A program made the translations under genes and the position numbers. From Roseobacter sp. (GTDB lineage: Bacteria; Pseudomonadota; Alphaproteobacteria; Rhodobacterales; Rhodobacteraceae): a stretch of DNA of 47,597 nt. This document shows, in pieces, positions 1 to 47,597 of the stretch. The stretch lies in the NCBI GenBank assembly GCA_015665415.1, contig JADFAE010000031.1:1-47597 (forward strand), given 5' to 3'. How positions within the stretch are numbered: position 1 is the first letter of the stretch; each line of letters begins with the position of its first letter. Under the pieces are notes generated by a model. It did no database searches. It was not told where the DNA came from and was given only the letters and a program-made list of their open reading frames with translations.

Positions 1-512
1 TTGGAACATCAATGCGTTCCTTTGCCTAACCTCTGTGACTGCTGCGCTCCTTACGCGTCGCTCAGGACTGCAAATTTCGCCAGCAGGACCGCGTTTCGAA
101 GCCGGGGGGGAAACCTGCCAAGCATATCATCTCATTGTGAACTCTGGGGGGAGTCAAAGCCAGGTTGCATGATGTGATGTCTCTCGGTCCATCGGATGAA
201 TGGAGAGGCGCTACCTAGGCCATTTATTCGTCCCGGATCGTGATCGCCTGCAACAGGAACCGGCCAGTCCCGGCGAGATTGCGTTTCAACATGGAAGACA
301 GTTGGCTCAATAGTGGGCACTGGCGGCTTCGCCGCTTTCAATGGGGACGTTGGTGCCATTGCTGCCGTGAGGGTCCCGATCGTCGCGCAGTTGAATATCA
401 GCCTGCACCGCAGCGGGCCCTGTGTTGGAACATGAGTTCCGGACACGTGTGTTGGTGATCTTTGGCACGCGCGACGCTTGCGGGATTTTCCACAAATGAG
501 TAGTGATCTAAC
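1..512. other. Upstream region without a recognisable gene
   Basis: I recognise no gene in this half kilobase. Open frames on both strands overlap one another, lack ribosome sites and show no family motif. The long minus-strand frame runs into coxC and looks like its shadow. A short inverted repeat GGAAC...GTTCC lies at about positions 4-21 and could be the end of a terminator belonging to a gene left of the window. The coxC promoter should lie near the right end, but I cannot point to clear -35/-10 boxes. Confidence 0.5.
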
Positions 513-1628
513 ATGCAGGCATTGGATTTCTCCCATAACACATTGCTGGTTCTGGCCTCGCTTCTTGTTGCGACAATGGCCGGCTTTACCGGATTTTCCC
601 TGACCAAGGGACTGTCGGAGCGCAGCGTAGCACATCGCAAAATTCTGATTGCACTGGCTGCCATTGCGCTTGGCGGTGGAATCTGGTCGATGCATTTCGT
701 GGCGATGCTGGGACTGCAGCTGCCAATCCTGTTTTACTATGATGCTGCGATCACCCTGGCCTCGGCCTTGATCGCAATCCTGGTGGCGGGCAGCGCCTTG
801 TTGATCTTGCATTTCTGGACGCGCACCCGCAGGACATTGGTGCTGGCGGGGATGATTGTGGGGCTGGGCGTTCTGGCCATGCATTACCTGGGCATGTCGG
901 CGATGGAACTGTGCCGGGCGCTTTATACTCCAACTGGCATTGCCTTGGCCGTGGTTTCCTCCTGTGTGCTCAATGTTGCGGCGTTTTCGATCGCCTATGG
1001 CCAGCGCAGCCAGCGCAATATCATTGTGGGAACCCTATTTTTCGGCTGCGCTGTTTTTGCGGTGCATTTCATCGCCATCAGCGGAACAGATTTTGTGGCT
1101 GTGGATGTGCTGCGTGAAGTTGGCCCTCTTATCAGCAACGAGGTCATGGCCATCGGCGTAGTGCTCAGCAGCTTTATTCTGTGTGGGGCCTTCCTGTTGA
1201 CCGGGGTCACCTTTTTGGCACCGTCTCTGCCGCAAGCTGCGGAGCCCGACCTGCCAGAGCCTGCGCCCGAGGACACGACAATCGTCCCTGTCGCCAGCAA
1301 GCAGCAGATCCCCTACGAGTTGGAAGGCCGCACGATGTTTCTGGATACCCAGGATGTCGCTGCCATCCGGGCGGAGGGACACTATACCCATGTCTACACC
1401 GCCACGGACAAGTTGTTCTGTGTCTGGTCCATCACCGAGGCGGAAAAACGGTTGAGCCCCGGTCCGTTTATCAAGCCGCATCGCAGCTATTTGATCAATC
1501 CTTCTTTTGTGACGGGCTTTGAACGCCTCAAGGACAATGGGGTCTGCCACTTTGAGATCGGCAGTCTCAGCAAGGTCCCGGTCAGCCGTTCGCGTCTGCG
1601 CGTCATTCGCGAGGCGCTGGGGGTCTGA
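513..1628 (+). CDS. coxC: MHYT-LytTR membrane regulator, CoxC/CoxH type
   Basis: Membrane-bound transcription regulator of 371 residues. The N-terminal half is a multi-pass membrane domain with three MHYT-type motifs: Met60-His61-Phe62, Met123-His124-Tyr125 and Val184-His185-Phe186, the last with Val for Met. MHYT domains are proposed to bind copper near the outer membrane face and sense gases such as CO, O2 or NO. A Pro/Glu-rich linker at about 240-262 leads to a LytTR DNA-binding domain at about 270-371. This architecture is that of CoxC and CoxH in the Oligotropha carboxidovorans cox cluster. It lies directly before coxM in the same direction, separated by 138 bp that contain a LytTR-like repeat. 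It probably senses CO or redox state and activates coxMSLDEFG. CoxC and CoxH share this architecture, so the choice of C rests on gene order. Confidence 0.85.
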   Translation: MQALDFSHNTLLVLASLLVATMAGFTGFSLTKGLSERSVAHRKILIALAAIALGGGIWSMHFVAMLGLQLPILFYYDAAITLASALIAILVAGSALLILHFWTRTRRTLVLAGMIVGLGVLAMHYLGMSAMELCRALYTPTGIALAVVSSCVLNVAAFSIAYGQRSQRNIIVGTLFFGCAVFAVHFIAISGTDFVAVDVLREVGPLISNEVMAIGVVLSSFILCGAFLLTGVTFLAPSLPQAAEPDLPEPAPEDTTIVPVASKQQIPYELEGRTMFLDTQDVAAIRAEGHYTHVYTATDKLFCVWSITEAEKRLSPGPFIKPHRSYLINPSFVTGFERLKDNGVCHFEIGSLSKVPVSRSRLRVIREALGV

Positions 1629-1637
1629 TCGACACGT

Positions 1638-1667
1638 ATTTCGTGCAAGCTGGTTCGCATTTCGTGC
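1638..1667 (+). promoter_or_regulatory. Candidate LytTR operator upstream of coxM
   Basis: Two identical 9-bp direct repeats, ATTTCGTGC at 1638-1646 and 1659-1667, are separated by 12 bp, so they repeat every 21 bp (two helical turns). LytTR regulators are known to bind two roughly 9-bp direct repeats with a 12-13 bp spacer. The site lies just after the stop of the LytTR gene coxC and about 100 bp before coxM, where an activator site would be expected. The link to CoxC is inference. Confidence 0.6.
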
Positions 1668-1702
1668 GCAAACCCTCTCTTTTCAATGAAAAACAGATGC
1701 GT

Positions 1703-1718
1703 GTGCAGGTCTCTGCAC
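1703..1718. other. Small inverted repeat in the coxM leader
   Basis: GTGCAG at 1703-1708 and CTGCAC at 1713-1718 form a perfect 6-bp stem with a GTCT loop, 49 bp before the coxM start. There is no following T run, so it is not a terminator. It may be a protein site or mRNA leader structure. Confidence 0.3.
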
Positions 1719-1766
1719 GGCACCTTCCTTGCAGCCAATTGATCTGCACGTCAGGGAGGACAAGCA

Positions 1767-2621
1767 ATGATACCAGCGGCGTTCGATTACCATCGACCCA
1801 AAAGCATGGACGAGGTGATCGCTCTATTGGGAGAGCACGGCGATGATGCCCGGGTGATGGCAGGTGGTCATAGCCTGATCCCGATGATGAAACTTCGTAT
1901 GGCCGAAGTTCCCCATCTGATCGACCTGCAGGACATCGAAAACCTGGCGGAGATCACCATTGAGGAGGGGCACATCAGCCTTGGGGCGATGGTGACGCAA
2001 CACGATCTGATCACCCATTCGAAATTGGCCCTGAGGGCCCCAATACTGCGTGAGGCCGCGCTGCAGATCGCGGATCCGCAGGTTCGATATATGGGGACCA
2101 TTGGCGGCAATCTGGCCAATGGTGATCCGGGAAATGACATGCCGGGCGTGATGCAGTGCCTTGGGGCCCGGATCAATTTGATCGGTCCTGATGGGGCGCG
2201 CAGCGTGGCGGCCAGGGACTACTACGAAGCGGCCTATATGACCGACCGCGAAGATGACGAAGTTCTGGTGTCCGTTGATTTTCAGGCCCCTTCGGGCGGC
2301 TATGCCTACGAAAAGCAGAAACGCAAAATCGGTGATTATGCCACTGCTGCCGCTGCGGTGATGATCACAAAATCCGAGGGCAAGATCGCCTCTGCCTCTG
2401 TTGCCATGACCAACCTCAGCGACGTGCCGGTGTGGTCCGAAGAGGCCGGTGCAGCCTTGGTTGGAACGGCCTGCGATGGGGCGGCGCTCGAAGCTGCCGT
2501 TGCAGCAATGCTGGGCGATATTGACCCGTCAGAGGACAACCGCGGTCCGGTCGCCTTTAAGCGCCATGTGGCTGGGGTCATCCTGAAACGCGCAATCACA
2601 CGCGCCTGGGGCCGGGCATAG
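1767..2621 (+). CDS. coxM: CO dehydrogenase medium (FAD) subunit
   Basis: FAD-binding subunit of aerobic CO dehydrogenase (xanthine oxidase family). It takes electrons from the iron-sulfur subunit CoxS and passes them to the quinone pool. The protein has 284 residues, close to the 288 of O. carboxidovorans CoxM. The two FAD loops sit at the family positions: Ala-Gly-Gly-His-Ser at 32-36 and Thr-Ile-Gly-Gly-Asn at 111-115, where the reference family usually has Asp instead of Asn in the last place. The start ATG follows a good ribosome site (AGGGAGGA). coxS starts 13 bp after the stop. First gene of the structural operon coxM-S-L. Confidence 0.95.
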
Positions 2622-2634
2622 GGGAGCCAAAGAC

Positions 2635-3129
2635 ATGTCTGACAAAATGCACATCAAACTGAAGGTCAACGGCGAGGACAAAGAGTTTCTGGCCGAACCG
2701 CGCGAGTTGCTGATCTACGCCCTGCGCGAAAAACTGAATATCACCGGGCCGCATGTGGGCTGCGAGACCTCCCATTGCGGTGCCTGCACCGTGACCATCG
2801 ATGGCAAATCGGTGAAATCCTGCACCATGTTTGTGGCTCAGGCCAATGGTGCTGAGATCACCACCATCGAGGGCATCGGAGAACCGGATGCGCTGCATGT
2901 TCTGCAGGAAAACTTTCGCGAACATCATGGGCTTCAATGCGGGTTTTGCACGCCGGGTATGATCACCCGCGCCACCAAGCTGCTGGAAGAAAACCCAAAT
3001 CCGACGGAAGAAGAAGTCCGCTTTGGCATGGCAGGCAATATCTGTCGCTGCACGGGATATCAGAACATCGTGAAATCCATCCTCTCGGCCGCAAGCGAGA
3101 TCAACGCAGCCAAGGAGGCCGCGCAATGA
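2635..3129 (+). CDS. coxS: CO dehydrogenase small (2x[2Fe-2S]) subunit
   Basis: Iron-sulfur subunit of 164 residues that relays electrons from the Mo-Cu site of CoxL to FAD in CoxM. All eight cluster cysteines are present. Cys43, Cys48, Cys51 and Cys63 form the plant-ferredoxin-like cluster. Cys102, Cys105, Cys137 and Cys139 form the alpha-helical cluster near the molybdenum cofactor. Length and spacing match CoxS of O. carboxidovorans. The stop codon overlaps the coxL start in an ATGA, indicating translational coupling and equal dosage. Confidence 0.96.
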
Positions 3130-5543
3130 ACGATATGACCCCAGATCGCGAAGAACGCTCTGCCAACCTCAAAGGCATGGGCTGCTCGCGCAAACGCGTC
3201 GAGGATGCCCGCTTTACCCAAGGCAAGGGCAACTATGTCGATGACATCAAACTGCCCGATATGCTGCATGGTGATTTTGTGCGCTCGCCTTATGCCCATG
3301 CGCGGGTTGTCTCAGTCAACAAAGAGGCCGCCCTGGCGCTGCCCGGCGTTGTGGCTGTGCTGACGGCGGAGGATCTTGCGCCGCTGAACCTGCATTGGAT
3401 GCCCACCCTGGCCGGTGACAAACAGATGGTTCTGGCGGATGGCAAAGTGCTGTTCCAGGGTCAGGAAGTGGCCTTTGTGGTGGCCTCTGACCGCTATGTC
3501 GCGGCGGATGCGGTTGAGCTGGTCGAGGTGGAATACGAAGAGCTGCCGGTGATCACCGATCCCTTTGAGGCGCTGAAATCCGATGTTGTGCTGCGCGAGG
3601 ATCTGGAGGGGCAGACCGAAGGGGCCCATGGTCCGCGCAAGCACCACAACCACATCTTTACCTGGGAGCAGGGCGATGAGGCCGGCACCAATCAGGTGCT
3701 GGACAATGCCGAGGTGGTTGCGGAAGAGACCATGTATTATCACCGCACCCATCCCTGTCCGCTGGAGACCTGCGGCTCGGTTGCCTCGATGGATAAGGTC
3801 AATGGCAAGCTGACGCTTTGGGGCACCTTTCAGGCCCCGCATGTGGTGCGCACCGTGGCCTCGCTTTTGTCCGGCATCGAAGAACATAACATCCGCGTGG
3901 TCTCGCCCGATATTGGTGGCGGTTTTGGCAATAAGGTTGGCGTTTACCCCGGCTATGTCTGCTCCATCGTGGCCAGCATCGTCACCGGCAAGCCGGTAAA
4001 ATGGGTCGAGGACCGGATGGAGAATCTGATGTCCACCGCCTTTGCCCGCGACTACCACATGACGGGTAAGATCTCGGCCACCAAGGACGGCAAGATCACC
4101 GGGCTGCATTGCCATGTGACAGCGGATCACGGCGGCTTTGACGCCTGCGCCGACCCGACCAAATTCCCCGCCGGCTTCATGAATATCTGCACCGGATCAT
4201 ATGACATCCCGGTCGCCTATCTGGCCGTTGATGGGGTCTATACCAACAAGGCGCCGGGCGGAGTGTCCTATCGCTGTTCCTTCCGGGTGACCGAGGCGGT
4301 CTATTTCATCGAGCGCATGATCGAAGTGCTGGCCATTGAGCTGGACATGGACGCAGCCGAGCTGCGCCGGATCAACTTTATCAAGAAAGAGCAGTTTCCC
4401 TACACTGCGGCGCTGGGCTGGGAATATGACAGCGGCGACTATCACACCGCCTGGGACAAGGCGCTGGAAACGGTCGAATATGACGCGCTGCGCAAAGAGC
4501 AGGCGGAGCGGGTCGAAGCCTTCAAACGTGGTGAGACCCGCAAATTGATGGGGGTTGGTCTCAGCTTCTTTACCGAGATCGTCGGGGCCGGGCCGGTCAA
4601 GAACTGCGATATCCTCGGGATGGGGATGTTCGACAGCTGCGAGATCCGCATTCACCCGACGGGGTCGGCGATCGCGCGTCTGGGCACCATCAGCCAGGGG
4701 CAGGGGCACGCGACCACATTCGCGCAGATCCTGGCCAGCGAGATTGGCATCTCTGCCGACAGTATCACCATCGAGGAAGGTGACACCGATACAGCACCTT
4801 ACGGTCTGGGCACCTATGGCTCACGCTCAACGCCGGTGGCAGGGGCAGCCACGGCCATGGCAGGGCGCAAGATCCGCGCCAAGGCGCAGATGATCGCCGC
4901 CTATCTGCTTGAGGTGCACGACGATGATGTGGAGTTTGATATCGACCGCTTTGTGGTCAAAGGCGCGCCAGAGCGGTTCAAGACGATGAAAGAGATCGCC
5001 TATGCTGCCTATAATCAGGCCATTCCGGGGATCGAACCGGGGCTGGAGGCCGTCAGCTACTATGATCCGCCTAACATGACCTACCCTTTTGGGGCCTATG
5101 TCTGCGTGATGGATATCGATGTCGACACCGGTGTTCCTGAAATCCGCCGCTTCTATGCACTGGATGATTGTGGCACCCGCATCAACCCGATGATCATCGA
5201 GGGTCAGGTTCATGGCGGTTTGACCGAAGCGCTGGCCGTCGCCCTGGGGCAAGAGATCGCCTATGATGATCTGGGCAACGTCAAGACCGGCACTCTGATG
5301 GACTTTTTCCTGCCCACCGCCTGGGAAGTCCCCAACTATGAGACGGATTACACCGTCACCCCCAGCCCGCATCACCCCATTGGGGCCAAGGGCGTGGGCG
5401 AAAGCCCGCATGTGGGGGGTGTGCCCTGCTTCTCCAATGCGGTGCAGGATGCCTTCCGGGCCTTTGGCCTGCGTCACACCAATATGCCCCATGATCACTG
5501 GCGCATCTGGCAGACGGCCAATGGGCTGGGCCTGCACGACTAA
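3126..5543 (+). CDS. coxL: CO dehydrogenase large subunit, form I
   Basis: Catalytic subunit (805 residues; 809 in O. carboxidovorans) that oxidises CO to CO2 at a Mo-S-Cu centre. The active-site loop reads Ser381-Tyr-Arg-Cys384-Ser-Phe-Arg387. Cys384 corresponds to the copper ligand Cys388 of the reference enzyme, and the CSFR signature marks true (form I) CO dehydrogenase rather than form II. The first residue of the loop is Ser where form I normally has Ala. Glu759 in Gly-Val-Gly-Glu matches catalytic Glu763, and Gln236 matches Gln240. I chose the ATG that overlaps the coxS stop; the open frame extends further upstream inside coxS but without family similarity. A hairpin separates it from coxD. 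Confidence 0.96.
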
Positions 5544-5552
5544 GGCGACTGG

Positions 5553-5575
5553 GGCGACCCTGTTGTGGGGTCGCC
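5553..5575 (+). other. Intercistronic hairpin between coxL and coxD
   Basis: GGCGACCC at 5553-5560 and GGGTCGCC at 5568-5575 form a perfect 8-bp stem with a 7-nt loop. No T tract follows, so it is more likely an mRNA 3'-end stabiliser or partial attenuator than a full terminator. It separates the abundant structural subunits from the maturation genes. Confidence 0.45.
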
Positions 5576-5597
5576 TCCGCTCCGAATGAGGACAACC

Positions 5598-6473
5598 ATG
5601 ACCTGGACCACACTTCAAACCGCCATGGCGGAACAGGGCTATATTGCCGATGCTGATCTGGCGATGGCCGTGCATCTGGCCCTGTCGCTTGGCCGCCCCC
5701 TGTTGCTGGAGGGCGCAGCGGGCGTGGGCAAGACCGAGGTCGCGCGGGTGCTGAGCCAGCTGCGCGGGACGGAACTGATCCGCCTGCAATGTTATGAGGG
5801 GTTGGATGCCGCCCAGGCGATTTATGAGTGGAACTACCAACGCCAGCTGCTTTCGATCCGGGCCGCATCAGAAGACGGCGAGACCGGGCGCAGCGTCGAG
5901 GAACGCATTTTCTCTGAGGACTTCCTGCTTGAGCGGCCGCTCCTCAAGGCGATCCGGCGTGAGACGCCACCGGTGCTGCTGATCGACGAGATCGACCGCG
6001 CCGATGAAGAATTCGAAGCCTATCTGTTGGAAATTCTGTCGGAATTTCAGGTGACCATTCCTGAGCTGGGCACGATTACCGCCAAATCCCGCCCGATTGT
6101 GATCCTGACCGCCAATGGTACCCGGGATCTGAGCGACGCGTTGCGGCGGCGCTGCCTTTACGCCCATGTGTCCTATCCAGAGCGCGCAACCGAACTGGCA
6201 ATCCTCAAGGCCCGCTGCGGGGAAATCGAGGCGCAATTGGCCGGGCAGATCATTGGTTTTGTGCAGGCGCTGCGCAAAGAGGATCTGGAGAAAAAGCCGG
6301 GCATCGCCGAAATGTTGGATTTTGCCGCCGCGCTGATGGGGCTGGGCATTGCGGACCTGACGCAAGACCCTGTGGTTTTGCAGGCGAGCCTGGCCACTTT
6401 GCTCAAGACCGAAACGGATCGCTACAACATCACCTGTGAGATTGCCCAGCGGCTGGCAGGCAAGGCCGCATGA
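5598..6473 (+). CDS. coxD: CoxD, MoxR-type AAA+ ATPase for CODH maturation
   Basis: AAA+ ATPase of the MoxR group, 291 residues. In O. carboxidovorans CoxD is needed to sulfurate the molybdenum and insert copper into apo-CoxL. Walker A is Gly39 to Thr46 (Lys45), Walker B is Asp130-Glu131, and a sensor-type Thr-Ala-Asn motif is followed by an Arg-rich stretch (Leu-Arg-Arg-Arg). The ATG at 5598 has a GAGGAC ribosome site; an in-frame start 33 bp upstream has none. It overlaps coxE by ATGA. It very likely works as a pair with the VWA protein CoxE, as MoxR proteins do. Confidence 0.93.
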   Translation: MTWTTLQTAMAEQGYIADADLAMAVHLALSLGRPLLLEGAAGVGKTEVARVLSQLRGTELIRLQCYEGLDAAQAIYEWNYQRQLLSIRAASEDGETGRSVEERIFSEDFLLERPLLKAIRRETPPVLLIDEIDRADEEFEAYLLEILSEFQVTIPELGTITAKSRPIVILTANGTRDLSDALRRRCLYAHVSYPERATELAILKARCGEIEAQLAGQIIGFVQALRKEDLEKKPGIAEMLDFAAALMGLGIADLTQDPVVLQASLATLLKTETDRYNITCEIAQRLAGKAA

Positions 6474-7654
6474 GCCGCGTTACCAAATTTGCCGCCCGCG
6501 ATCCGGGGCCTGCGGCGCGGCTGGTGGCGTTCATGGCCCATCTGCGCGACAATGGGTTTCGCTTGGGGGTCGGCGAGGCAGAGCTGGGTCTTGCGGCCCT
6601 GACCCAAGTCGAGGCGATTGACCCAAAAACTGTTCGTCATGCCCTGCGCGCGATCTGCACCGGTTGCGTCGAAGATGTGGACCGGTTTGATGACCTGTTT
6701 GATGCCTTCTGGATGAATGGCGGTCGGGTGGCGAAAAAGTCCATTCCATCCCAGGCATCTGCCTCGGATCACGTGCACAGCTCGCGCAATGCGGCCGGGG
6801 CTGACAGGAGCGCAGGCACCGGGGCCCCCACCACCCCCGATAGCACGGGCGAGGAGGTGGCAGAGGCAGATGGAGAGGGCAAACTGCTGGCCAGTCTGGC
6901 GCAGGCAAAGATGAAAAAGGACCTGCGTGATCTGGTCCGCCCCGAAGATATCGCAGAGGCGCAAAAGCTTGCTCAGCGGTTGGGCGCAGCGCTGCAGCAC
7001 CGCCGCTCGCGTCGGCGCAAGCTAAACCGCAGGGGCGACCGGATCCATTTCAGAAAGGTCATCCGCCAAAGTCTCTCTACCGGCGGTGAGCCCCTGTACC
7101 TGGCCAAGATGCGCCGTCCTGACAGGCCGCTCAAGGTGGTGACGCTGTGCGATGTCTCGGGCTCGATGACCACCTATGCGCAGGTGTTTCTGGCTTTTGT
7201 TGCCGGGATGATGCGTGCGGATCCGGCGACGGATGCCTATCTGTTTCACACTCGCCTGGTGCGGATTGCCGAGGCGCTGCGCGACAAAGACGCCCTGCGC
7301 GCCCTGGGACGGTTATCGGTGCTGGCCGATGGCTTTGGCGGGGGCTCAAAAATTGGTGCCTCGCTGATGCAGTTTGCCCAAACCTACGCGCGCCGCTTTG
7401 TCGACGGGCGCACGGTGGTGTTGATCCTGTCTGATGGCTGCGACACCGATAACCCAAAGCTGTTGGGCGCGGCGCTGGAAAAACTGAAAAAACGCGACTG
7501 CAAGGTCATCTGGCTCAACCCTCTCAAGGGCTGGGCTGGGTATGAGCCGGTGGCGCGCGGCATGGCGCAGGCATTGCCGCATTTGGACCTGTTTCGCCCC
7601 GCCAACACCCTGGCCGATCTGGCTGCATTGGAACAGGAGCTGATCCGCCTATGA
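6470..7654 (+). CDS. coxE: CoxE, VWA-domain partner of CoxD
   Basis: Protein of 394 residues with a C-terminal von Willebrand A domain. The metal-binding MIDAS motif is Asp228-Val-Ser230-Gly-Ser232. An acidic, low-complexity, probably disordered segment at about 90-140 separates an N-terminal helical region from a basic stretch (Arg-rich, about 170-185) and the VWA fold. CoxE is required with CoxD and CoxF for copper and sulfur insertion into CODH in the model organism. Both ends overlap neighbours by ATGA (coxD and coxF). Confidence 0.92.
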   Translation: MSRVTKFAARDPGPAARLVAFMAHLRDNGFRLGVGEAELGLAALTQVEAIDPKTVRHALRAICTGCVEDVDRFDDLFDAFWMNGGRVAKKSIPSQASASDHVHSSRNAAGADRSAGTGAPTTPDSTGEEVAEADGEGKLLASLAQAKMKKDLRDLVRPEDIAEAQKLAQRLGAALQHRRSRRRKLNRRGDRIHFRKVIRQSLSTGGEPLYLAKMRRPDRPLKVVTLCDVSGSMTTYAQVFLAFVAGMMRADPATDAYLFHTRLVRIAEALRDKDALRALGRLSVLADGFGGGSKIGASLMQFAQTYARRFVDGRTVVLILSDGCDTDNPKLLGAALEKLKKRDCKVIWLNPLKGWAGYEPVARGMAQALPHLDLFRPANTLADLAALEQELIRL

Positions 7655-8484
7655 CCCCAGCCGAACTCACCGATACAGAGATTGCCTCCCTGGCCCAAGA
7701 TCTGCGCGCCCGAGGAGAGCCCTTTGCCATTGCCACCGTGGTGCGCACGCTGGGCGCGACCGCTGCAAAACCGGGGGCCAAGGCCCTGTTGGACACTGAA
7801 GGGGAGATCCTGCAGGGCTGGATTGGCGGCGGATGTGTGCGCGGTGCCCTGAAAAAGGCGGTGAAGCGGGCGATGGCAGAGGGCGCGCCGCAACTGGTGT
7901 CGCTGCACCCGCAGGATCTGCTTGATGAAAAGGGCGTGGCCTCTGGTGAGGATGTCGAAGGGGTGCGCTTTGCCCGCAACGGTTGCCCGTCCAAAGGCTC
8001 GATGGATTTCTTTGTCGAGCTGATCCTGCCGTTGCCTGAGTTGGTGATTTATGGCGAGGCCCCGGTGGCGCAATCCTTGGCGCGATTGGCAGAGCAGTTT
8101 CAATGGGCGGTGCGCCGGGGCGATCCGGAGGCAGATCCTCCAGAGCCGACTACAGGGGAAACCCGCATGATTGTGGTGGCCAGCCAAGGCAAGAATGACC
8201 TGGCCTGTCTGAAGCAGGCGTTGGAAGCACAGGCAGAGTTTGTGGCCTTTGTCGGCAGCCACCGCAAGTTTGCAGCGCTGTCGGAAACTCTGATCGCGCG
8301 GGGCCAGTCTGCTGCGGATCTGAATCGGGTCCAGGCCCCAGCAGGACTGGCCATCGGCGCGGTGACGCCGGATGAAATTGCGCTCTCCATTCTGGCGCAG
8401 CTCACCGAGGTGCGTCGCCGCCATCATCGCCGCGAAGACAGCGATGCTTTAGATTCGATGGTCAAAAAGGAGCTCACGGCATGA
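7651..8484 (+). CDS. coxF: CoxF, XdhC/CoxI-family maturation protein
   Basis: Protein of 277 residues of the XdhC/CoxF/CoxI family, which binds and matures the molybdopterin cytosine dinucleotide cofactor for enzymes of the xanthine oxidase family. Seen: N-terminal XdhC-type domain with the conserved Ile-Gly-Gly-Gly-Cys-Val-Arg motif near residue 57, and a C-terminal Rossmann-like part with Phe-Val-Gly-Ser-His-Arg-Lys. Length agrees with CoxF (about 280). Start overlaps coxE and stop overlaps the next tiny frame, each by ATGA. No coxI or coxK is seen downstream. Confidence 0.9.
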   Translation: MTPAELTDTEIASLAQDLRARGEPFAIATVVRTLGATAAKPGAKALLDTEGEILQGWIGGGCVRGALKKAVKRAMAEGAPQLVSLHPQDLLDEKGVASGEDVEGVRFARNGCPSKGSMDFFVELILPLPELVIYGEAPVAQSLARLAEQFQWAVRRGDPEADPPEPTTGETRMIVVASQGKNDLACLKQALEAQAEFVAFVGSHRKFAALSETLIARGQSAADLNRVQAPAGLAIGAVTPDEIALSILAQLTEVRRRHHRREDSDALDSMVKKELTA

Positions 8485-8582
8485 TGCGAGTGCTTCCCTA
8501 TCTGCGCAGGCTTTGGTCCCCGGCGCGGCTGAGCAAGGAACAGGCCGATCTGCTGGCCACAATCAAATTCCCCTGTTGTTGA
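8481..8582 (+). CDS. Candidate 33-residue peptide with Cys-Cys end between coxF and coxG
   Basis: A short frame begins with ATG-ATG overlapping the coxF stop (ATGA) and ends 13 bp before the coxG start. It encodes 33 residues: a basic start (Met-Met-Arg-Val-Leu-Pro-Tyr-Leu-Arg-Arg-Leu-Trp), a middle predicted to be amphipathic helix, and a C-terminus of Phe-Pro-Cys-Cys. The coupling overlap is the same used by every other junction in this operon, which argues for translation. I do not recognise a family. Vicinal cysteines could bind copper or another metal, which would suit CODH maturation; this is conjecture. It could also be only a spacer that couples coxG translation. Confidence 0.5.
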   Translation: MMRVLPYLRRLWSPARLSKEQADLLATIKFPCC

Positions 8583-8595
8583 AAAGGACACCCAA

Positions 8596-9045
8596 GTGGA
8601 ACTGAACGACGAAATCACCATCAATGCCCCCATGGCACGCGTCTATGAGGCCCTGAACAATCCCGAAGTCCTGCGCCAGTGCATTCCCGGCTGTGAAGAA
8701 CTGGTAAAACATTCAGATACCGAACTGGAAGCCAAGGTCGTGTTGAAGATTGGCCCGGTCAAGGCGCGCTTTGGCGGGGCTGTAGAACTGGATACATCTG
8801 GTGCACCGGACGCGTTTTCGCTCACCGGGCAGGGCAATGGCGGTGCGGCCGGATATGCCAAAGGCGGTGCCGATGTGACGCTCAAAGAAGAAGAGGGTGT
8901 GACGACCCTCACCTATACGGCAAAGGTTGAAATCAGCGGCAAGCTGGCGCAGCTGGGATCGCGCCTGATCCAAAGCACGGCCAAAAAGCTGGCTGGGAAA
9001 TTCTTCAAGACCTTTGCGCAGGTGGTGGATCCGGTCGAGGCCTGA
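8596..9045 (+). CDS. coxG: CoxG, SRPBCC-fold CODH accessory protein
   Basis: SRPBCC (START-like) protein of 149 residues, the CO dehydrogenase subunit G family. Family members tether CODH to the membrane and bind quinone to receive its electrons. Seen: the N-terminal motif with Pro-x-x-Val-x-x-x-Leu-Asn-Asn-Pro and the Cys-Ile-Pro-Gly-Cys segment near residue 35, typical of the family. The protein stops directly after the fold, whereas O. carboxidovorans CoxG (about 206 residues) carries a C-terminal extension used for membrane attachment. The start is GTG with AAAAGGAC upstream; no ATG is available. Last gene of the cox operon, followed by a hairpin. Confidence 0.88.
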   Translation: MELNDEITINAPMARVYEALNNPEVLRQCIPGCEELVKHSDTELEAKVVLKIGPVKARFGGAVELDTSGAPDAFSLTGQGNGGAAGYAKGGADVTLKEEEGVTTLTYTAKVEISGKLAQLGSRLIQSTAKKLAGKFFKTFAQVVDPVEA

Positions 9046-9068
9046 TCTTAATGCCCGCCAAGGCAAGC

Positions 9069-9101
9069 GAAACCGCGCAGAGGCTGTCTCCGCGCGGTTT
9101 C
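9069..9101 (+). terminator. Terminator-like hairpin after coxG
   Basis: GAAACCGCGC at 9069-9078 and GCGCGGTTTC at 9092-9101 form a perfect 10-bp stem with a 13-nt loop, 23 bp after the coxG stop. The downstream tract is only weakly T-rich. It probably ends the cox operon. Confidence 0.6.
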
Positions 9102-9190
9102 TGGATTCTATGGTCCGGGCAAGCTGACCCGGCGGGTTCGCCTATTTGTACAGGCGGGCCAGTCATGGCTGGGCATGCGGGGATCTGGGC

Positions 9191-9850
9191 CTAGCCCCGG
9201 TGCAGCGGGACGGAGAGATAGACACCAAACTCCTCCCCAATGTCGCAGCTGACCCTGGCATGGACCTTGCCCTGACGATCCAGAAAACGTTGCTGATCCT
9301 CCACTGGGAAGATGCCCTCGTGCCAGATCCCTGGATGGATATAGATCCCTTTTGACCCGTCGGCCCAGAAGGCCACAACTTTTTCCGGCTTGAGGTCGTC
9401 CCCCGGGAGCGCGACGGGCACAACAAATGGTTTGTTATCAAGCGGAAAGAACAGCTGCCCGCCGTCGGGGTGATAGTTCATGTGCCACAGCAGCACTTTG
9501 GAGCGCGGCTCGGTCTGGACCTTGGTCGAGGCTGTTTGCGGATCCGCCGACCAGCCCAGAACATATTCGCCATTGACGGCCTCGTTTTCACCGTAAAGGA
9601 CGTCGCCCTTCCAGTCACAGCGGAAGGTGCCCTCGACGTAGCCGCCTTCATCGCCGGTGCCTGGATCAATCGGCCGCCAACCCGAGGCAGGCCATTGCAC
9701 GATTTCAATGTCGAATGTGCTGGGGTCGTCAACCAGACAGCCGTAGCCTTTGATGCTCTCGTCGGTGGCCACAACAAGCGGCACTTCAAATAGCTCCCGC
9801 GAGGGTTTCTCCGAGGGGTCAAACATGTATTGGGGGGCTTCAGTGTCCAT
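9191..9850 (-). CDS. Ureidoglycolate-lyase-like cupin protein
   Basis: Cytoplasmic protein of 219 residues resembling the ureidoglycolate lyase/hydrolase superfamily (double-stranded beta-helix fold), which releases urea from ureidoglycolate in purine breakdown. Seen: the central His-Pro-Asp-Gly-Gly-Gln-Leu-Phe-Phe-Pro motif and the later His-Pro-Gly-Ile-Trp-His-Glu motif, both typical of the family. It is longer than the usual enzyme (about 160-170) because of an N-terminal part, so the exact substrate is uncertain. Start has a TAGGACC ribosome site. It is divergent from a LysR gene across 97 bp holding a dyad; no other allantoin gene is nearby. Confidence 0.6.
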   Translation of the reverse strand: MDTEAPQYMFDPSEKPSRELFEVPLVVATDESIKGYGCLVDDPSTFDIEIVQWPASGWRPIDPGTGDEGGYVEGTFRCDWKGDVLYGENEAVNGEYVLGWSADPQTASTKVQTEPRSKVLLWHMNYHPDGGQLFFPLDNKPFVVPVALPGDDLKPEKVVAFWADGSKGIYIHPGIWHEGIFPVEDQQRFLDRQGKVHARVSCDIGEEFGVYLSVPLHRG

Positions 9851-9892
9851 TTGTGGTCCTATCCATTCGCGGTTTCGCAGATAGATAAGCGC

Positions 9893-9912
9893 TTGACCAA
9901 GTTCTGGTCCAA
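9893..9912. promoter_or_regulatory. LysR-type dyad operator in the divergent gap
   Basis: TTGACCA at 9893-9899 and TGGTCCAA at 9905-9912 form a near-perfect dyad with a 5-nt centre, of the T-N11-A kind used by LysR proteins. It lies between the ureidoglycolate-lyase-like gene and the LysR gene, so it is the likely control site for both. Confidence 0.5.
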
Positions 9913-9920
9913 TTTATATT
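9893..9920 (+). promoter_or_regulatory. Probable promoter of the LysR gene
   Basis: TTGACC (9893-9898) and TATATT (9915-9920) with a 16-bp spacer resemble a sigma-70 promoter. The -35 box lies inside the dyad operator, so binding there would block transcription: the usual LysR autorepression layout. Confidence 0.5.
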
Positions 9921-9947
9921 TTTTAAAAAAACATAAATGGTATTGTG

Positions 9948-10799
9948 ATGACCCTCGCCCAGCTCAAAGCCTTTCATGCGGTTGCCACCGAAGGGTCGAT
10001 CCAAAAAGCGGCGGAACGGCTGCGTATCACCCAGCCGGCGGTCTCAATTCAGATCAAGGCGCTTGAACAGGGGCGCAAGGTCAATTTGTTCCGCCGGAAT
10101 GGGCATGCCCTGCAACTGACCTCCAAGGGGCAGGCGCTGTTTGAGGCCGCCAGCCGCTTGTTTCGCGCCCAAAAGGATGCAGAGGATATCCTGACCTCTG
10201 CCTATGACGGCATGTCCGGCACTCTGGTTCTCGGCGCGGATGGACCACATGTGGCGCTCGATCTGGTGGCAAGATTCCAAGCGGAGAACCCCAGCGTCCG
10301 GGTCGAAATGATGCTGGGCAACTCCGAGACGACCTGGGACAATCTGTTGAATTTGCGTGTGGATGCTGCGGTTATGGCCGGCGCACAAGAGGATCCCAGG
10401 GTGATCCGGCGCGACCTTTGCCATCAGAACATGGTGGCGTTGCTTCGATGCGATCATGATCTGGCTGGGGAGCGTGACGTAACCATGGCCAAATTGGCAG
10501 GTCAGGATTTGGTTTTCCGAGAAACGGGGTCAGGCACCCAGCAGAAAATCGACACGGCTTTGCTGGGCCTTGATCAATACACCCGACCAAGATTGGAAAT
10601 CGGCAGCCGTGAAGGGATGATAGAGGCGGTTCGGCGCGGCATGGGCATCGGCTTTGTCTATGAAAACGAAGTTCCACCTGACGCGCAGCTGATGGTGATC
10701 CCGATCACGGATATGAAGGCCGTCAATACGGATCAATTGCTGTGCATGAAGGACCAGATGACAAATGCCCTGGTGAAATCCCTGTTTGACATGGCCTGA
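9948..10799 (+). CDS. LysR-family transcription regulator
   Basis: LysR regulator of 283 residues: N-terminal winged helix (about 1-60, with Lys-Ala-Ala-Glu-Arg-Leu-x-x-Thr-Gln-Pro-Ala-Val-Ser) and a C-terminal effector-binding domain. I start at the ATG just after a GTG; the ribosome site is weak for either. It is divergent from the ureidoglycolate-lyase-like gene and probably controls it. The effector is not evident. Confidence 0.85.
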   Translation: MTLAQLKAFHAVATEGSIQKAAERLRITQPAVSIQIKALEQGRKVNLFRRNGHALQLTSKGQALFEAASRLFRAQKDAEDILTSAYDGMSGTLVLGADGPHVALDLVARFQAENPSVRVEMMLGNSETTWDNLLNLRVDAAVMAGAQEDPRVIRRDLCHQNMVALLRCDHDLAGERDVTMAKLAGQDLVFRETGSGTQQKIDTALLGLDQYTRPRLEIGSREGMIEAVRRGMGIGFVYENEVPPDAQLMVIPITDMKAVNTDQLLCMKDQMTNALVKSLFDMA

Positions 10800-10842
10800 T
10801 TGCGGGGGCGTGCTGCACCCGGGGCAGGGGCCATGGCGCAGG

Positions 10843-11343
10843 TTACTGTGGATAGCCAAGATCGCTGATGGCCTGCCAGATATCTTGATTGATCTGCTGC
10901 AGGGCGCCGATGGCCTCGTCGACCCCCCGGGCGGCAGCCAGATCCAGCGTATTGACCTGCCCCATCACCAGCCTGTCCTTACGATCCGCAATCCGCATCA
11001 GAATTGAGCGCGGGCTGCCGCCTTCACTGTCAAAGGCATAGATGCAGTGATTGTAGCGGTTGCGCAGCGATGACTGGCCCTGAATGCGTTTGGTGAGCGA
11101 CAGGATGCAGTCCCGTTCCTCTGCCGAAACACGGTCGAGCTTGGACAATCGCTCGACAAGGTCAATCCGGGCACGGGTGGTGTTCAAAGTCAGAAAAATG
11201 ACCGTTGCGGTTTCCTTGTCGACCCTGGAAAGCCCGGCGATGAAGTGAATGAGCAGGCTTTCGGTATTGGTCCAGGTGTAATTCAGCCGACCAACCAGCA
11301 ACAGGAAGGCATCAAAGTCGATTGCTGGTCCGGCGTCTTGCAT
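10843..11343 (-). CDS. Uncharacterised helical protein, partner of the LuxR gene
   Basis: Protein of 166 residues, apparently all-helical and soluble, with no signal peptide. I recognise no family. It starts 2 bp after the stop of the LuxR-type regulator, with its ribosome site inside that gene, so the two are translated from one message. It may modulate the regulator or act on the same process. Acidic and basic residues alternate through the middle; a single Cys sits in Arg-Tyr-Asn-His-Cys. Confidence 0.7.
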   Translation of the reverse strand: MQDAGPAIDFDAFLLLVGRLNYTWTNTESLLIHFIAGLSRVDKETATVIFLTLNTTRARIDLVERLSKLDRVSAEERDCILSLTKRIQGQSSLRNRYNHCIYAFDSEGGSPRSILMRIADRKDRLVMGQVNTLDLAAARGVDEAIGALQQINQDIWQAISDLGYPQ

Positions 11344-11345
11344 CT

Positions 11346-12149
11346 CTATGGCCTTGCCACCTCGTTTTGGTGATCAAAAAACCAGATCGCAGCCTCGGTG
11401 CGGTTATGGACTCCAAGTTTGACCATCAGATGATGCATGTGAAGCTTGATGGTATGCTGTGAAAGTCGCAATTCCTCAGCAATGATCTTGTTGGGTTTGC
11501 CTTCCGCGGCGAATTTGAGAACCTGGATCTCACGCTGGGTCAGTCGAATACGTGTGCCATCGTCCCGCTCCGGATCAGGGGGAACTGTATCCTGCGCCTT
11601 TGGCACAGGTTCCGTTGTATCAGATGCGGTTGTCGCTCCTGTATCGGCGGAGCTGGGCGTGGTTGCGCCTTGCGGCTCTTGCAGCCGTTGCACCATCAGC
11701 TCTGACGGAACATAGTGTTCACCGCAGATCAACAGCCGCAAAACCGAGAGCCAGCGGTCTACTTCCAAATGCATTGGCAGCAGGCTGATCTGGCGCAGGT
11801 CCGGATTTTGGTTGGCCCATTCGATAATATGGTTTGCATTCTGTGGCTGCCGATAGGCCAAGGCGAACTGCGTATTTGGAAAGGCTATGTGCAGCTCGGC
11901 AACGCTGGCGCAGAACTCGGTAATCATCGCCTCATCAACAAGTATGTTGCGCACAAGGGCGCGTTGTTCATCGCTGGCGGTCTCCACCAAGCTGGTCAAA
12001 TCAGAAAAACTTTCAAGGCGGATGAACTGCACGCAGTCCATTTCGCCATTGGAGATTTTTAGGATGGTATCAGAAAAACACAATGGGCCTCCGACCAGGA
12101 TGCCGTTAATTATCTTGGGTTCTTGATTCAACATATTTGCAATATTCAT
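11346..12149 (-). CDS. LuxR-family regulator, CsgD-like layout
   Basis: Transcription regulator of 267 residues. The N-terminal part (about 1-180) looks like a degenerate receiver-type alpha/beta domain without a clear phospho-Asp pocket. A Thr/Pro-rich linker (about 185-205) leads to a canonical LuxR/FixJ helix-turn-helix at the C-terminus (Leu-Thr-x-Arg-Glu-x-x-Val-Leu ... Leu-Ser-x-x-Thr-Ile-Lys). CsgD, which switches on curli, has this layout. I use the ATG with an AGAGG ribosome site; a TTG 78 bp upstream is in frame. The gene is divergent, across a long control region, from the Asn/Gly-rich secreted-protein gene, so control of that operon is the natural inference. Confidence 0.75.
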   Translation of the reverse strand: MNIANMLNQEPKIINGILVGGPLCFSDTILKISNGEMDCVQFIRLESFSDLTSLVETASDEQRALVRNILVDEAMITEFCASVAELHIAFPNTQFALAYRQPQNANHIIEWANQNPDLRQISLLPMHLEVDRWLSVLRLLICGEHYVPSELMVQRLQEPQGATTPSSADTGATTASDTTEPVPKAQDTVPPDPERDDGTRIRLTQREIQVLKFAAEGKPNKIIAEELRLSQHTIKLHMHHLMVKLGVHNRTEAAIWFFDHQNEVARP

Positions 12150-12937
12150 TTTGATTAGCCTCTCTTCCCCGCTGGAGAGTCTGCATGTCGTTGGAACGAC
12201 GACATGGCCTAGAAACTGGATTTTCAAAATGCCGACTATTAATGCCGGTTCTGGGCACTGCTTCGATCAGTTTGCCTCAGCCTTAATGTTGGGTTCCTCT
12301 CAGACCCGGATGCCCTTGTTGTCGTGGAAAATACCTGTCGACAAGCTGAGTTGAAGTGAAGGCAATAGGAACGGCTAAAATTTTTAGCACAACTTTTGAT
12401 TAAAGTCTACCTAACACATCGGGCTACTTCCCCCAGGCGAGATCTATATCGCGGCTTAGGTCTATTCAGAATGAGCGATGATTCTGGAGATTTGATCACA
12501 GTTTTGTTGGCGGTGAGGGTGAAAGTTACGTTATTTCAATGTGTTGAAATGAGCCTTTCTGACTAGTCCCTTTCTCCATCTTAACGAAACTCGCCCGTTT
12601 GGTGACACTTCTTGGGTTACCCAGTGACCCGAATTAATGACGGCTGGAAAAGAAATCATTTAACGGGGAGAGATTTCTCCTTGGCGACTCAGGCTCCAAA
12701 CCTGTCCGAATTTTCAGCCAGCAGATCAGAACAAGAATGAAATTATTAAAGGGGGGGACGCGAACGGGAAATTGAATTTCTGGCGCAGAGAAGGCGCCGA
12801 TAGGGGGCTCGGTTCGATCTGCTCAACCGGTATCTCTGATCAAAGAACTCAACCTCAAAAATGAAATATAACATCTTCGCGTTGATCGCTTTTTATAGAG
12901 TCGCGGTCCCGTAGATGAATTTTACGGAGTATTGAAA
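12150..12937. promoter_or_regulatory. Long divergent control region of the matrix-protein operon
   Basis: Nearly 800 bp without a convincing gene, AT-richer than its surroundings, between the LuxR-type gene and the Asn/Gly-rich protein gene. It holds the palindrome at 12374-12388 and several A/T tracts. Such length is typical of highly integrated biofilm promoters. I cannot fix a single -35/-10 pair with confidence. Confidence 0.5.
12374..12388. promoter_or_regulatory. Perfect 15-bp palindrome
   Basis: GCTAAAA (12374-12380), a central T, then TTTTAGC (12382-12388). Perfect dyad of a size suited to a dimeric helix-turn-helix protein, in the divergent region next to the LuxR-type gene. Binding by that regulator is only a suggestion. 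Confidence 0.35.
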
Positions 12938-14653
12938 ATGCCTAGTAGACCAAATAATTTCTGGTTCCCTCACAATAACGGCAACCAAGATCAGGAACAG
13001 GACCAAGACCAGCTGCAGGCGCAGGCTCAGGCAGAGCTACAGGCCCAGCTACAGGGCCAGGCTCAGGCGCAGCATAGCGAAAATGACAACGACAATGACA
13101 ATGGCAACCATAATGGGAACGGCAACGGGAACCTGAATGGTAATGGCAACCTGAACGGCAATGGCAATGGCAACCTCAATGGCAACGGAAACGGCAATGC
13201 CAATGGGAATGGCAATGCCAACCTGAATGCCAACGCCAGCCTGAACGCCAATGGCAACCTGAATGGCAACCTGAACGGCAACCACAATTCAAACAGCTCA
13301 GACACCACAGTAGATGTGGCCGTCGACCTGACGGGATGGGAGCCAACGGATGACGATTTTGCAGATATCGATCTGGAAAACTCGACTGCCGGTGATTTCA
13401 TCATGGCCAAGGGCAACATGAACTACAGCCCCGGCGATGACATGAACCTCGAAGACATCCTGAACGATGCTCTGAACGGCAAAGGCAACGATTCAGCTGC
13501 AGTCATTGCGCAGAACAATAACCTGACCGACAACGACACGGCTCAGGGCATCAGCAATGATGGCAAAATGAAGCAGATGAACAAGTCGAAAGGTGGCGAT
13601 GCTGAATCTGGTGATGGCATTGATACCGACGCAGAGGGTGGCGACGGCGAAGGATCCGCAGAAACCGATGGCGGGACCGCGCTTGGCGGCCTGAGCGTTG
13701 GTGGTTTTGCGGCCTCTGATGGTGGTGAAAGCGGCGATGGCGGCAATGCCAAAGCTGGCGGTGGCTCTGGTGCCAGCGGTGGCGGTGCAACAGCTGTTGG
13801 TGTTGGACTTGGCCTGGGTGGCGCGTCTTCGGATGCCTCGTCCACAGGTGGTGACGGTGGCGACGCTGGTTCAGCGGCCGGTGCGCTGGGCGTTGGTGCC
13901 GGGCTGTCCGGTGCGGGCGCTTCCGGTGGTGACTCCGGCGATGCCGGTGGTGCCGGTGTAGGCCTTGGCGCAGCCGGTGCTGGTGCTGACAGCAGCAATG
14001 ACGGCAATGCCGGTGCAATCGCCGGTGGCCTTGGGTTCATTCCTGTTGGTGTTGCTGGTGCAAACAATGGCGAAACCGGTGATGCGGATGCTGGCGCAAT
14101 CGGCGCGGGCCTTGGCAATGGTGAAGGCACAAGCGGTGACGGCGGCGACGCCGGAGCGATCTCGGGTGCCGCTGGTCTTGGTGGCGCAAGCGCTGATTCC
14201 GGTAAGGCCATTGCTGGTGACGGTGGACATTCCGGCGCAGCGTCGGGTGCTATGAACAGCACAGCTGGATACGGCGGCATCAATCTTGCCGGCGGCGGTG
14301 ACGGCGGTGACGGCTACGGCGGTCACTCCTGGGGTGGTGACACTGGCAATGCCTATGGCGGTCATGCCTGGGGTGGCCACTCTGGTGCCACCGGCGGCTA
14401 CGCAGGTGGTAGCGGCGACGCCTTTGCAGGCGGCGGCGGTGACGGCGGAAATGCCGGCATGTGGGGGTCGAACAACGGTGACGACGGCTATGTCTCCGGA
14501 GAGTCCTTTGCATCTGCTGCGTCGCAGATCGACACCACGGCCTTTAACCAAAGCGTCGTGATGGGTGCCAACGTGCTGGGCAACAATGTCGACATGACCG
14601 TTGTTGGCGGCTCGTTCAGCTCCAACTACATCGGTGACGATGCCGATAGCTAA
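12938..14653 (+). CDS. Gln/Asn/Gly-rich low-complexity secreted protein (putative matrix protein)
   Basis: Unrecognised protein of 571 residues with extreme composition. In order: a Gln/Ala block (about 19-46), an Asn-Gly block with long runs of alternating Asn-Gly, Asn-Leu and Asn-Ala (about 48-118), a less repetitive acidic segment (about 120-220) holding the motif Val189-Ile-Ala-Gln-x-Asn-x-Leu-x-Asp-Asn-Asp, a Gly/Ala/Asp/Ser block of degenerate repeats of about 22-27 residues (about 215-525), and a Gly-poor tail ending in Gly-Asp-Asp-Ala-Asp-Ser. Cysteine is absent and there is no Sec signal, which fits type I secretion. The start ATG has an ACGGAG site; a TTG just upstream is also in frame. 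A strong terminator follows. The exporter genes lie downstream, so it is a likely substrate and perhaps a fibre- or gel-forming matrix protein. Confidence 0.75.
   Translation: MPSRPNNFWFPHNNGNQDQEQDQDQLQAQAQAELQAQLQGQAQAQHSENDNDNDNGNHNGNGNGNLNGNGNLNGNGNGNLNGNGNGNANGNGNANLNANASLNANGNLNGNLNGNHNSNSSDTTVDVAVDLTGWEPTDDDFADIDLENSTAGDFIMAKGNMNYSPGDDMNLEDILNDALNGKGNDSAAVIAQNNNLTDNDTAQGISNDGKMKQMNKSKGGDAESGDGIDTDAEGGDGEGSAETDGGTALGGLSVGGFAASDGGESGDGGNAKAGGGSGASGGGATAVGVGLGLGGASSDASSTGGDGGDAGSAAGALGVGAGLSGAGASGGDSGDAGGAGVGLGAAGAGADSSNDGNAGAIAGGLGFIPVGVAGANNGETGDADAGAIGAGLGNGEGTSGDGGDAGAISGAAGLGGASADSGKAIAGDGGHSGAASGAMNSTAGYGGINLAGGGDGGDGYGGHSWGGDTGNAYGGHAWGGHSGATGGYAGGSGDAFAGGGGDGGNAGMWGSNNGDDGYVSGESFASAASQIDTTAFNQSVVMGANVLGNNVDMTVVGGSFSSNYIGDDADS
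13081..13290 (+). repeat. Degenerate 6-bp tandem repeat coding Asn-Gly
   Basis: About 35 near-tandem hexamers of the type AAYGGC/AACGGS, with interspersed AACCTG, encode the alternating Asn-Gly, Asn-Leu and Asn-Ala block. Such DNA is prone to slippage and in-frame length change between strains. Confidence 0.85.
13700..14470 (+). repeat. Degenerate Gly/Asp/Ala-coding repeat block
   Basis: GGTGGTGACGG-like units encode about ten imperfect protein repeats of 22-27 residues with the outline Gly-Asp-x-Gly-Asp-Ala-Gly-Ala ... Gly-Leu-Gly. The repeats diverge at the DNA level, so they are old rather than freshly amplified. Confidence 0.75.
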
Positions 14654-14669
14654 GCCTATCTGAAACACC

Positions 14670-14707
14670 GCCTGAGCCCGGAGAAATCCGGGCTCAGGCC
14701 TTGTTTT
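14670..14707 (+). terminator. Strong intrinsic terminator after the Asn/Gly-rich gene
   Basis: A perfect 13-bp GC-rich stem, 14670-14682 pairing with 14687-14699, closed by a GAAA tetraloop and followed by CTTGTTTT. It ends the low-complexity gene and separates it from the repeat protein and exporter genes in the same direction. This allows a highly expressed substrate with lower exporter expression by readthrough or a second promoter. Confidence 0.9.
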
Positions 14708-14805
14708 CGAAAAGTTCTTTTCCGACCGACCGCAGGGTTTTCATGCGGCAAAAAAATAGTGTTTTTAACGAGGTGAGCAGCCACTCGATTTAAAGCGAGG
14801 CTGTG

Positions 14806-16863
14806 ATGTTGATGGACAAAACGACCGAAATGGTCGCCCACATGATTGGTATATTTCATACCTCCGTGGAAGAAATTCGTTTGCGCGAGGTCTATGACAA
14901 ATTCAAGGCGCTGAAAGCCGAAGCCTTGGACAACGGCAAGATCGACGCGATTGCGGTCTCTTTCAAGGCGGGCTATCGGCTTGAGGGGTTTGCCCCGGGT
15001 ATCAAGTACAAGCCCCCGTATCTGGAGGAGGGGACGTCCAGTCCCATCAATCCACTCCACACGGCATCTGGCATCTTTGTTCCAGGCATTTCCGTGGGAT
15101 CCTTGGATTTTCAGGTGCCGCAGTTTTTTGCATCCCTCTACTGGGGCGGCGGCAGTGGCAAGCCGACCCTGGAACCGCCCGCCAGCGTGGTTGTCGTCAC
15201 CTTCCAGAGCAATTTTCTATATGATGATGATTTGCTTCTGCAGGGGGACGGCACCACCGTTTTTATCGATCCAACTGAGCTGCTTGAACAGTTGCAACAC
15301 TATCAGACCGTGGCCACGGCGATCGCCGCGCCTGCGGATGCCGAGATCCTTGTTCCGGGCGAGACCGCCGGGGCGGATGCCATCGTGCTGCACAACAAGA
15401 TCGGTTTGGTCGAGGCCAGCACCCTCACCGGGGTGGCCGCCTCCGTCCTGCATGGTGCCGAGGCGCTGGGGCTGCATCTCAATGGCGAGGTGGTTGAAGA
15501 GCTCGACAGCCTGGAAGATGTCATGCCCGCCTATCACGCCAGCAAAGCCGAGGGCGGTGAAGGCAGCAGTGGCGCGGATGCCTCTGAGGAGGGGGCCGAA
15601 GGTGAAAGTGGCGCAGAGGAACATGACTGGCCTGATCCCTTTGAAGGGCTCGACAATGATGGGGCTACCGGTGATGACTTCCACATCGAGGCCGGGCATC
15701 ACATCGTGACCGGCGGCAATACCATGGTCAATGAGGTGGCGATCAACTCTGCCTGGCTGGATGCGCCGATGATTGCGGTCATGGGCGATGTGGTGAACCT
15801 CGAGGTGATCGCGCAGGTCAATGTGCTGGTGAACCACGACAGTGGCATGACCGGCGGGCCTGCTGCCTCTGCAGTGCTGAATGGCGCGGGCATGACCTTC
15901 ACCAGCTCTTCCCCAGAAGAGGATGAGAGCGAAGAGACCGCAGCTGAACCCGCAGGCGGCGGGCTACCATCGAACTGGGTGGTGACCCGAATTGATGGCG
16001 ATGTGGTGAGCTTTAACCACGTCAATCAATATAACTTCCAGACAGACCATGATCGCGCCGAAGTCTGTTTCCACAGCTCCAACACCTATATTGCCATGGG
16101 CGACAACAGTTTGGTCAATGTGGCCAATCTGGGGGAGCTCGGCTTTGGCTATGATCTGATCTTTATCGGCGGTGACATGATTTCGGTCAATTGGATCAGT
16201 CAGATCAATGTGTTGATTGACAATGATACGGTGACCTATTCCGGCCTGTCACCCAGTGTCGCAAGCGGGGATGACAACCTGCTTTACAACAGCGCCCATA
16301 TCTCCGGCTCCGGATTGGACAGCCATGACGAGATGTCGACCGGCATGAAAGGTATTTCCAAAGCTCTGGGCGAGGGCGACGAGGGGTTCAAGAGTGATCC
16401 CGGCTACGCCCCGGTGTTTGAGGGGCTGGATGTTCTGCGGGTGCTCTACGTTGAGGGTGACCTGACCACGGTCAACTGGATCAAACAGACCAATATCCTG
16501 GGCGATTCCGATCAGGTGCATCTGGCAATGGACAATCTCGAAAAAGAGAGTGGTGCCGAGGTCACCGTCACGGCGGGCTCCAACGCGGTGGTGAACCTGG
16601 CGTCGATCAATGAATACGGCGTCGATTCAGAGGTGGCCGTTGGTGGCGAGGTCTACGATGACGCGCTGCTGTATCAGGCAGAGCTGATCGACACTGATGC
16701 GGATCCTCTGGGGGTCGATCTTTCGGGTCTTGCCTCTGAGGCGGTGGCCTTTTTGGCGGAAGACATGCTGTCGCCAGAGATCGGCACGGAGCAAGAGGCG
16801 ATCCTGCCAACAGCACCAGAAGACACATCATCATCAGACGTGATGCAAACAATGCTTGCCTAA
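14806..16863 (+). CDS. Large repeat protein, probable type I secretion substrate
   Basis: Protein of 685 residues with no Sec signal, no cysteine-rich domain, and acidic composition. The N-terminal 200 residues form a globular-looking part rich in Pro and aromatic residues. An acidic Ser/Gly/Glu linker lies at about 245-275. From about 300 to 625 there are four to five repeats with the core Gly-Gly-Asp-x(4)-Asn-x-Ile-x-Gln-x-Asn-Val-Leu-x-Asp-x-Asp; the core Gln residues are Gln337, Gln408, Gln466 and Gln561. The last 60 residues are acidic and end in Met-Leu-Ala. The repeats suggest stacked beta strands. Starts at GTG 14803, ATG 14806 and ATG 14812 are possible; GCGAGG precedes them. The ABC transporter follows 16 bp after the stop. 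Role inferred: secreted matrix or adhesin protein, or adaptor for secretion of the upstream protein. Confidence 0.75.
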   Translation: MLMDKTTEMVAHMIGIFHTSVEEIRLREVYDKFKALKAEALDNGKIDAIAVSFKAGYRLEGFAPGIKYKPPYLEEGTSSPINPLHTASGIFVPGISVGSLDFQVPQFFASLYWGGGSGKPTLEPPASVVVVTFQSNFLYDDDLLLQGDGTTVFIDPTELLEQLQHYQTVATAIAAPADAEILVPGETAGADAIVLHNKIGLVEASTLTGVAASVLHGAEALGLHLNGEVVEELDSLEDVMPAYHASKAEGGEGSSGADASEEGAEGESGAEEHDWPDPFEGLDNDGATGDDFHIEAGHHIVTGGNTMVNEVAINSAWLDAPMIAVMGDVVNLEVIAQVNVLVNHDSGMTGGPAASAVLNGAGMTFTSSSPEEDESEETAAEPAGGGLPSNWVVTRIDGDVVSFNHVNQYNFQTDHDRAEVCFHSSNTYIAMGDNSLVNVANLGELGFGYDLIFIGGDMISVNWISQINVLIDNDTVTYSGLSPSVASGDDNLLYNSAHISGSGLDSHDEMSTGMKGISKALGEGDEGFKSDPGYAPVFEGLDVLRVLYVEGDLTTVNWIKQTNILGDSDQVHLAMDNLEKESGAEVTVTAGSNAVVNLASINEYGVDSEVAVGGEVYDDALLYQAELIDTDADPLGVDLSGLASEAVAFLAEDMLSPEIGTEQEAILPTAPEDTSSSDVMQTMLA

Positions 16864-16879
16864 CGGGATAGTGAATTTC

Positions 16880-18991
16880 ATGAATTTGATTAACACGACG
16901 AGTACGACCGAAGAGGATGCCTTTTCACAAGGTGAAGCAGTCAAGTCACGCCAGAATCAAGGCGACAGGCCAACGGGTGAACCTCTGCCCACGCTCAAAT
17001 TGCAACCCGAACAGCGGGTTGACAGACAACAGCCAGTCCCGGACCAACCGGCCCGGCAAGAGCCCCTGAGCAAAACCCAGCGCGAAACCCAGCGCACCAC
17101 AGAACGTAGGTCCACCACTCCCCTGCCGGGGCATCAGGTTGAAGGCGATACCGGCCCGATCCTGAGATCCGGTAGCGGTGGCAAGCCCCCGGTTTCGACC
17201 GGGGGCAACAGGGGCGGCGGTGGTGGCGGAGGTGGTGCCCCGCCCGAGTTCCACAAACGGGCCAATCCGGACCAATTTGTTGAACAGCTGGCCAAGGGGC
17301 TGCGTGTTGTCCGCGGCAATCTGGGCTTTGTCATGGTGCTGACCTGTGCCACCAACATGCTGGTGCTGGCGATCCCGATCTATCTGTTTCAGATTTCCGA
17401 CCGGGTGCTGACCAGCCGCTCGATTGATACCCTGATCATGTTGACGGTGATCATCGTGGCCGCCGTTGTGCTACAGGCGATCTTTGACGCCGTGCGCCGC
17501 TTTATTCTGATGCGGACCGCCGTCGAGGTTGCCGTGCGCCTGGGCGCTCCGGTGTTGAGCGCAGCCGCGCATGCCTCCTTGCAGGACAATGGGCGACAAT
17601 ATCAGACATTGGGGGATCTGCAGCAGCTGCGTGGGTTCCTGACCTCCAGCACCTTGATTTCCTTTCTGGACGTGCCCTTTGCACCGCTGTTCATCTTTGC
17701 CATTTTCCTGGTTCATCCGCATCTGGGGATGATTGTTGTGGTGACGGCCTGTGTGTTGATGGTGGTGGCCCTGATCAACCAAAAGGCCACCGCCAAACCC
17801 TTTGCCAAGGCCAACCAAGCGCAGAGCCGTGCCAATATGCATCTGGATTCGATGTCGCGGAACAGCCAGATCATCAACGCGCTGGCCATGGTGCCCGAAG
17901 CTGTGGCGCTCTGGGGGCGCGATACCGCCCATTCTCTGCAGGCGCAGGTTCAAGCGCAGGATCGCAATATCTTCTGGGCAGCAGTCTCACGGGCCGCACG
18001 TCTGTTGACCCAAATCGCCATGTTGGGCTGGGGGGCTTATCTCGCCATTCAGGGCGAAATCACCGGCGGCATGGTGATTGCGGCCTCGATCATCGCGGGG
18101 CGGGCGCTGGGCCCGATCGAAGGCTCGATCGAAGGCTGGAACGGGTTCCTGCTGTCGCGCTCGGCTTATGATCGGGTGCGCAGCCTGATGCATAAATCGG
18201 TGCAGCGTTTTGAAAAACTACGCCTGCCCAATCCCGAAGGCCGCTTGAACGTCGAGCGGCTGCTCTATGTACCTGCGGGCACCAAACAGGTGATCCTGAA
18301 CGGGTTGTCCTTTTCCCTGACACCTGGCGAGTCCCTGGCGGTGATCGGCAATTCCGGCGCCGGCAAGACCACCCTGGGCAAGATGCTGGTGGGCTCGATC
18401 CTGCCGACCTCTGGCAATGTGCGGCTGGATCTGATGGATCTGCGCAATTGGGACACGCGACAGCTGGGCGAGAACATCGGCTATCTGCCGCAGGACGTGC
18501 AGCTGTTCCCGGGGTCGATCAAGGACAATATCGCCCGCATGCGCAGCGATGCCCGCGACGAGGACATTCACCGGGCCGCATTGCTGGCTGATGTACATGA
18601 CATGATCGCGATGCTGCCCCATGGCTACGAGACCATGGTGCAGGCGGATGGCTCGCCGCTGTCGGGCGGACAGAAACAGCGGATCGCTTTGGCGCGGGCC
18701 TTCTTTGGCAATCCGCGCTTTCTGGTGCTGGATGAGCCGAATTCGAACCTGGACACCGCTGGGGACCGCGCCCTGGCCAATGCCATCCGCCATGCCTCCG
18801 AGAACGGGATCACCACGGTGGTGATCACTCAGAAGCCTTCGCTGCTGAGCGTGGTGGACAAGATCATGCTGCTGGCCGACGGCAATATCGCCATGTTCGG
18901 CTATCGCCAGCAGGTGCTGCAGCAATTGGCGCAACGCAGTCAGACCGGGGGCAATCTGCCTCCGGCGCAGTCCCAACCCGGAGGTCAGTGA
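16880..18991 (+). CDS. Type I secretion ABC transporter (PrtD/AprD type)
   Basis: Inner-membrane exporter ATPase of 703 residues. The first about 130 residues are an unusual Pro/Gln/Arg-rich, probably disordered extension with a run of eight glycines, not the C39 peptidase domain. Then come six membrane helices and a nucleotide-binding domain: Walker A with Lys496 (Gly-Asn-Ser-Gly-Ala-Gly-Lys-Thr-Thr), Q-loop Tyr-Leu-Pro-Gln-Asp, signature Leu-Ser-Gly-Gly-Gln, and Walker B Leu-Val-Leu-Asp-Glu-Pro. The switch histidine after Walker B is replaced by Gln651 (Val-Ile-Thr-Gln-Lys-Pro). TTG 16856 and GTG 16871 are alternative starts. It forms the exporter with the next gene; the outer-membrane TolC partner is not in the window. 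Confidence 0.92.
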   Translation: MNLINTTSTTEEDAFSQGEAVKSRQNQGDRPTGEPLPTLKLQPEQRVDRQQPVPDQPARQEPLSKTQRETQRTTERRSTTPLPGHQVEGDTGPILRSGSGGKPPVSTGGNRGGGGGGGGAPPEFHKRANPDQFVEQLAKGLRVVRGNLGFVMVLTCATNMLVLAIPIYLFQISDRVLTSRSIDTLIMLTVIIVAAVVLQAIFDAVRRFILMRTAVEVAVRLGAPVLSAAAHASLQDNGRQYQTLGDLQQLRGFLTSSTLISFLDVPFAPLFIFAIFLVHPHLGMIVVVTACVLMVVALINQKATAKPFAKANQAQSRANMHLDSMSRNSQIINALAMVPEAVALWGRDTAHSLQAQVQAQDRNIFWAAVSRAARLLTQIAMLGWGAYLAIQGEITGGMVIAASIIAGRALGPIEGSIEGWNGFLLSRSAYDRVRSLMHKSVQRFEKLRLPNPEGRLNVERLLYVPAGTKQVILNGLSFSLTPGESLAVIGNSGAGKTTLGKMLVGSILPTSGNVRLDLMDLRNWDTRQLGENIGYLPQDVQLFPGSIKDNIARMRSDARDEDIHRAALLADVHDMIAMLPHGYETMVQADGSPLSGGQKQRIALARAFFGNPRFLVLDEPNSNLDTAGDRALANAIRHASENGITTVVITQKPSLLSVVDKIMLLADGNIAMFGYRQQVLQQLAQRSQTGGNLPPAQSQPGGQ

Positions 18992-18992
18992 T

Positions 18993-20333
18993 ATGACTGA
19001 TATTGCCGTCTACGCCGAACCAGCCGAATGGTATGTCAATGTGCCGCGCTCGGTCTCCAAGCATATCGTGTTTGGGATCACTCTGCTTTGCCTGAGTTTT
19101 GGCGGCTTTGGGCTCTGGGCTTTCAAGGCACCACTTGCCGCCGCCGTGATTTCGCAAGGCAGCTTTGTTGCGACGGGGCGCAACAAGATCGTGCAGCATC
19201 TCGAGGGGGGCATCATCAGCGCGATCCTGATCAAGGAAGGCGATACGGTTGAGGAAGGCCAGCCGCTGATCACCTTGGACGAAACCGCTGCCCTGGCAAC
19301 CGAGCGCGAGCTGTTTTTGCGCCAGGTGCGCCTGGATGCGATGGAGGCGCGGATCCTGGCAGAACATTCCGGTGCTGTATCCTTGCGGTTTCCCACCCAG
19401 CTGAGCGAGTTGGGCGCGGATTTCGATGTGGCTTCGATGTTGGAAGCGCAGCGGATCATCTTTGACGCGGCTGCCCAGCAGCTGCGCAATGACATCGCCC
19501 TGCTGGAGCGCAGTACCGAGGCGCTGAATGTGCGATCAACGGGATATGCGCTGCAGTTGACCTCCACCCAGACCCAGCTTGAGATCCTGAAGGAGGATCT
19601 GGAGAGCAAACAGCATCTGCTGGACCGCGGGTTGGTGCGGCGCACAGAGGTCAATACCATTCGCCGTGCCATTGCCGAGGCCGAAGGTCAGGTGGGGCGT
19701 CTCACTTCTGAGGTGGAGGAAATTGACGAGGTGGTCAAACGCTACGACGCCCAGATCGCCCAGACCATCAGCGAGAGACAAAGTGCGGCGCTGGATGAAT
19801 TGCAACTGGTGCAGTCCGAGCTGGAAAGCGTGCGCGAGCAAGCGCGGCGGGCGGAAAACGTGTTGCGCCGTTCTGTTGTGCTGGCACCGGTTTCTGGCAC
19901 GGTGATTTCCCTGCATTATCACACGCCGGGCGGGGTGGTGGAAAGCGGTAAGGCGATTGCCGAAATCCTGCCAACCGGGGAACCATTGATCATCGAGGTC
20001 AGCATCCCGCGCACCGAAATTGACGTGGTACAAAAGGGGCAGGAGGCCACGGTTCGCCTGACGGCTTTGAATGCGCGTACCACGCCGATCCTGACCGGCG
20101 AGGTGTTTTATGTTTCTGCCGATGCAATCCTCGACAAAAGCCAAGAGCTGCCGCAGGAAATTTATGTGGCGCGGGTGTCAGTCCCAACCTCAGAGCTGGA
20201 TCGTGTCCGTGGCTTTGCCCCGACGCCGGGGATGCCCGCCGAGATCATGATCCAGACCGAAGAACGGACGTTTGTCGAGTATCTGATGAAACCTGTGACA
20301 GACAGCATGATCCGGGCCTTCCGGGAACAGTGA
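18993..20333 (+). CDS. Type I secretion membrane-fusion protein (HlyD/PrtE family)
   Basis: Periplasmic adaptor of 446 residues. One N-terminal membrane helix (about 25-48), a biotinyl-lipoyl-like half-motif with Gln-His-Leu-Glu-Gly-Gly-Ile near residue 70, a long alpha-helical hairpin/coiled coil (about 110-290), the second lipoyl half (Ala-Pro-Val-Ser-Gly-Thr-Val), and a beta-barrel C-terminus with the HlyD-type Arg-Gly-Phe-Ala-Pro-Thr-Pro-Gly-Met-Pro motif. Start has a GGAGGTCAGTGAT ribosome site, 1 bp after the ABC gene stop. It links the transporter to a TolC-type channel. Confidence 0.93.
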   Translation: MTDIAVYAEPAEWYVNVPRSVSKHIVFGITLLCLSFGGFGLWAFKAPLAAAVISQGSFVATGRNKIVQHLEGGIISAILIKEGDTVEEGQPLITLDETAALATERELFLRQVRLDAMEARILAEHSGAVSLRFPTQLSELGADFDVASMLEAQRIIFDAAAQQLRNDIALLERSTEALNVRSTGYALQLTSTQTQLEILKEDLESKQHLLDRGLVRRTEVNTIRRAIAEAEGQVGRLTSEVEEIDEVVKRYDAQIAQTISERQSAALDELQLVQSELESVREQARRAENVLRRSVVLAPVSGTVISLHYHTPGGVVESGKAIAEILPTGEPLIIEVSIPRTEIDVVQKGQEATVRLTALNARTTPILTGEVFYVSADAILDKSQELPQEIYVARVSVPTSELDRVRGFAPTPGMPAEIMIQTEERTFVEYLMKPVTDSMIRAFREQ

Positions 20334-20715
20334 ACAGACGGATTTTGGTGGGCAGTGACTTTGGCATGGAATTGCTGTTTCCCCCAAAGTATTTTCTCGA
20401 TTTGATGGGGTGGGAATTGGGTCAACACCATTTTGAATCTCTAGAACTATGATCTCAGCCAGTTTCGAAATATGGGTCGAGTTTCAGGTCAAAGATTTGG
20501 CTATTTCTTATTTGGCCATTCCGGTAGTTGGGTTCTGAGTAATCCCTAAGTCATTTTTGAGGTGTGATTCGGATTTTTGCACATTTTGATTTCATATTTT
20601 GGCGTTTGATTTTGTAATTCCCATACCTTATCGGGGAATTGAATTTTCACAGCGCAACCTTTGGGGTTTATTTTTGGCCAAAATGACACCAAAAGGTACA
20701 TTTTTCCTAAAATGT

Positions 20716-20745
20716 TTGACAAACTTCCGAATAAATAGAGATACT
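20716..20745 (+). promoter_or_regulatory. Probable sigma-70 promoter of the polysaccharide operon
   Basis: TTGACA (20716-20721) and GATACT (20740-20745) with an 18-bp spacer, preceded by A/T tracts that could act as an UP element. It would give a leader of about 165 nt containing the hairpin and the dyad described next to it. Confidence 0.55.
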
Positions 20746-20749
20746 TGAC

Positions 20750-20771
20750 GGTGCTGATTTCGGTCAGCACC
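20750..20771 (+). other. Leader hairpin of the polysaccharide operon
   Basis: GGTGCTGA (20750-20757) pairs perfectly with TCAGCACC (20764-20771) around a 6-nt loop. It begins at the predicted transcription start. There is no T tract, so a stabilising 5' hairpin or a binding site is more likely than a terminator. Confidence 0.45.
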
Positions 20772-20795
20772 ACGACTACGGCGCGCCCTTTTTGG

Positions 20796-20813
20796 GGGGG
20801 CTAATTAGGCCCC
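20796..20813. promoter_or_regulatory. Dyad centred on CTAATTAG in the leader
   Basis: GGGGG, the palindrome CTAATTAG, then GCCCC: an 18-bp dyad with one mismatch, about 105 bp before the first polysaccharide gene. It could be a repressor site or RNA structure. The regulator is unknown. Confidence 0.35.
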
Positions 20814-20918
20814 AATGCCAGCGGAGAGATCAGGCCAGAGTTTGAGATAACCAAGAAGCTGATCCATCCACAATCGAGCAGGGCATGGTAGATCGCGTTC
20901 CATTCGGGAGCGTTTAAT

Positions 20919-21971
20919 ATGAATTCTGTTACCAAGTTCACACGTTTAAGGACTGCCAAAAATCCGAACAATCATTCGGTGGATTTTTTTGAAAATAGAA
21001 AAAGCGTTTTGATAGCTGGCGGAGCCGGATTTCTGGGCTCCCGACTGTGTGGACGATACCTTGAATTTGGATGCCGTGTGACCTGTTTGGACAATCTGTC
21101 GACGGGCCGGCTGAGCAATGTGAGAGATTTTCTGGAAGATCCAAATTTCTCCTTCATTCTCCACGATGTTATCGATCCAATCAAAAGTGATAGCGCTTTT
21201 GATTATATCTTCAATATGGCCTGTCCGGCCTCTCCTCCAAAGTATCAGTCGGACCCTATCCAGACGATGAAGACCAACCTTTATGGGGCCTTCAACCTTC
21301 TGGATTTGGCACGGCGTAGCAAAGCGCGGATCCTGCAGGCCTCTACATCCGAGGTCTATGGTGACCCGGATATCAGCCCGCAGCAGGAACGCTATCAGGG
21401 CAACGTCAATACGGTGGGGCCGCGTTCTTGTTACGACGAGGGCAAACGGGCCGCCGAGACAATATTTCATGAGCACCGTGAATGCCTTGGCGTCGATCTG
21501 CGTATCGCGCGGATCTTCAATGCCTATGGGCCGGGGATGGATCCCGAAGACGGAAGGGTGGTCTCCAATTTCATCAACCAGGCTCTGGCCGGAGCGCCGA
21601 TCACCATCTACGGCGATGGGTCACAAACCAGATCCTTTTGTTATCTCGAAGATATGGTGGATGGGCTCATCGCCTTGATGCACAGCCCGGCGACCACATT
21701 TGAACCCATCAATATCGGCAACCCGGATGAATTCACCGTCGCAGAGCTGGCGGCGCTGGTGCTGGAGAAAATTCCATCGAAGTCGGAGATCGTCCATGTC
21801 GACCTGCCGGCTGATGACCCCAAACAACGCCGCCCGGATATTGGCCGGGCCCAGCGGCATCTTGGCTGGTCTCCGAAGGTGGATCTTAGCCAGGGGCTGG
21901 ATCGCACGATTGCCTATTTCCGGGCCGAAGCAGAGGGACGGAGCTGCCGGATCCCGTCGGTGGCGCAATGA
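20919..21971 (+). CDS. UDP-glucuronate decarboxylase (UDP-xylose synthase)
   Basis: Extended SDR enzyme of 350 residues that converts UDP-glucuronate to UDP-xylose with bound NAD. Seen: Gly-Gly-Ala-Gly-Phe-Leu-Gly nucleotide motif near residue 35, the family-typical Ala-Cys-Pro-Ala-Ser-Pro-Pro-x-Tyr-Gln segment, Thr-Ser-Glu-Val-Tyr-Gly, the catalytic Tyr-x-x-x-Lys as Tyr-Asp-Glu-Gly-Lys, and Arg-Ile-Phe-Asn-Ala-Tyr-Gly-Pro. An N-terminal tail of about 28 residues precedes the fold. First gene of the sugar operon; overlaps galE by ATGA. It suggests a pentose in the polymer. Confidence 0.85.
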   Translation: MNSVTKFTRLRTAKNPNNHSVDFFENRKSVLIAGGAGFLGSRLCGRYLEFGCRVTCLDNLSTGRLSNVRDFLEDPNFSFILHDVIDPIKSDSAFDYIFNMACPASPPKYQSDPIQTMKTNLYGAFNLLDLARRSKARILQASTSEVYGDPDISPQQERYQGNVNTVGPRSCYDEGKRAAETIFHEHRECLGVDLRIARIFNAYGPGMDPEDGRVVSNFINQALAGAPITIYGDGSQTRSFCYLEDMVDGLIALMHSPATTFEPINIGNPDEFTVAELAALVLEKIPSKSEIVHVDLPADDPKQRRPDIGRAQRHLGWSPKVDLSQGLDRTIAYFRAEAEGRSCRIPSVAQ

Positions 21972-22966
21972 GAGGGCCCAGGGTCCTTGTGACCGGGGGG
22001 GCTGGCTTTATTGGCAGCCACGCCTGCTTGCAGCTGTCCGAGGCGGGGTATCAGCCCATTGTTGTGGACAATTTGCGCACGGGCCATGCGGATGCGGTGA
22101 AATGGGGGCCTTTTGTGGCGCTGGACATTCGCAACAGCACCGCCCTGGCAGAGGTGATGCAGCAACACAATATCGAACTGGTGATGCATTTTGCGGCGGC
22201 AGCCTATGTTGGCGAGTCGGTGACGCATCCCGGCCTCTATTATGACAACAACGTCGGTGGCATGATCGCTTTGCTGGCCGCAATGCAGCAGGCCGGGGTC
22301 AAGGATCTGGTGTTTTCTTCCAGCTGCGCCACCTATGGCAGCCCTCAGCAACAGCCGATAACAGAAGACACCCCACAGCAGCCGATCAATCCCTATGGCC
22401 GCAGCAAACTGATCTGCGAAGAGATGATCCGCGACCAGGCCGCAGCACATGGGCTGCGTTTTGTGATGCTGCGCTATTTTAATGCCTGCGGGGCCGATCC
22501 GCAGGGACGGCTGAGCGAGCGTCACGATCCCGAAACCCATCTTATTCCGCTGGCGCTGATGGCGGCCGCCGGGCAACGTCCGCCGCTGTCTGTATTTGGT
22601 ACCGATTACGACACCCCCGACGGCACCTGTGTGCGGGACTATATCCATGTTGGCGATCTGGCACGGGCGCATGTTCTGGCGGCGAAATCACTGGCGCAGG
22701 GCGGGCGGAATCTGGCGCTCAACCTTGGCACCGGCACCGGCCATTCCATTCTGGAGATCATTGCAGGTATCGAAGTTGTAACCGGCTGCAGCACGCCCTG
22801 GCATGCCGCGCCGCGCCGCGCCGGTGATCCGGCGATGCTGGTGGCAGATACCAGGGCCGCCGGGCGGTTGTTGAATTTTGCAGCTCGTCATTCCGGGCTG
22901 CTGACAATCCTGCGGGATGCGGCACCGCATTTTGGCTTGGAGGTGCAAAATGACCTTTGCGCCTGA
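21968..22966 (+). CDS. galE: UDP-glucose 4-epimerase
   Basis: SDR epimerase of 332 residues interconverting UDP-glucose and UDP-galactose. Seen: Gly-Gly-Ala-Gly-Phe-Ile-Gly-Ser-His near residue 9, Ser-Ser-Cys-Ala-Thr-Tyr-Gly, catalytic Tyr-Gly-Arg-Ser-Lys, Arg-Tyr-Phe-Asn-Ala-Cys-Gly-Ala, and Asp-Gly-Thr-Cys-Val-Arg-Asp-Tyr-Ile. Length agrees with GalE. Overlaps the gene before by ATGA and the synthase gene after by 17 bp. It supplies precursor to the adjacent synthase. Confidence 0.92.
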   Translation: MRGPRVLVTGGAGFIGSHACLQLSEAGYQPIVVDNLRTGHADAVKWGPFVALDIRNSTALAEVMQQHNIELVMHFAAAAYVGESVTHPGLYYDNNVGGMIALLAAMQQAGVKDLVFSSSCATYGSPQQQPITEDTPQQPINPYGRSKLICEEMIRDQAAAHGLRFVMLRYFNACGADPQGRLSERHDPETHLIPLALMAAAGQRPPLSVFGTDYDTPDGTCVRDYIHVGDLARAHVLAAKSLAQGGRNLALNLGTGTGHSILEIIAGIEVVTGCSTPWHAAPRRAGDPAMLVADTRAAGRLLNFAARHSGLLTILRDAAPHFGLEVQNDLCA

Positions 22967-24797
22967 CATGCACAGGGGGCCACAGGCGCGCCGCACAGGG
23001 CTCAAGCCGGTGTTTTCCGGGCGGATCAAGCGCAGATACAATCTCATCATCTTGATCTGGTTGGTGGCGGCGCTGTGGTTTTGGGCCTGGTGGCTCAAAC
23101 CGGAGCACAACAGCACAGGGCTGCAATATTGGATCGCCACCCTCGGGTTGAGCTGGTTGTTTTTCCTGCAGGTATTCTTTGTTGTGGTGTTTCGCCGCGC
23201 CGTGATCCCCGCTGCTGCTCCGCCGGATCCCACCACCACCCGTGTGGCGATGATTGTCACCAAAACCCCGTCAGAACCCTTTTCGGTGCTCAAGGTCACG
23301 CTTGAGGCGATGCTGAACCAAAGCTATCCCCATGACACCTGGTTGGCGGATGAGAACCCCAGTGCCGAGACCATAGCCTGGTGCCGTCGCCACGGAGTCT
23401 TGCTGTCCACACGCCATGAGCAATCTGAATATCATCGCCAGGAATGGCCCCGTCGCACCCGCTGCAAGGAAGGCAATCTAGCCTATTTCTATGACAATTA
23501 CGGCTATGATCGCTATGATTTTGTCTCGCAGATGGATGCGGATCACGTGCCCAACCCGACCTACCTGCAAGAGGTGATGCGCGGATTTGTCGACCCTGAT
23601 GTCGGCTATGTCAGTGCCCCCAGCATCTGTGCGCGCAACGCCAAGGACAGCTGGGTTGCCCGCACCAGATTGCACACCGAAGCGGCCTTTCACGGGATTT
23701 TCCAGGCGGGCTATTCCGGTACCATGGCACCGATGTGCATCGGCTCGCATTACGCCGTGCGCACCCAGGCGCTGCAACAGGTGGGGGGGCTGGGCCCAGA
23801 GCTGGCCGAAGACCATTCCACCACGATGATTTTAAACGCCGGGGGGTGGCGCGGGGTCCATGCGCTGAACGCAATTGCCGAGGGTGATGGCCCCGCCAAT
23901 ATCTCTGACCTGTGCACCCAGGAATTCCAGTGGTCGCGCAGCCTGCTAACGATCTTTTTGCGGTTCACATCCGGCTATTTTGGCCAGTTGCCCATTCGGC
24001 TCAAGTTCCTGTTTCTGTTCTGCCAGCTGTTTTACCCCTGTTTTGCCTTTTTCATGGCGCTGCTTTACGCCTTGCCGGTGTTGGCGCTGCTGTTTGATTT
24101 CCGCTACGCCGAGGTGACCTATCCGGCCTTTGTGATGCATGCGGCGCCGCAGGTGCTGGCGCTGACAGTGATCGCCTATCATCTCAAGGCTGACGGGCTG
24201 TTTCGCCCCTTTGATGGCACTGTGATATCCTGGGAAAAGACGCTGTTTCTGGGGCTGCAATGGCCCTGGGTGCTGTTTGGCTGCGTGATGGCGATCTGGG
24301 ATCGGATCTTTGGCGGCTTTGTCGATTTTCGCATCACCCCCAAGGGTGAGGCGGCAGAGGCAACACTGCCGATGCCGGTGGTGCTGGTCTACACAGTTTT
24401 GGCCCTGGGCTGTCTGCTGCCGGTTTTATTGGTGGGAAACGTGCGGGATGCACATGGTTTCTATCTTTTGAGCGCAATAAATGGTATATATTACACGGTG
24501 ATTGTTGCCGTGATCGTGTTTCAGCATTTTCGCAAAGTGCCAGTCTCCAGAGGCAGATCATTCATTGCCGATCTGACCAAGATTTCATTGCCGTCATTCT
24601 TGGTCTGCCTCGCCGGGGTCACCGTCCATGAGCGGGGCCTTGAAAGTCTCTATGCCCTCTCGAAGGGACTCGAACCCTTCAGATTGATCCGAGAGCAATA
24701 TGCCGTCGCGGGAGCGGGCATGGGCGGGCCGGGGACCGTCATTCTGACTTACGATCCGGGCTGGAAACGGGCCGGTGCGGGCTACCCAAAGGAGTAG
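22950..24797 (+). CDS. Membrane GT2 polysaccharide synthase
   Basis: Processive family-2 glycosyltransferase of 615 residues. Two N-terminal membrane helices (about 30-75), a cytosolic catalytic domain, and about five C-terminal helices. Catalytic landmarks: Asp196-Ala-Asp198-His (nucleotide-sugar and metal binding), Ala-Glu-Asp288-His (general-base region), and Gln324-Glu-Phe-Gln327-Trp328 in place of the usual Gln-x-x-Arg-Trp acceptor motif. There is no PilZ domain, so direct c-di-GMP control of the BcsA type is not expected. Start at 22950 has a GGAGGTGC ribosome site; the frame extends upstream without one. The product is unknown; a beta-glucan or mannan-like backbone is possible given the GH26- and GH128-like neighbours. 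Confidence 0.88.
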   Translation: MTFAPDMHRGPQARRTGLKPVFSGRIKRRYNLIILIWLVAALWFWAWWLKPEHNSTGLQYWIATLGLSWLFFLQVFFVVVFRRAVIPAAAPPDPTTTRVAMIVTKTPSEPFSVLKVTLEAMLNQSYPHDTWLADENPSAETIAWCRRHGVLLSTRHEQSEYHRQEWPRRTRCKEGNLAYFYDNYGYDRYDFVSQMDADHVPNPTYLQEVMRGFVDPDVGYVSAPSICARNAKDSWVARTRLHTEAAFHGIFQAGYSGTMAPMCIGSHYAVRTQALQQVGGLGPELAEDHSTTMILNAGGWRGVHALNAIAEGDGPANISDLCTQEFQWSRSLLTIFLRFTSGYFGQLPIRLKFLFLFCQLFYPCFAFFMALLYALPVLALLFDFRYAEVTYPAFVMHAAPQVLALTVIAYHLKADGLFRPFDGTVISWEKTLFLGLQWPWVLFGCVMAIWDRIFGGFVDFRITPKGEAAEATLPMPVVLVYTVLALGCLLPVLLVGNVRDAHGFYLLSAINGIYYTVIVAVIVFQHFRKVPVSRGRSFIADLTKISLPSFLVCLAGVTVHERGLESLYALSKGLEPFRLIREQYAVAGAGMGGPGTVILTYDPGWKRAGAGYPKE

Positions 24798-24802
24798 GGA
24801 AA

Positions 24803-25732
24803 ATGAAGCGATATCTTATCAAGGACTGCCGCAAACTGCTGCAGCGGATCGCCATCTTCCCAGTCATCGCAGGCTGGGCAACGGCATCCCTGGCTGCGCC
24901 TCCGGGCGATCTGCCCTTTGGGGTCTATGATCCCAATGGCGGATTTTCGGACGACACGGATGTGCAGATCGAACATCTATTCCTGCCCTGGGAGGACGTC
25001 TTTCTGCCCTCCTTGGCGGATGCGGATGCCTATGCCGTCGAGCGCGGGCGGTCGGTGCTGGTCACCATCGAGCCCTGGACCTGGACACAGGATGAACGCA
25101 ACACCCCGGAGATCCTGATCGCGGGTATTGCCAGCGGCGCCTATGACGAAAACATGCGTGCCATTTGCGGCGCATTGGCTGAATTCGAAAGTCCGGTGAC
25201 CATCCGCTGGGCGCAGGAGATGGAGGATGCCTCGGGGCAGTTCATCTGGGCTGACTGGGTTCCGGAAACCTATGTGGCCGCCTATCAGCAAGTGGTCGAT
25301 GTCTGCCGCGAAGTGAGCGATAAATTCGACTATATGTGGTCGCCGCTGGGCTATGAAGACCTGGCAGAGTATTTCCCCGGCAAGGATTATGCCGATGTGA
25401 TCGGCTTGTCGGTCTTTGGCTTGCAGGCCTGGGAACTCGAGGTGCTGGGCCGGGAGCAGAGTTTCCGCGACATCTTTGAGCCGCGCTATCAGCGGGCGCT
25501 GCAGTTCGATCTGCCGATTGCGGTGGCCGAGTTGGGGTTTGTCGGTACCGACGACTACGTCGAGAAATGGAACAATGAAGTGCGCCAGGTACTGGAAGAA
25601 TTCTCTGAATTGCAGGCGGTGGTCTATTTCAATCAGCAAGAGGTGCACCCCTGGCCGGATGACTTTGGCCTGCCAGATTGGCGTTTTCCACAAAATGCAT
25701 TGGGTGAACGCGCGGCGGCTCTGAATCGCTAA
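24803..25732 (+). CDS. Exported GH26-like glycoside hydrolase
   Basis: Protein of 309 residues with a long N-terminal signal peptide (cleavage near Ser-Leu-Ala-Ala, about residue 32). The fold resembles GH26 beta-mannanase/beta-glucanase TIM barrels. Probable acid/base is Glu139 in Arg-Trp-Ala-Gln-Glu-Met, and nucleophile is Glu243 in Val-Ala-Glu-Leu-Gly-Phe. It starts 6 bp after the synthase, with a GGAGTAGGG site, so it belongs to the same operon and probably trims or releases the nascent chain, as BcsZ or AlgL do in other systems. A terminator follows. Confidence 0.75.
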   Translation: MKRYLIKDCRKLLQRIAIFPVIAGWATASLAAPPGDLPFGVYDPNGGFSDDTDVQIEHLFLPWEDVFLPSLADADAYAVERGRSVLVTIEPWTWTQDERNTPEILIAGIASGAYDENMRAICGALAEFESPVTIRWAQEMEDASGQFIWADWVPETYVAAYQQVVDVCREVSDKFDYMWSPLGYEDLAEYFPGKDYADVIGLSVFGLQAWELEVLGREQSFRDIFEPRYQRALQFDLPIAVAELGFVGTDDYVEKWNNEVRQVLEEFSELQAVVYFNQQEVHPWPDDFGLPDWRFPQNALGERAAALNR

Positions 25733-25775
25733 CACGTGAATTGTCAGATCTACCGCCCCAACATGGGGCCTCAAG

Positions 25776-25808
25776 CGCCCGGTCAGATTGTTTGACCGGG
25801 CGTTTTAT
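25776..25808 (+). terminator. Intrinsic terminator of the polysaccharide synthase operon
   Basis: CGCCCGGTCA (25776-25785) and TGACCGGGCG (25793-25802) form a perfect 10-bp stem with a 7-nt loop, followed by TTTTAT. It ends the decarboxylase-galE-synthase-hydrolase operon. Confidence 0.9.
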
Positions 25809-26120
25809 ATGGACAACTAGCCGGGGTGGCGGATTGTCGCTTGAGCGTTTTGTCCGGGAGAGCGACGCCTTCCTATTCCCTAGGATGGCTTGTTCCGCAA
25901 GGAGTTAGCTTTCAAGATAGGACATAAGCCCGGACCCAAAGGTCCAGAAATGGCCTGTTTCTTGTCTAAAGCAGACCTTCATTAACGGTAGAGTCATTCC
26001 TGCTGAGGTAAAGTTTTTGTCACCGGGGCGGGGATTTGGTATGTCTCTCATCACCAAAGGAACCGAGGCTGGTACAAACCTAACCCGGTGAATGTAGGGC
26101 AATACAGGCAGGAGACAGTG
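25809..26120. other. Intergenic stretch before the small secreted protein
   Basis: About 310 bp with no supported gene. The only features seen are A/T-rich patches around 25980-26030 that may hold a promoter; no clear -35/-10 pair could be fixed. Confidence 0.4.
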
Positions 26121-26396
26121 ATGTTCTTCCAATCTACCCGCGTGCTTGGCGCGGCGACTATCACGTGCGTGATGGCATTCGCTCCCTTGGGGGCGGCGGC
26201 AGATTCACGGAGCACTGAAACTCCCAACAGCAAGCCTGCGCAAACGCTGCGTTTGGCCAGTGGCGGGCTCAATCTGTTGACTGCGCCGAAAACGCGCCGC
26301 TCATCGGCGAACCGCAAGCGTGTTGCGGTGGGCAACGGCAGTTACATCTGCTCGCCCGCAGGGTTTGGGCAGCCGTCGCGCTGCTATTCCAACTGA
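26121..26396 (+). CDS. Small secreted protein with a C-terminal Cys-pair motif
   Basis: Protein of 91 residues. A Sec signal peptide (about 1-27, ending Gly-Ala-Ala-Ala-Asp) is followed by a basic, Ser/Thr-rich mature part. The C-terminus is Tyr-Ile-Cys-Ser-Pro-Ala-Gly-Phe-Gly-Gln-Pro-Ser-Arg-Cys-Tyr-Ser-Asn, with two cysteines that likely form a disulfide. I have seen similar Ile-Cys-Ser-Pro-Ala-Gly-Phe-Gly ends on small alphaproteobacterial exported proteins, but no function is known to me. The start has an AGGAGACAGTG ribosome site; 33 bp upstream another ATG has none. Confidence 0.75.
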   Translation: MFFQSTRVLGAATITCVMAFAPLGAAADSRSTETPNSKPAQTLRLASGGLNLLTAPKTRRSSANRKRVAVGNGSYICSPAGFGQPSRCYSN

Positions 26397-26586
26397 GCCT
26401 GAGAGGGTTCTCGACTCGGCTCTTGTCCGCAAGGCAAGTGGCGTGCGTGACCTTTTCTCTTTTTGATGCCGGACCTCTCGGTCACGGCGCCTAGCAAGCT
26501 GGTGTTCAACTCCAGGCTGCGTCTCTGATGATGCGCTGTTGGCTTTGGGTTGGCAAAGGTGCTTGTGCTGCTTGTGTTGAGGTAGC

Positions 26587-27504
26587 ATGTTAAAACTATT
26601 CATGTTTTTACTGGGGTTTACGGCTATGTCCCAGATCGCAGAGGCACAACGCGCAGGCGTTGGGGCCTGGGAAAACCCGGATTACACGATGCTGCGTTGG
26701 ATCGAAAAGCAGCCCGGACTGAGCTGGTATTACAACTGGCGCAGTGATCAGATCGCGACCAAGAGTCCGCAGCGACGCGCGGCAGAATTTGTGCCGATGA
26801 TCCATAGTGCGCGCAATATTAACGACAGGATCCAAAGCAGCCAAAATCCACGCGCGCTGTTGGGATTCAACGAACCAGACGGCAATGGCGGTGATCATCA
26901 GGCGGGGATGACGGTGGCACAGGCGGTGGCGCTTTGGCCCCAGCTTGAGGCCCGCGGGCTCCGGCTCGGCAGTCCGGCCACCACTCGAGAAGGCACGCTG
27001 GGTCATAATTCCTGGCAACGTCGCTTCATGAATGAAGTGGCCAGGCGCGGATTGCGCGTCGATTTCATGGCCGTTCACTACTATTCCAAGACCGGCGATG
27101 TGGCAGAGTTTCGCAACTGGTTGATCCAGGTGCATCAGGAATACCGCAAACCAATCTGGGTGACCGAGTTTGCGCTGATCGACTGGAGCCGACCCGGGAG
27201 CGCCAGCTACAGGGCCAACGCCAAATTTGCCAAAGCTGCAATCGAGATGATGCAGGGATTGTCCTTTGTTGAGCGCCACGCCTGGTTTGCAGCCAATCCC
27301 TATCCCTGGCCGGGGGGGGCACCTTCGATCAATCTGGTCGATAATCAACTGCGTGAAACCCCTGTTGGACAGGCCTTTCGACAGGCTCTGGCAGGGTCGA
27401 CGCCAGGACGCCTGGCCTTGTTGCAGACCGAAGAGGCTGCGGGCGCAGGTGCAAATACCGAAATCAGGCGCAGCTCAAATCTGACGATCGCCGATCGTCG
27501 GTAA
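26587..27504 (+). CDS. Exported GH128-like glycoside hydrolase
   Basis: Protein of 305 residues with a signal peptide (about 1-20, ending Ala-Glu-Ala-Gln). It matches the glycosyl hydrolase catalytic core family of the GH128 type, whose known members cleave beta-1,3-glucan. Acid/base Glu96 lies in Leu-Gly-Phe-Asn-Glu-Pro-Asp and nucleophile Glu194 in Trp-Val-Thr-Glu-Phe-Ala; the active-site His-Tyr-Tyr after Phe-Met-Ala-Val is also present. Start has a TTGAGGT site. Placed between the small secreted protein and the Sel1 protein, it likely modifies the polymer made by the GT2 synthase, which hints at a beta-glucan. Confidence 0.8.
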   Translation: MLKLFMFLLGFTAMSQIAEAQRAGVGAWENPDYTMLRWIEKQPGLSWYYNWRSDQIATKSPQRRAAEFVPMIHSARNINDRIQSSQNPRALLGFNEPDGNGGDHQAGMTVAQAVALWPQLEARGLRLGSPATTREGTLGHNSWQRRFMNEVARRGLRVDFMAVHYYSKTGDVAEFRNWLIQVHQEYRKPIWVTEFALIDWSRPGSASYRANAKFAKAAIEMMQGLSFVERHAWFAANPYPWPGGAPSINLVDNQLRETPVGQAFRQALAGSTPGRLALLQTEEAAGAGANTEIRRSSNLTIADRR

Positions 27505-27681
27505 GGTGGGGGAAACCCGCGTAAGGTGCTGCCGGTATAAGGCGGCATCTACGGGTTGTAATATGACTTGAAAATGTAGACAAAACAAAGTTTTGCATGC
27601 AGAATGAGGTGAGGCAGAAACCTATCACGACTTCTTGGATTCCCCGTTCCAGCGGGACCCTATTTTGGAGGACTGATAGAT

Positions 27682-29082
27682 ATGCGTTTTGTAACGATTT
27701 TTGCTTTTTCCCTACTCGGCACCACTTCCCTTTCTTTGCTCTCATTATCCCCTGCGCATGCGCTTGGTGGCGACAATGATACTGTTCGCGCGGTGACAGC
27801 TGACAGCGTTGGCGCAGACCCGACGCCTGAGGCGGCGGCAGCAGGGCTGGTCGCCTTGGAGCAGGCGGCTGCCAGCGGTGACGCTGGGGCCAAAGCGACG
27901 CTGGGCCGCATCCTTTTGGAAGGGATCTTTCAGCAGGCTGACCCGGATCGTGGCGAGGCTCTGCTCTTGGAAGCTGCTGAGGCGGATCACCCCAAGGCAA
28001 TGATTTCATTGGCGAATGCCTATCTTTGGGGGCTATATGGTCGGCCCATCGACGCCGAGAAATCCCGTGCTCTGTTTGAGCAAGCCATAGCCTTCGGAGA
28101 CCCAGAGGCGCTCAGGCTGTATGGGGACCAATTGGTGCGCGGCACTGAGTTTGACAGGGATACAACCCGTGGCATCGAGATGCTGGAGAGGGCGGTGGAG
28201 TTGGGCGCGCCCAAGGCTCAGATCACGCTGGGAAGTCTTTATCTAGACGGCATTCACTTGCGCCGCGATGAGGCCCGGGCGAAGGTTCTGTTCGAGGCCG
28301 CCGCCAGAGCCGGAGACGGGGAGGGCCTAGAGCTGCTTGGGGCCGATATCATGTGGAACCGGCGAGGCAGTCAGCGGGCTGAAAAATACCTGCTGCGCGC
28401 TGCGGATCTGGGACGTGGATCGGCCTGGACCACGTTGGCCAAAGGGGCGATGTATGGCTATTTAGGCAAGCGTTCCCGGTCCAAGTTCCTGGGCTATGCC
28501 CATAATGCCCGTGAGGCGGGGCAAAGCGAAGTTGCGGTTCTGGACGCACATCGCGCCCTTTGGGGGATCAGTATGCGGGCCAGTGGCCCCAAGGCCATTC
28601 GTGGATTGGAAGAGGCTGTCGCGCAGGACAATGAGGCCGCTCTGAAGTTCCTGATCAGTCTTGTGCGTGATGGCAACCGCTGGAATGTGCGCCGGAATTC
28701 GAGGATGGCGCAGACCTATTTGGCGGAGCATTCAGACCTGCTGAGCGCCGCCGAGATCGCCCAGTACGAGCTGTCATTCGACGTGGCGAAGACAAAAAAT
28801 GTCAAACAGTTTGGTGCACTTGCTGAACGATATGCCGAAACGCCGGGGGCAAAATCCGCTTGGTTCGGCCAGGAGCTTTATGCCGCGAACCCGAATTTTG
28901 CCATGTATCTGCTGCAGGCCCGGATGAAGGACGCGGGCAACTATGGGGGTGCGCTCAACGGTATGGCCACCAAGGCCACGCTCAAGTCGATCTGGCGGGA
29001 GTGTCGGGAGCTCGGCTATTCGCGCAACTGTGGCGACTCGGTTCTGGAGCCCAGCATCGTCGGCGCGTTGCTTGCCCGGTGA
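27682..29082 (+). CDS. Exported Sel1-repeat (TPR-like) protein
   Basis: Protein of 466 residues with a signal peptide (cleavage near Ala-His-Ala, about residue 30) and no lipobox cysteine. At least five Sel1-type helical repeats are visible between about 50 and 270, with the Leu-Gly-x-x-Tyr/Leu-x-x-Gly and Ala-x-x-x-Gly-x-x-x-Ala pattern. Two further Cys near the C-terminus could form a disulfide. Periplasmic Sel1/TPR scaffolds such as AlgK in alginate export are standard parts of synthase-dependent polysaccharide systems. Its place at the end of this locus suggests such a role here, though Sel1 proteins have many functions. GGAGG precedes the start. Confidence 0.75.
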   Translation: MRFVTIFAFSLLGTTSLSLLSLSPAHALGGDNDTVRAVTADSVGADPTPEAAAAGLVALEQAAASGDAGAKATLGRILLEGIFQQADPDRGEALLLEAAEADHPKAMISLANAYLWGLYGRPIDAEKSRALFEQAIAFGDPEALRLYGDQLVRGTEFDRDTTRGIEMLERAVELGAPKAQITLGSLYLDGIHLRRDEARAKVLFEAAARAGDGEGLELLGADIMWNRRGSQRAEKYLLRAADLGRGSAWTTLAKGAMYGYLGKRSRSKFLGYAHNAREAGQSEVAVLDAHRALWGISMRASGPKAIRGLEEAVAQDNEAALKFLISLVRDGNRWNVRRNSRMAQTYLAEHSDLLSAAEIAQYELSFDVAKTKNVKQFGALAERYAETPGAKSAWFGQELYAANPNFAMYLLQARMKDAGNYGGALNGMATKATLKSIWRECRELGYSRNCGDSVLEPSIVGALLAR

Positions 29083-29104
29083 GAGCGAGGATGAGTGTGC
29101 GGAT

Positions 29105-29136
29105 CCATTGGCGGGAAAAGATGGTGCCGCCAATGG
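29105..29136. terminator. Hairpin between convergent genes
   Basis: CCATTGGCGG (29105-29114) and CCGCCAATGG (29127-29136) form a perfect 10-bp stem in the short gap between the Sel1 gene and the oppositely oriented frnE-like gene. T tracts are poor, so bidirectional termination is likely but not certain. Confidence 0.5.
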
Positions 29137-29163
29137 GGCTGTTCCCCCCCAAGGGGAGGGGGG

Positions 29164-29847
29164 CTATTTGTCCTGCATTTGAGCCAGCTGGTTGAGGATG
29201 CTGGTGAAATTCTCCACTCCCTGGGCACCGCTGACCAGATGTTTTTGATCAAAGATCACCGCCGGGACGCTCTGGATGCCCTGGCTGCGCCAGAAGGCCT
29301 GGGCGTCGCGAACCTCACCGGCAAAGCGCTGGTCATTCAACACGGCCAGGGCTTCGTCGCGCTCGAGCCCGGTTTCCGCAGCGATTTCAACCAGGACGCC
29401 GATGTCCGAGAGATCTCGCTGATGGGTGAAATGGGCGGTGAATAGCGCCAGTTTCAGATCGTTTTTGCGCCCCAGAGTCTCGGCCCAATGCAACAGCTGA
29501 TGGCTGTTGAAGGTGTTGTGCATGCGCATGTCAGGGGCAAATTTGAAGTCAAACCCCAATGCGGCACCAAGACCGGTCATCTGGTCCCGGGAGTGTTCGG
29601 ATTGCGCGGCTGTGACGCCGTATTTCTCGACGAGATGCGCGGTTAGATTCTGGCCTTCTGGCGGCATTTCCGGATTGAGTTCAAATGGATGCCAGTGAAG
29701 GTCGCAATCACGCCCTGTCGCCTCTATCGCTTGGGTCAGCTGTTTGTAACCAATAACACACCAGGGGCACATCACGTCTGAAACGATATCGATACGCAGG
29801 GGGGACTGGCGGTCCGGGCTCTCTGTGTTGATGTTGGATTGGCGCAT
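29164..29847 (-). CDS. FrnE-type DsbA-family oxidoreductase
   Basis: Cytosolic thioredoxin-fold protein of 227 residues (DsbA family, FrnE branch). The Cys-Pro-Trp-Cys redox motif is near residue 27, and the cis-proline loop Ser-Val-Pro-Ala-Val-Ile-Phe is near residue 187. Members act as disulfide isomerases or oxidoreductases linked to oxidative stress; 2-hydroxychromene-2-carboxylate isomerases share the fold but lack this Cys pair. No signal peptide. It is alone, divergent from nothing obvious, and ends against the Sel1 gene. Confidence 0.85.
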   Translation of the reverse strand: MRQSNINTESPDRQSPLRIDIVSDVMCPWCVIGYKQLTQAIEATGRDCDLHWHPFELNPEMPPEGQNLTAHLVEKYGVTAAQSEHSRDQMTGLGAALGFDFKFAPDMRMHNTFNSHQLLHWAETLGRKNDLKLALFTAHFTHQRDLSDIGVLVEIAAETGLERDEALAVLNDQRFAGEVRDAQAFWRSQGIQSVPAVIFDQKHLVSGAQGVENFTSILNQLAQMQDK

Positions 29848-29940
29848 TCGGGATCCTCTCTCGGCGGGGCGAAGGCCCTTTGTGTCCTGCTTCTAGCAAG
29901 GCCTGAGGTTTACCTCAATCTGCACAAAGCCCGATCACAG

Positions 29941-29975
29941 CAAATGCGCCGCCCCATCGGGGACCGGCGCATTTG
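29941..29975 (-). terminator. Nested hairpin after the chemoreceptor gene
   Basis: CAAATGCGCCG (29941-29951) pairs with CGGCGCATTTG (29965-29975); inside it CCCC pairs with GGGG. The chemoreceptor stop is 24 bp away. On the minus strand the tail is not T-rich, so it may be a weak or protein-assisted terminator. Confidence 0.55.
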
Positions 29976-29998
29976 TATCTAAGTTTGTGAGGGTGGTT

Positions 29999-31843
29999 TC
30001 AGAAATCGTCCCAACCCACGGCTTGTGGCAGCGCAGAGGGGCCAGGCTCATCCGCAAAGAAATCTTCTGCGAGCGCGTTCACTGGTGCCGCCACCGCTGT
30101 TGCGGCAGGCGCGGTCGATCGTGCTAGGGGAGCAACTGACACCGTTCCCCCCGTCTTGAAGACCGAAACATGATTGGCAAGCTCGCCCGCGTCGTTGCGC
30201 AGGATCTGGCTGGCGGCGGTGCTTTCTTCTACCATGGCCGCATTGTGTTGGGTCACCTGATCCAGCTGAGAGACCCCGGTGTTGATTTCGTGCAGGGTGG
30301 TGGATTGCTCGTTGGCTCCTTGGGCGATCTCAGAGACATGATCGGAGATGTTGCCTACCCGGGCGATGATACTGTCCAGCTCGCCACCTGCTTTGCCAAC
30401 AAGATCAACACCTTCGGAGACGTGCTGCGAACTCTCTGAAATCAGCAACTTGATTTCCTGGGCCGCATCGGAAGAGCGTTGCGCCAAAGCGCGGACTTCG
30501 GAGGCAACCACCGCAAAGCCCCGTCCGGCTTCGCCGGCGCGCGCGGCCTCGACCCCGGCGTTGAGTGCCAGAAGATTGGTCTGGAAGGAAATGTCATCGA
30601 TGACCGTGATGATCTGGGAAATCTTGTTGGAGGACTCCTCGATCTGCGACATTGCCGCCACCGCATCGGTCACCACCTGGCCGCTTTGCTTGGCGCTGAG
30701 CTGGGCTTCGGACACGATGTCCTCCACCTTTTTGGCGCCATCGGCCGCGGATTGCACGCTGACGGTCAGCTGTTCCATGGCTGCTGCGGTCTCTTCCAAA
30801 GTGGCGGCCTGGCTTTCCGTGCGTTGCGACAGATCGTTGGAGGATTGGCTGATTTCCTCGGCGCTGGAGCGGATCCGGGAGGAGCTTTCCACAACCGCGT
30901 TCATGATGCCCACCATGGTTGTCAAAGTGGCGTTGTAGTTCTTGCGCAGGCTTTCGTATTCTCCCTCAAACGGGGTGTTGATGTTCTGTGTCAGATCCCC
31001 ATCCGACATATTCTGCAGGGCGCGGTTCAGCCGGTCCACGACCTTTTTCTGATTGGCTTGGGCTGCTTGGCGTTCGGCTTCGACAGCCCGGGCCGCAGTG
31101 AGCTGGGTTTTCAGGTTGTCGATGTTGCGGGCAATCTCGCCCATTTCGTCTCTGCGGTCCAAGAGGGGAACGGTTTGGCTGTAGTCGCCTTCGGCAATTA
31201 CATTGATGGTTTCGCCGACAGACTTCAAAGGACGTGACAGGATCGACCGGAGGGCAAAGGCTGAGAGCAGACACATGATGGTAAAAGCCAAACCCGCAAA
31301 AACGCGTGTCATCATTTGAGCTGGTGCGGCTTCGGCAAATGCCCGTTGCGGGGACCAGATCATTGCAATCGAGCCCACGATGACGCTGCCATCGGCACCA
31401 GCTGCGGCAGGGGCGGCTATGAAATAGCCGCCGCCGCTGGTTTCCAAGGCTTCTGTTTGCGAAGAGGCGGCCCCAAGATTGGCGAGTTGATCGCGCTCGG
31501 CATCAGTGGCTTCGCCGGCTTGGGCGATGATCTTGCCATCCGGGTTGACGGCGACGCCAAATACTGCCCGGCCCTCAGACAGTTCGAGGATCTTTTCAAG
31601 ATCTGCAGAAAGCCGATCCGAGTCCCCAAATCGAATGGCGCCACCACTGCGGGCGGCGACAGTGACGGTGACACCATTGCCTAGGGTCTGTACGCCTTTT
31701 TCGACAGCCGCTTCAAATGCAATGTCATTTCTGACGGTCAAGGCGGCAGAAACCACCAAGGTTGTTGCGGCAATGAGTAGGCAGCACTTCATGAAGACTG
31801 ACATGCCTTTGAATGGAGAAAACGCGGGAATGCGTGGTTTCAT
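29999..31843 (-). CDS. Methyl-accepting chemotaxis protein
   Basis: Chemoreceptor of 614 residues. Membrane helix near 17-40, periplasmic sensor of about 140 residues, second helix near 185-205, HAMP segments, a second HAMP-like stretch, then a long helical signalling domain with the conserved hairpin tip (Ile-Ala-Phe-type region: Gln-Thr-Asn-Leu-Leu-Ala-Leu-Asn-Ala-Gly-Val-Glu-Ala-Ala-Arg-Ala-Gly-Glu). After an Ala/Pro-rich linker the protein ends in Gly-Trp-Asp-Asp-Phe, which fits the x-Trp-x-x-Phe tether for CheR/CheB. Start has an AGGTAGATCC site. It lies 48 bp after a stand-alone periplasmic sensor-like gene in the same direction. Confidence 0.95.
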   Translation of the reverse strand: MKPRIPAFSPFKGMSVFMKCCLLIAATTLVVSAALTVRNDIAFEAAVEKGVQTLGNGVTVTVAARSGGAIRFGDSDRLSADLEKILELSEGRAVFGVAVNPDGKIIAQAGEATDAERDQLANLGAASSQTEALETSGGGYFIAAPAAAGADGSVIVGSIAMIWSPQRAFAEAAPAQMMTRVFAGLAFTIMCLLSAFALRSILSRPLKSVGETINVIAEGDYSQTVPLLDRRDEMGEIARNIDNLKTQLTAARAVEAERQAAQANQKKVVDRLNRALQNMSDGDLTQNINTPFEGEYESLRKNYNATLTTMVGIMNAVVESSSRIRSSAEEISQSSNDLSQRTESQAATLEETAAAMEQLTVSVQSAADGAKKVEDIVSEAQLSAKQSGQVVTDAVAAMSQIEESSNKISQIITVIDDISFQTNLLALNAGVEAARAGEAGRGFAVVASEVRALAQRSSDAAQEIKLLISESSQHVSEGVDLVGKAGGELDSIIARVGNISDHVSEIAQGANEQSTTLHEINTGVSQLDQVTQHNAAMVEESTAASQILRNDAGELANHVSVFKTGGTVSVAPLARSTAPAATAVAAPVNALAEDFFADEPGPSALPQAVGWDDF

Positions 31844-31891
31844 GGATCTACCTATCTGGAAAAGGAACAGAGCTTTGGGGCGCAGTTGAAG

Positions 31892-32461
31892 TTACATCAG
31901 CGCATCGGCATCGATGCCGACAGTCATTGCGCCAATCGCATTGCCTGTGGCTGCATCGGTGATGGTCAGAGAGATCTGGGCCTGATATCTGCGGCTGGAT
32001 TCATCGAGTTCCACATCCCCGAAATGGATGGCGTCGACGCCGACACTGTAGGTTTTTTGGAATTTGGCTTCGTCGCCCTGCCACATGTCTGAGGTGAGAT
32101 GAGAGGCCGCAACATTCAGCCCCTGGGCATCCATGATGAAGACTTCTGTGATCCGGCCGCCGGATTTGGTGACCTGTTCGCGCAGGAAATTCGCTGCGGC
32201 ATTTTGCATAACCTGATTGACGGTCTGTGAAGAACTGTCGCCGACTTCTGCGCGCCATGTGGTGTCCAGTGCGTCAACCTCGGCCTGATTGTATTCTTTG
32301 GTCTGGATGTTTTGGCTGGCGATCGCGTCAATCAGGATCGGAGATTGCGACCATGATCTGATATTTTCATCCAGATAGCTTTGCATGGCGGTCTGGTAGT
32401 CAGAAGCTATGGCGGGGGCGGCCATGAGAATAAGAGCGGAGGCAAATGTGGCATAGCGCAT
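31892..32461 (-). CDS. Stand-alone periplasmic Cache-like sensor protein
   Basis: Protein of 189 residues with a signal peptide (1-19, ending Ala-Ile-Ala) and no membrane helix after it. The mature part resembles a PDC/Cache ligand-binding domain: a long N-terminal helix, Val-Phe-Ile-Met-Asp-Ala-Gln-Gly-Leu-Asn-Val-Ala-Ala-Ser, then Asp-Met-Trp-Gln-Gly-Asp-Glu-Ala-Lys and a final strand Ala-Met-Thr-Val-Gly-Ile-Asp. Co-transcribed with the chemoreceptor downstream, so it may bind a ligand and present it to that receptor. Start has an AAAGGAT site. Confidence 0.75.
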   Translation of the reverse strand: MRYATFASALILMAAPAIASDYQTAMQSYLDENIRSWSQSPILIDAIASQNIQTKEYNQAEVDALDTTWRAEVGDSSSQTVNQVMQNAAANFLREQVTKSGGRITEVFIMDAQGLNVAASHLTSDMWQGDEAKFQKTYSVGVDAIHFGDVELDESSRRYQAQISLTITDAATGNAIGAMTVGIDADALM

Positions 32462-32937
32462 TTGAATGATCCTTTGCGACGTCGGAGTGAGCGGAACGAT
32501 GTAGGAAAGCTAAGTATATGAATTTACTGAGAGGTTAACCTACCTGTGGTTGCATTTCGAACTCTGATGTTACGGAAAGGGCACTGATCTGCGGCGGGGC
32601 GAGGGTTCTAGGAGTGCATGGAATTCGGATTCGAGATAAGGGTTTGATATTGCTTAATTGTTTCTGATATTTTTTGGCTTGTGCATTTTTTTTGATATTT
32701 TTACGAAATGCTTTCGCCGTGTGCCCCTGGCTGCTATTACAGAAAAAACTGCTGCGAATGCCCCATGGTTCTTTTTGAGTGTCCGGAGGGATTTCTCGCA
32801 TGGGTAGTGGCTGGGTCGAATCGATATTTATGACCGCCTGAGGGCACCATATAGTTTGTGCTGATACCGAACATTTTTGCAGTTCTTGGGGGTAGCAGAA
32901 GATTGCGCCGGACACCGCTCTGCAGCATGGTGGCCGA
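32462..32937. other. AT-rich divergent intergenic region
   Basis: 476 bp between the divergent Cache-like and LysR genes, with a marked AT-rich core at about 32640-32720. No gene could be supported; the frames across it are short and lack motifs. It should hold promoters for both sides, but no clear boxes were fixed. Confidence 0.45.
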
Positions 32938-33837
32938 ATGATAGAACTCAGAGATCTTCAATTGCTGACGGCCCTGGCGCGGCGTCAGCACTTTGCCAAG
33001 GCTGCCAAAGACTGTGCCATGTCACAGCCGGCCTTTTCGATGCGCATTCGCAATCTCGAAGAGAAACTCGGCGTGTCGATCGTCCGACGTGGCAATCGGT
33101 TTCAGGGCCTGACCGGCGAGGGGGAGATGATCGTGCGCCGGGCGCGGGGCATTCTGGATGACGCCAAGGCGCTGGAGCAGGAGGTTGCGGCCTCGCGCGG
33201 GGAGGTGACCGGGACCCTGATGCTGGGCGTGGTGCCAACGGCCACGGCCTTTGCGGCGCAGGTGGTGAACCGTTTGCACGAGATCCATCCCCGCATTCTG
33301 GTGCATATCGATGTCACCACCTCGATGGCAATCCAACAGCGCATTCTGGATGGCACCATCGATGCCGGTGTGACCTATAGCGACAGCGTGCCGCCCGGAT
33401 TGGTGACGATCACCGACCTTTATGAGGAAAGCTATGTGCTGCTGGCCCCAGAGACCATGGTGGCGCAGGGAGGGGACAGCATCAGTTGGCAGGCGGCCGC
33501 CGAGTTGCCGCTGAGCCTGCTGGAGCCGGGGATGCAGAACCGTCGTATTCTGGACCGGATTTTTGCCGGTCAGGAGCTCAAGCCAGAGGTGATGTCCGAA
33601 TCCAGTGGCTTTATGTCGGCGATCATCATGGCACGCGAAGGCGCTGTGGCGACCATTCTGCCGCGCGCTTTGGCGGATGCGCTGGGCCCCATTGCCGGCA
33701 CTCGCGCGCTGGCACTGGTGAGCGCGGGAGAGGTGGAATCACAGGCCCGTCCAATCTGTCTGGCCTGCCTGCAGCGAACCCCGGAATTGACCACGGTAGC
33801 CTCTTTGCGCCGGGTTGTTGCCGCCTTTGCGCAATAA
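32938..33837 (+). CDS. LysR-family regulator, probable formate dehydrogenase regulator
   Basis: LysR protein of 299 residues: N-terminal winged helix (Lys-Ala-Ala-Lys-Asp-Cys-Ala-Met-Ser-Gln-Pro-Ala-Phe-Ser) and C-terminal substrate-binding domain. It lies 97 bp before and parallel to fdsGB-fdsA, the position of FdsR in other NAD-formate dehydrogenase operons, so it likely controls the operon in response to formate or a C1 intermediate. Its stop codon lies within a perfect inverted repeat. Confidence 0.85.
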   Translation: MIELRDLQLLTALARRQHFAKAAKDCAMSQPAFSMRIRNLEEKLGVSIVRRGNRFQGLTGEGEMIVRRARGILDDAKALEQEVAASRGEVTGTLMLGVVPTATAFAAQVVNRLHEIHPRILVHIDVTTSMAIQQRILDGTIDAGVTYSDSVPPGLVTITDLYEESYVLLAPETMVAQGGDSISWQAAAELPLSLLEPGMQNRRILDRIFAGQELKPEVMSESSGFMSAIIMAREGAVATILPRALADALGPIAGTRALALVSAGEVESQARPICLACLQRTPELTTVASLRRVVAAFAQ

Positions 33838-33854
33838 GTTTTCGTTATTGCGCA
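33828..33854. promoter_or_regulatory. Perfect inverted repeat overlapping the LysR stop, upstream of fdsGB
   Basis: TGCGCAATAA (33828-33837) and TTATTGCGCA (33845-33854) are perfect 10-bp arms around GTTTTCG. The left arm contains the TAA stop of the LysR gene. No T run follows, so an operator for the fds genes or an mRNA hairpin is more likely than a terminator. Confidence 0.5.
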
Positions 33855-33934
33855 TTCCGGACATTCGATTTGACGATATGATTTCCTGATGACATGTGCC
33901 GATAAAAGGCACGTGCGAATATTTGGAGGTCAGC

Positions 33935-35623
33935 GTGGCACCATTGGACAATAGCAAGGGCGTCTGGAAATCCGGCAAAGGCAAGGGACGTAAAACTCCC
34001 AAAGGCCGTCAGCTGGACGATCAGGCGCATAGCGAGGTTCTGGATCTTCTCGGCGATCAGCCGCGGAGCCGGGATATGCTGATCGAATTTCTGCATCTGA
34101 TCCAGGATGCCTATGGTCATCTGAGTGCGGCGCATATCCGCGCTTTGGCAGAAGAGATGCGCACCGGTCAGGCAGAGATCTTTGAGGTCGCGTCCTTCTA
34201 TGCACATTTCGATGTGGTCAAGGAAGACGAGACACCCCCGCCCGCGCTGACCATCCGGGTCTGCGATTCCCTGTCCTGCGAGATGGCAGGGGCCGAGCAG
34301 CTGCAAAAGGCGCTCGAGGATGGCCTGGACGCGTCACAAGTGCGTGTGCTGCGCGCGCCCTGCATGGGCCGCTGCGACACTGCTCCGGTGCTGGAGATCG
34401 GTCACAATCACATCGACAATGCTACAGTTGAGAAGGTCGAAGCGGCGATTGCGGCAGGCGACACCCACGCCCATGTTCCAGACTATGAAACCTTTGCAGC
34501 CTATGAGGCCGAAGGCGGATATGCAGTGCTGAAAGACCTGCGTGCCGATGGCGATTGGGAAGCGGTTCAGGCCAAGATCAAAGAGGCCGGCCTGCGCGGT
34601 CTTGGGGGGGCGGGTTTCCCCTCGGGCACCAAATGGGGCTTTGTGCGCGCCAATGAGGGCACGCGCTATCTCGCCGTCAATGGCGATGAGGGCGAGCCCG
34701 GCACCTTCAAGGACCGCTACTACCTAGAGCGCACCCCGCATGTCTTCCTCGAGGGCATGTTGATGGCGGCCTGGGCGGTCGAGGCCGAAAAGGCCTTTAT
34801 CTACATGCGCGATGAATACCCTGCGGTGCTGGAAATTCTGGCAACCGAGATCAAGGCGTTGGAAGTGGCTGGCATCGTCGAGCCCGGCTATATCGATCTG
34901 CGCCGCGGTGCGGGCGCCTATATCTGCGGCGAAGAAAGTGCGATGATCGAGTCGATCGAAGGCAAACGCGGCGAGCCGCGCCACCGCCCGCCCTTTGTGG
35001 CGCAGGTGGGTATCTTTGGTCGTCCGACTCTCGTGCACAATGTCGAGACCCTCTATTGGGTCTGCAAAATCAACCGCGAAGGCCCCGAGTGCCTGAATTC
35101 GGTGGAAAAGAATGGTCGCAAGGGTCTGCGCAGCTATTCCGTATCCGGTCGCGTCAAGAACCCCGGCGTGCATCTGCTGCCAGCGGGCTCCACCATCACC
35201 GATATCATCGAAGCTTGCGGTGGCATGCTCGACGGTCACGCTTTCAAGGCCTATCAGCCCGGTGGTCCGTCCTCTGGTCTGCTGCCGGCCTCGATGCATG
35301 ATGTACCGCTGGATTTCGACACCCTGCAGCCGCATGGCACCTTTATCGGCTCTGCTGCTGTTGTGGTGCTGTCTGATCAGGATTCTGCCCGAGATGCGGC
35401 GCTGAACATGCTGCGCTTCTTTGAAGATGAAAGCTGTGGCCAGTGCACCCCCTGTCGGGTGGGCTGCGAAAAAGCCGTCAAACTGATGGGCGAAAAGAAA
35501 TGGGATCAGGATCTGCTGGAAGAGCTGAGTGCGGCCATGATCGACACATCGATCTGTGGTCTGGGCCAGGCTGCGCCCAACCCCATCCGTCTGACCATCA
35601 AACACTTCCCCGAGGAGGTGTAA
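33935..35623 (+). CDS. fdsGB: Fused FdsG-FdsB, NAD-dependent formate dehydrogenase
   Basis: Diaphorase part of cytosolic Mo-formate dehydrogenase, 562 residues, with gamma and beta subunits joined. Residues about 30-170 are NuoE-like with a thioredoxin-fold [2Fe-2S] site (Cys-x4-Cys in Cys-Asp-Ser-Leu-Ser-Cys, then Cys-Met-Gly-Arg-Cys). The rest is NuoF-like: NADH/FMN motifs Gly-Gly-Ala-Gly-Phe-Pro-Ser-Gly-Thr-Lys-Trp and Gly-Asp-Glu-Gly-Glu-Pro-Gly-Thr-Phe-Lys-Asp-Arg, and a [4Fe-4S] motif Cys-Gly-Gln-Cys-Thr-Pro-Cys-Arg-Val-Gly-Cys. I chose GTG 33935 because GGAGGT lies just before it; the frame extends 39 bp upstream. In Rhodobacter capsulatus the two subunits are separate genes. Confidence 0.93.
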   Translation: MAPLDNSKGVWKSGKGKGRKTPKGRQLDDQAHSEVLDLLGDQPRSRDMLIEFLHLIQDAYGHLSAAHIRALAEEMRTGQAEIFEVASFYAHFDVVKEDETPPPALTIRVCDSLSCEMAGAEQLQKALEDGLDASQVRVLRAPCMGRCDTAPVLEIGHNHIDNATVEKVEAAIAAGDTHAHVPDYETFAAYEAEGGYAVLKDLRADGDWEAVQAKIKEAGLRGLGGAGFPSGTKWGFVRANEGTRYLAVNGDEGEPGTFKDRYYLERTPHVFLEGMLMAAWAVEAEKAFIYMRDEYPAVLEILATEIKALEVAGIVEPGYIDLRRGAGAYICGEESAMIESIEGKRGEPRHRPPFVAQVGIFGRPTLVHNVETLYWVCKINREGPECLNSVEKNGRKGLRSYSVSGRVKNPGVHLLPAGSTITDIIEACGGMLDGHAFKAYQPGGPSSGLLPASMHDVPLDFDTLQPHGTFIGSAAVVVLSDQDSARDAALNMLRFFEDESCGQCTPCRVGCEKAVKLMGEKKWDQDLLEELSAAMIDTSICGLGQAAPNPIRLTIKHFPEEV

Positions 35624-35766
35624 CATATGTTGCTGTACCGACCTCTGTCTTGCCTGGCGGGCACCGCCGGGCAGCGCCCGATCCGCCCCCATGGGCGGGC
35701 GCTTTGCACCCACCCCGGGACGGGCACTGCCCTCTCTTTTTCGCAACAGCCGCGGAGATCTGAGCC

Positions 35767-38541
35767 ATGAGCGCTGAAATTACCTTTACCCTTGATGGCG
35801 AAACCGTCACCGCCGAGGCTGGCCTGACCATCTGGGAAGTCGCCAATGGTCGCGGGCTGAAGATCCCGCATCTGTGCCACAAGCCGCAGCCGGGCTATCG
35901 TCCCGATGGCAACTGCCGCGCCTGCATGGTCGAGATTGAAGGCGAGCGCACGCTGGCCGCTTCCTGTATTCGCGAACCCAGCGCAGGCATGGTGGTCACC
36001 ACCAACAACGCCCGCGCTGAAAATGCCCGTAAAATGGTGATGGAGCTGTTGGTTGCAGACCAGCCCAAACAGGAAGAGGCACACGACAAGTCCTCGCATC
36101 TGTGGGATATGGCCGAACTCAACGGGGTTTCGGAGTCACGGTTCCCCAAGCTGGAAGACGGCCGCATTCCGCTGCTGGATGACAGCCATGTGGCAATGTC
36201 CGTCAATCTGGATGCCTGTATCTCCTGCGGTCTCTGTGTGCGCGCCTGTCGCGAAGTCCAGGTCAATGACGTGATCGGCATGGCAGGTCGCGGCCATGAT
36301 GCCTATCCGGTGTTTGATATCGGCGATGACATGGGGGCCTCTTCCTGTGTGGCCTGTGGCGAATGCGTGCAGGCCTGCCCAACCGGGGCCTTGATGCCTG
36401 CTGCCGTCCTGGATGATCAGGGTGTTGGCGACCTCAAGGACTATGATTCAGAAACCGAAAGCGTCTGCCCGTTTTGTGGTGTGGGTTGCAAGGTCAGCCT
36501 CAAGGTCAAGGATGGCAAGGTCAAACATGTGGAAGGCATCAATGGCCCTGCCAACGAGGGCCGTTTGTGTGTCAAAGGCCGCTTTGGTTTTGACTACATC
36601 CATCATCCGCATCGCCTGACCAAGCCGCTGATCCGTCGCGACGACGCACCGGCCAAGGGGCTGAACGTGGATCCCGGCGATCTGTCGACCCATTTCCGCG
36701 AAGCCAGCTGGGAAGAAGCCATGGAGCTGGCGGGTACACGCCTGAAAGCCCTGCGCGACGAAGATCCCAAATCGGTTGCGGGCTTTGGCTCAGCCAAATG
36801 CACCAATGAAGAGGCCTATCTCTTTCAGAAGTTCATCCGTCAGGGCTTTAAGCACAACAACGTCGACCACTGTACCCGTCTGTGTCACGCCTCGTCCGTG
36901 ACTGCGCTGATCGAAAACGTCGGCTCTGGCGCGGTGACCGCGACCTTCAACGAGATCGAAAACGCCGATGTTGCGATCATCATCGGCTCCAACCCGATCG
37001 AGAACCACCCGGTTGCAGCGACCTACTTCAAGCAGTTCACCAAACGCGGTGGCAAGCTGATCGTGATGGATCCGCGCGGTGTCGGCATGCGGCGCTACGC
37101 CACCGAGATGCTGCAGTTCCGTCCCGGCGCTGATGTCTCGATGCTCAATGCGATCATGCATGTCATCGTCGAAGAAGAGCTCTATGATGCTGAATACATC
37201 AAGCTGCGTACTGAAAACTGGGAGGCCGAGAAGGCCCACCTCAAGGATTTCACACCTGAAAAGATGTCTGAAATCTGCGGTATCGAGCCTGAGCAGCTGC
37301 GCCGTGTTGCGCGTCTCTTTGCCAAGGCCAATGCGGGTCTGATTTTCTGGGGCATGGGCGTGTCTCAGCACATCCACGGCACGGATAATTCGCGCTGCCT
37401 GATCAGCCTGGCGCTGATGACCGGCAATGTCGGCAAACCCGGTGCCGGTCTGCACCCGCTACGCGGTCAGAACAACGTGCAAGGCGCCTCTGATGCGGGT
37501 CTGATCCCGATGTTCCTGCCGGACTATCAGTCGGTCATGGATGATGGCATCCGCAAAAGCTTTACCGATGTCTGGGGTGGTGGTGATTTCTCCAATGAAA
37601 AGGGCCTGACCGTGACCGAGATCGTTGACCAGGCCTATGCCGGCAACATCAAGGGCATGTATATCCAGGGTGAAAACCCGGCGATGTCGGATCCTGACGC
37701 CGATCACGCCCGCGCGGCCTTTGCCAAGCTGGACCTGATGATCGTGCAGGATATCTTCCTGACCGAGACGGCGAATTTTGCCGATATCATCCTGCCAGCC
37801 TCTGCGCTTTATGAAAAGAACGGGACGGTGTCCAACACCAACCGTCAGGTGCAGCGGGTCCGTCCTGCCGTGGCGCCTCCGGGCGAGGCGCGCGAGGATT
37901 GGAAGGTGACGGTTGAACTGGCGCAGCGTATCGGCTTGCCATGGGACTATTCGGATGTCTCTGAGGTCTTTGCCGAAATGAAGCTCAATATGAAATCGCT
38001 CGACAATATCACCTGGGAGCGGCTGGAGAGTGAGACCATCACCTACCCCTCGCTGCATGAAACAGACCCGGGTCAGGCGATTGTCTTTGGCGACGGCTTC
38101 CCACGGGTCGAGGGGCGCGCGCGCTTCACCCCCGCCAGTGTGATTGCCCCGGATGAGGCCCCGGATGCGGAATATCCGATGATCATGACCACCGGGCGTC
38201 AGCTGGAACATTGGCACACCGGATCGATGACCCGGCGCTCGCTGGTTCTGGATGCGGTGGAGCCGGAGGCGAACTGCTCGCTGCACCCCAAGACGCTGCG
38301 GGCCATGGGGGTGGAACCCGGAGACATGGTTCGGTTGTCGACCCGTCGGGGGTCTATTGAGATCATGGCCCGGGCAGACCGCGCCATTGCCGAAGACATG
38401 GTGTTTGTGCCCTTCGCCTATGTGGAGGCAGCGGCCAATATCCTGACCAATCCGGCGATCGACCCCTATGGCAAGATCCCTGAGTTCAAGTTCTCGGCGG
38501 TCCGGGTTGAGAAAGTCGCGGATCAGGTCGCGGCTGAATAA
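35767..38541 (+). CDS. fdsA: Formate dehydrogenase alpha subunit
   Basis: Catalytic subunit of 924 residues oxidising formate to CO2 at a bis-MGD molybdenum site. N-terminal [2Fe-2S] ferredoxin domain (about 1-80), His/Cys-ligated [4Fe-4S] segment, two ferredoxin-like [4Fe-4S] clusters (Cys-Ile-Ser-Cys-Gly-Leu-Cys and Cys-Val-Ala-Cys-Gly-Glu-Cys), the Cys-Pro-Phe-Cys-Gly-Val-Gly-Cys cluster of the molybdopterin fold, then the catalytic domains. The Mo ligand is Cys373 followed by His374 (a cysteine, not selenocysteine). It takes the electrons to FdsGB for NADH formation. A 143-bp GC-rich gap separates it from fdsGB. No fdsC (fdhD) or fdsD follows in the window. Confidence 0.95.
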   Translation: MSAEITFTLDGETVTAEAGLTIWEVANGRGLKIPHLCHKPQPGYRPDGNCRACMVEIEGERTLAASCIREPSAGMVVTTNNARAENARKMVMELLVADQPKQEEAHDKSSHLWDMAELNGVSESRFPKLEDGRIPLLDDSHVAMSVNLDACISCGLCVRACREVQVNDVIGMAGRGHDAYPVFDIGDDMGASSCVACGECVQACPTGALMPAAVLDDQGVGDLKDYDSETESVCPFCGVGCKVSLKVKDGKVKHVEGINGPANEGRLCVKGRFGFDYIHHPHRLTKPLIRRDDAPAKGLNVDPGDLSTHFREASWEEAMELAGTRLKALRDEDPKSVAGFGSAKCTNEEAYLFQKFIRQGFKHNNVDHCTRLCHASSVTALIENVGSGAVTATFNEIENADVAIIIGSNPIENHPVAATYFKQFTKRGGKLIVMDPRGVGMRRYATEMLQFRPGADVSMLNAIMHVIVEEELYDAEYIKLRTENWEAEKAHLKDFTPEKMSEICGIEPEQLRRVARLFAKANAGLIFWGMGVSQHIHGTDNSRCLISLALMTGNVGKPGAGLHPLRGQNNVQGASDAGLIPMFLPDYQSVMDDGIRKSFTDVWGGGDFSNEKGLTVTEIVDQAYAGNIKGMYIQGENPAMSDPDADHARAAFAKLDLMIVQDIFLTETANFADIILPASALYEKNGTVSNTNRQVQRVRPAVAPPGEAREDWKVTVELAQRIGLPWDYSDVSEVFAEMKLNMKSLDNITWERLESETITYPSLHETDPGQAIVFGDGFPRVEGRARFTPASVIAPDEAPDAEYPMIMTTGRQLEHWHTGSMTRRSLVLDAVEPEANCSLHPKTLRAMGVEPGDMVRLSTRRGSIEIMARADRAIAEDMVFVPFAYVEAAANILTNPAIDPYGKIPEFKFSAVRVEKVADQVAAE

Positions 38542-38567
38542 TCAATCCTCGATCACAGATGCAAAGG

Positions 38568-38603
38568 CGGGCGCGAATCCATGGGTTTCGCGCCCGTTCT
38601 GTT
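38568..38603 (+). terminator. Terminator after fdsA
   Basis: CGGGCGCGAA (38568-38577) pairs with TTCGCGCCCG (38587-38596), followed by TTCTGTT. It lies 26 bp after the fdsA stop and likely ends the fds operon. Confidence 0.75.
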
Positions 38604-38607
38604 GGTA

Positions 38608-38728
38608 GCGCCGTGCTGGCGCACGGCGCGGCAGCGCGCCATTGCAAAGTAGCTGACCGCAGGGGGGGCGAGGAGTTTCGCTTTGGGCAAGGCCCAAAGC
38701 GACTTGCGCCGCGCCAAAGGCGCGGCGC
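38608..38728. repeat. Three consecutive perfect hairpins, REP-like
   Basis: Hairpin 1: GCGCCGTGC/GCACGGCGC (38608-38629, 4-nt loop). Hairpin 2: 11-bp stem TCGCTTTGGGC/GCCCAAAGCGA (38678-38702, 3-nt loop). Hairpin 3: 10-bp stem GCGCCGCGCC/GGCGCGGCGC (38706-38728, AAA loop). They lie between convergent fdsA and the DUF1330 gene. Such tightly packed short-loop palindromes resemble dispersed intergenic palindromic elements; copy number elsewhere cannot be seen here. Confidence 0.65.
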
Positions 38729-38795
38729 GCGGCCCAACGGGAGAAGGAAGGGCTATGCCCCTTCATCGACGGGCGGGAGGTCTTCCTGGGCAGAT

Positions 38796-39077
38796 TTAGG
38801 CCAACAGGGTAATGGCAGAGCGGCCCGCCGCGCGGCGCAGCCCGTGGGTTTCCTGCAGATCCGGGTCGTTGATCCAGGCCTGTGCGGCCTCACTGCTGGC
38901 GAACTCCAGAATGACGCCGATGCCGGTCTCATCGCGACTGCCTTCGATCACGGTTTGACTGGGGGCGGAGACCAGCACTTTGGCGCCATGTTTTTTCAGC
39001 GCAGCCCCTGCATTTTTGCGGTAGGCCGCCATCTTCTCGGCGTCTTCCAGTACCAGGTTCACATATACATAAGCCAT
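38796..39077 (-). CDS. DUF1330-family small protein
   Basis: Protein of 93 residues of the dimeric alpha/beta-barrel (ABM-like) DUF1330 family: Tyr-Val-Asn-Leu start, Gly-Ala-Lys-Val-Leu in the middle, Val-Ile-Leu-Glu-Phe-Ala-Ser and the Ala-x-Ala-Trp-x-x-x-Pro-x-x-Gln motif near the end. Function in the family is unknown. I use the ATG with AAAGGAC upstream; the open frame runs further upstream. It is divergent from a LysR gene whose start is 96 bp away, so that LysR may control it. Confidence 0.85.
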   Translation of the reverse strand: MAYVYVNLVLEDAEKMAAYRKNAGAALKKHGAKVLVSAPSQTVIEGSRDETGIGVILEFASSEAAQAWINDPDLQETHGLRRAAGRSAITLLA

Positions 39078-39172
39078 TATTTGTCCTTTCACGGTTGATG
39101 GGCAACAGATGGCAATGGCAACGGCGCAAGAAAACACATGCAATTGCGTATCAGGCATGCAAAAACGCATGT

Positions 39173-40045
39173 ATGCAGATCAACTGGGATGACATGCGCA
39201 CCATTTTGGCCCTGGTTCGGGCCGGGACTCTGGCAGGTGCCGCTGAGGCGCTGGCTGTCAGCTACACCACCGTAGCGCGCCGGATCGCACGGGCAGAGGA
39301 TATGCTGGGGCAGCCCTTGTTTGAGCGCCGACCTGAAGGCTATTGGGCCGGTGCGCAGGCCCGTGAACTGGCGGAGGCAGCAGCCCGGATGGAAGCGGCA
39401 GAGCAAGCCGCGCTGCGCAAACTGTCGGGGCGTGACCAAGGGCTATCTGGCCCGCTCACTCTGACGGCCCCGCAGCTGTTGATCCAAAGCCATTTGGCGC
39501 CTTTTCTGGCAGAGTTCTGCCGCGAGAATCCCGAAATCGAGCTGACTGTGCGGGCCACCAACGAAGTTCTGGACCTCAGCCGACGCGAGGCGGATCTGGC
39601 GATCCGGATCAGCCAGACCCCAAGCGACACTTTGGTAGGTCTGCATTTGGCGGATCAGAAAACAGCTTGCCTTGCCCGGCCCGAGATCGTCGCTCAAGCC
39701 ACTGCGGACCCAGAGACGCGGCTGGATTGGGTGATCTACAGCGGTCATTCGGCCCCTCCAAAGGCGGCACTCGCGTGCTATCCCAACTATCGGATCCGGG
39801 CGCGCTTCGACGATATGACTTCGCTGATTGCAGCGGCAAAGGCGGGGATGGGGGTGGTGCGCATGCCGCTGTATCTGGGGCGCCGTGAAGCGGATTTGTG
39901 CCCTTTGCCCGCAATTGCACCGCAGGACTATGCGCCGATCTGGGTGCTGAGCCATCCGGATCTGCAGCACGCGGCCAAGGTGCGCCAGTTCAAGGCGGCG
40001 CTAAAACGCTTTTTCCGCAGCCATCAAGGTGATTTTATCGGCTGA
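39173..40045 (+). CDS. LysR-family transcription regulator
   Basis: LysR protein of 290 residues. The N-terminal helix-turn-helix is of the subgroup with Val-Ser-Tyr-Thr-Thr-Val-Ala-Arg-Arg-Ile, followed by the effector domain. It is divergent from the DUF1330 gene and its end overlaps the end of the convergent TetR gene by 11 bp. The likely target is the DUF1330 gene. The frame extends 78 bp upstream of the chosen ATG without conserved sequence. Confidence 0.85.
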   Translation: MQINWDDMRTILALVRAGTLAGAAEALAVSYTTVARRIARAEDMLGQPLFERRPEGYWAGAQARELAEAAARMEAAEQAALRKLSGRDQGLSGPLTLTAPQLLIQSHLAPFLAEFCRENPEIELTVRATNEVLDLSRREADLAIRISQTPSDTLVGLHLADQKTACLARPEIVAQATADPETRLDWVIYSGHSAPPKAALACYPNYRIRARFDDMTSLIAAAKAGMGVVRMPLYLGRREADLCPLPAIAPQDYAPIWVLSHPDLQHAAKVRQFKAALKRFFRSHQGDFIG

Positions 40046-40676
40046 CAGCGGGATTGCCGCCGGGCAGATGGCGCGCCATGAACCTGTCGATATCCGACTG
40101 CGCCGGAGGCTGGCCGGTAAAGACCTCGACGTAGTCAGGCATCAGGGCCAGCCGCCTGTCTTCGGGTTCGCGGATTTGCATCGAGATATAGCCGATCTGG
40201 GTATAGATCATGGTCCGCGCCCGCACCAAAGCGCTCTCGGATCCATATCCGAACCGCTCTAACATGGCGGCCATGGCTGCCTCGCGGCGCGCATCGGCCT
40301 GATCCAGGCGCTGTTGCAGGGCTGCATCGTTGCGGGCCCAGTTGCGGATCGCCAGATCAAGCCGCGAATCAAACAGCTCTGCATCCAGCCAGCAATCAAA
40401 CAGATTGAACACCGCCTCGGCCACATTGGCGGCATAGGCCTCGGTGCGGGCCACCAGAATACCGGTGTTCTTGTCTTCCCAGCGCCGCACCATGGCTTCC
40501 AGCAGGGCCTCGCGATCCTTGAAATGCCAATAAAAACTGGTGCGTGACACCGCCAGTTTCTTGGCCAATGGCATGATCCGCACGGCTTCGACACCGTTTT
40601 CGGTCAGCTCCTCATAGGCGGCTGTCAGCCAGGCCTCTTCCGAGGTTGGCAGGCGGGTTGGGTCCTGAACATTCAT
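40035..40676 (-). CDS. TetR/AcrR-family regulator
   Basis: TetR-type protein of 213 residues: helix-turn-helix at about 20-60 with Leu-Ala-Lys-Lys-Leu-Ala-Val-Ser-Arg-Thr-Ser-Phe-Tyr-Trp-His-Phe, then an all-helical ligand domain. It is divergent from the MttB-like operon across about 104 bp that contain two direct repeats, so it is the likely repressor of that operon, released by a betaine or an intermediate. Confidence 0.9.
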   Translation of the reverse strand: MNVQDPTRLPTSEEAWLTAAYEELTENGVEAVRIMPLAKKLAVSRTSFYWHFKDREALLEAMVRRWEDKNTGILVARTEAYAANVAEAVFNLFDCWLDAELFDSRLDLAIRNWARNDAALQQRLDQADARREAAMAAMLERFGYGSESALVRARTMIYTQIGYISMQIREPEDRRLALMPDYVEVFTGQPPAQSDIDRFMARHLPGGNPAVSR

Positions 40677-40716
40677 GAAGATGTCCTAACACCGACATGC
40701 ATCGGTCGCAATGGAG

Positions 40717-40751
40717 TTGACAGGTATGGCGACTTAATTGACACATATGTC
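40717..40751. promoter_or_regulatory. Twin direct repeats, candidate TetR operator
   Basis: TTGACAGGTATGGC at 40717-40730 and TTGACACATATGTC at 40738-40751 share TTGACA-N2-TATG-N-C and are 21 bp apart start to start, i.e. on the same face of the helix. The second copy also forms the dyad TGACA-N4-TGTCA. It lies between the divergent TetR and MttB-like genes. Confidence 0.5.
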
Positions 40752-40780
40752 AGGAGATATGTTGCAGGGAGGTTTTGGGG

Positions 40781-42343
40781 ATGAACGAAGCACAGGTGAA
40801 AACGCGCGGGCGTCGGGCGCGTCGTGGGGGAGGGCGGACGGCAGAGCCGGGACAGAATGCCCATCTGAAGGTTCCCTTCATCACCAGGCAGATTCCGACC
40901 TATGATATTCTGTCAGAAGAAAGCCTGGATCAGATCGAGGCCACCGCCGAGCGGATCATGGCCGAGATTGGCATCGAGTTTCGCGAAGATCCGGAGGTGG
41001 TGGAACTGTTCCGTGCCGCCGGGGCCAAGGTCACTGATCTGACCGCAGACAGCTGGAACCTCAAGTTCGAACCCGGTCTAATCCGCAAGATCCTGTCGAC
41101 GGCACCCGAACGCTTTACCCAGCACGCCCGCAATCCGGCCAATTCGGTTGAGATCGGCGGCGATGCCATGGTCTTGGCACCGTCCTACGGTTCCCCCTTT
41201 GTGATGGATCTGGACAAGGGGCGTCGCTATGGCACCATCGCGGATTTTGAGAACTTTGTGAAACTGGCGCAGATGAGCCCCAACCTGCACCACTCTGGTG
41301 GCACCATTTGTGAGCCGACGGATATCGCGGTGAACAAACGGCACCTGGATATGGTCTATGCCCATATGCGCTATTCGGATCGTGCGTTCCTGGGCTCGAT
41401 CACCGCGCCTGAACGTGCAGAAGACAGCATTGAGATGTGTCGCATTCTGTTTGGCGCTGATTTTGTCGACCAGAACTGCGTCATCATGGGCAACTTCAAC
41501 ACAACATCGCCGATGGTGATGGATGGGGTGACGACCCAAGGCATCCGCGCCTATGCCGCCGCCGGGCAAGGATCTATCCATCTGCCGTTCCTGTTGGGGG
41601 GGGCGGTCTCGCCGCTGACCATTGCCGGTTCTGTGGCACAGTGCCTTGCCGAAAGCATGGTCTCCTGTGCCATCACCCAATTGGTGCGGCCGGGATCCCC
41701 TGCAGTGCTGGCCTCGTTTATCAGCTCGATGTCGTTGCGCACCGGCTCACCCACTTTTGGCACACCGGAACCGGCCTTGGGTTCCCTGGCGATGGGGCAG
41801 CTGGCGCGCCGCCTGAAGCTGCCGCTGCGCTGTGCCGGCAATTTCTCCACCTCAAAGCTGCCTGATGGGCAGGCGATGCAGCAGGCGATGATGTCGATGA
41901 TGTCGGCGGTGCAATGCGGTGCCAATTACATCCTGCATTCCGCGGGTTTTCTGGATGGGCTGTTGTCGATGTCCTACGAGAAATTCATTCTCGACACGGA
42001 TCTCTGCGGTGCGCTGCATTCCTATCTCAAGGGGTTTGAGGTCAACGCGGATACCCTGGGTTTTGATGCCCTGGCTGAGGGCGGACCGGGGCAGCACCTG
42101 TTTGCCACCCAGCACACCCTGCGCCATTATCAGACGGCATATTGGGACAGTGCGATGGATGACCACCAGCCCTGGGAAAGCTGGGACGAGCAGGGCGGCA
42201 TTGATGCTGCCACCCGGGCTAATACCCGCTGGAAGGCGCAACTGGCCGCCTATGAGGCGCCGGCGATGGACCCTGGCACGGATGAGGCCCTGCGTGAATT
42301 CATCACCAAAACCAAGGATGCCGTGGCCGACGCCTGGTACTAG
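40781..42343 (+). CDS. MttB-superfamily methyltransferase, non-pyrrolysine
   Basis: Protein of 520 residues of the trimethylamine methyltransferase (MttB) family. The reading frame has no in-frame TAG, so it belongs to the non-pyrrolysine branch, whose characterised members demethylate quaternary amines (glycine betaine, proline betaine, carnitine) onto a corrinoid protein. An Arg/Gly-rich N-terminal tail (about 8-20) precedes the TIM barrel. No corrinoid protein gene is in the window. ATG 40781 has a GGGAGG site. First gene of an operon with two flavoproteins and a ProC-like reductase, suggesting proline betaine or a related N-methylated substrate. Confidence 0.85.
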   Translation: MNEAQVKTRGRRARRGGGRTAEPGQNAHLKVPFITRQIPTYDILSEESLDQIEATAERIMAEIGIEFREDPEVVELFRAAGAKVTDLTADSWNLKFEPGLIRKILSTAPERFTQHARNPANSVEIGGDAMVLAPSYGSPFVMDLDKGRRYGTIADFENFVKLAQMSPNLHHSGGTICEPTDIAVNKRHLDMVYAHMRYSDRAFLGSITAPERAEDSIEMCRILFGADFVDQNCVIMGNFNTTSPMVMDGVTTQGIRAYAAAGQGSIHLPFLLGGAVSPLTIAGSVAQCLAESMVSCAITQLVRPGSPAVLASFISSMSLRTGSPTFGTPEPALGSLAMGQLARRLKLPLRCAGNFSTSKLPDGQAMQQAMMSMMSAVQCGANYILHSAGFLDGLLSMSYEKFILDTDLCGALHSYLKGFEVNADTLGFDALAEGGPGQHLFATQHTLRHYQTAYWDSAMDDHQPWESWDEQGGIDAATRANTRWKAQLAAYEAPAMDPGTDEALREFITKTKDAVADAWY

Positions 42344-42462
42344 CGCTTCACGCCTGCCGCCCAAAAGGCTGTACTTGCCCTGCGGCGCAGGCTTCAATCC
42401 TTTCAAACCTCAGTTTCGGACCCAAGGCACGGCAACCACCGGCCCCCAGGAGAAAGCACAGC

Positions 42463-44508
42463 ATGTCCAACGACCCATTGTTGCAGCCCTATCAGTTGAA
42501 ACACCTGACCCTGCGCAACCGGATCATGACCACCAGCCATGAACCGGCCTATCCCGAAGATGGCATGCCCAAGGAACGTTATGCCGCCTACCATGCAGAA
42601 CGCGCCAAGGCCGGGGTCGCACTGACCATGACGGCGGGCTCGGCGGCAGTGTCCCGCAACAGCCCGCCCGTGTTCAACAATATCCTCGCCTATAAGGATG
42701 AGGTGGTGCCCTGGATTCGCAACATGACCGACCAGGTGCATGACCACGGCGCGGCGATCATGATCCAGCTCACCCATCTGGGGCGGCGCACCCATTGGAA
42801 CAAGGGCGACTGGTTGCCGGCGATCTCCTCGACCCGGCACCGCGAGCCGGCCCATCACGCCTTTCCCAAACTGGCAGAGGATTGGGACATCGCCCGGGTG
42901 ATCTCGGATTTTGCCGATGCGGCAGAGCGTATGAAAGAGGGCGGCATGGATGGGGTCGAGATCATGACCCATGGCCATTTGCTCGATCAGTTCATCTCGC
43001 CGCTGACCAATGATCTGGAAGGCCCCTATGGGCGCAGCCATCTGCAAGACCGGATGCGGCTCACCACCGATATCATTGCGGCGGTGCGTGAGCGGGTCGG
43101 GCAAGAGTTTGTCCTGGGCGTGCGGTTTGCCCCGGACGAAACCTACGAGGGCGGCATCACCCCGGAAATGGGGGTGGAGATTGCACAGCTGCTGAAGGAT
43201 AGCGGCCATGTGGACTACCTCAACATCAACCGCGGGCGCATCCACACCGATCCGGCGATGACCGATATGATCCCGGTGCAGGGCATGAAGAACGCGCCGC
43301 ATCTGGACTTTGCCGGATCCGTGCGGGCTGCCACCGGCATGCCGACCTTTCATGCGTCGAAAATTCCCGATGTGGCCACGGCGCGCCATGCGGTGGCCTC
43401 TGGTTTGCTGGACATGGTGGGGATGACACGGGCGCATATGGCCGACCCGCATGTGGTGCGCAAAATCATCGAGGGGCGCGAGGATGACATTCGCCCCTGC
43501 GTTGGCGCGACCTACTGTCTGGACCGAATCTATCAGGCGGGCGAGGCGCTGTGCATCCATAACCCGGCCACCGGACGCGAGTTGACCATGCCACATGAGA
43601 TCCCACCCGCTGCCCAGGCCAAGAAGGTGGTGATCATCGGGGCCGGTCCCGGCGGGCTGGAGGCCGCGCGGGTGGCCGCCGAGCGTGGCCATGATGTGAC
43701 CGTCTTTGAGGCGCAGCCCGACCCCGGAGGCCAGATCCGCCTGACGGTGCAGAACCCGCGCCGCGCCGAGATGATCTCGATCATCGATTGGCGCATGGCT
43801 CAATGTGCGGCCCGCGATGTGGAATTCCACTTCAACACCTGGGCCGAAGCCAGCGATATCACGGCGCTTGATCCCGATGTGGTGATCGTGGCGACCGGGG
43901 GCATGCCCAATACCATGCTGCACGAAACAACTGAGGAAGCCGCTAATGTGGTGACCAGCTGGGATATCCTCTCTGGCGATGTCAAACCCGGTGCAAATGT
44001 GTTGATCTATGATGAAAGCGGCGATCACCCGGGCGTCATGGCCGCCGAGGTGGCCGCCAATGCAGGTGCGCGGGTTGAGGTGATGACCCCGGATCGCACC
44101 TTTGCACCGGATATCATGGCTATGAACCTGGTGCCCTATATGCGCGCGCTGCAGGACAAAGATGTGATCTTTACGGTCACCCGGCGTCTGCTTTCGGTGG
44201 CGCAAAGCGGCAATCAGCTGACCGCCACCATCGGCACCGATTACAGCAGCTACACTCATGAAGCACAATATGATCAGGTGGTGGTGAACTATGGCACGCT
44301 GCCGCTGGACGATCTGTATTTCGAGCTCAAGGATCTGTCCTCGAACCGCGGGGAAGTGGATCAGGACGCGCTGATCGACGGGCGCCCACAGACAATTTCC
44401 AGCAATCCGGAAGGTGAGTTCCAGCTGTTCCGCATTGGCGATGCGGTGGCGGCCCGCAACACTCATGCGGCCATCTATGATGCGCTGCGATTGCTCAAGG
44501 ACATCTGA
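42463..44508 (+). CDS. TMADH-like FMN/FAD flavoprotein, probable N-methylproline demethylase type
   Basis: Flavoprotein of 681 residues related to trimethylamine dehydrogenase and 2,4-dienoyl-CoA reductase. An old-yellow-enzyme barrel with FMN (about 1-370, including His-Gly-His-Leu-Leu-Asp-Gln-Phe-x-Ser-Pro) is followed by an FAD/NAD-type domain starting with Val-Ile-Ile-Gly-Ala-Gly-Pro-Gly-Gly-Leu. The iron-sulfur linker reads Arg-Pro-Cys-Val-Gly-Ala-Thr-Tyr-Cys: the second cluster cysteine is Ala. Stachydrine- and hydroxyproline-betaine-degrading bacteria use such enzymes for secondary N-demethylation; I infer that role. AGGAGAAAGCAC precedes the start. Confidence 0.82.
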   Translation: MSNDPLLQPYQLKHLTLRNRIMTTSHEPAYPEDGMPKERYAAYHAERAKAGVALTMTAGSAAVSRNSPPVFNNILAYKDEVVPWIRNMTDQVHDHGAAIMIQLTHLGRRTHWNKGDWLPAISSTRHREPAHHAFPKLAEDWDIARVISDFADAAERMKEGGMDGVEIMTHGHLLDQFISPLTNDLEGPYGRSHLQDRMRLTTDIIAAVRERVGQEFVLGVRFAPDETYEGGITPEMGVEIAQLLKDSGHVDYLNINRGRIHTDPAMTDMIPVQGMKNAPHLDFAGSVRAATGMPTFHASKIPDVATARHAVASGLLDMVGMTRAHMADPHVVRKIIEGREDDIRPCVGATYCLDRIYQAGEALCIHNPATGRELTMPHEIPPAAQAKKVVIIGAGPGGLEAARVAAERGHDVTVFEAQPDPGGQIRLTVQNPRRAEMISIIDWRMAQCAARDVEFHFNTWAEASDITALDPDVVIVATGGMPNTMLHETTEEAANVVTSWDILSGDVKPGANVLIYDESGDHPGVMAAEVAANAGARVEVMTPDRTFAPDIMAMNLVPYMRALQDKDVIFTVTRRLLSVAQSGNQLTATIGTDYSSYTHEAQYDQVVVNYGTLPLDDLYFELKDLSSNRGEVDQDALIDGRPQTISSNPEGEFQLFRIGDAVAARNTHAAIYDALRLLKDI

Positions 44509-44523
44509 GATCGGAGGGGCAAG

Positions 44524-45249
44524 ATGAAACTGGGATTCATTGGCACCGGGGTGATTGCCTCAGCGGTTGTGCGTGGTTTGGCCGGGCAGGGGCATGAAAT
44601 CCGCATCTCTGCGCGCTCGAGGGCACGGTCTGCTGCGCTGGTGTCCGAGATGCCGGAAGTGCAGATCGCTGACTTGCAAGACATCCTGGATCACAGCGAG
44701 GTGGTGTTCCTGGGATTGATGCTGGATACCGCACCCGAAATTCTGGCGGCGCTGAGTTTCCCGGCGGGTCTGCAGGTGGTCTCTTTCATGGCCGGGGCAG
44801 ATCTGGAGCAACTTGCGACATTGGTGGCTCCGGCGCGGGCTGCTGCGGTGATGATGCCCTTTCCCGGCATTGCCACGGGTGCTTCTGCCATCATGGCGCT
44901 GGGGGATACGGCACTGTTGAACCAGATCTTTGCCCCCAGGAATACGGTCTTTGGTCTGCGCGATGCGGCCGAACTGGATGCCTATCTCTGCGCCCAGGCG
45001 GTGCTGTCCCCGGTGGCGCGGCTGACCGCCGATGCGGCGGAGTGGCTGGGCACCCGTGTCTCTGACCCGGCCCAGGGAGAGGCATTCTTGCGCATGTTGA
45101 TCTCCACCAGCCTTGGGCAGACGGGCGCGGCGGATCTGGTTGAGGCCTTGAACACGCCCGGTGGCTACAACCAGCGTCTGCGCCAACATATGGAGGCGGC
45201 GGGCATGGGGGCGGATCTGACCGCGGGCCTGGGCAAACTGGAGCGCTGA
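44524..45249 (+). CDS. ProC-like NAD(P)-dependent reductase
   Basis: Protein of 241 residues similar to pyrroline-5-carboxylate reductase, somewhat shorter than usual (about 265-275). N-terminal Rossmann motif Gly-Phe-Ile-Gly-Thr-Gly-Val-Ile-Ala, then a helical dimerisation domain with Asn-Thr-Pro-Gly-Gly near the end, as in ProC. Start follows GGAGGGGCAAG, 15 bp after the flavoprotein stop. Inside a demethylation operon it may handle a cyclic imine from the proline-type ring rather than do housekeeping proline synthesis. Confidence 0.82.
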   Translation: MKLGFIGTGVIASAVVRGLAGQGHEIRISARSRARSAALVSEMPEVQIADLQDILDHSEVVFLGLMLDTAPEILAALSFPAGLQVVSFMAGADLEQLATLVAPARAAAVMMPFPGIATGASAIMALGDTALLNQIFAPRNTVFGLRDAAELDAYLCAQAVLSPVARLTADAAEWLGTRVSDPAQGEAFLRMLISTSLGQTGAADLVEALNTPGGYNQRLRQHMEAAGMGADLTAGLGKLER

Positions 45250-45251
45250 GC

Positions 45252-47234
45252 ATGGCACCCTATCCGCATCTGTTCAAACCGCTGACCCTGCGCCACAAGA
45301 CCCTGCGCAACCGGGCGGTTTTTGGCGCCCATACCACCAATATGGCGCGCGATGGCCTGCCAGCCGAGGCCCACGCCGCCTATTATCTGGAGCGCGCCCT
45401 GGGAGGGGCCGCAATGATCGTGGTCGAGCCGATGCCAGTGCATGCTTCTGCGGTGCTGACCCGGGGCAATTTCCGGCATTCTTGCGATGAGGTCATCCCG
45501 CATTTCCGCGAGCTGGTCGCGCCCTGCCAAGAGGCGGGTGCGGTGATGATCCAGCAGCTCTATCATGTTGGGGCGCATGGGGATCAGGACAACTCCTGGC
45601 ACGCGGCCTGGTCGCCCTCGGGCGGGCCCAGCTATCACGACAGCGATGGCAGCCACGCCATGTCTGAACCCGAAATCGAAGAGGTGATCGAGGGCTTTGT
45701 GTTGGCCGCTGTTCGCTGCCAGCGGGCTGGGTTTGACGGGGTAGAGGTCTGGGCGGCCTATCATTGCCTGCTGGATCAGTTCTGGATGCCCTTTTCCAAC
45801 AGCCGCGAAGACAAATGGGGCGGCACATTAGAGAACCGCACCCGCTTTTCGCGCGAGATCCTGGCCCGGATCCGCGCCGCCTGCGGCCCCGATTTCATCA
45901 TCGGCTTGGCGGTCAATGATGAGCCCGGCGTCGAAGTCTCCCTCAGCCGGGAAAGCATGGGCGAGATCGTCGCCCTGCATGATGGCGAACAGTTGATGGA
46001 TTATGTCACTGTCGGCTCCGGCTCCTACTTCGACTTCTCCCGTCTCATTCCCAGCTTCCAGGAGGCTGAGATGCTGGGCGTCGATCTGGCAACCCGCCTG
46101 AAAGAGGGGGCGCAGCACGCCCTGGTCATCGCCGAAAGCCACATCCGCACACCAGAGAATGCCAATACGGTGCTGGGGGCCGGGCAGGCGGATCTGGTCT
46201 CAATCGTGCGCGGACAGATTGCCGATCCGCATCTGATCAATAAGGCGGCTGCCGATCGCAGCGCGGATATTCGCGGCTGCCTGTCCTGCAACCAACAATG
46301 CTGGGGGCGACGGGGGCGGGACTATTGGATCTCTTGCCTGGTGAACCCTTCGGTCGGGCGCGAGGCACAATTGGGCGGTGATCGCTTTTTGCCTGCAGCT
46401 GCGCCCAAGCAGGTTCTTGTGGTCGGTGGCGGCCCCGCCGGGCTGGAGGCGGCCCGGGTCGCGGCAGAGCGCGGGCACCGGGTGACCCTGGCCGAGGCGG
46501 CCCCTGTACTTGGCGGACAGTTCCGCCTGGCCGGGCTGCAGCCAAGGCGGGCCCAGATCACCGAACTCATCGGGTGGTACGAACGGCAGCTTGACCAGCT
46601 TGGCGTCGAGGTTCGGCTCAATTGCTATATGGATGCCAGGGACATTCAGGCGCAGGGCGCCGACGAGGTGGTGCTGGCCACCGGCTCGCTGCCAGCGGAA
46701 ACGGGTTTTCAGAAAGCGCTGCCGCATCTGGCTGAGCTGCCAGGACTGGCGCATGGTCATATGTGGTCAGCTGAGGATGTGATGTCAAACCGTGCCAGGC
46801 TCGGCGAACATGTGGTTGTTCTGGACGAGGGCGGCAATTGGCGCGGTTGCGGCACCGCCTGGTATCTGGCCGAGGCCGGGTATCAAGTGACACTGGTGAC
46901 GCCGGATGCGCTGGTCGGCAAAGAACTGCAGCGCTCCTCTACCGATTTTGCCCTGCGTCGGGCGCTGGCGACACATGGCGTGTGCTTTATCACCGATGCT
47001 GCAATTGCCCATTGGGGTGGGCAGGGGGCTGAGGTGCTTTCTCTTTTGACCGGTGCCCGCGAACAGATCGCGGCCTCCGATCTGGTCATGGCGACTGTGA
47101 ACCAGGCTGAGATGTCCCTGCGCGATGAGCTTCTGTCTCTGGGGTCTAGGCCGCATCTGATTGGCGATGCCAATGCGCCGCGTTTGGCGGCACAGGCGAT
47201 CCATGAGGGCCGCGCCCTGTCATTGGTTCTTTGA
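45252..47234 (+). CDS. Second TMADH-like FMN/FAD/[4Fe-4S] flavoprotein
   Basis: Flavoprotein of 660 residues with the same two-part plan as the first. Barrel motif Trp-Ala-Ala-Tyr-His-Cys-Leu-Leu-Asp-Gln-Phe; iron-sulfur motif Cys-x2-Cys-x3-Cys-x11-Cys (Cys-Leu-Ser-Cys-Asn-Gln-Gln-Cys and a later Cys), so unlike its neighbour it keeps all four cysteines; FAD/NAD domain with Val-Val-Gly-Gly-Gly-Pro-Ala-Gly-Leu. It starts 2 bp after the ProC-like stop. Candidate for a second demethylation step or another N-methyl substrate such as dimethylglycine (compare DgcA). No further gene follows. Confidence 0.82.
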   Translation: MAPYPHLFKPLTLRHKTLRNRAVFGAHTTNMARDGLPAEAHAAYYLERALGGAAMIVVEPMPVHASAVLTRGNFRHSCDEVIPHFRELVAPCQEAGAVMIQQLYHVGAHGDQDNSWHAAWSPSGGPSYHDSDGSHAMSEPEIEEVIEGFVLAAVRCQRAGFDGVEVWAAYHCLLDQFWMPFSNSREDKWGGTLENRTRFSREILARIRAACGPDFIIGLAVNDEPGVEVSLSRESMGEIVALHDGEQLMDYVTVGSGSYFDFSRLIPSFQEAEMLGVDLATRLKEGAQHALVIAESHIRTPENANTVLGAGQADLVSIVRGQIADPHLINKAAADRSADIRGCLSCNQQCWGRRGRDYWISCLVNPSVGREAQLGGDRFLPAAAPKQVLVVGGGPAGLEAARVAAERGHRVTLAEAAPVLGGQFRLAGLQPRRAQITELIGWYERQLDQLGVEVRLNCYMDARDIQAQGADEVVLATGSLPAETGFQKALPHLAELPGLAHGHMWSAEDVMSNRARLGEHVVVLDEGGNWRGCGTAWYLAEAGYQVTLVTPDALVGKELQRSSTDFALRRALATHGVCFITDAAIAHWGGQGAEVLSLLTGAREQIAASDLVMATVNQAEMSLRDELLSLGSRPHLIGDANAPRLAAQAIHEGRALSLVL

Positions 47235-47597
47235 CCGACTCGTTTTTACGCCGATTTGTTTGCGATTCTTGTTTTGAGTCTGTGGGTAATGTTGTGGGTA
47301 AGTGTGAATGTGGGTTGTGTGGTGGGGGGATTGGGTTTGGCAGGGTGTTTTGAGGGGGTGGGAAAGGTCAGGTTTGGTGACTTTGTTGTGACGTAATGCA
47401 TTGATATTGTTTTATTTGTTTGGTTGTGTTGTAGAAAGTTTGGTTTTTGTTGAATTTGGTGTTGCGGGTATTTGTTGTTGGGACTAGAACCCCCTCTACC
47501 GGCAGCGGCGACGCGGCACGGTGGGCGGCTGAGACGCTGCTGACGCACTGGAAAGACGGTGGGACGGATCGGAAAGACGGTTGTGACGCTCGGGAGA
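47235..47597. other. GT-rich strand-skewed non-coding end, then GC-rich leader-like stretch
   Basis: From about 47240 to 47480 the plus strand is almost purely G and T with very little C, unlike anything else here, and no gene is supported. At about 47485 composition switches abruptly to GC-rich sequence. Inside it GGAAAGACGGT occurs at 47550-47560 and again at 47571-47581, 21 bp apart. This could be the promoter and leader of an rRNA operon or other stable RNA just beyond the window, but no rRNA sequence is present to confirm it. Confidence 0.5.

Follow-up and report, generated by a model that had tools for sequence, protein, structure and literature searches.

The window analysed here, a stretch of 47,597 nucleotides from Roseobacter sp. 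(contig JADFAE010000031.1), harbors two conserved modules. Module A (10843-20333), a widespread cassette, encodes a PrtD/HlyD exporter, two candidate substrates for type I secretion, a LuxR regulator and a 166-residue protein. Module B (20919-25732, with accessory genes up to 29082) has its homolog in the Sinorhizobium operon for arabinose-containing polysaccharide (APS). All genes listed in an original prediction made from the sequence alone are present about where it placed them, and because the open reading frames are conserved across genomes we regard them as real genes. Pfam and NCBIfam models back the LuxR, PrtD, HlyD, epimerase, GT2, Glyco_hydro_cc and Sel1 assignments and, weakly, GH26. 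Two features were absent from that prediction: the gene at 10843-11343 (minus strand), which belongs to the cassette, and a leader hairpin at 12863-12927. The features are:

10843-11343, minus strand: 166-aa protein, family unassigned, adjoining the LuxR gene in the same direction; conserved R-N-x-Y-x-H motif
11346-12227, minus strand: LuxR/NarL-type transcription regulator, divergent from the exported-protein genes (Pfam GerE, 8.2e-20)
12863-12927, plus strand: candidate leader RNA hairpin, two-tier and covarying, upstream of the Gly/Asn-rich gene
12872-12876 (CATCT) with 12913-12917 (AGATG), plus strand: outer stem of the hairpin (flank-swap control)
12884-12889 with 12903-12908, plus strand: inner stem of the hairpin (covariation)
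12909-12915 with 12921-12927, plus strand: alternative helix, covering part of the ribosome-binding site
12938-14653, plus strand: Gly/Ala/Asn/Asp-rich (below, Gly/Asn-rich) protein, candidate exported matrix protein of 571 aa without Cys; reading frame 12932-14653, likely ATG at 12938
14803-16863, plus strand: P3, second candidate exported protein, 686 aa from GTG or 685 from the next ATG; QxNxLx[DN]xD motifs and a DxMQTMLA-like conserved tail
16856-18991, plus strand: type I secretion ABC permease/ATPase, PrtD subfamily (TIGR01842, 701.5 bits, cutoff 510.15)
18993-20333, plus strand: type I secretion HlyD-family adaptor (TIGR01843, 371.5 bits, cutoff 208.65)
20919-21971, plus strand: Uxs1 homolog, UDP-xylose synthase (UDP-glucuronate decarboxylase) family; 59% identical to the gene that opens the S. 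meliloti operon
21968-22966, plus strand: Uxe/GalE homolog, UDP-sugar 4-epimerase; 60% identity to the S. meliloti gene in the uxe position (GalE model 397.4 bits, cutoff 262.3)
22917-24797, plus strand: ApsS homolog, membrane GT2 polysaccharide synthase; 53% identity to the gene in the apsS position (CelA model 65.4 bits, cutoff 699.1)
24803-25732, plus strand: ApsE homolog, GH26-like hydrolase with a signal-peptide-like start; 45% identity to the S. meliloti operon hydrolase over 282 aligned positions
26088-26396, plus strand: small secreted-looking accessory protein with a C-terminal Cys pair; similar short stretches follow GH26 in several APS loci
26587-27504, plus strand: accessory GH128-type hydrolase with a signal-peptide-like start (Pfam Glyco_hydro_cc, 5.2e-47; Glyco_hydro_cc structures in PDB)
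27682-29082, plus strand: accessory Sel1-repeat secreted-looking protein (Pfam Sel1)

The four core genes of module B stand contiguously and in the same order as Uxs, Uxe, GT2 synthase and GH26-like hydrolase of the APS operon, where gene names on the S. meliloti RCAM1115 plasmid were assigned from the order reported in PMC7902896. No convincing counterpart of apsH1/apsH2 (DUF995) turned up when the whole window was searched by tblastn (best E 0.64), and we therefore call the polysaccharide half APS-like rather than the APS operon itself; in their place the window has the GH128, Sel1 and Cys-pair proteins. A LuxR protein lies nearby. None of the window genes scanned with Pfam matched the AraC family, to which CuxR, the c-di-GMP-responsive activator of APS, belongs, though such a gene may be located elsewhere in the genome. 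According to the APS literature consulted (PMC7902896, PMC9495663, PMC9938287, PMC8546604), APS is a cryptic polysaccharide of Sinorhizobium that was detected when c-di-GMP was raised, and Uxe is a bifunctional epimerase. The original prediction named UDP-xylose and UDP-galactose supply; since the "GalE" is 60% identical to the protein in the uxe position and Uxe is bifunctional, UDP-arabinose supply is just as possible as UDP-galactose supply. Module B would make an APS-like (xylose/arabinose/hexose-based) polysaccharide through the membrane GT2 synthase, which the GH26-like hydrolase may trim. The latter matches Pfam GH26 weakly (22.8 bits, cutoff 20.2), and its best matches among solved structures (E about 1e-6) are chains of a beta-1,3-xylanase and of "endoglucanase H" GH26. 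Among relatives, a GH26 gene follows GT2 in 9 of 9 other GT2 genomes, cut at a contig end in L053. Among the accessory genes, the GH128-type hydrolase, whose Glyco_hydro_cc match we take to denote the GH128 group, occurs in 5 of 146 relatives including the own genome; Sel1 proteins lie near APS genes in L054, L057, L058, L060, L065 and L075; and the Cys-pair protein matched no Pfam family at E 0.01.

Association of the two modules was examined in an even sample of 394 genomes of the family. P3 and GT2 were both present in 13 of these against 2.9 expected (p 3.8e-7, odds ratio 10), while GT2 was absent from 21 of the 34 genomes with P3. In the genomes with both, the genes lie within 10 kb in three, far apart on one contig in one, and on different contigs in nine, some of which are fragmented assemblies. 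Among 80 module A loci, 12 carry both modules together, in three gene orders, and contiguous cases span ten genera. Rhizobiales loci that were read have no APS genes in the flanks examined (up to 10-12 kb, several shorter). Pairing of the modules is thus seen in other bacteria too, but it is optional. The original prediction had proposed one undescribed island and had held that independent occurrence of its halves in most genomes would speak against it; because most P3 genomes lack the synthase, such independence is, to the letter, what we found, although the halves do co-occur above chance. A single undescribed island is rejected on this ground and because the polysaccharide half has a named relative.

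The most serious competing explanation is that two unrelated surface modules became neighbors through accessory replicons or islands, so that contiguity reflects hitchhiking rather than shared function. The many P3 genomes without GT2, the small share (3 of 13) with both genes within 10 kb, and the location of several module copies on plasmids all fit this view. In a P3 tree, moreover, a single clade of 21 holds 12 of the 13 contiguous rows, so that contiguous loci may stem from only a few events, and the labels of the three gene orders do not cluster in the tree beyond shuffles. The odds ratio for co-occurrence, the variety of genera and the existence of three gene orders speak against hitchhiking, as does L114, which lies far from the other contiguous cases in the tree and yet has a gap of only 85 bases between HlyD and Uxs. 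We consider hitchhiking a real but minority possibility.

A limited dyad comparison revealed no DNA motif common to the two operon starts; the initial lists of dyads consisted mostly of coding repeats but pointed the way to the leader hairpin. From 78 leaders listed, 38 entered the alignment used to measure covariation (A3), 15, mostly from Rhizobiales, entered a second one (A5), and visual inspection set aside the remaining 25, which were near-copies, Sulfitobacter plasmid rows, or leaders without a recognised hairpin or with a doubtful start codon; the hairpin model later matched L043, L063, L064, L101, L102, L103, L104, L108 and L148 among these 25. In the inner stem 94.7% of cells pair, and 33 double-changed cells were counted against 10.0 in shuffled alignments (0 of 500 as high) and at most 10 in slid controls. 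The outer stem reached a mean score of 13.2 against 8.97 (sd 0.49) with swapped flanks. For the alternative helix the signal after thinning of near-copies was weak, 21 of 1000 swaps being equally high, and in Rhizobiales 49 of 500 shuffles were as high on pairing. Support for the hairpin comes from these aligned tests and not from a free-position scan for inverted repeats, which gave a mean of 7.46 against 6.38 in shuffles but placed just 2.8% of the real leaders beyond the 95th percentile of the shuffled ones. For the leader in the window itself, folding is hardly more stable than for shuffled sequences (z -0.90), and the outer stem is missing from the minimum-energy structure. Model matches fall mostly at the Gly/Asn-rich gene. 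No match was obtained in 41 of 62 module A sources, mostly Rhizobiales and Paracoccus and some cut at the gene start, or in ten loci with module B alone, and Rfam 15 gave no match up to E 10 at 12200-13100.

LuxR-type regulators bind dyads, and an inverted repeat in a divergent intergenic region could accordingly be a DNA operator for the LuxR protein rather than an RNA structure. This is unlikely in view of the compensated changes at all six inner pairs, the separate outer stem, which differs in sequence among leaders yet still pairs, and the position directly ahead of the start codon; in L105, furthermore, two copies of the Gly/Asn-rich gene each have their own hairpin. As an RNA element, the hairpin may gate synthesis of the Gly/Asn-rich protein, and the outer strand could alternatively mask the ribosome-binding site.

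In module A, the PrtD and HlyD genes come after P3 in all 80 loci and, as predicted, encode an ABC/HlyD exporter pair with both proteins above model cutoffs. On the basis of this linkage we infer that the Gly/Asn-rich protein and P3, which by eye have no signal peptide, leave the cell through the neighboring exporter. Neither protein matches a Pfam family at E 0.01 or an NCBIfam family, and for P3 a profile search found nothing in the PDB and no Pfam match common to its sequences. Alignments of 19 and 49 P3 sequences show its conserved motifs and tail. The C-terminus of the Gly/Asn-rich protein is conserved in 78 of the 80 loci, and only the window copy was found when the own genome was searched for a second. 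A protein of this type is present in all 12 loci read out, with lengths of 505-1047 aa; in L064 the frame breaks ahead of the C-terminus. The designation of P3 as a repeat protein holds: the window P3 has five QxN-type motifs, four matching the strict pattern. QxNxLx[DN]xD occurs in 51 of 51 P3 rows with a mean of 3.1 against 0.003 in shuffles and a minimum of 2, where one copy per row is guaranteed because the genome scan used the motif as its pattern; it also occurs in 36 of the 83 rows of the Gly/Asn-rich protein, compared with 0.005 per shuffle. A DxMQ[TS]xLA-like tail closes most P3 proteins. The two proteins probably co-assemble outside the cell, the Gly/Asn-rich protein supplying the bulk of the material and P3 serving as its partner, anchor or nucleator. 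Other roles are conceivable because no domain is recognised, but a secreted enzyme, inhibitor or nutrient-binding pair is quite improbable, since the low-complexity body, the wide length variation and the association with a polysaccharide operon better fit structural material, and P3 matched no anti-phage defence model (PADLOC).

The LuxR regulator was found by similarity in 61 of the 80 loci. Its description as CsgD-like applies to the DNA-binding domain only, and a true CsgD orthologue is rejected (CsgD model 41.6 bits, cutoff 250); PADLOC returned only weak DNA-binding-domain matches to the LuxR protein. The 166-aa protein is present in 71 of the 80 cassette relatives, and in the other nine the contig starts no more than about 5.1 kb ahead of P3. 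Neither Pfam nor the PDB yielded a convincing match to the 166-aa protein, and PADLOC yielded none. Conserved residues are R94-N95-x-Y97-x-H99, with the H invariant in 24 sequences and the R lost in L144. HEPN proteins carry an R-x4-6-H motif; the 166-aa protein matched no HEPN family or PDB entry, and a HEPN fold is not confirmed. Together, the divergent regulator and its neighbor may control the cassette.

Curli export uses the Csg pore, and the curli proteins CsgA and CsgB have a motif in common. If our reading is right, the locus resembles the curli and cellulose system of enterics under CsgD in placing a candidate protein polymer, a GT2 polysaccharide and a LuxR-type regulator close together, and in having two substrates with a common motif. 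Unlike the curli system, it has a type I exporter in place of the Csg pore. Curlin identity of the exported proteins is rejected, as Pfam found no curlin repeats in the Gly/Asn-rich protein or P3, nor any in a set of 19 P3 sequences. Cellulose synthase identity of the GT2 protein is rejected as well, given its CelA score below the cutoff and no PilZ match. Module A, in which a type I exporter would serve a surface protein, is also similar to the rhizobial Rap adhesins, which PMC9855851 describes as exported by PrsDE. Unlike Rap/PrtD-type substrates, the two proteins linked to the exporter here lack any Pfam match, also to calcium-binding RTX repeats.

The original view of an analogous matrix system unrelated to named ones, for which no named system fits, therefore survives in part. 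The export and polysaccharide halves are associated beyond chance, and the literature searched contains no published description of module A or the leader hairpin, but the polysaccharide half has an APS relative in sequence and gene order. On balance, we favor two cooperating surface-matrix modules, in which a type-I-exported, motif-sharing protein pair with a leader-RNA-gated first gene is combined with an APS-like polysaccharide, and which may act in biofilms. More speculatively, and at a clearly lower level of confidence, the locus could represent a dedicated system for extracellular fibres in alphaproteobacteria, with no relation to curli. In such a system the type I exporter would secrete the bulk Gly/Asn-rich protein and its motif-sharing partner. 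Production of the bulk protein would be switched by a translational leader RNA of a new class, perhaps read by the co-conserved 166-aa protein, in which a two-tier hairpin competes with a helix that masks the ribosome site; in many Rhodobacterales the system would be joined to an APS-like polysaccharide as a two-component matrix. If right, marine and root-associated alphaproteobacteria would have a matrix system parallel to curli and cellulose, the protein pair, the uncharacterised partner of the regulator and the structured RNA leader would be added as objects of study, and the APS link would make the place of use of that polysaccharide testable.

All genes named in the original prediction were present in the ORF listing and its translation, and comparison of 20 fetched stretches with the window's proteins showed that they form two blocks. 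Family searches placed the regulator in the GerE family and the ABC protein in the PrtD type, the latter and the HlyD adaptor both scoring over their cutoffs; two proteins of the nucleotide-sugar epimerase family, one GT2 synthase, one Glyco_hydro_cc (GH128 group) protein and one Sel1 protein were also found, while the GH26 match of the window hydrolase was weak. No Pfam family matched the Gly/Asn-rich protein, the second candidate exported repeat protein (P3) or the small Cys-pair protein. Pfam gave a single weak stray match among 19 P3 members, and a PDB search with their profile gave no match.

10843..11343 (-), 166-residue protein w09, block A (10843-20333)
11346..12227 (-), LuxR regulator, block A
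12863-12927, leader hairpin, block A
12938..14653 (+), Gly/Asn-rich protein of 571 residues, block A
14803..16863 (+), P3, block A
16856..18991 (+), PrtD, block A
18993..20333 (+), HlyD, block A
20919-25732, Uxs - GalE - GT2 - GH26, block B; Cys-pair, Sel1 or GH128 genes are often added, here up to 29082

The same contig carries subunits of molybdenum hydroxylase type accompanied by an AAA ATPase and by CoxE-like and XdhC-like proteins (1767-8484), Nuo51-type and molybdopterin oxidoreductase subunits adjoining a LysR gene (33896-38541), which are probably formate-dehydrogenase-like, and an MTTB (trimethylamine methyltransferase) family protein followed by two proteins of NADH:flavin-oxidoreductase type (40775-47234).

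Block A was surveyed by one scan of a collection of 84,980 species genomes with the P3 profile and a single conserved pattern, which gave 175 relatives. Among the best 80 of these, PrtD and HlyD lie near P3 in all 80 loci, and 78 also encode the conserved C-terminal part of the Gly/Asn-rich protein, both missing cases starting at a contig end. The 166-residue protein is present in 71 loci, the upstream side being cut off in all nine others, and LuxR, detected by similarity, in 61. Since ten of the 19 loci lacking LuxR retain the 166-residue protein, the latter is the more constant companion of the cassette. In most of the loci measured its gene abuts or overlaps that of LuxR, and in some (L110, L111, L133, L140) it stands 3′ of HlyD. 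No family or structure match was found for this protein, but its conserved R-N-x-Y-x-H motif (R missing in one member) is reminiscent of HEPN proteins; we speculate that it acts on the leader RNA. Judged by record titles, the cassette occurs in Rhodobacterales and Rhizobiales. Plasmids carry it as well, in 32 records.

Inspection by eye showed no signal peptide in the Gly/Asn-rich protein or P3, both of which are presumably exported; most P3 proteins end in a DxMQTMLA-like tail. Strict copies of QxNxLx[DN]xD occur four times in the window's P3, once in its Gly/Asn-rich protein and in none of 24 other window proteins tested. The motif is found in 51/51 P3 rows (mean 3.1, minimum 2, shuffled 0.003), one copy per row being guaranteed as the genome scan used it as pattern, and in 36/83 Gly/Asn-rich rows (shuffled mean 0.005). 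This shared sequence motif suggests that the two proteins may co-assemble.

The polysaccharide half, block B, is APS-like, APS being the arabinose-containing polysaccharide of Sinorhizobium. Homologous genes on an S. meliloti plasmid are annotated SDR - galE - glycosyltransferase - DUF995 - beta-mannosidase - DUF995; the window proteins share 59, 60, 53 and 45% identity with genes 1, 2, 3 and 5, and no counterparts of the two DUF995 genes were found in the window. c-di-GMP is described as raising APS production via CuxR (PMC7902896, PMC9495663). UDP-galactose and UDP-arabinose are both candidates for the sugar made available by the window's 'GalE'.

The blocks are associated but separable. Even sampling of the family, the sole phylogenetic correction, gave 394 genomes of 393 genera; P3 and GT2 each occur in 34 of them and are found together in 13, where chance would give 2.9 (Fisher p 3.8e-7). 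The two genes are within 10 kb of each other in three of the 13 (the window, G319 and G420), widely separated on a single contig in G014 and on separate contigs in nine, several of these assemblies being fragmented. Among 146 related genomes, own included, P3 was found in 11, GT2 in 10, both in six (close together only in the window's genome and G009), a GH26-like protein in 11 (one weak and distant) and a GH128-like protein in five. Of the best 80 of 175 loci, 12 have Uxs, GalE and GH26 genes in their flanks and 11 have GT2, the flank of the exception, L075, stopping short of it. Contiguous blocks show three gene orders:

HlyD then Uxs, as in the window: L074; L114 (gap of 85 bases); L075 (Sel1 in between)
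LuxR - w09 - Uxs, divergent from the exporter: L076, L077, L080-L083, L092, L093
All genes in the same direction: L087

In five Sulfitobacter plasmid records P3 and GT2 are ~6 kb apart, with the divergent order in the two records read. One clade of 21 in the P3 tree (51 rows) holds 12 of the 13 contiguous rows, window counted; L114 is set apart behind strongly supported branches. No APS genes were found in the 10-12 kb flanks of seven Rhizobiales, Paracoccus and Cereibacter plasmid loci. On a Sulfitobacter faviae plasmid (L063, 1826-9031), a DUF995 gene, a large glycosyltransferase and a DUF3131 protein, 1.4 to 8.7 kb from the cassette's hlyD, are possibly a further polysaccharide locus. GT2 is absent from 21 of the 34 P3 genomes of the family sample, so that, to the letter, the halves occur independently in most of them, the outcome that the original prediction named as refuting it. 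The association of protein and polysaccharide modules stands; the proposed single undescribed matrix island (11346..29082) does not, the halves being separable and one of them APS-like. We read the recurring contiguity as an alliance between two separable modules.

Directly upstream of the Gly/Asn-rich start codon lies a covarying two-tier RNA hairpin, first traced by dyad counting, for which Rfam gave no match. The covariation set comprises 38 of 78 leaders listed; because these were picked by eye, pairing percentages are biased towards the hairpin, and the swap and slide controls deserve more trust. In the six-pair inner stem 94.7% of cells are paired, double changes occur at 6/6 pairs (shuffled mean 3.4, 5/500 equally high), and 33 cells are double-changed against 10.0 in shuffles (0/500) and at most 10 in slid versions. 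The outer stem varies in sequence; its mean score is 13.2, and swapping the flanks lowers this to 8.97 (sd 0.49; highest of 500 swaps 10.7). A covariance model gave 22 matches at E 1 or better in 72 sources, 21 of them at the start of the Gly/Asn-rich gene; these fall on eleven seeds, on L043, a near-copy, and on nine further sources, four of which match weakly (E 0.02-0.35). The other 41 of 62 block A sources and ten sources with block B alone gave no match. A further 34 matches came from the window and the 28 loci left over; four were weak and lay elsewhere, and 30 fell at this start. The 30 comprise 26 seeds, the window itself, L101 and L103 as near-copies, and the first copy in L105; L106 is counted by its assigned start codon because the script's distance rule had excluded it. 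In L105 (6511-9873), which has two successive copies of the gene, a hairpin marks the start of both. A partly misaligned Rhizobiales leader set gave no clear covariation result either way. The fold energy of the window leader (83 bases) is little better than that of shuffles (z -0.90), and seven hand-picked leaders of relatives (59 bases) gave z -1.70 to -4.75.

One strand of the window leader, CCGTAGA (12909-12915), shares bases with the outer stem and can instead pair with TTTACGG (12921-12927); this helix would cover part of the ribosome-binding site ACGGAG. In the lowest-energy fold of the window leader the inner stem and this masking helix form, and the outer stem does not. Over the 38 leaders the masking helix scores 10.86 against 9.18 with partners swapped (0/1000), and 9.46 against 8.58 (21/1000) after thinning near-copies to 27 leaders, suggesting that the leader may act as a ribosome-site switch. 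Within the literature searched and Rfam, the novelty of this region is block A with its RNA leader.
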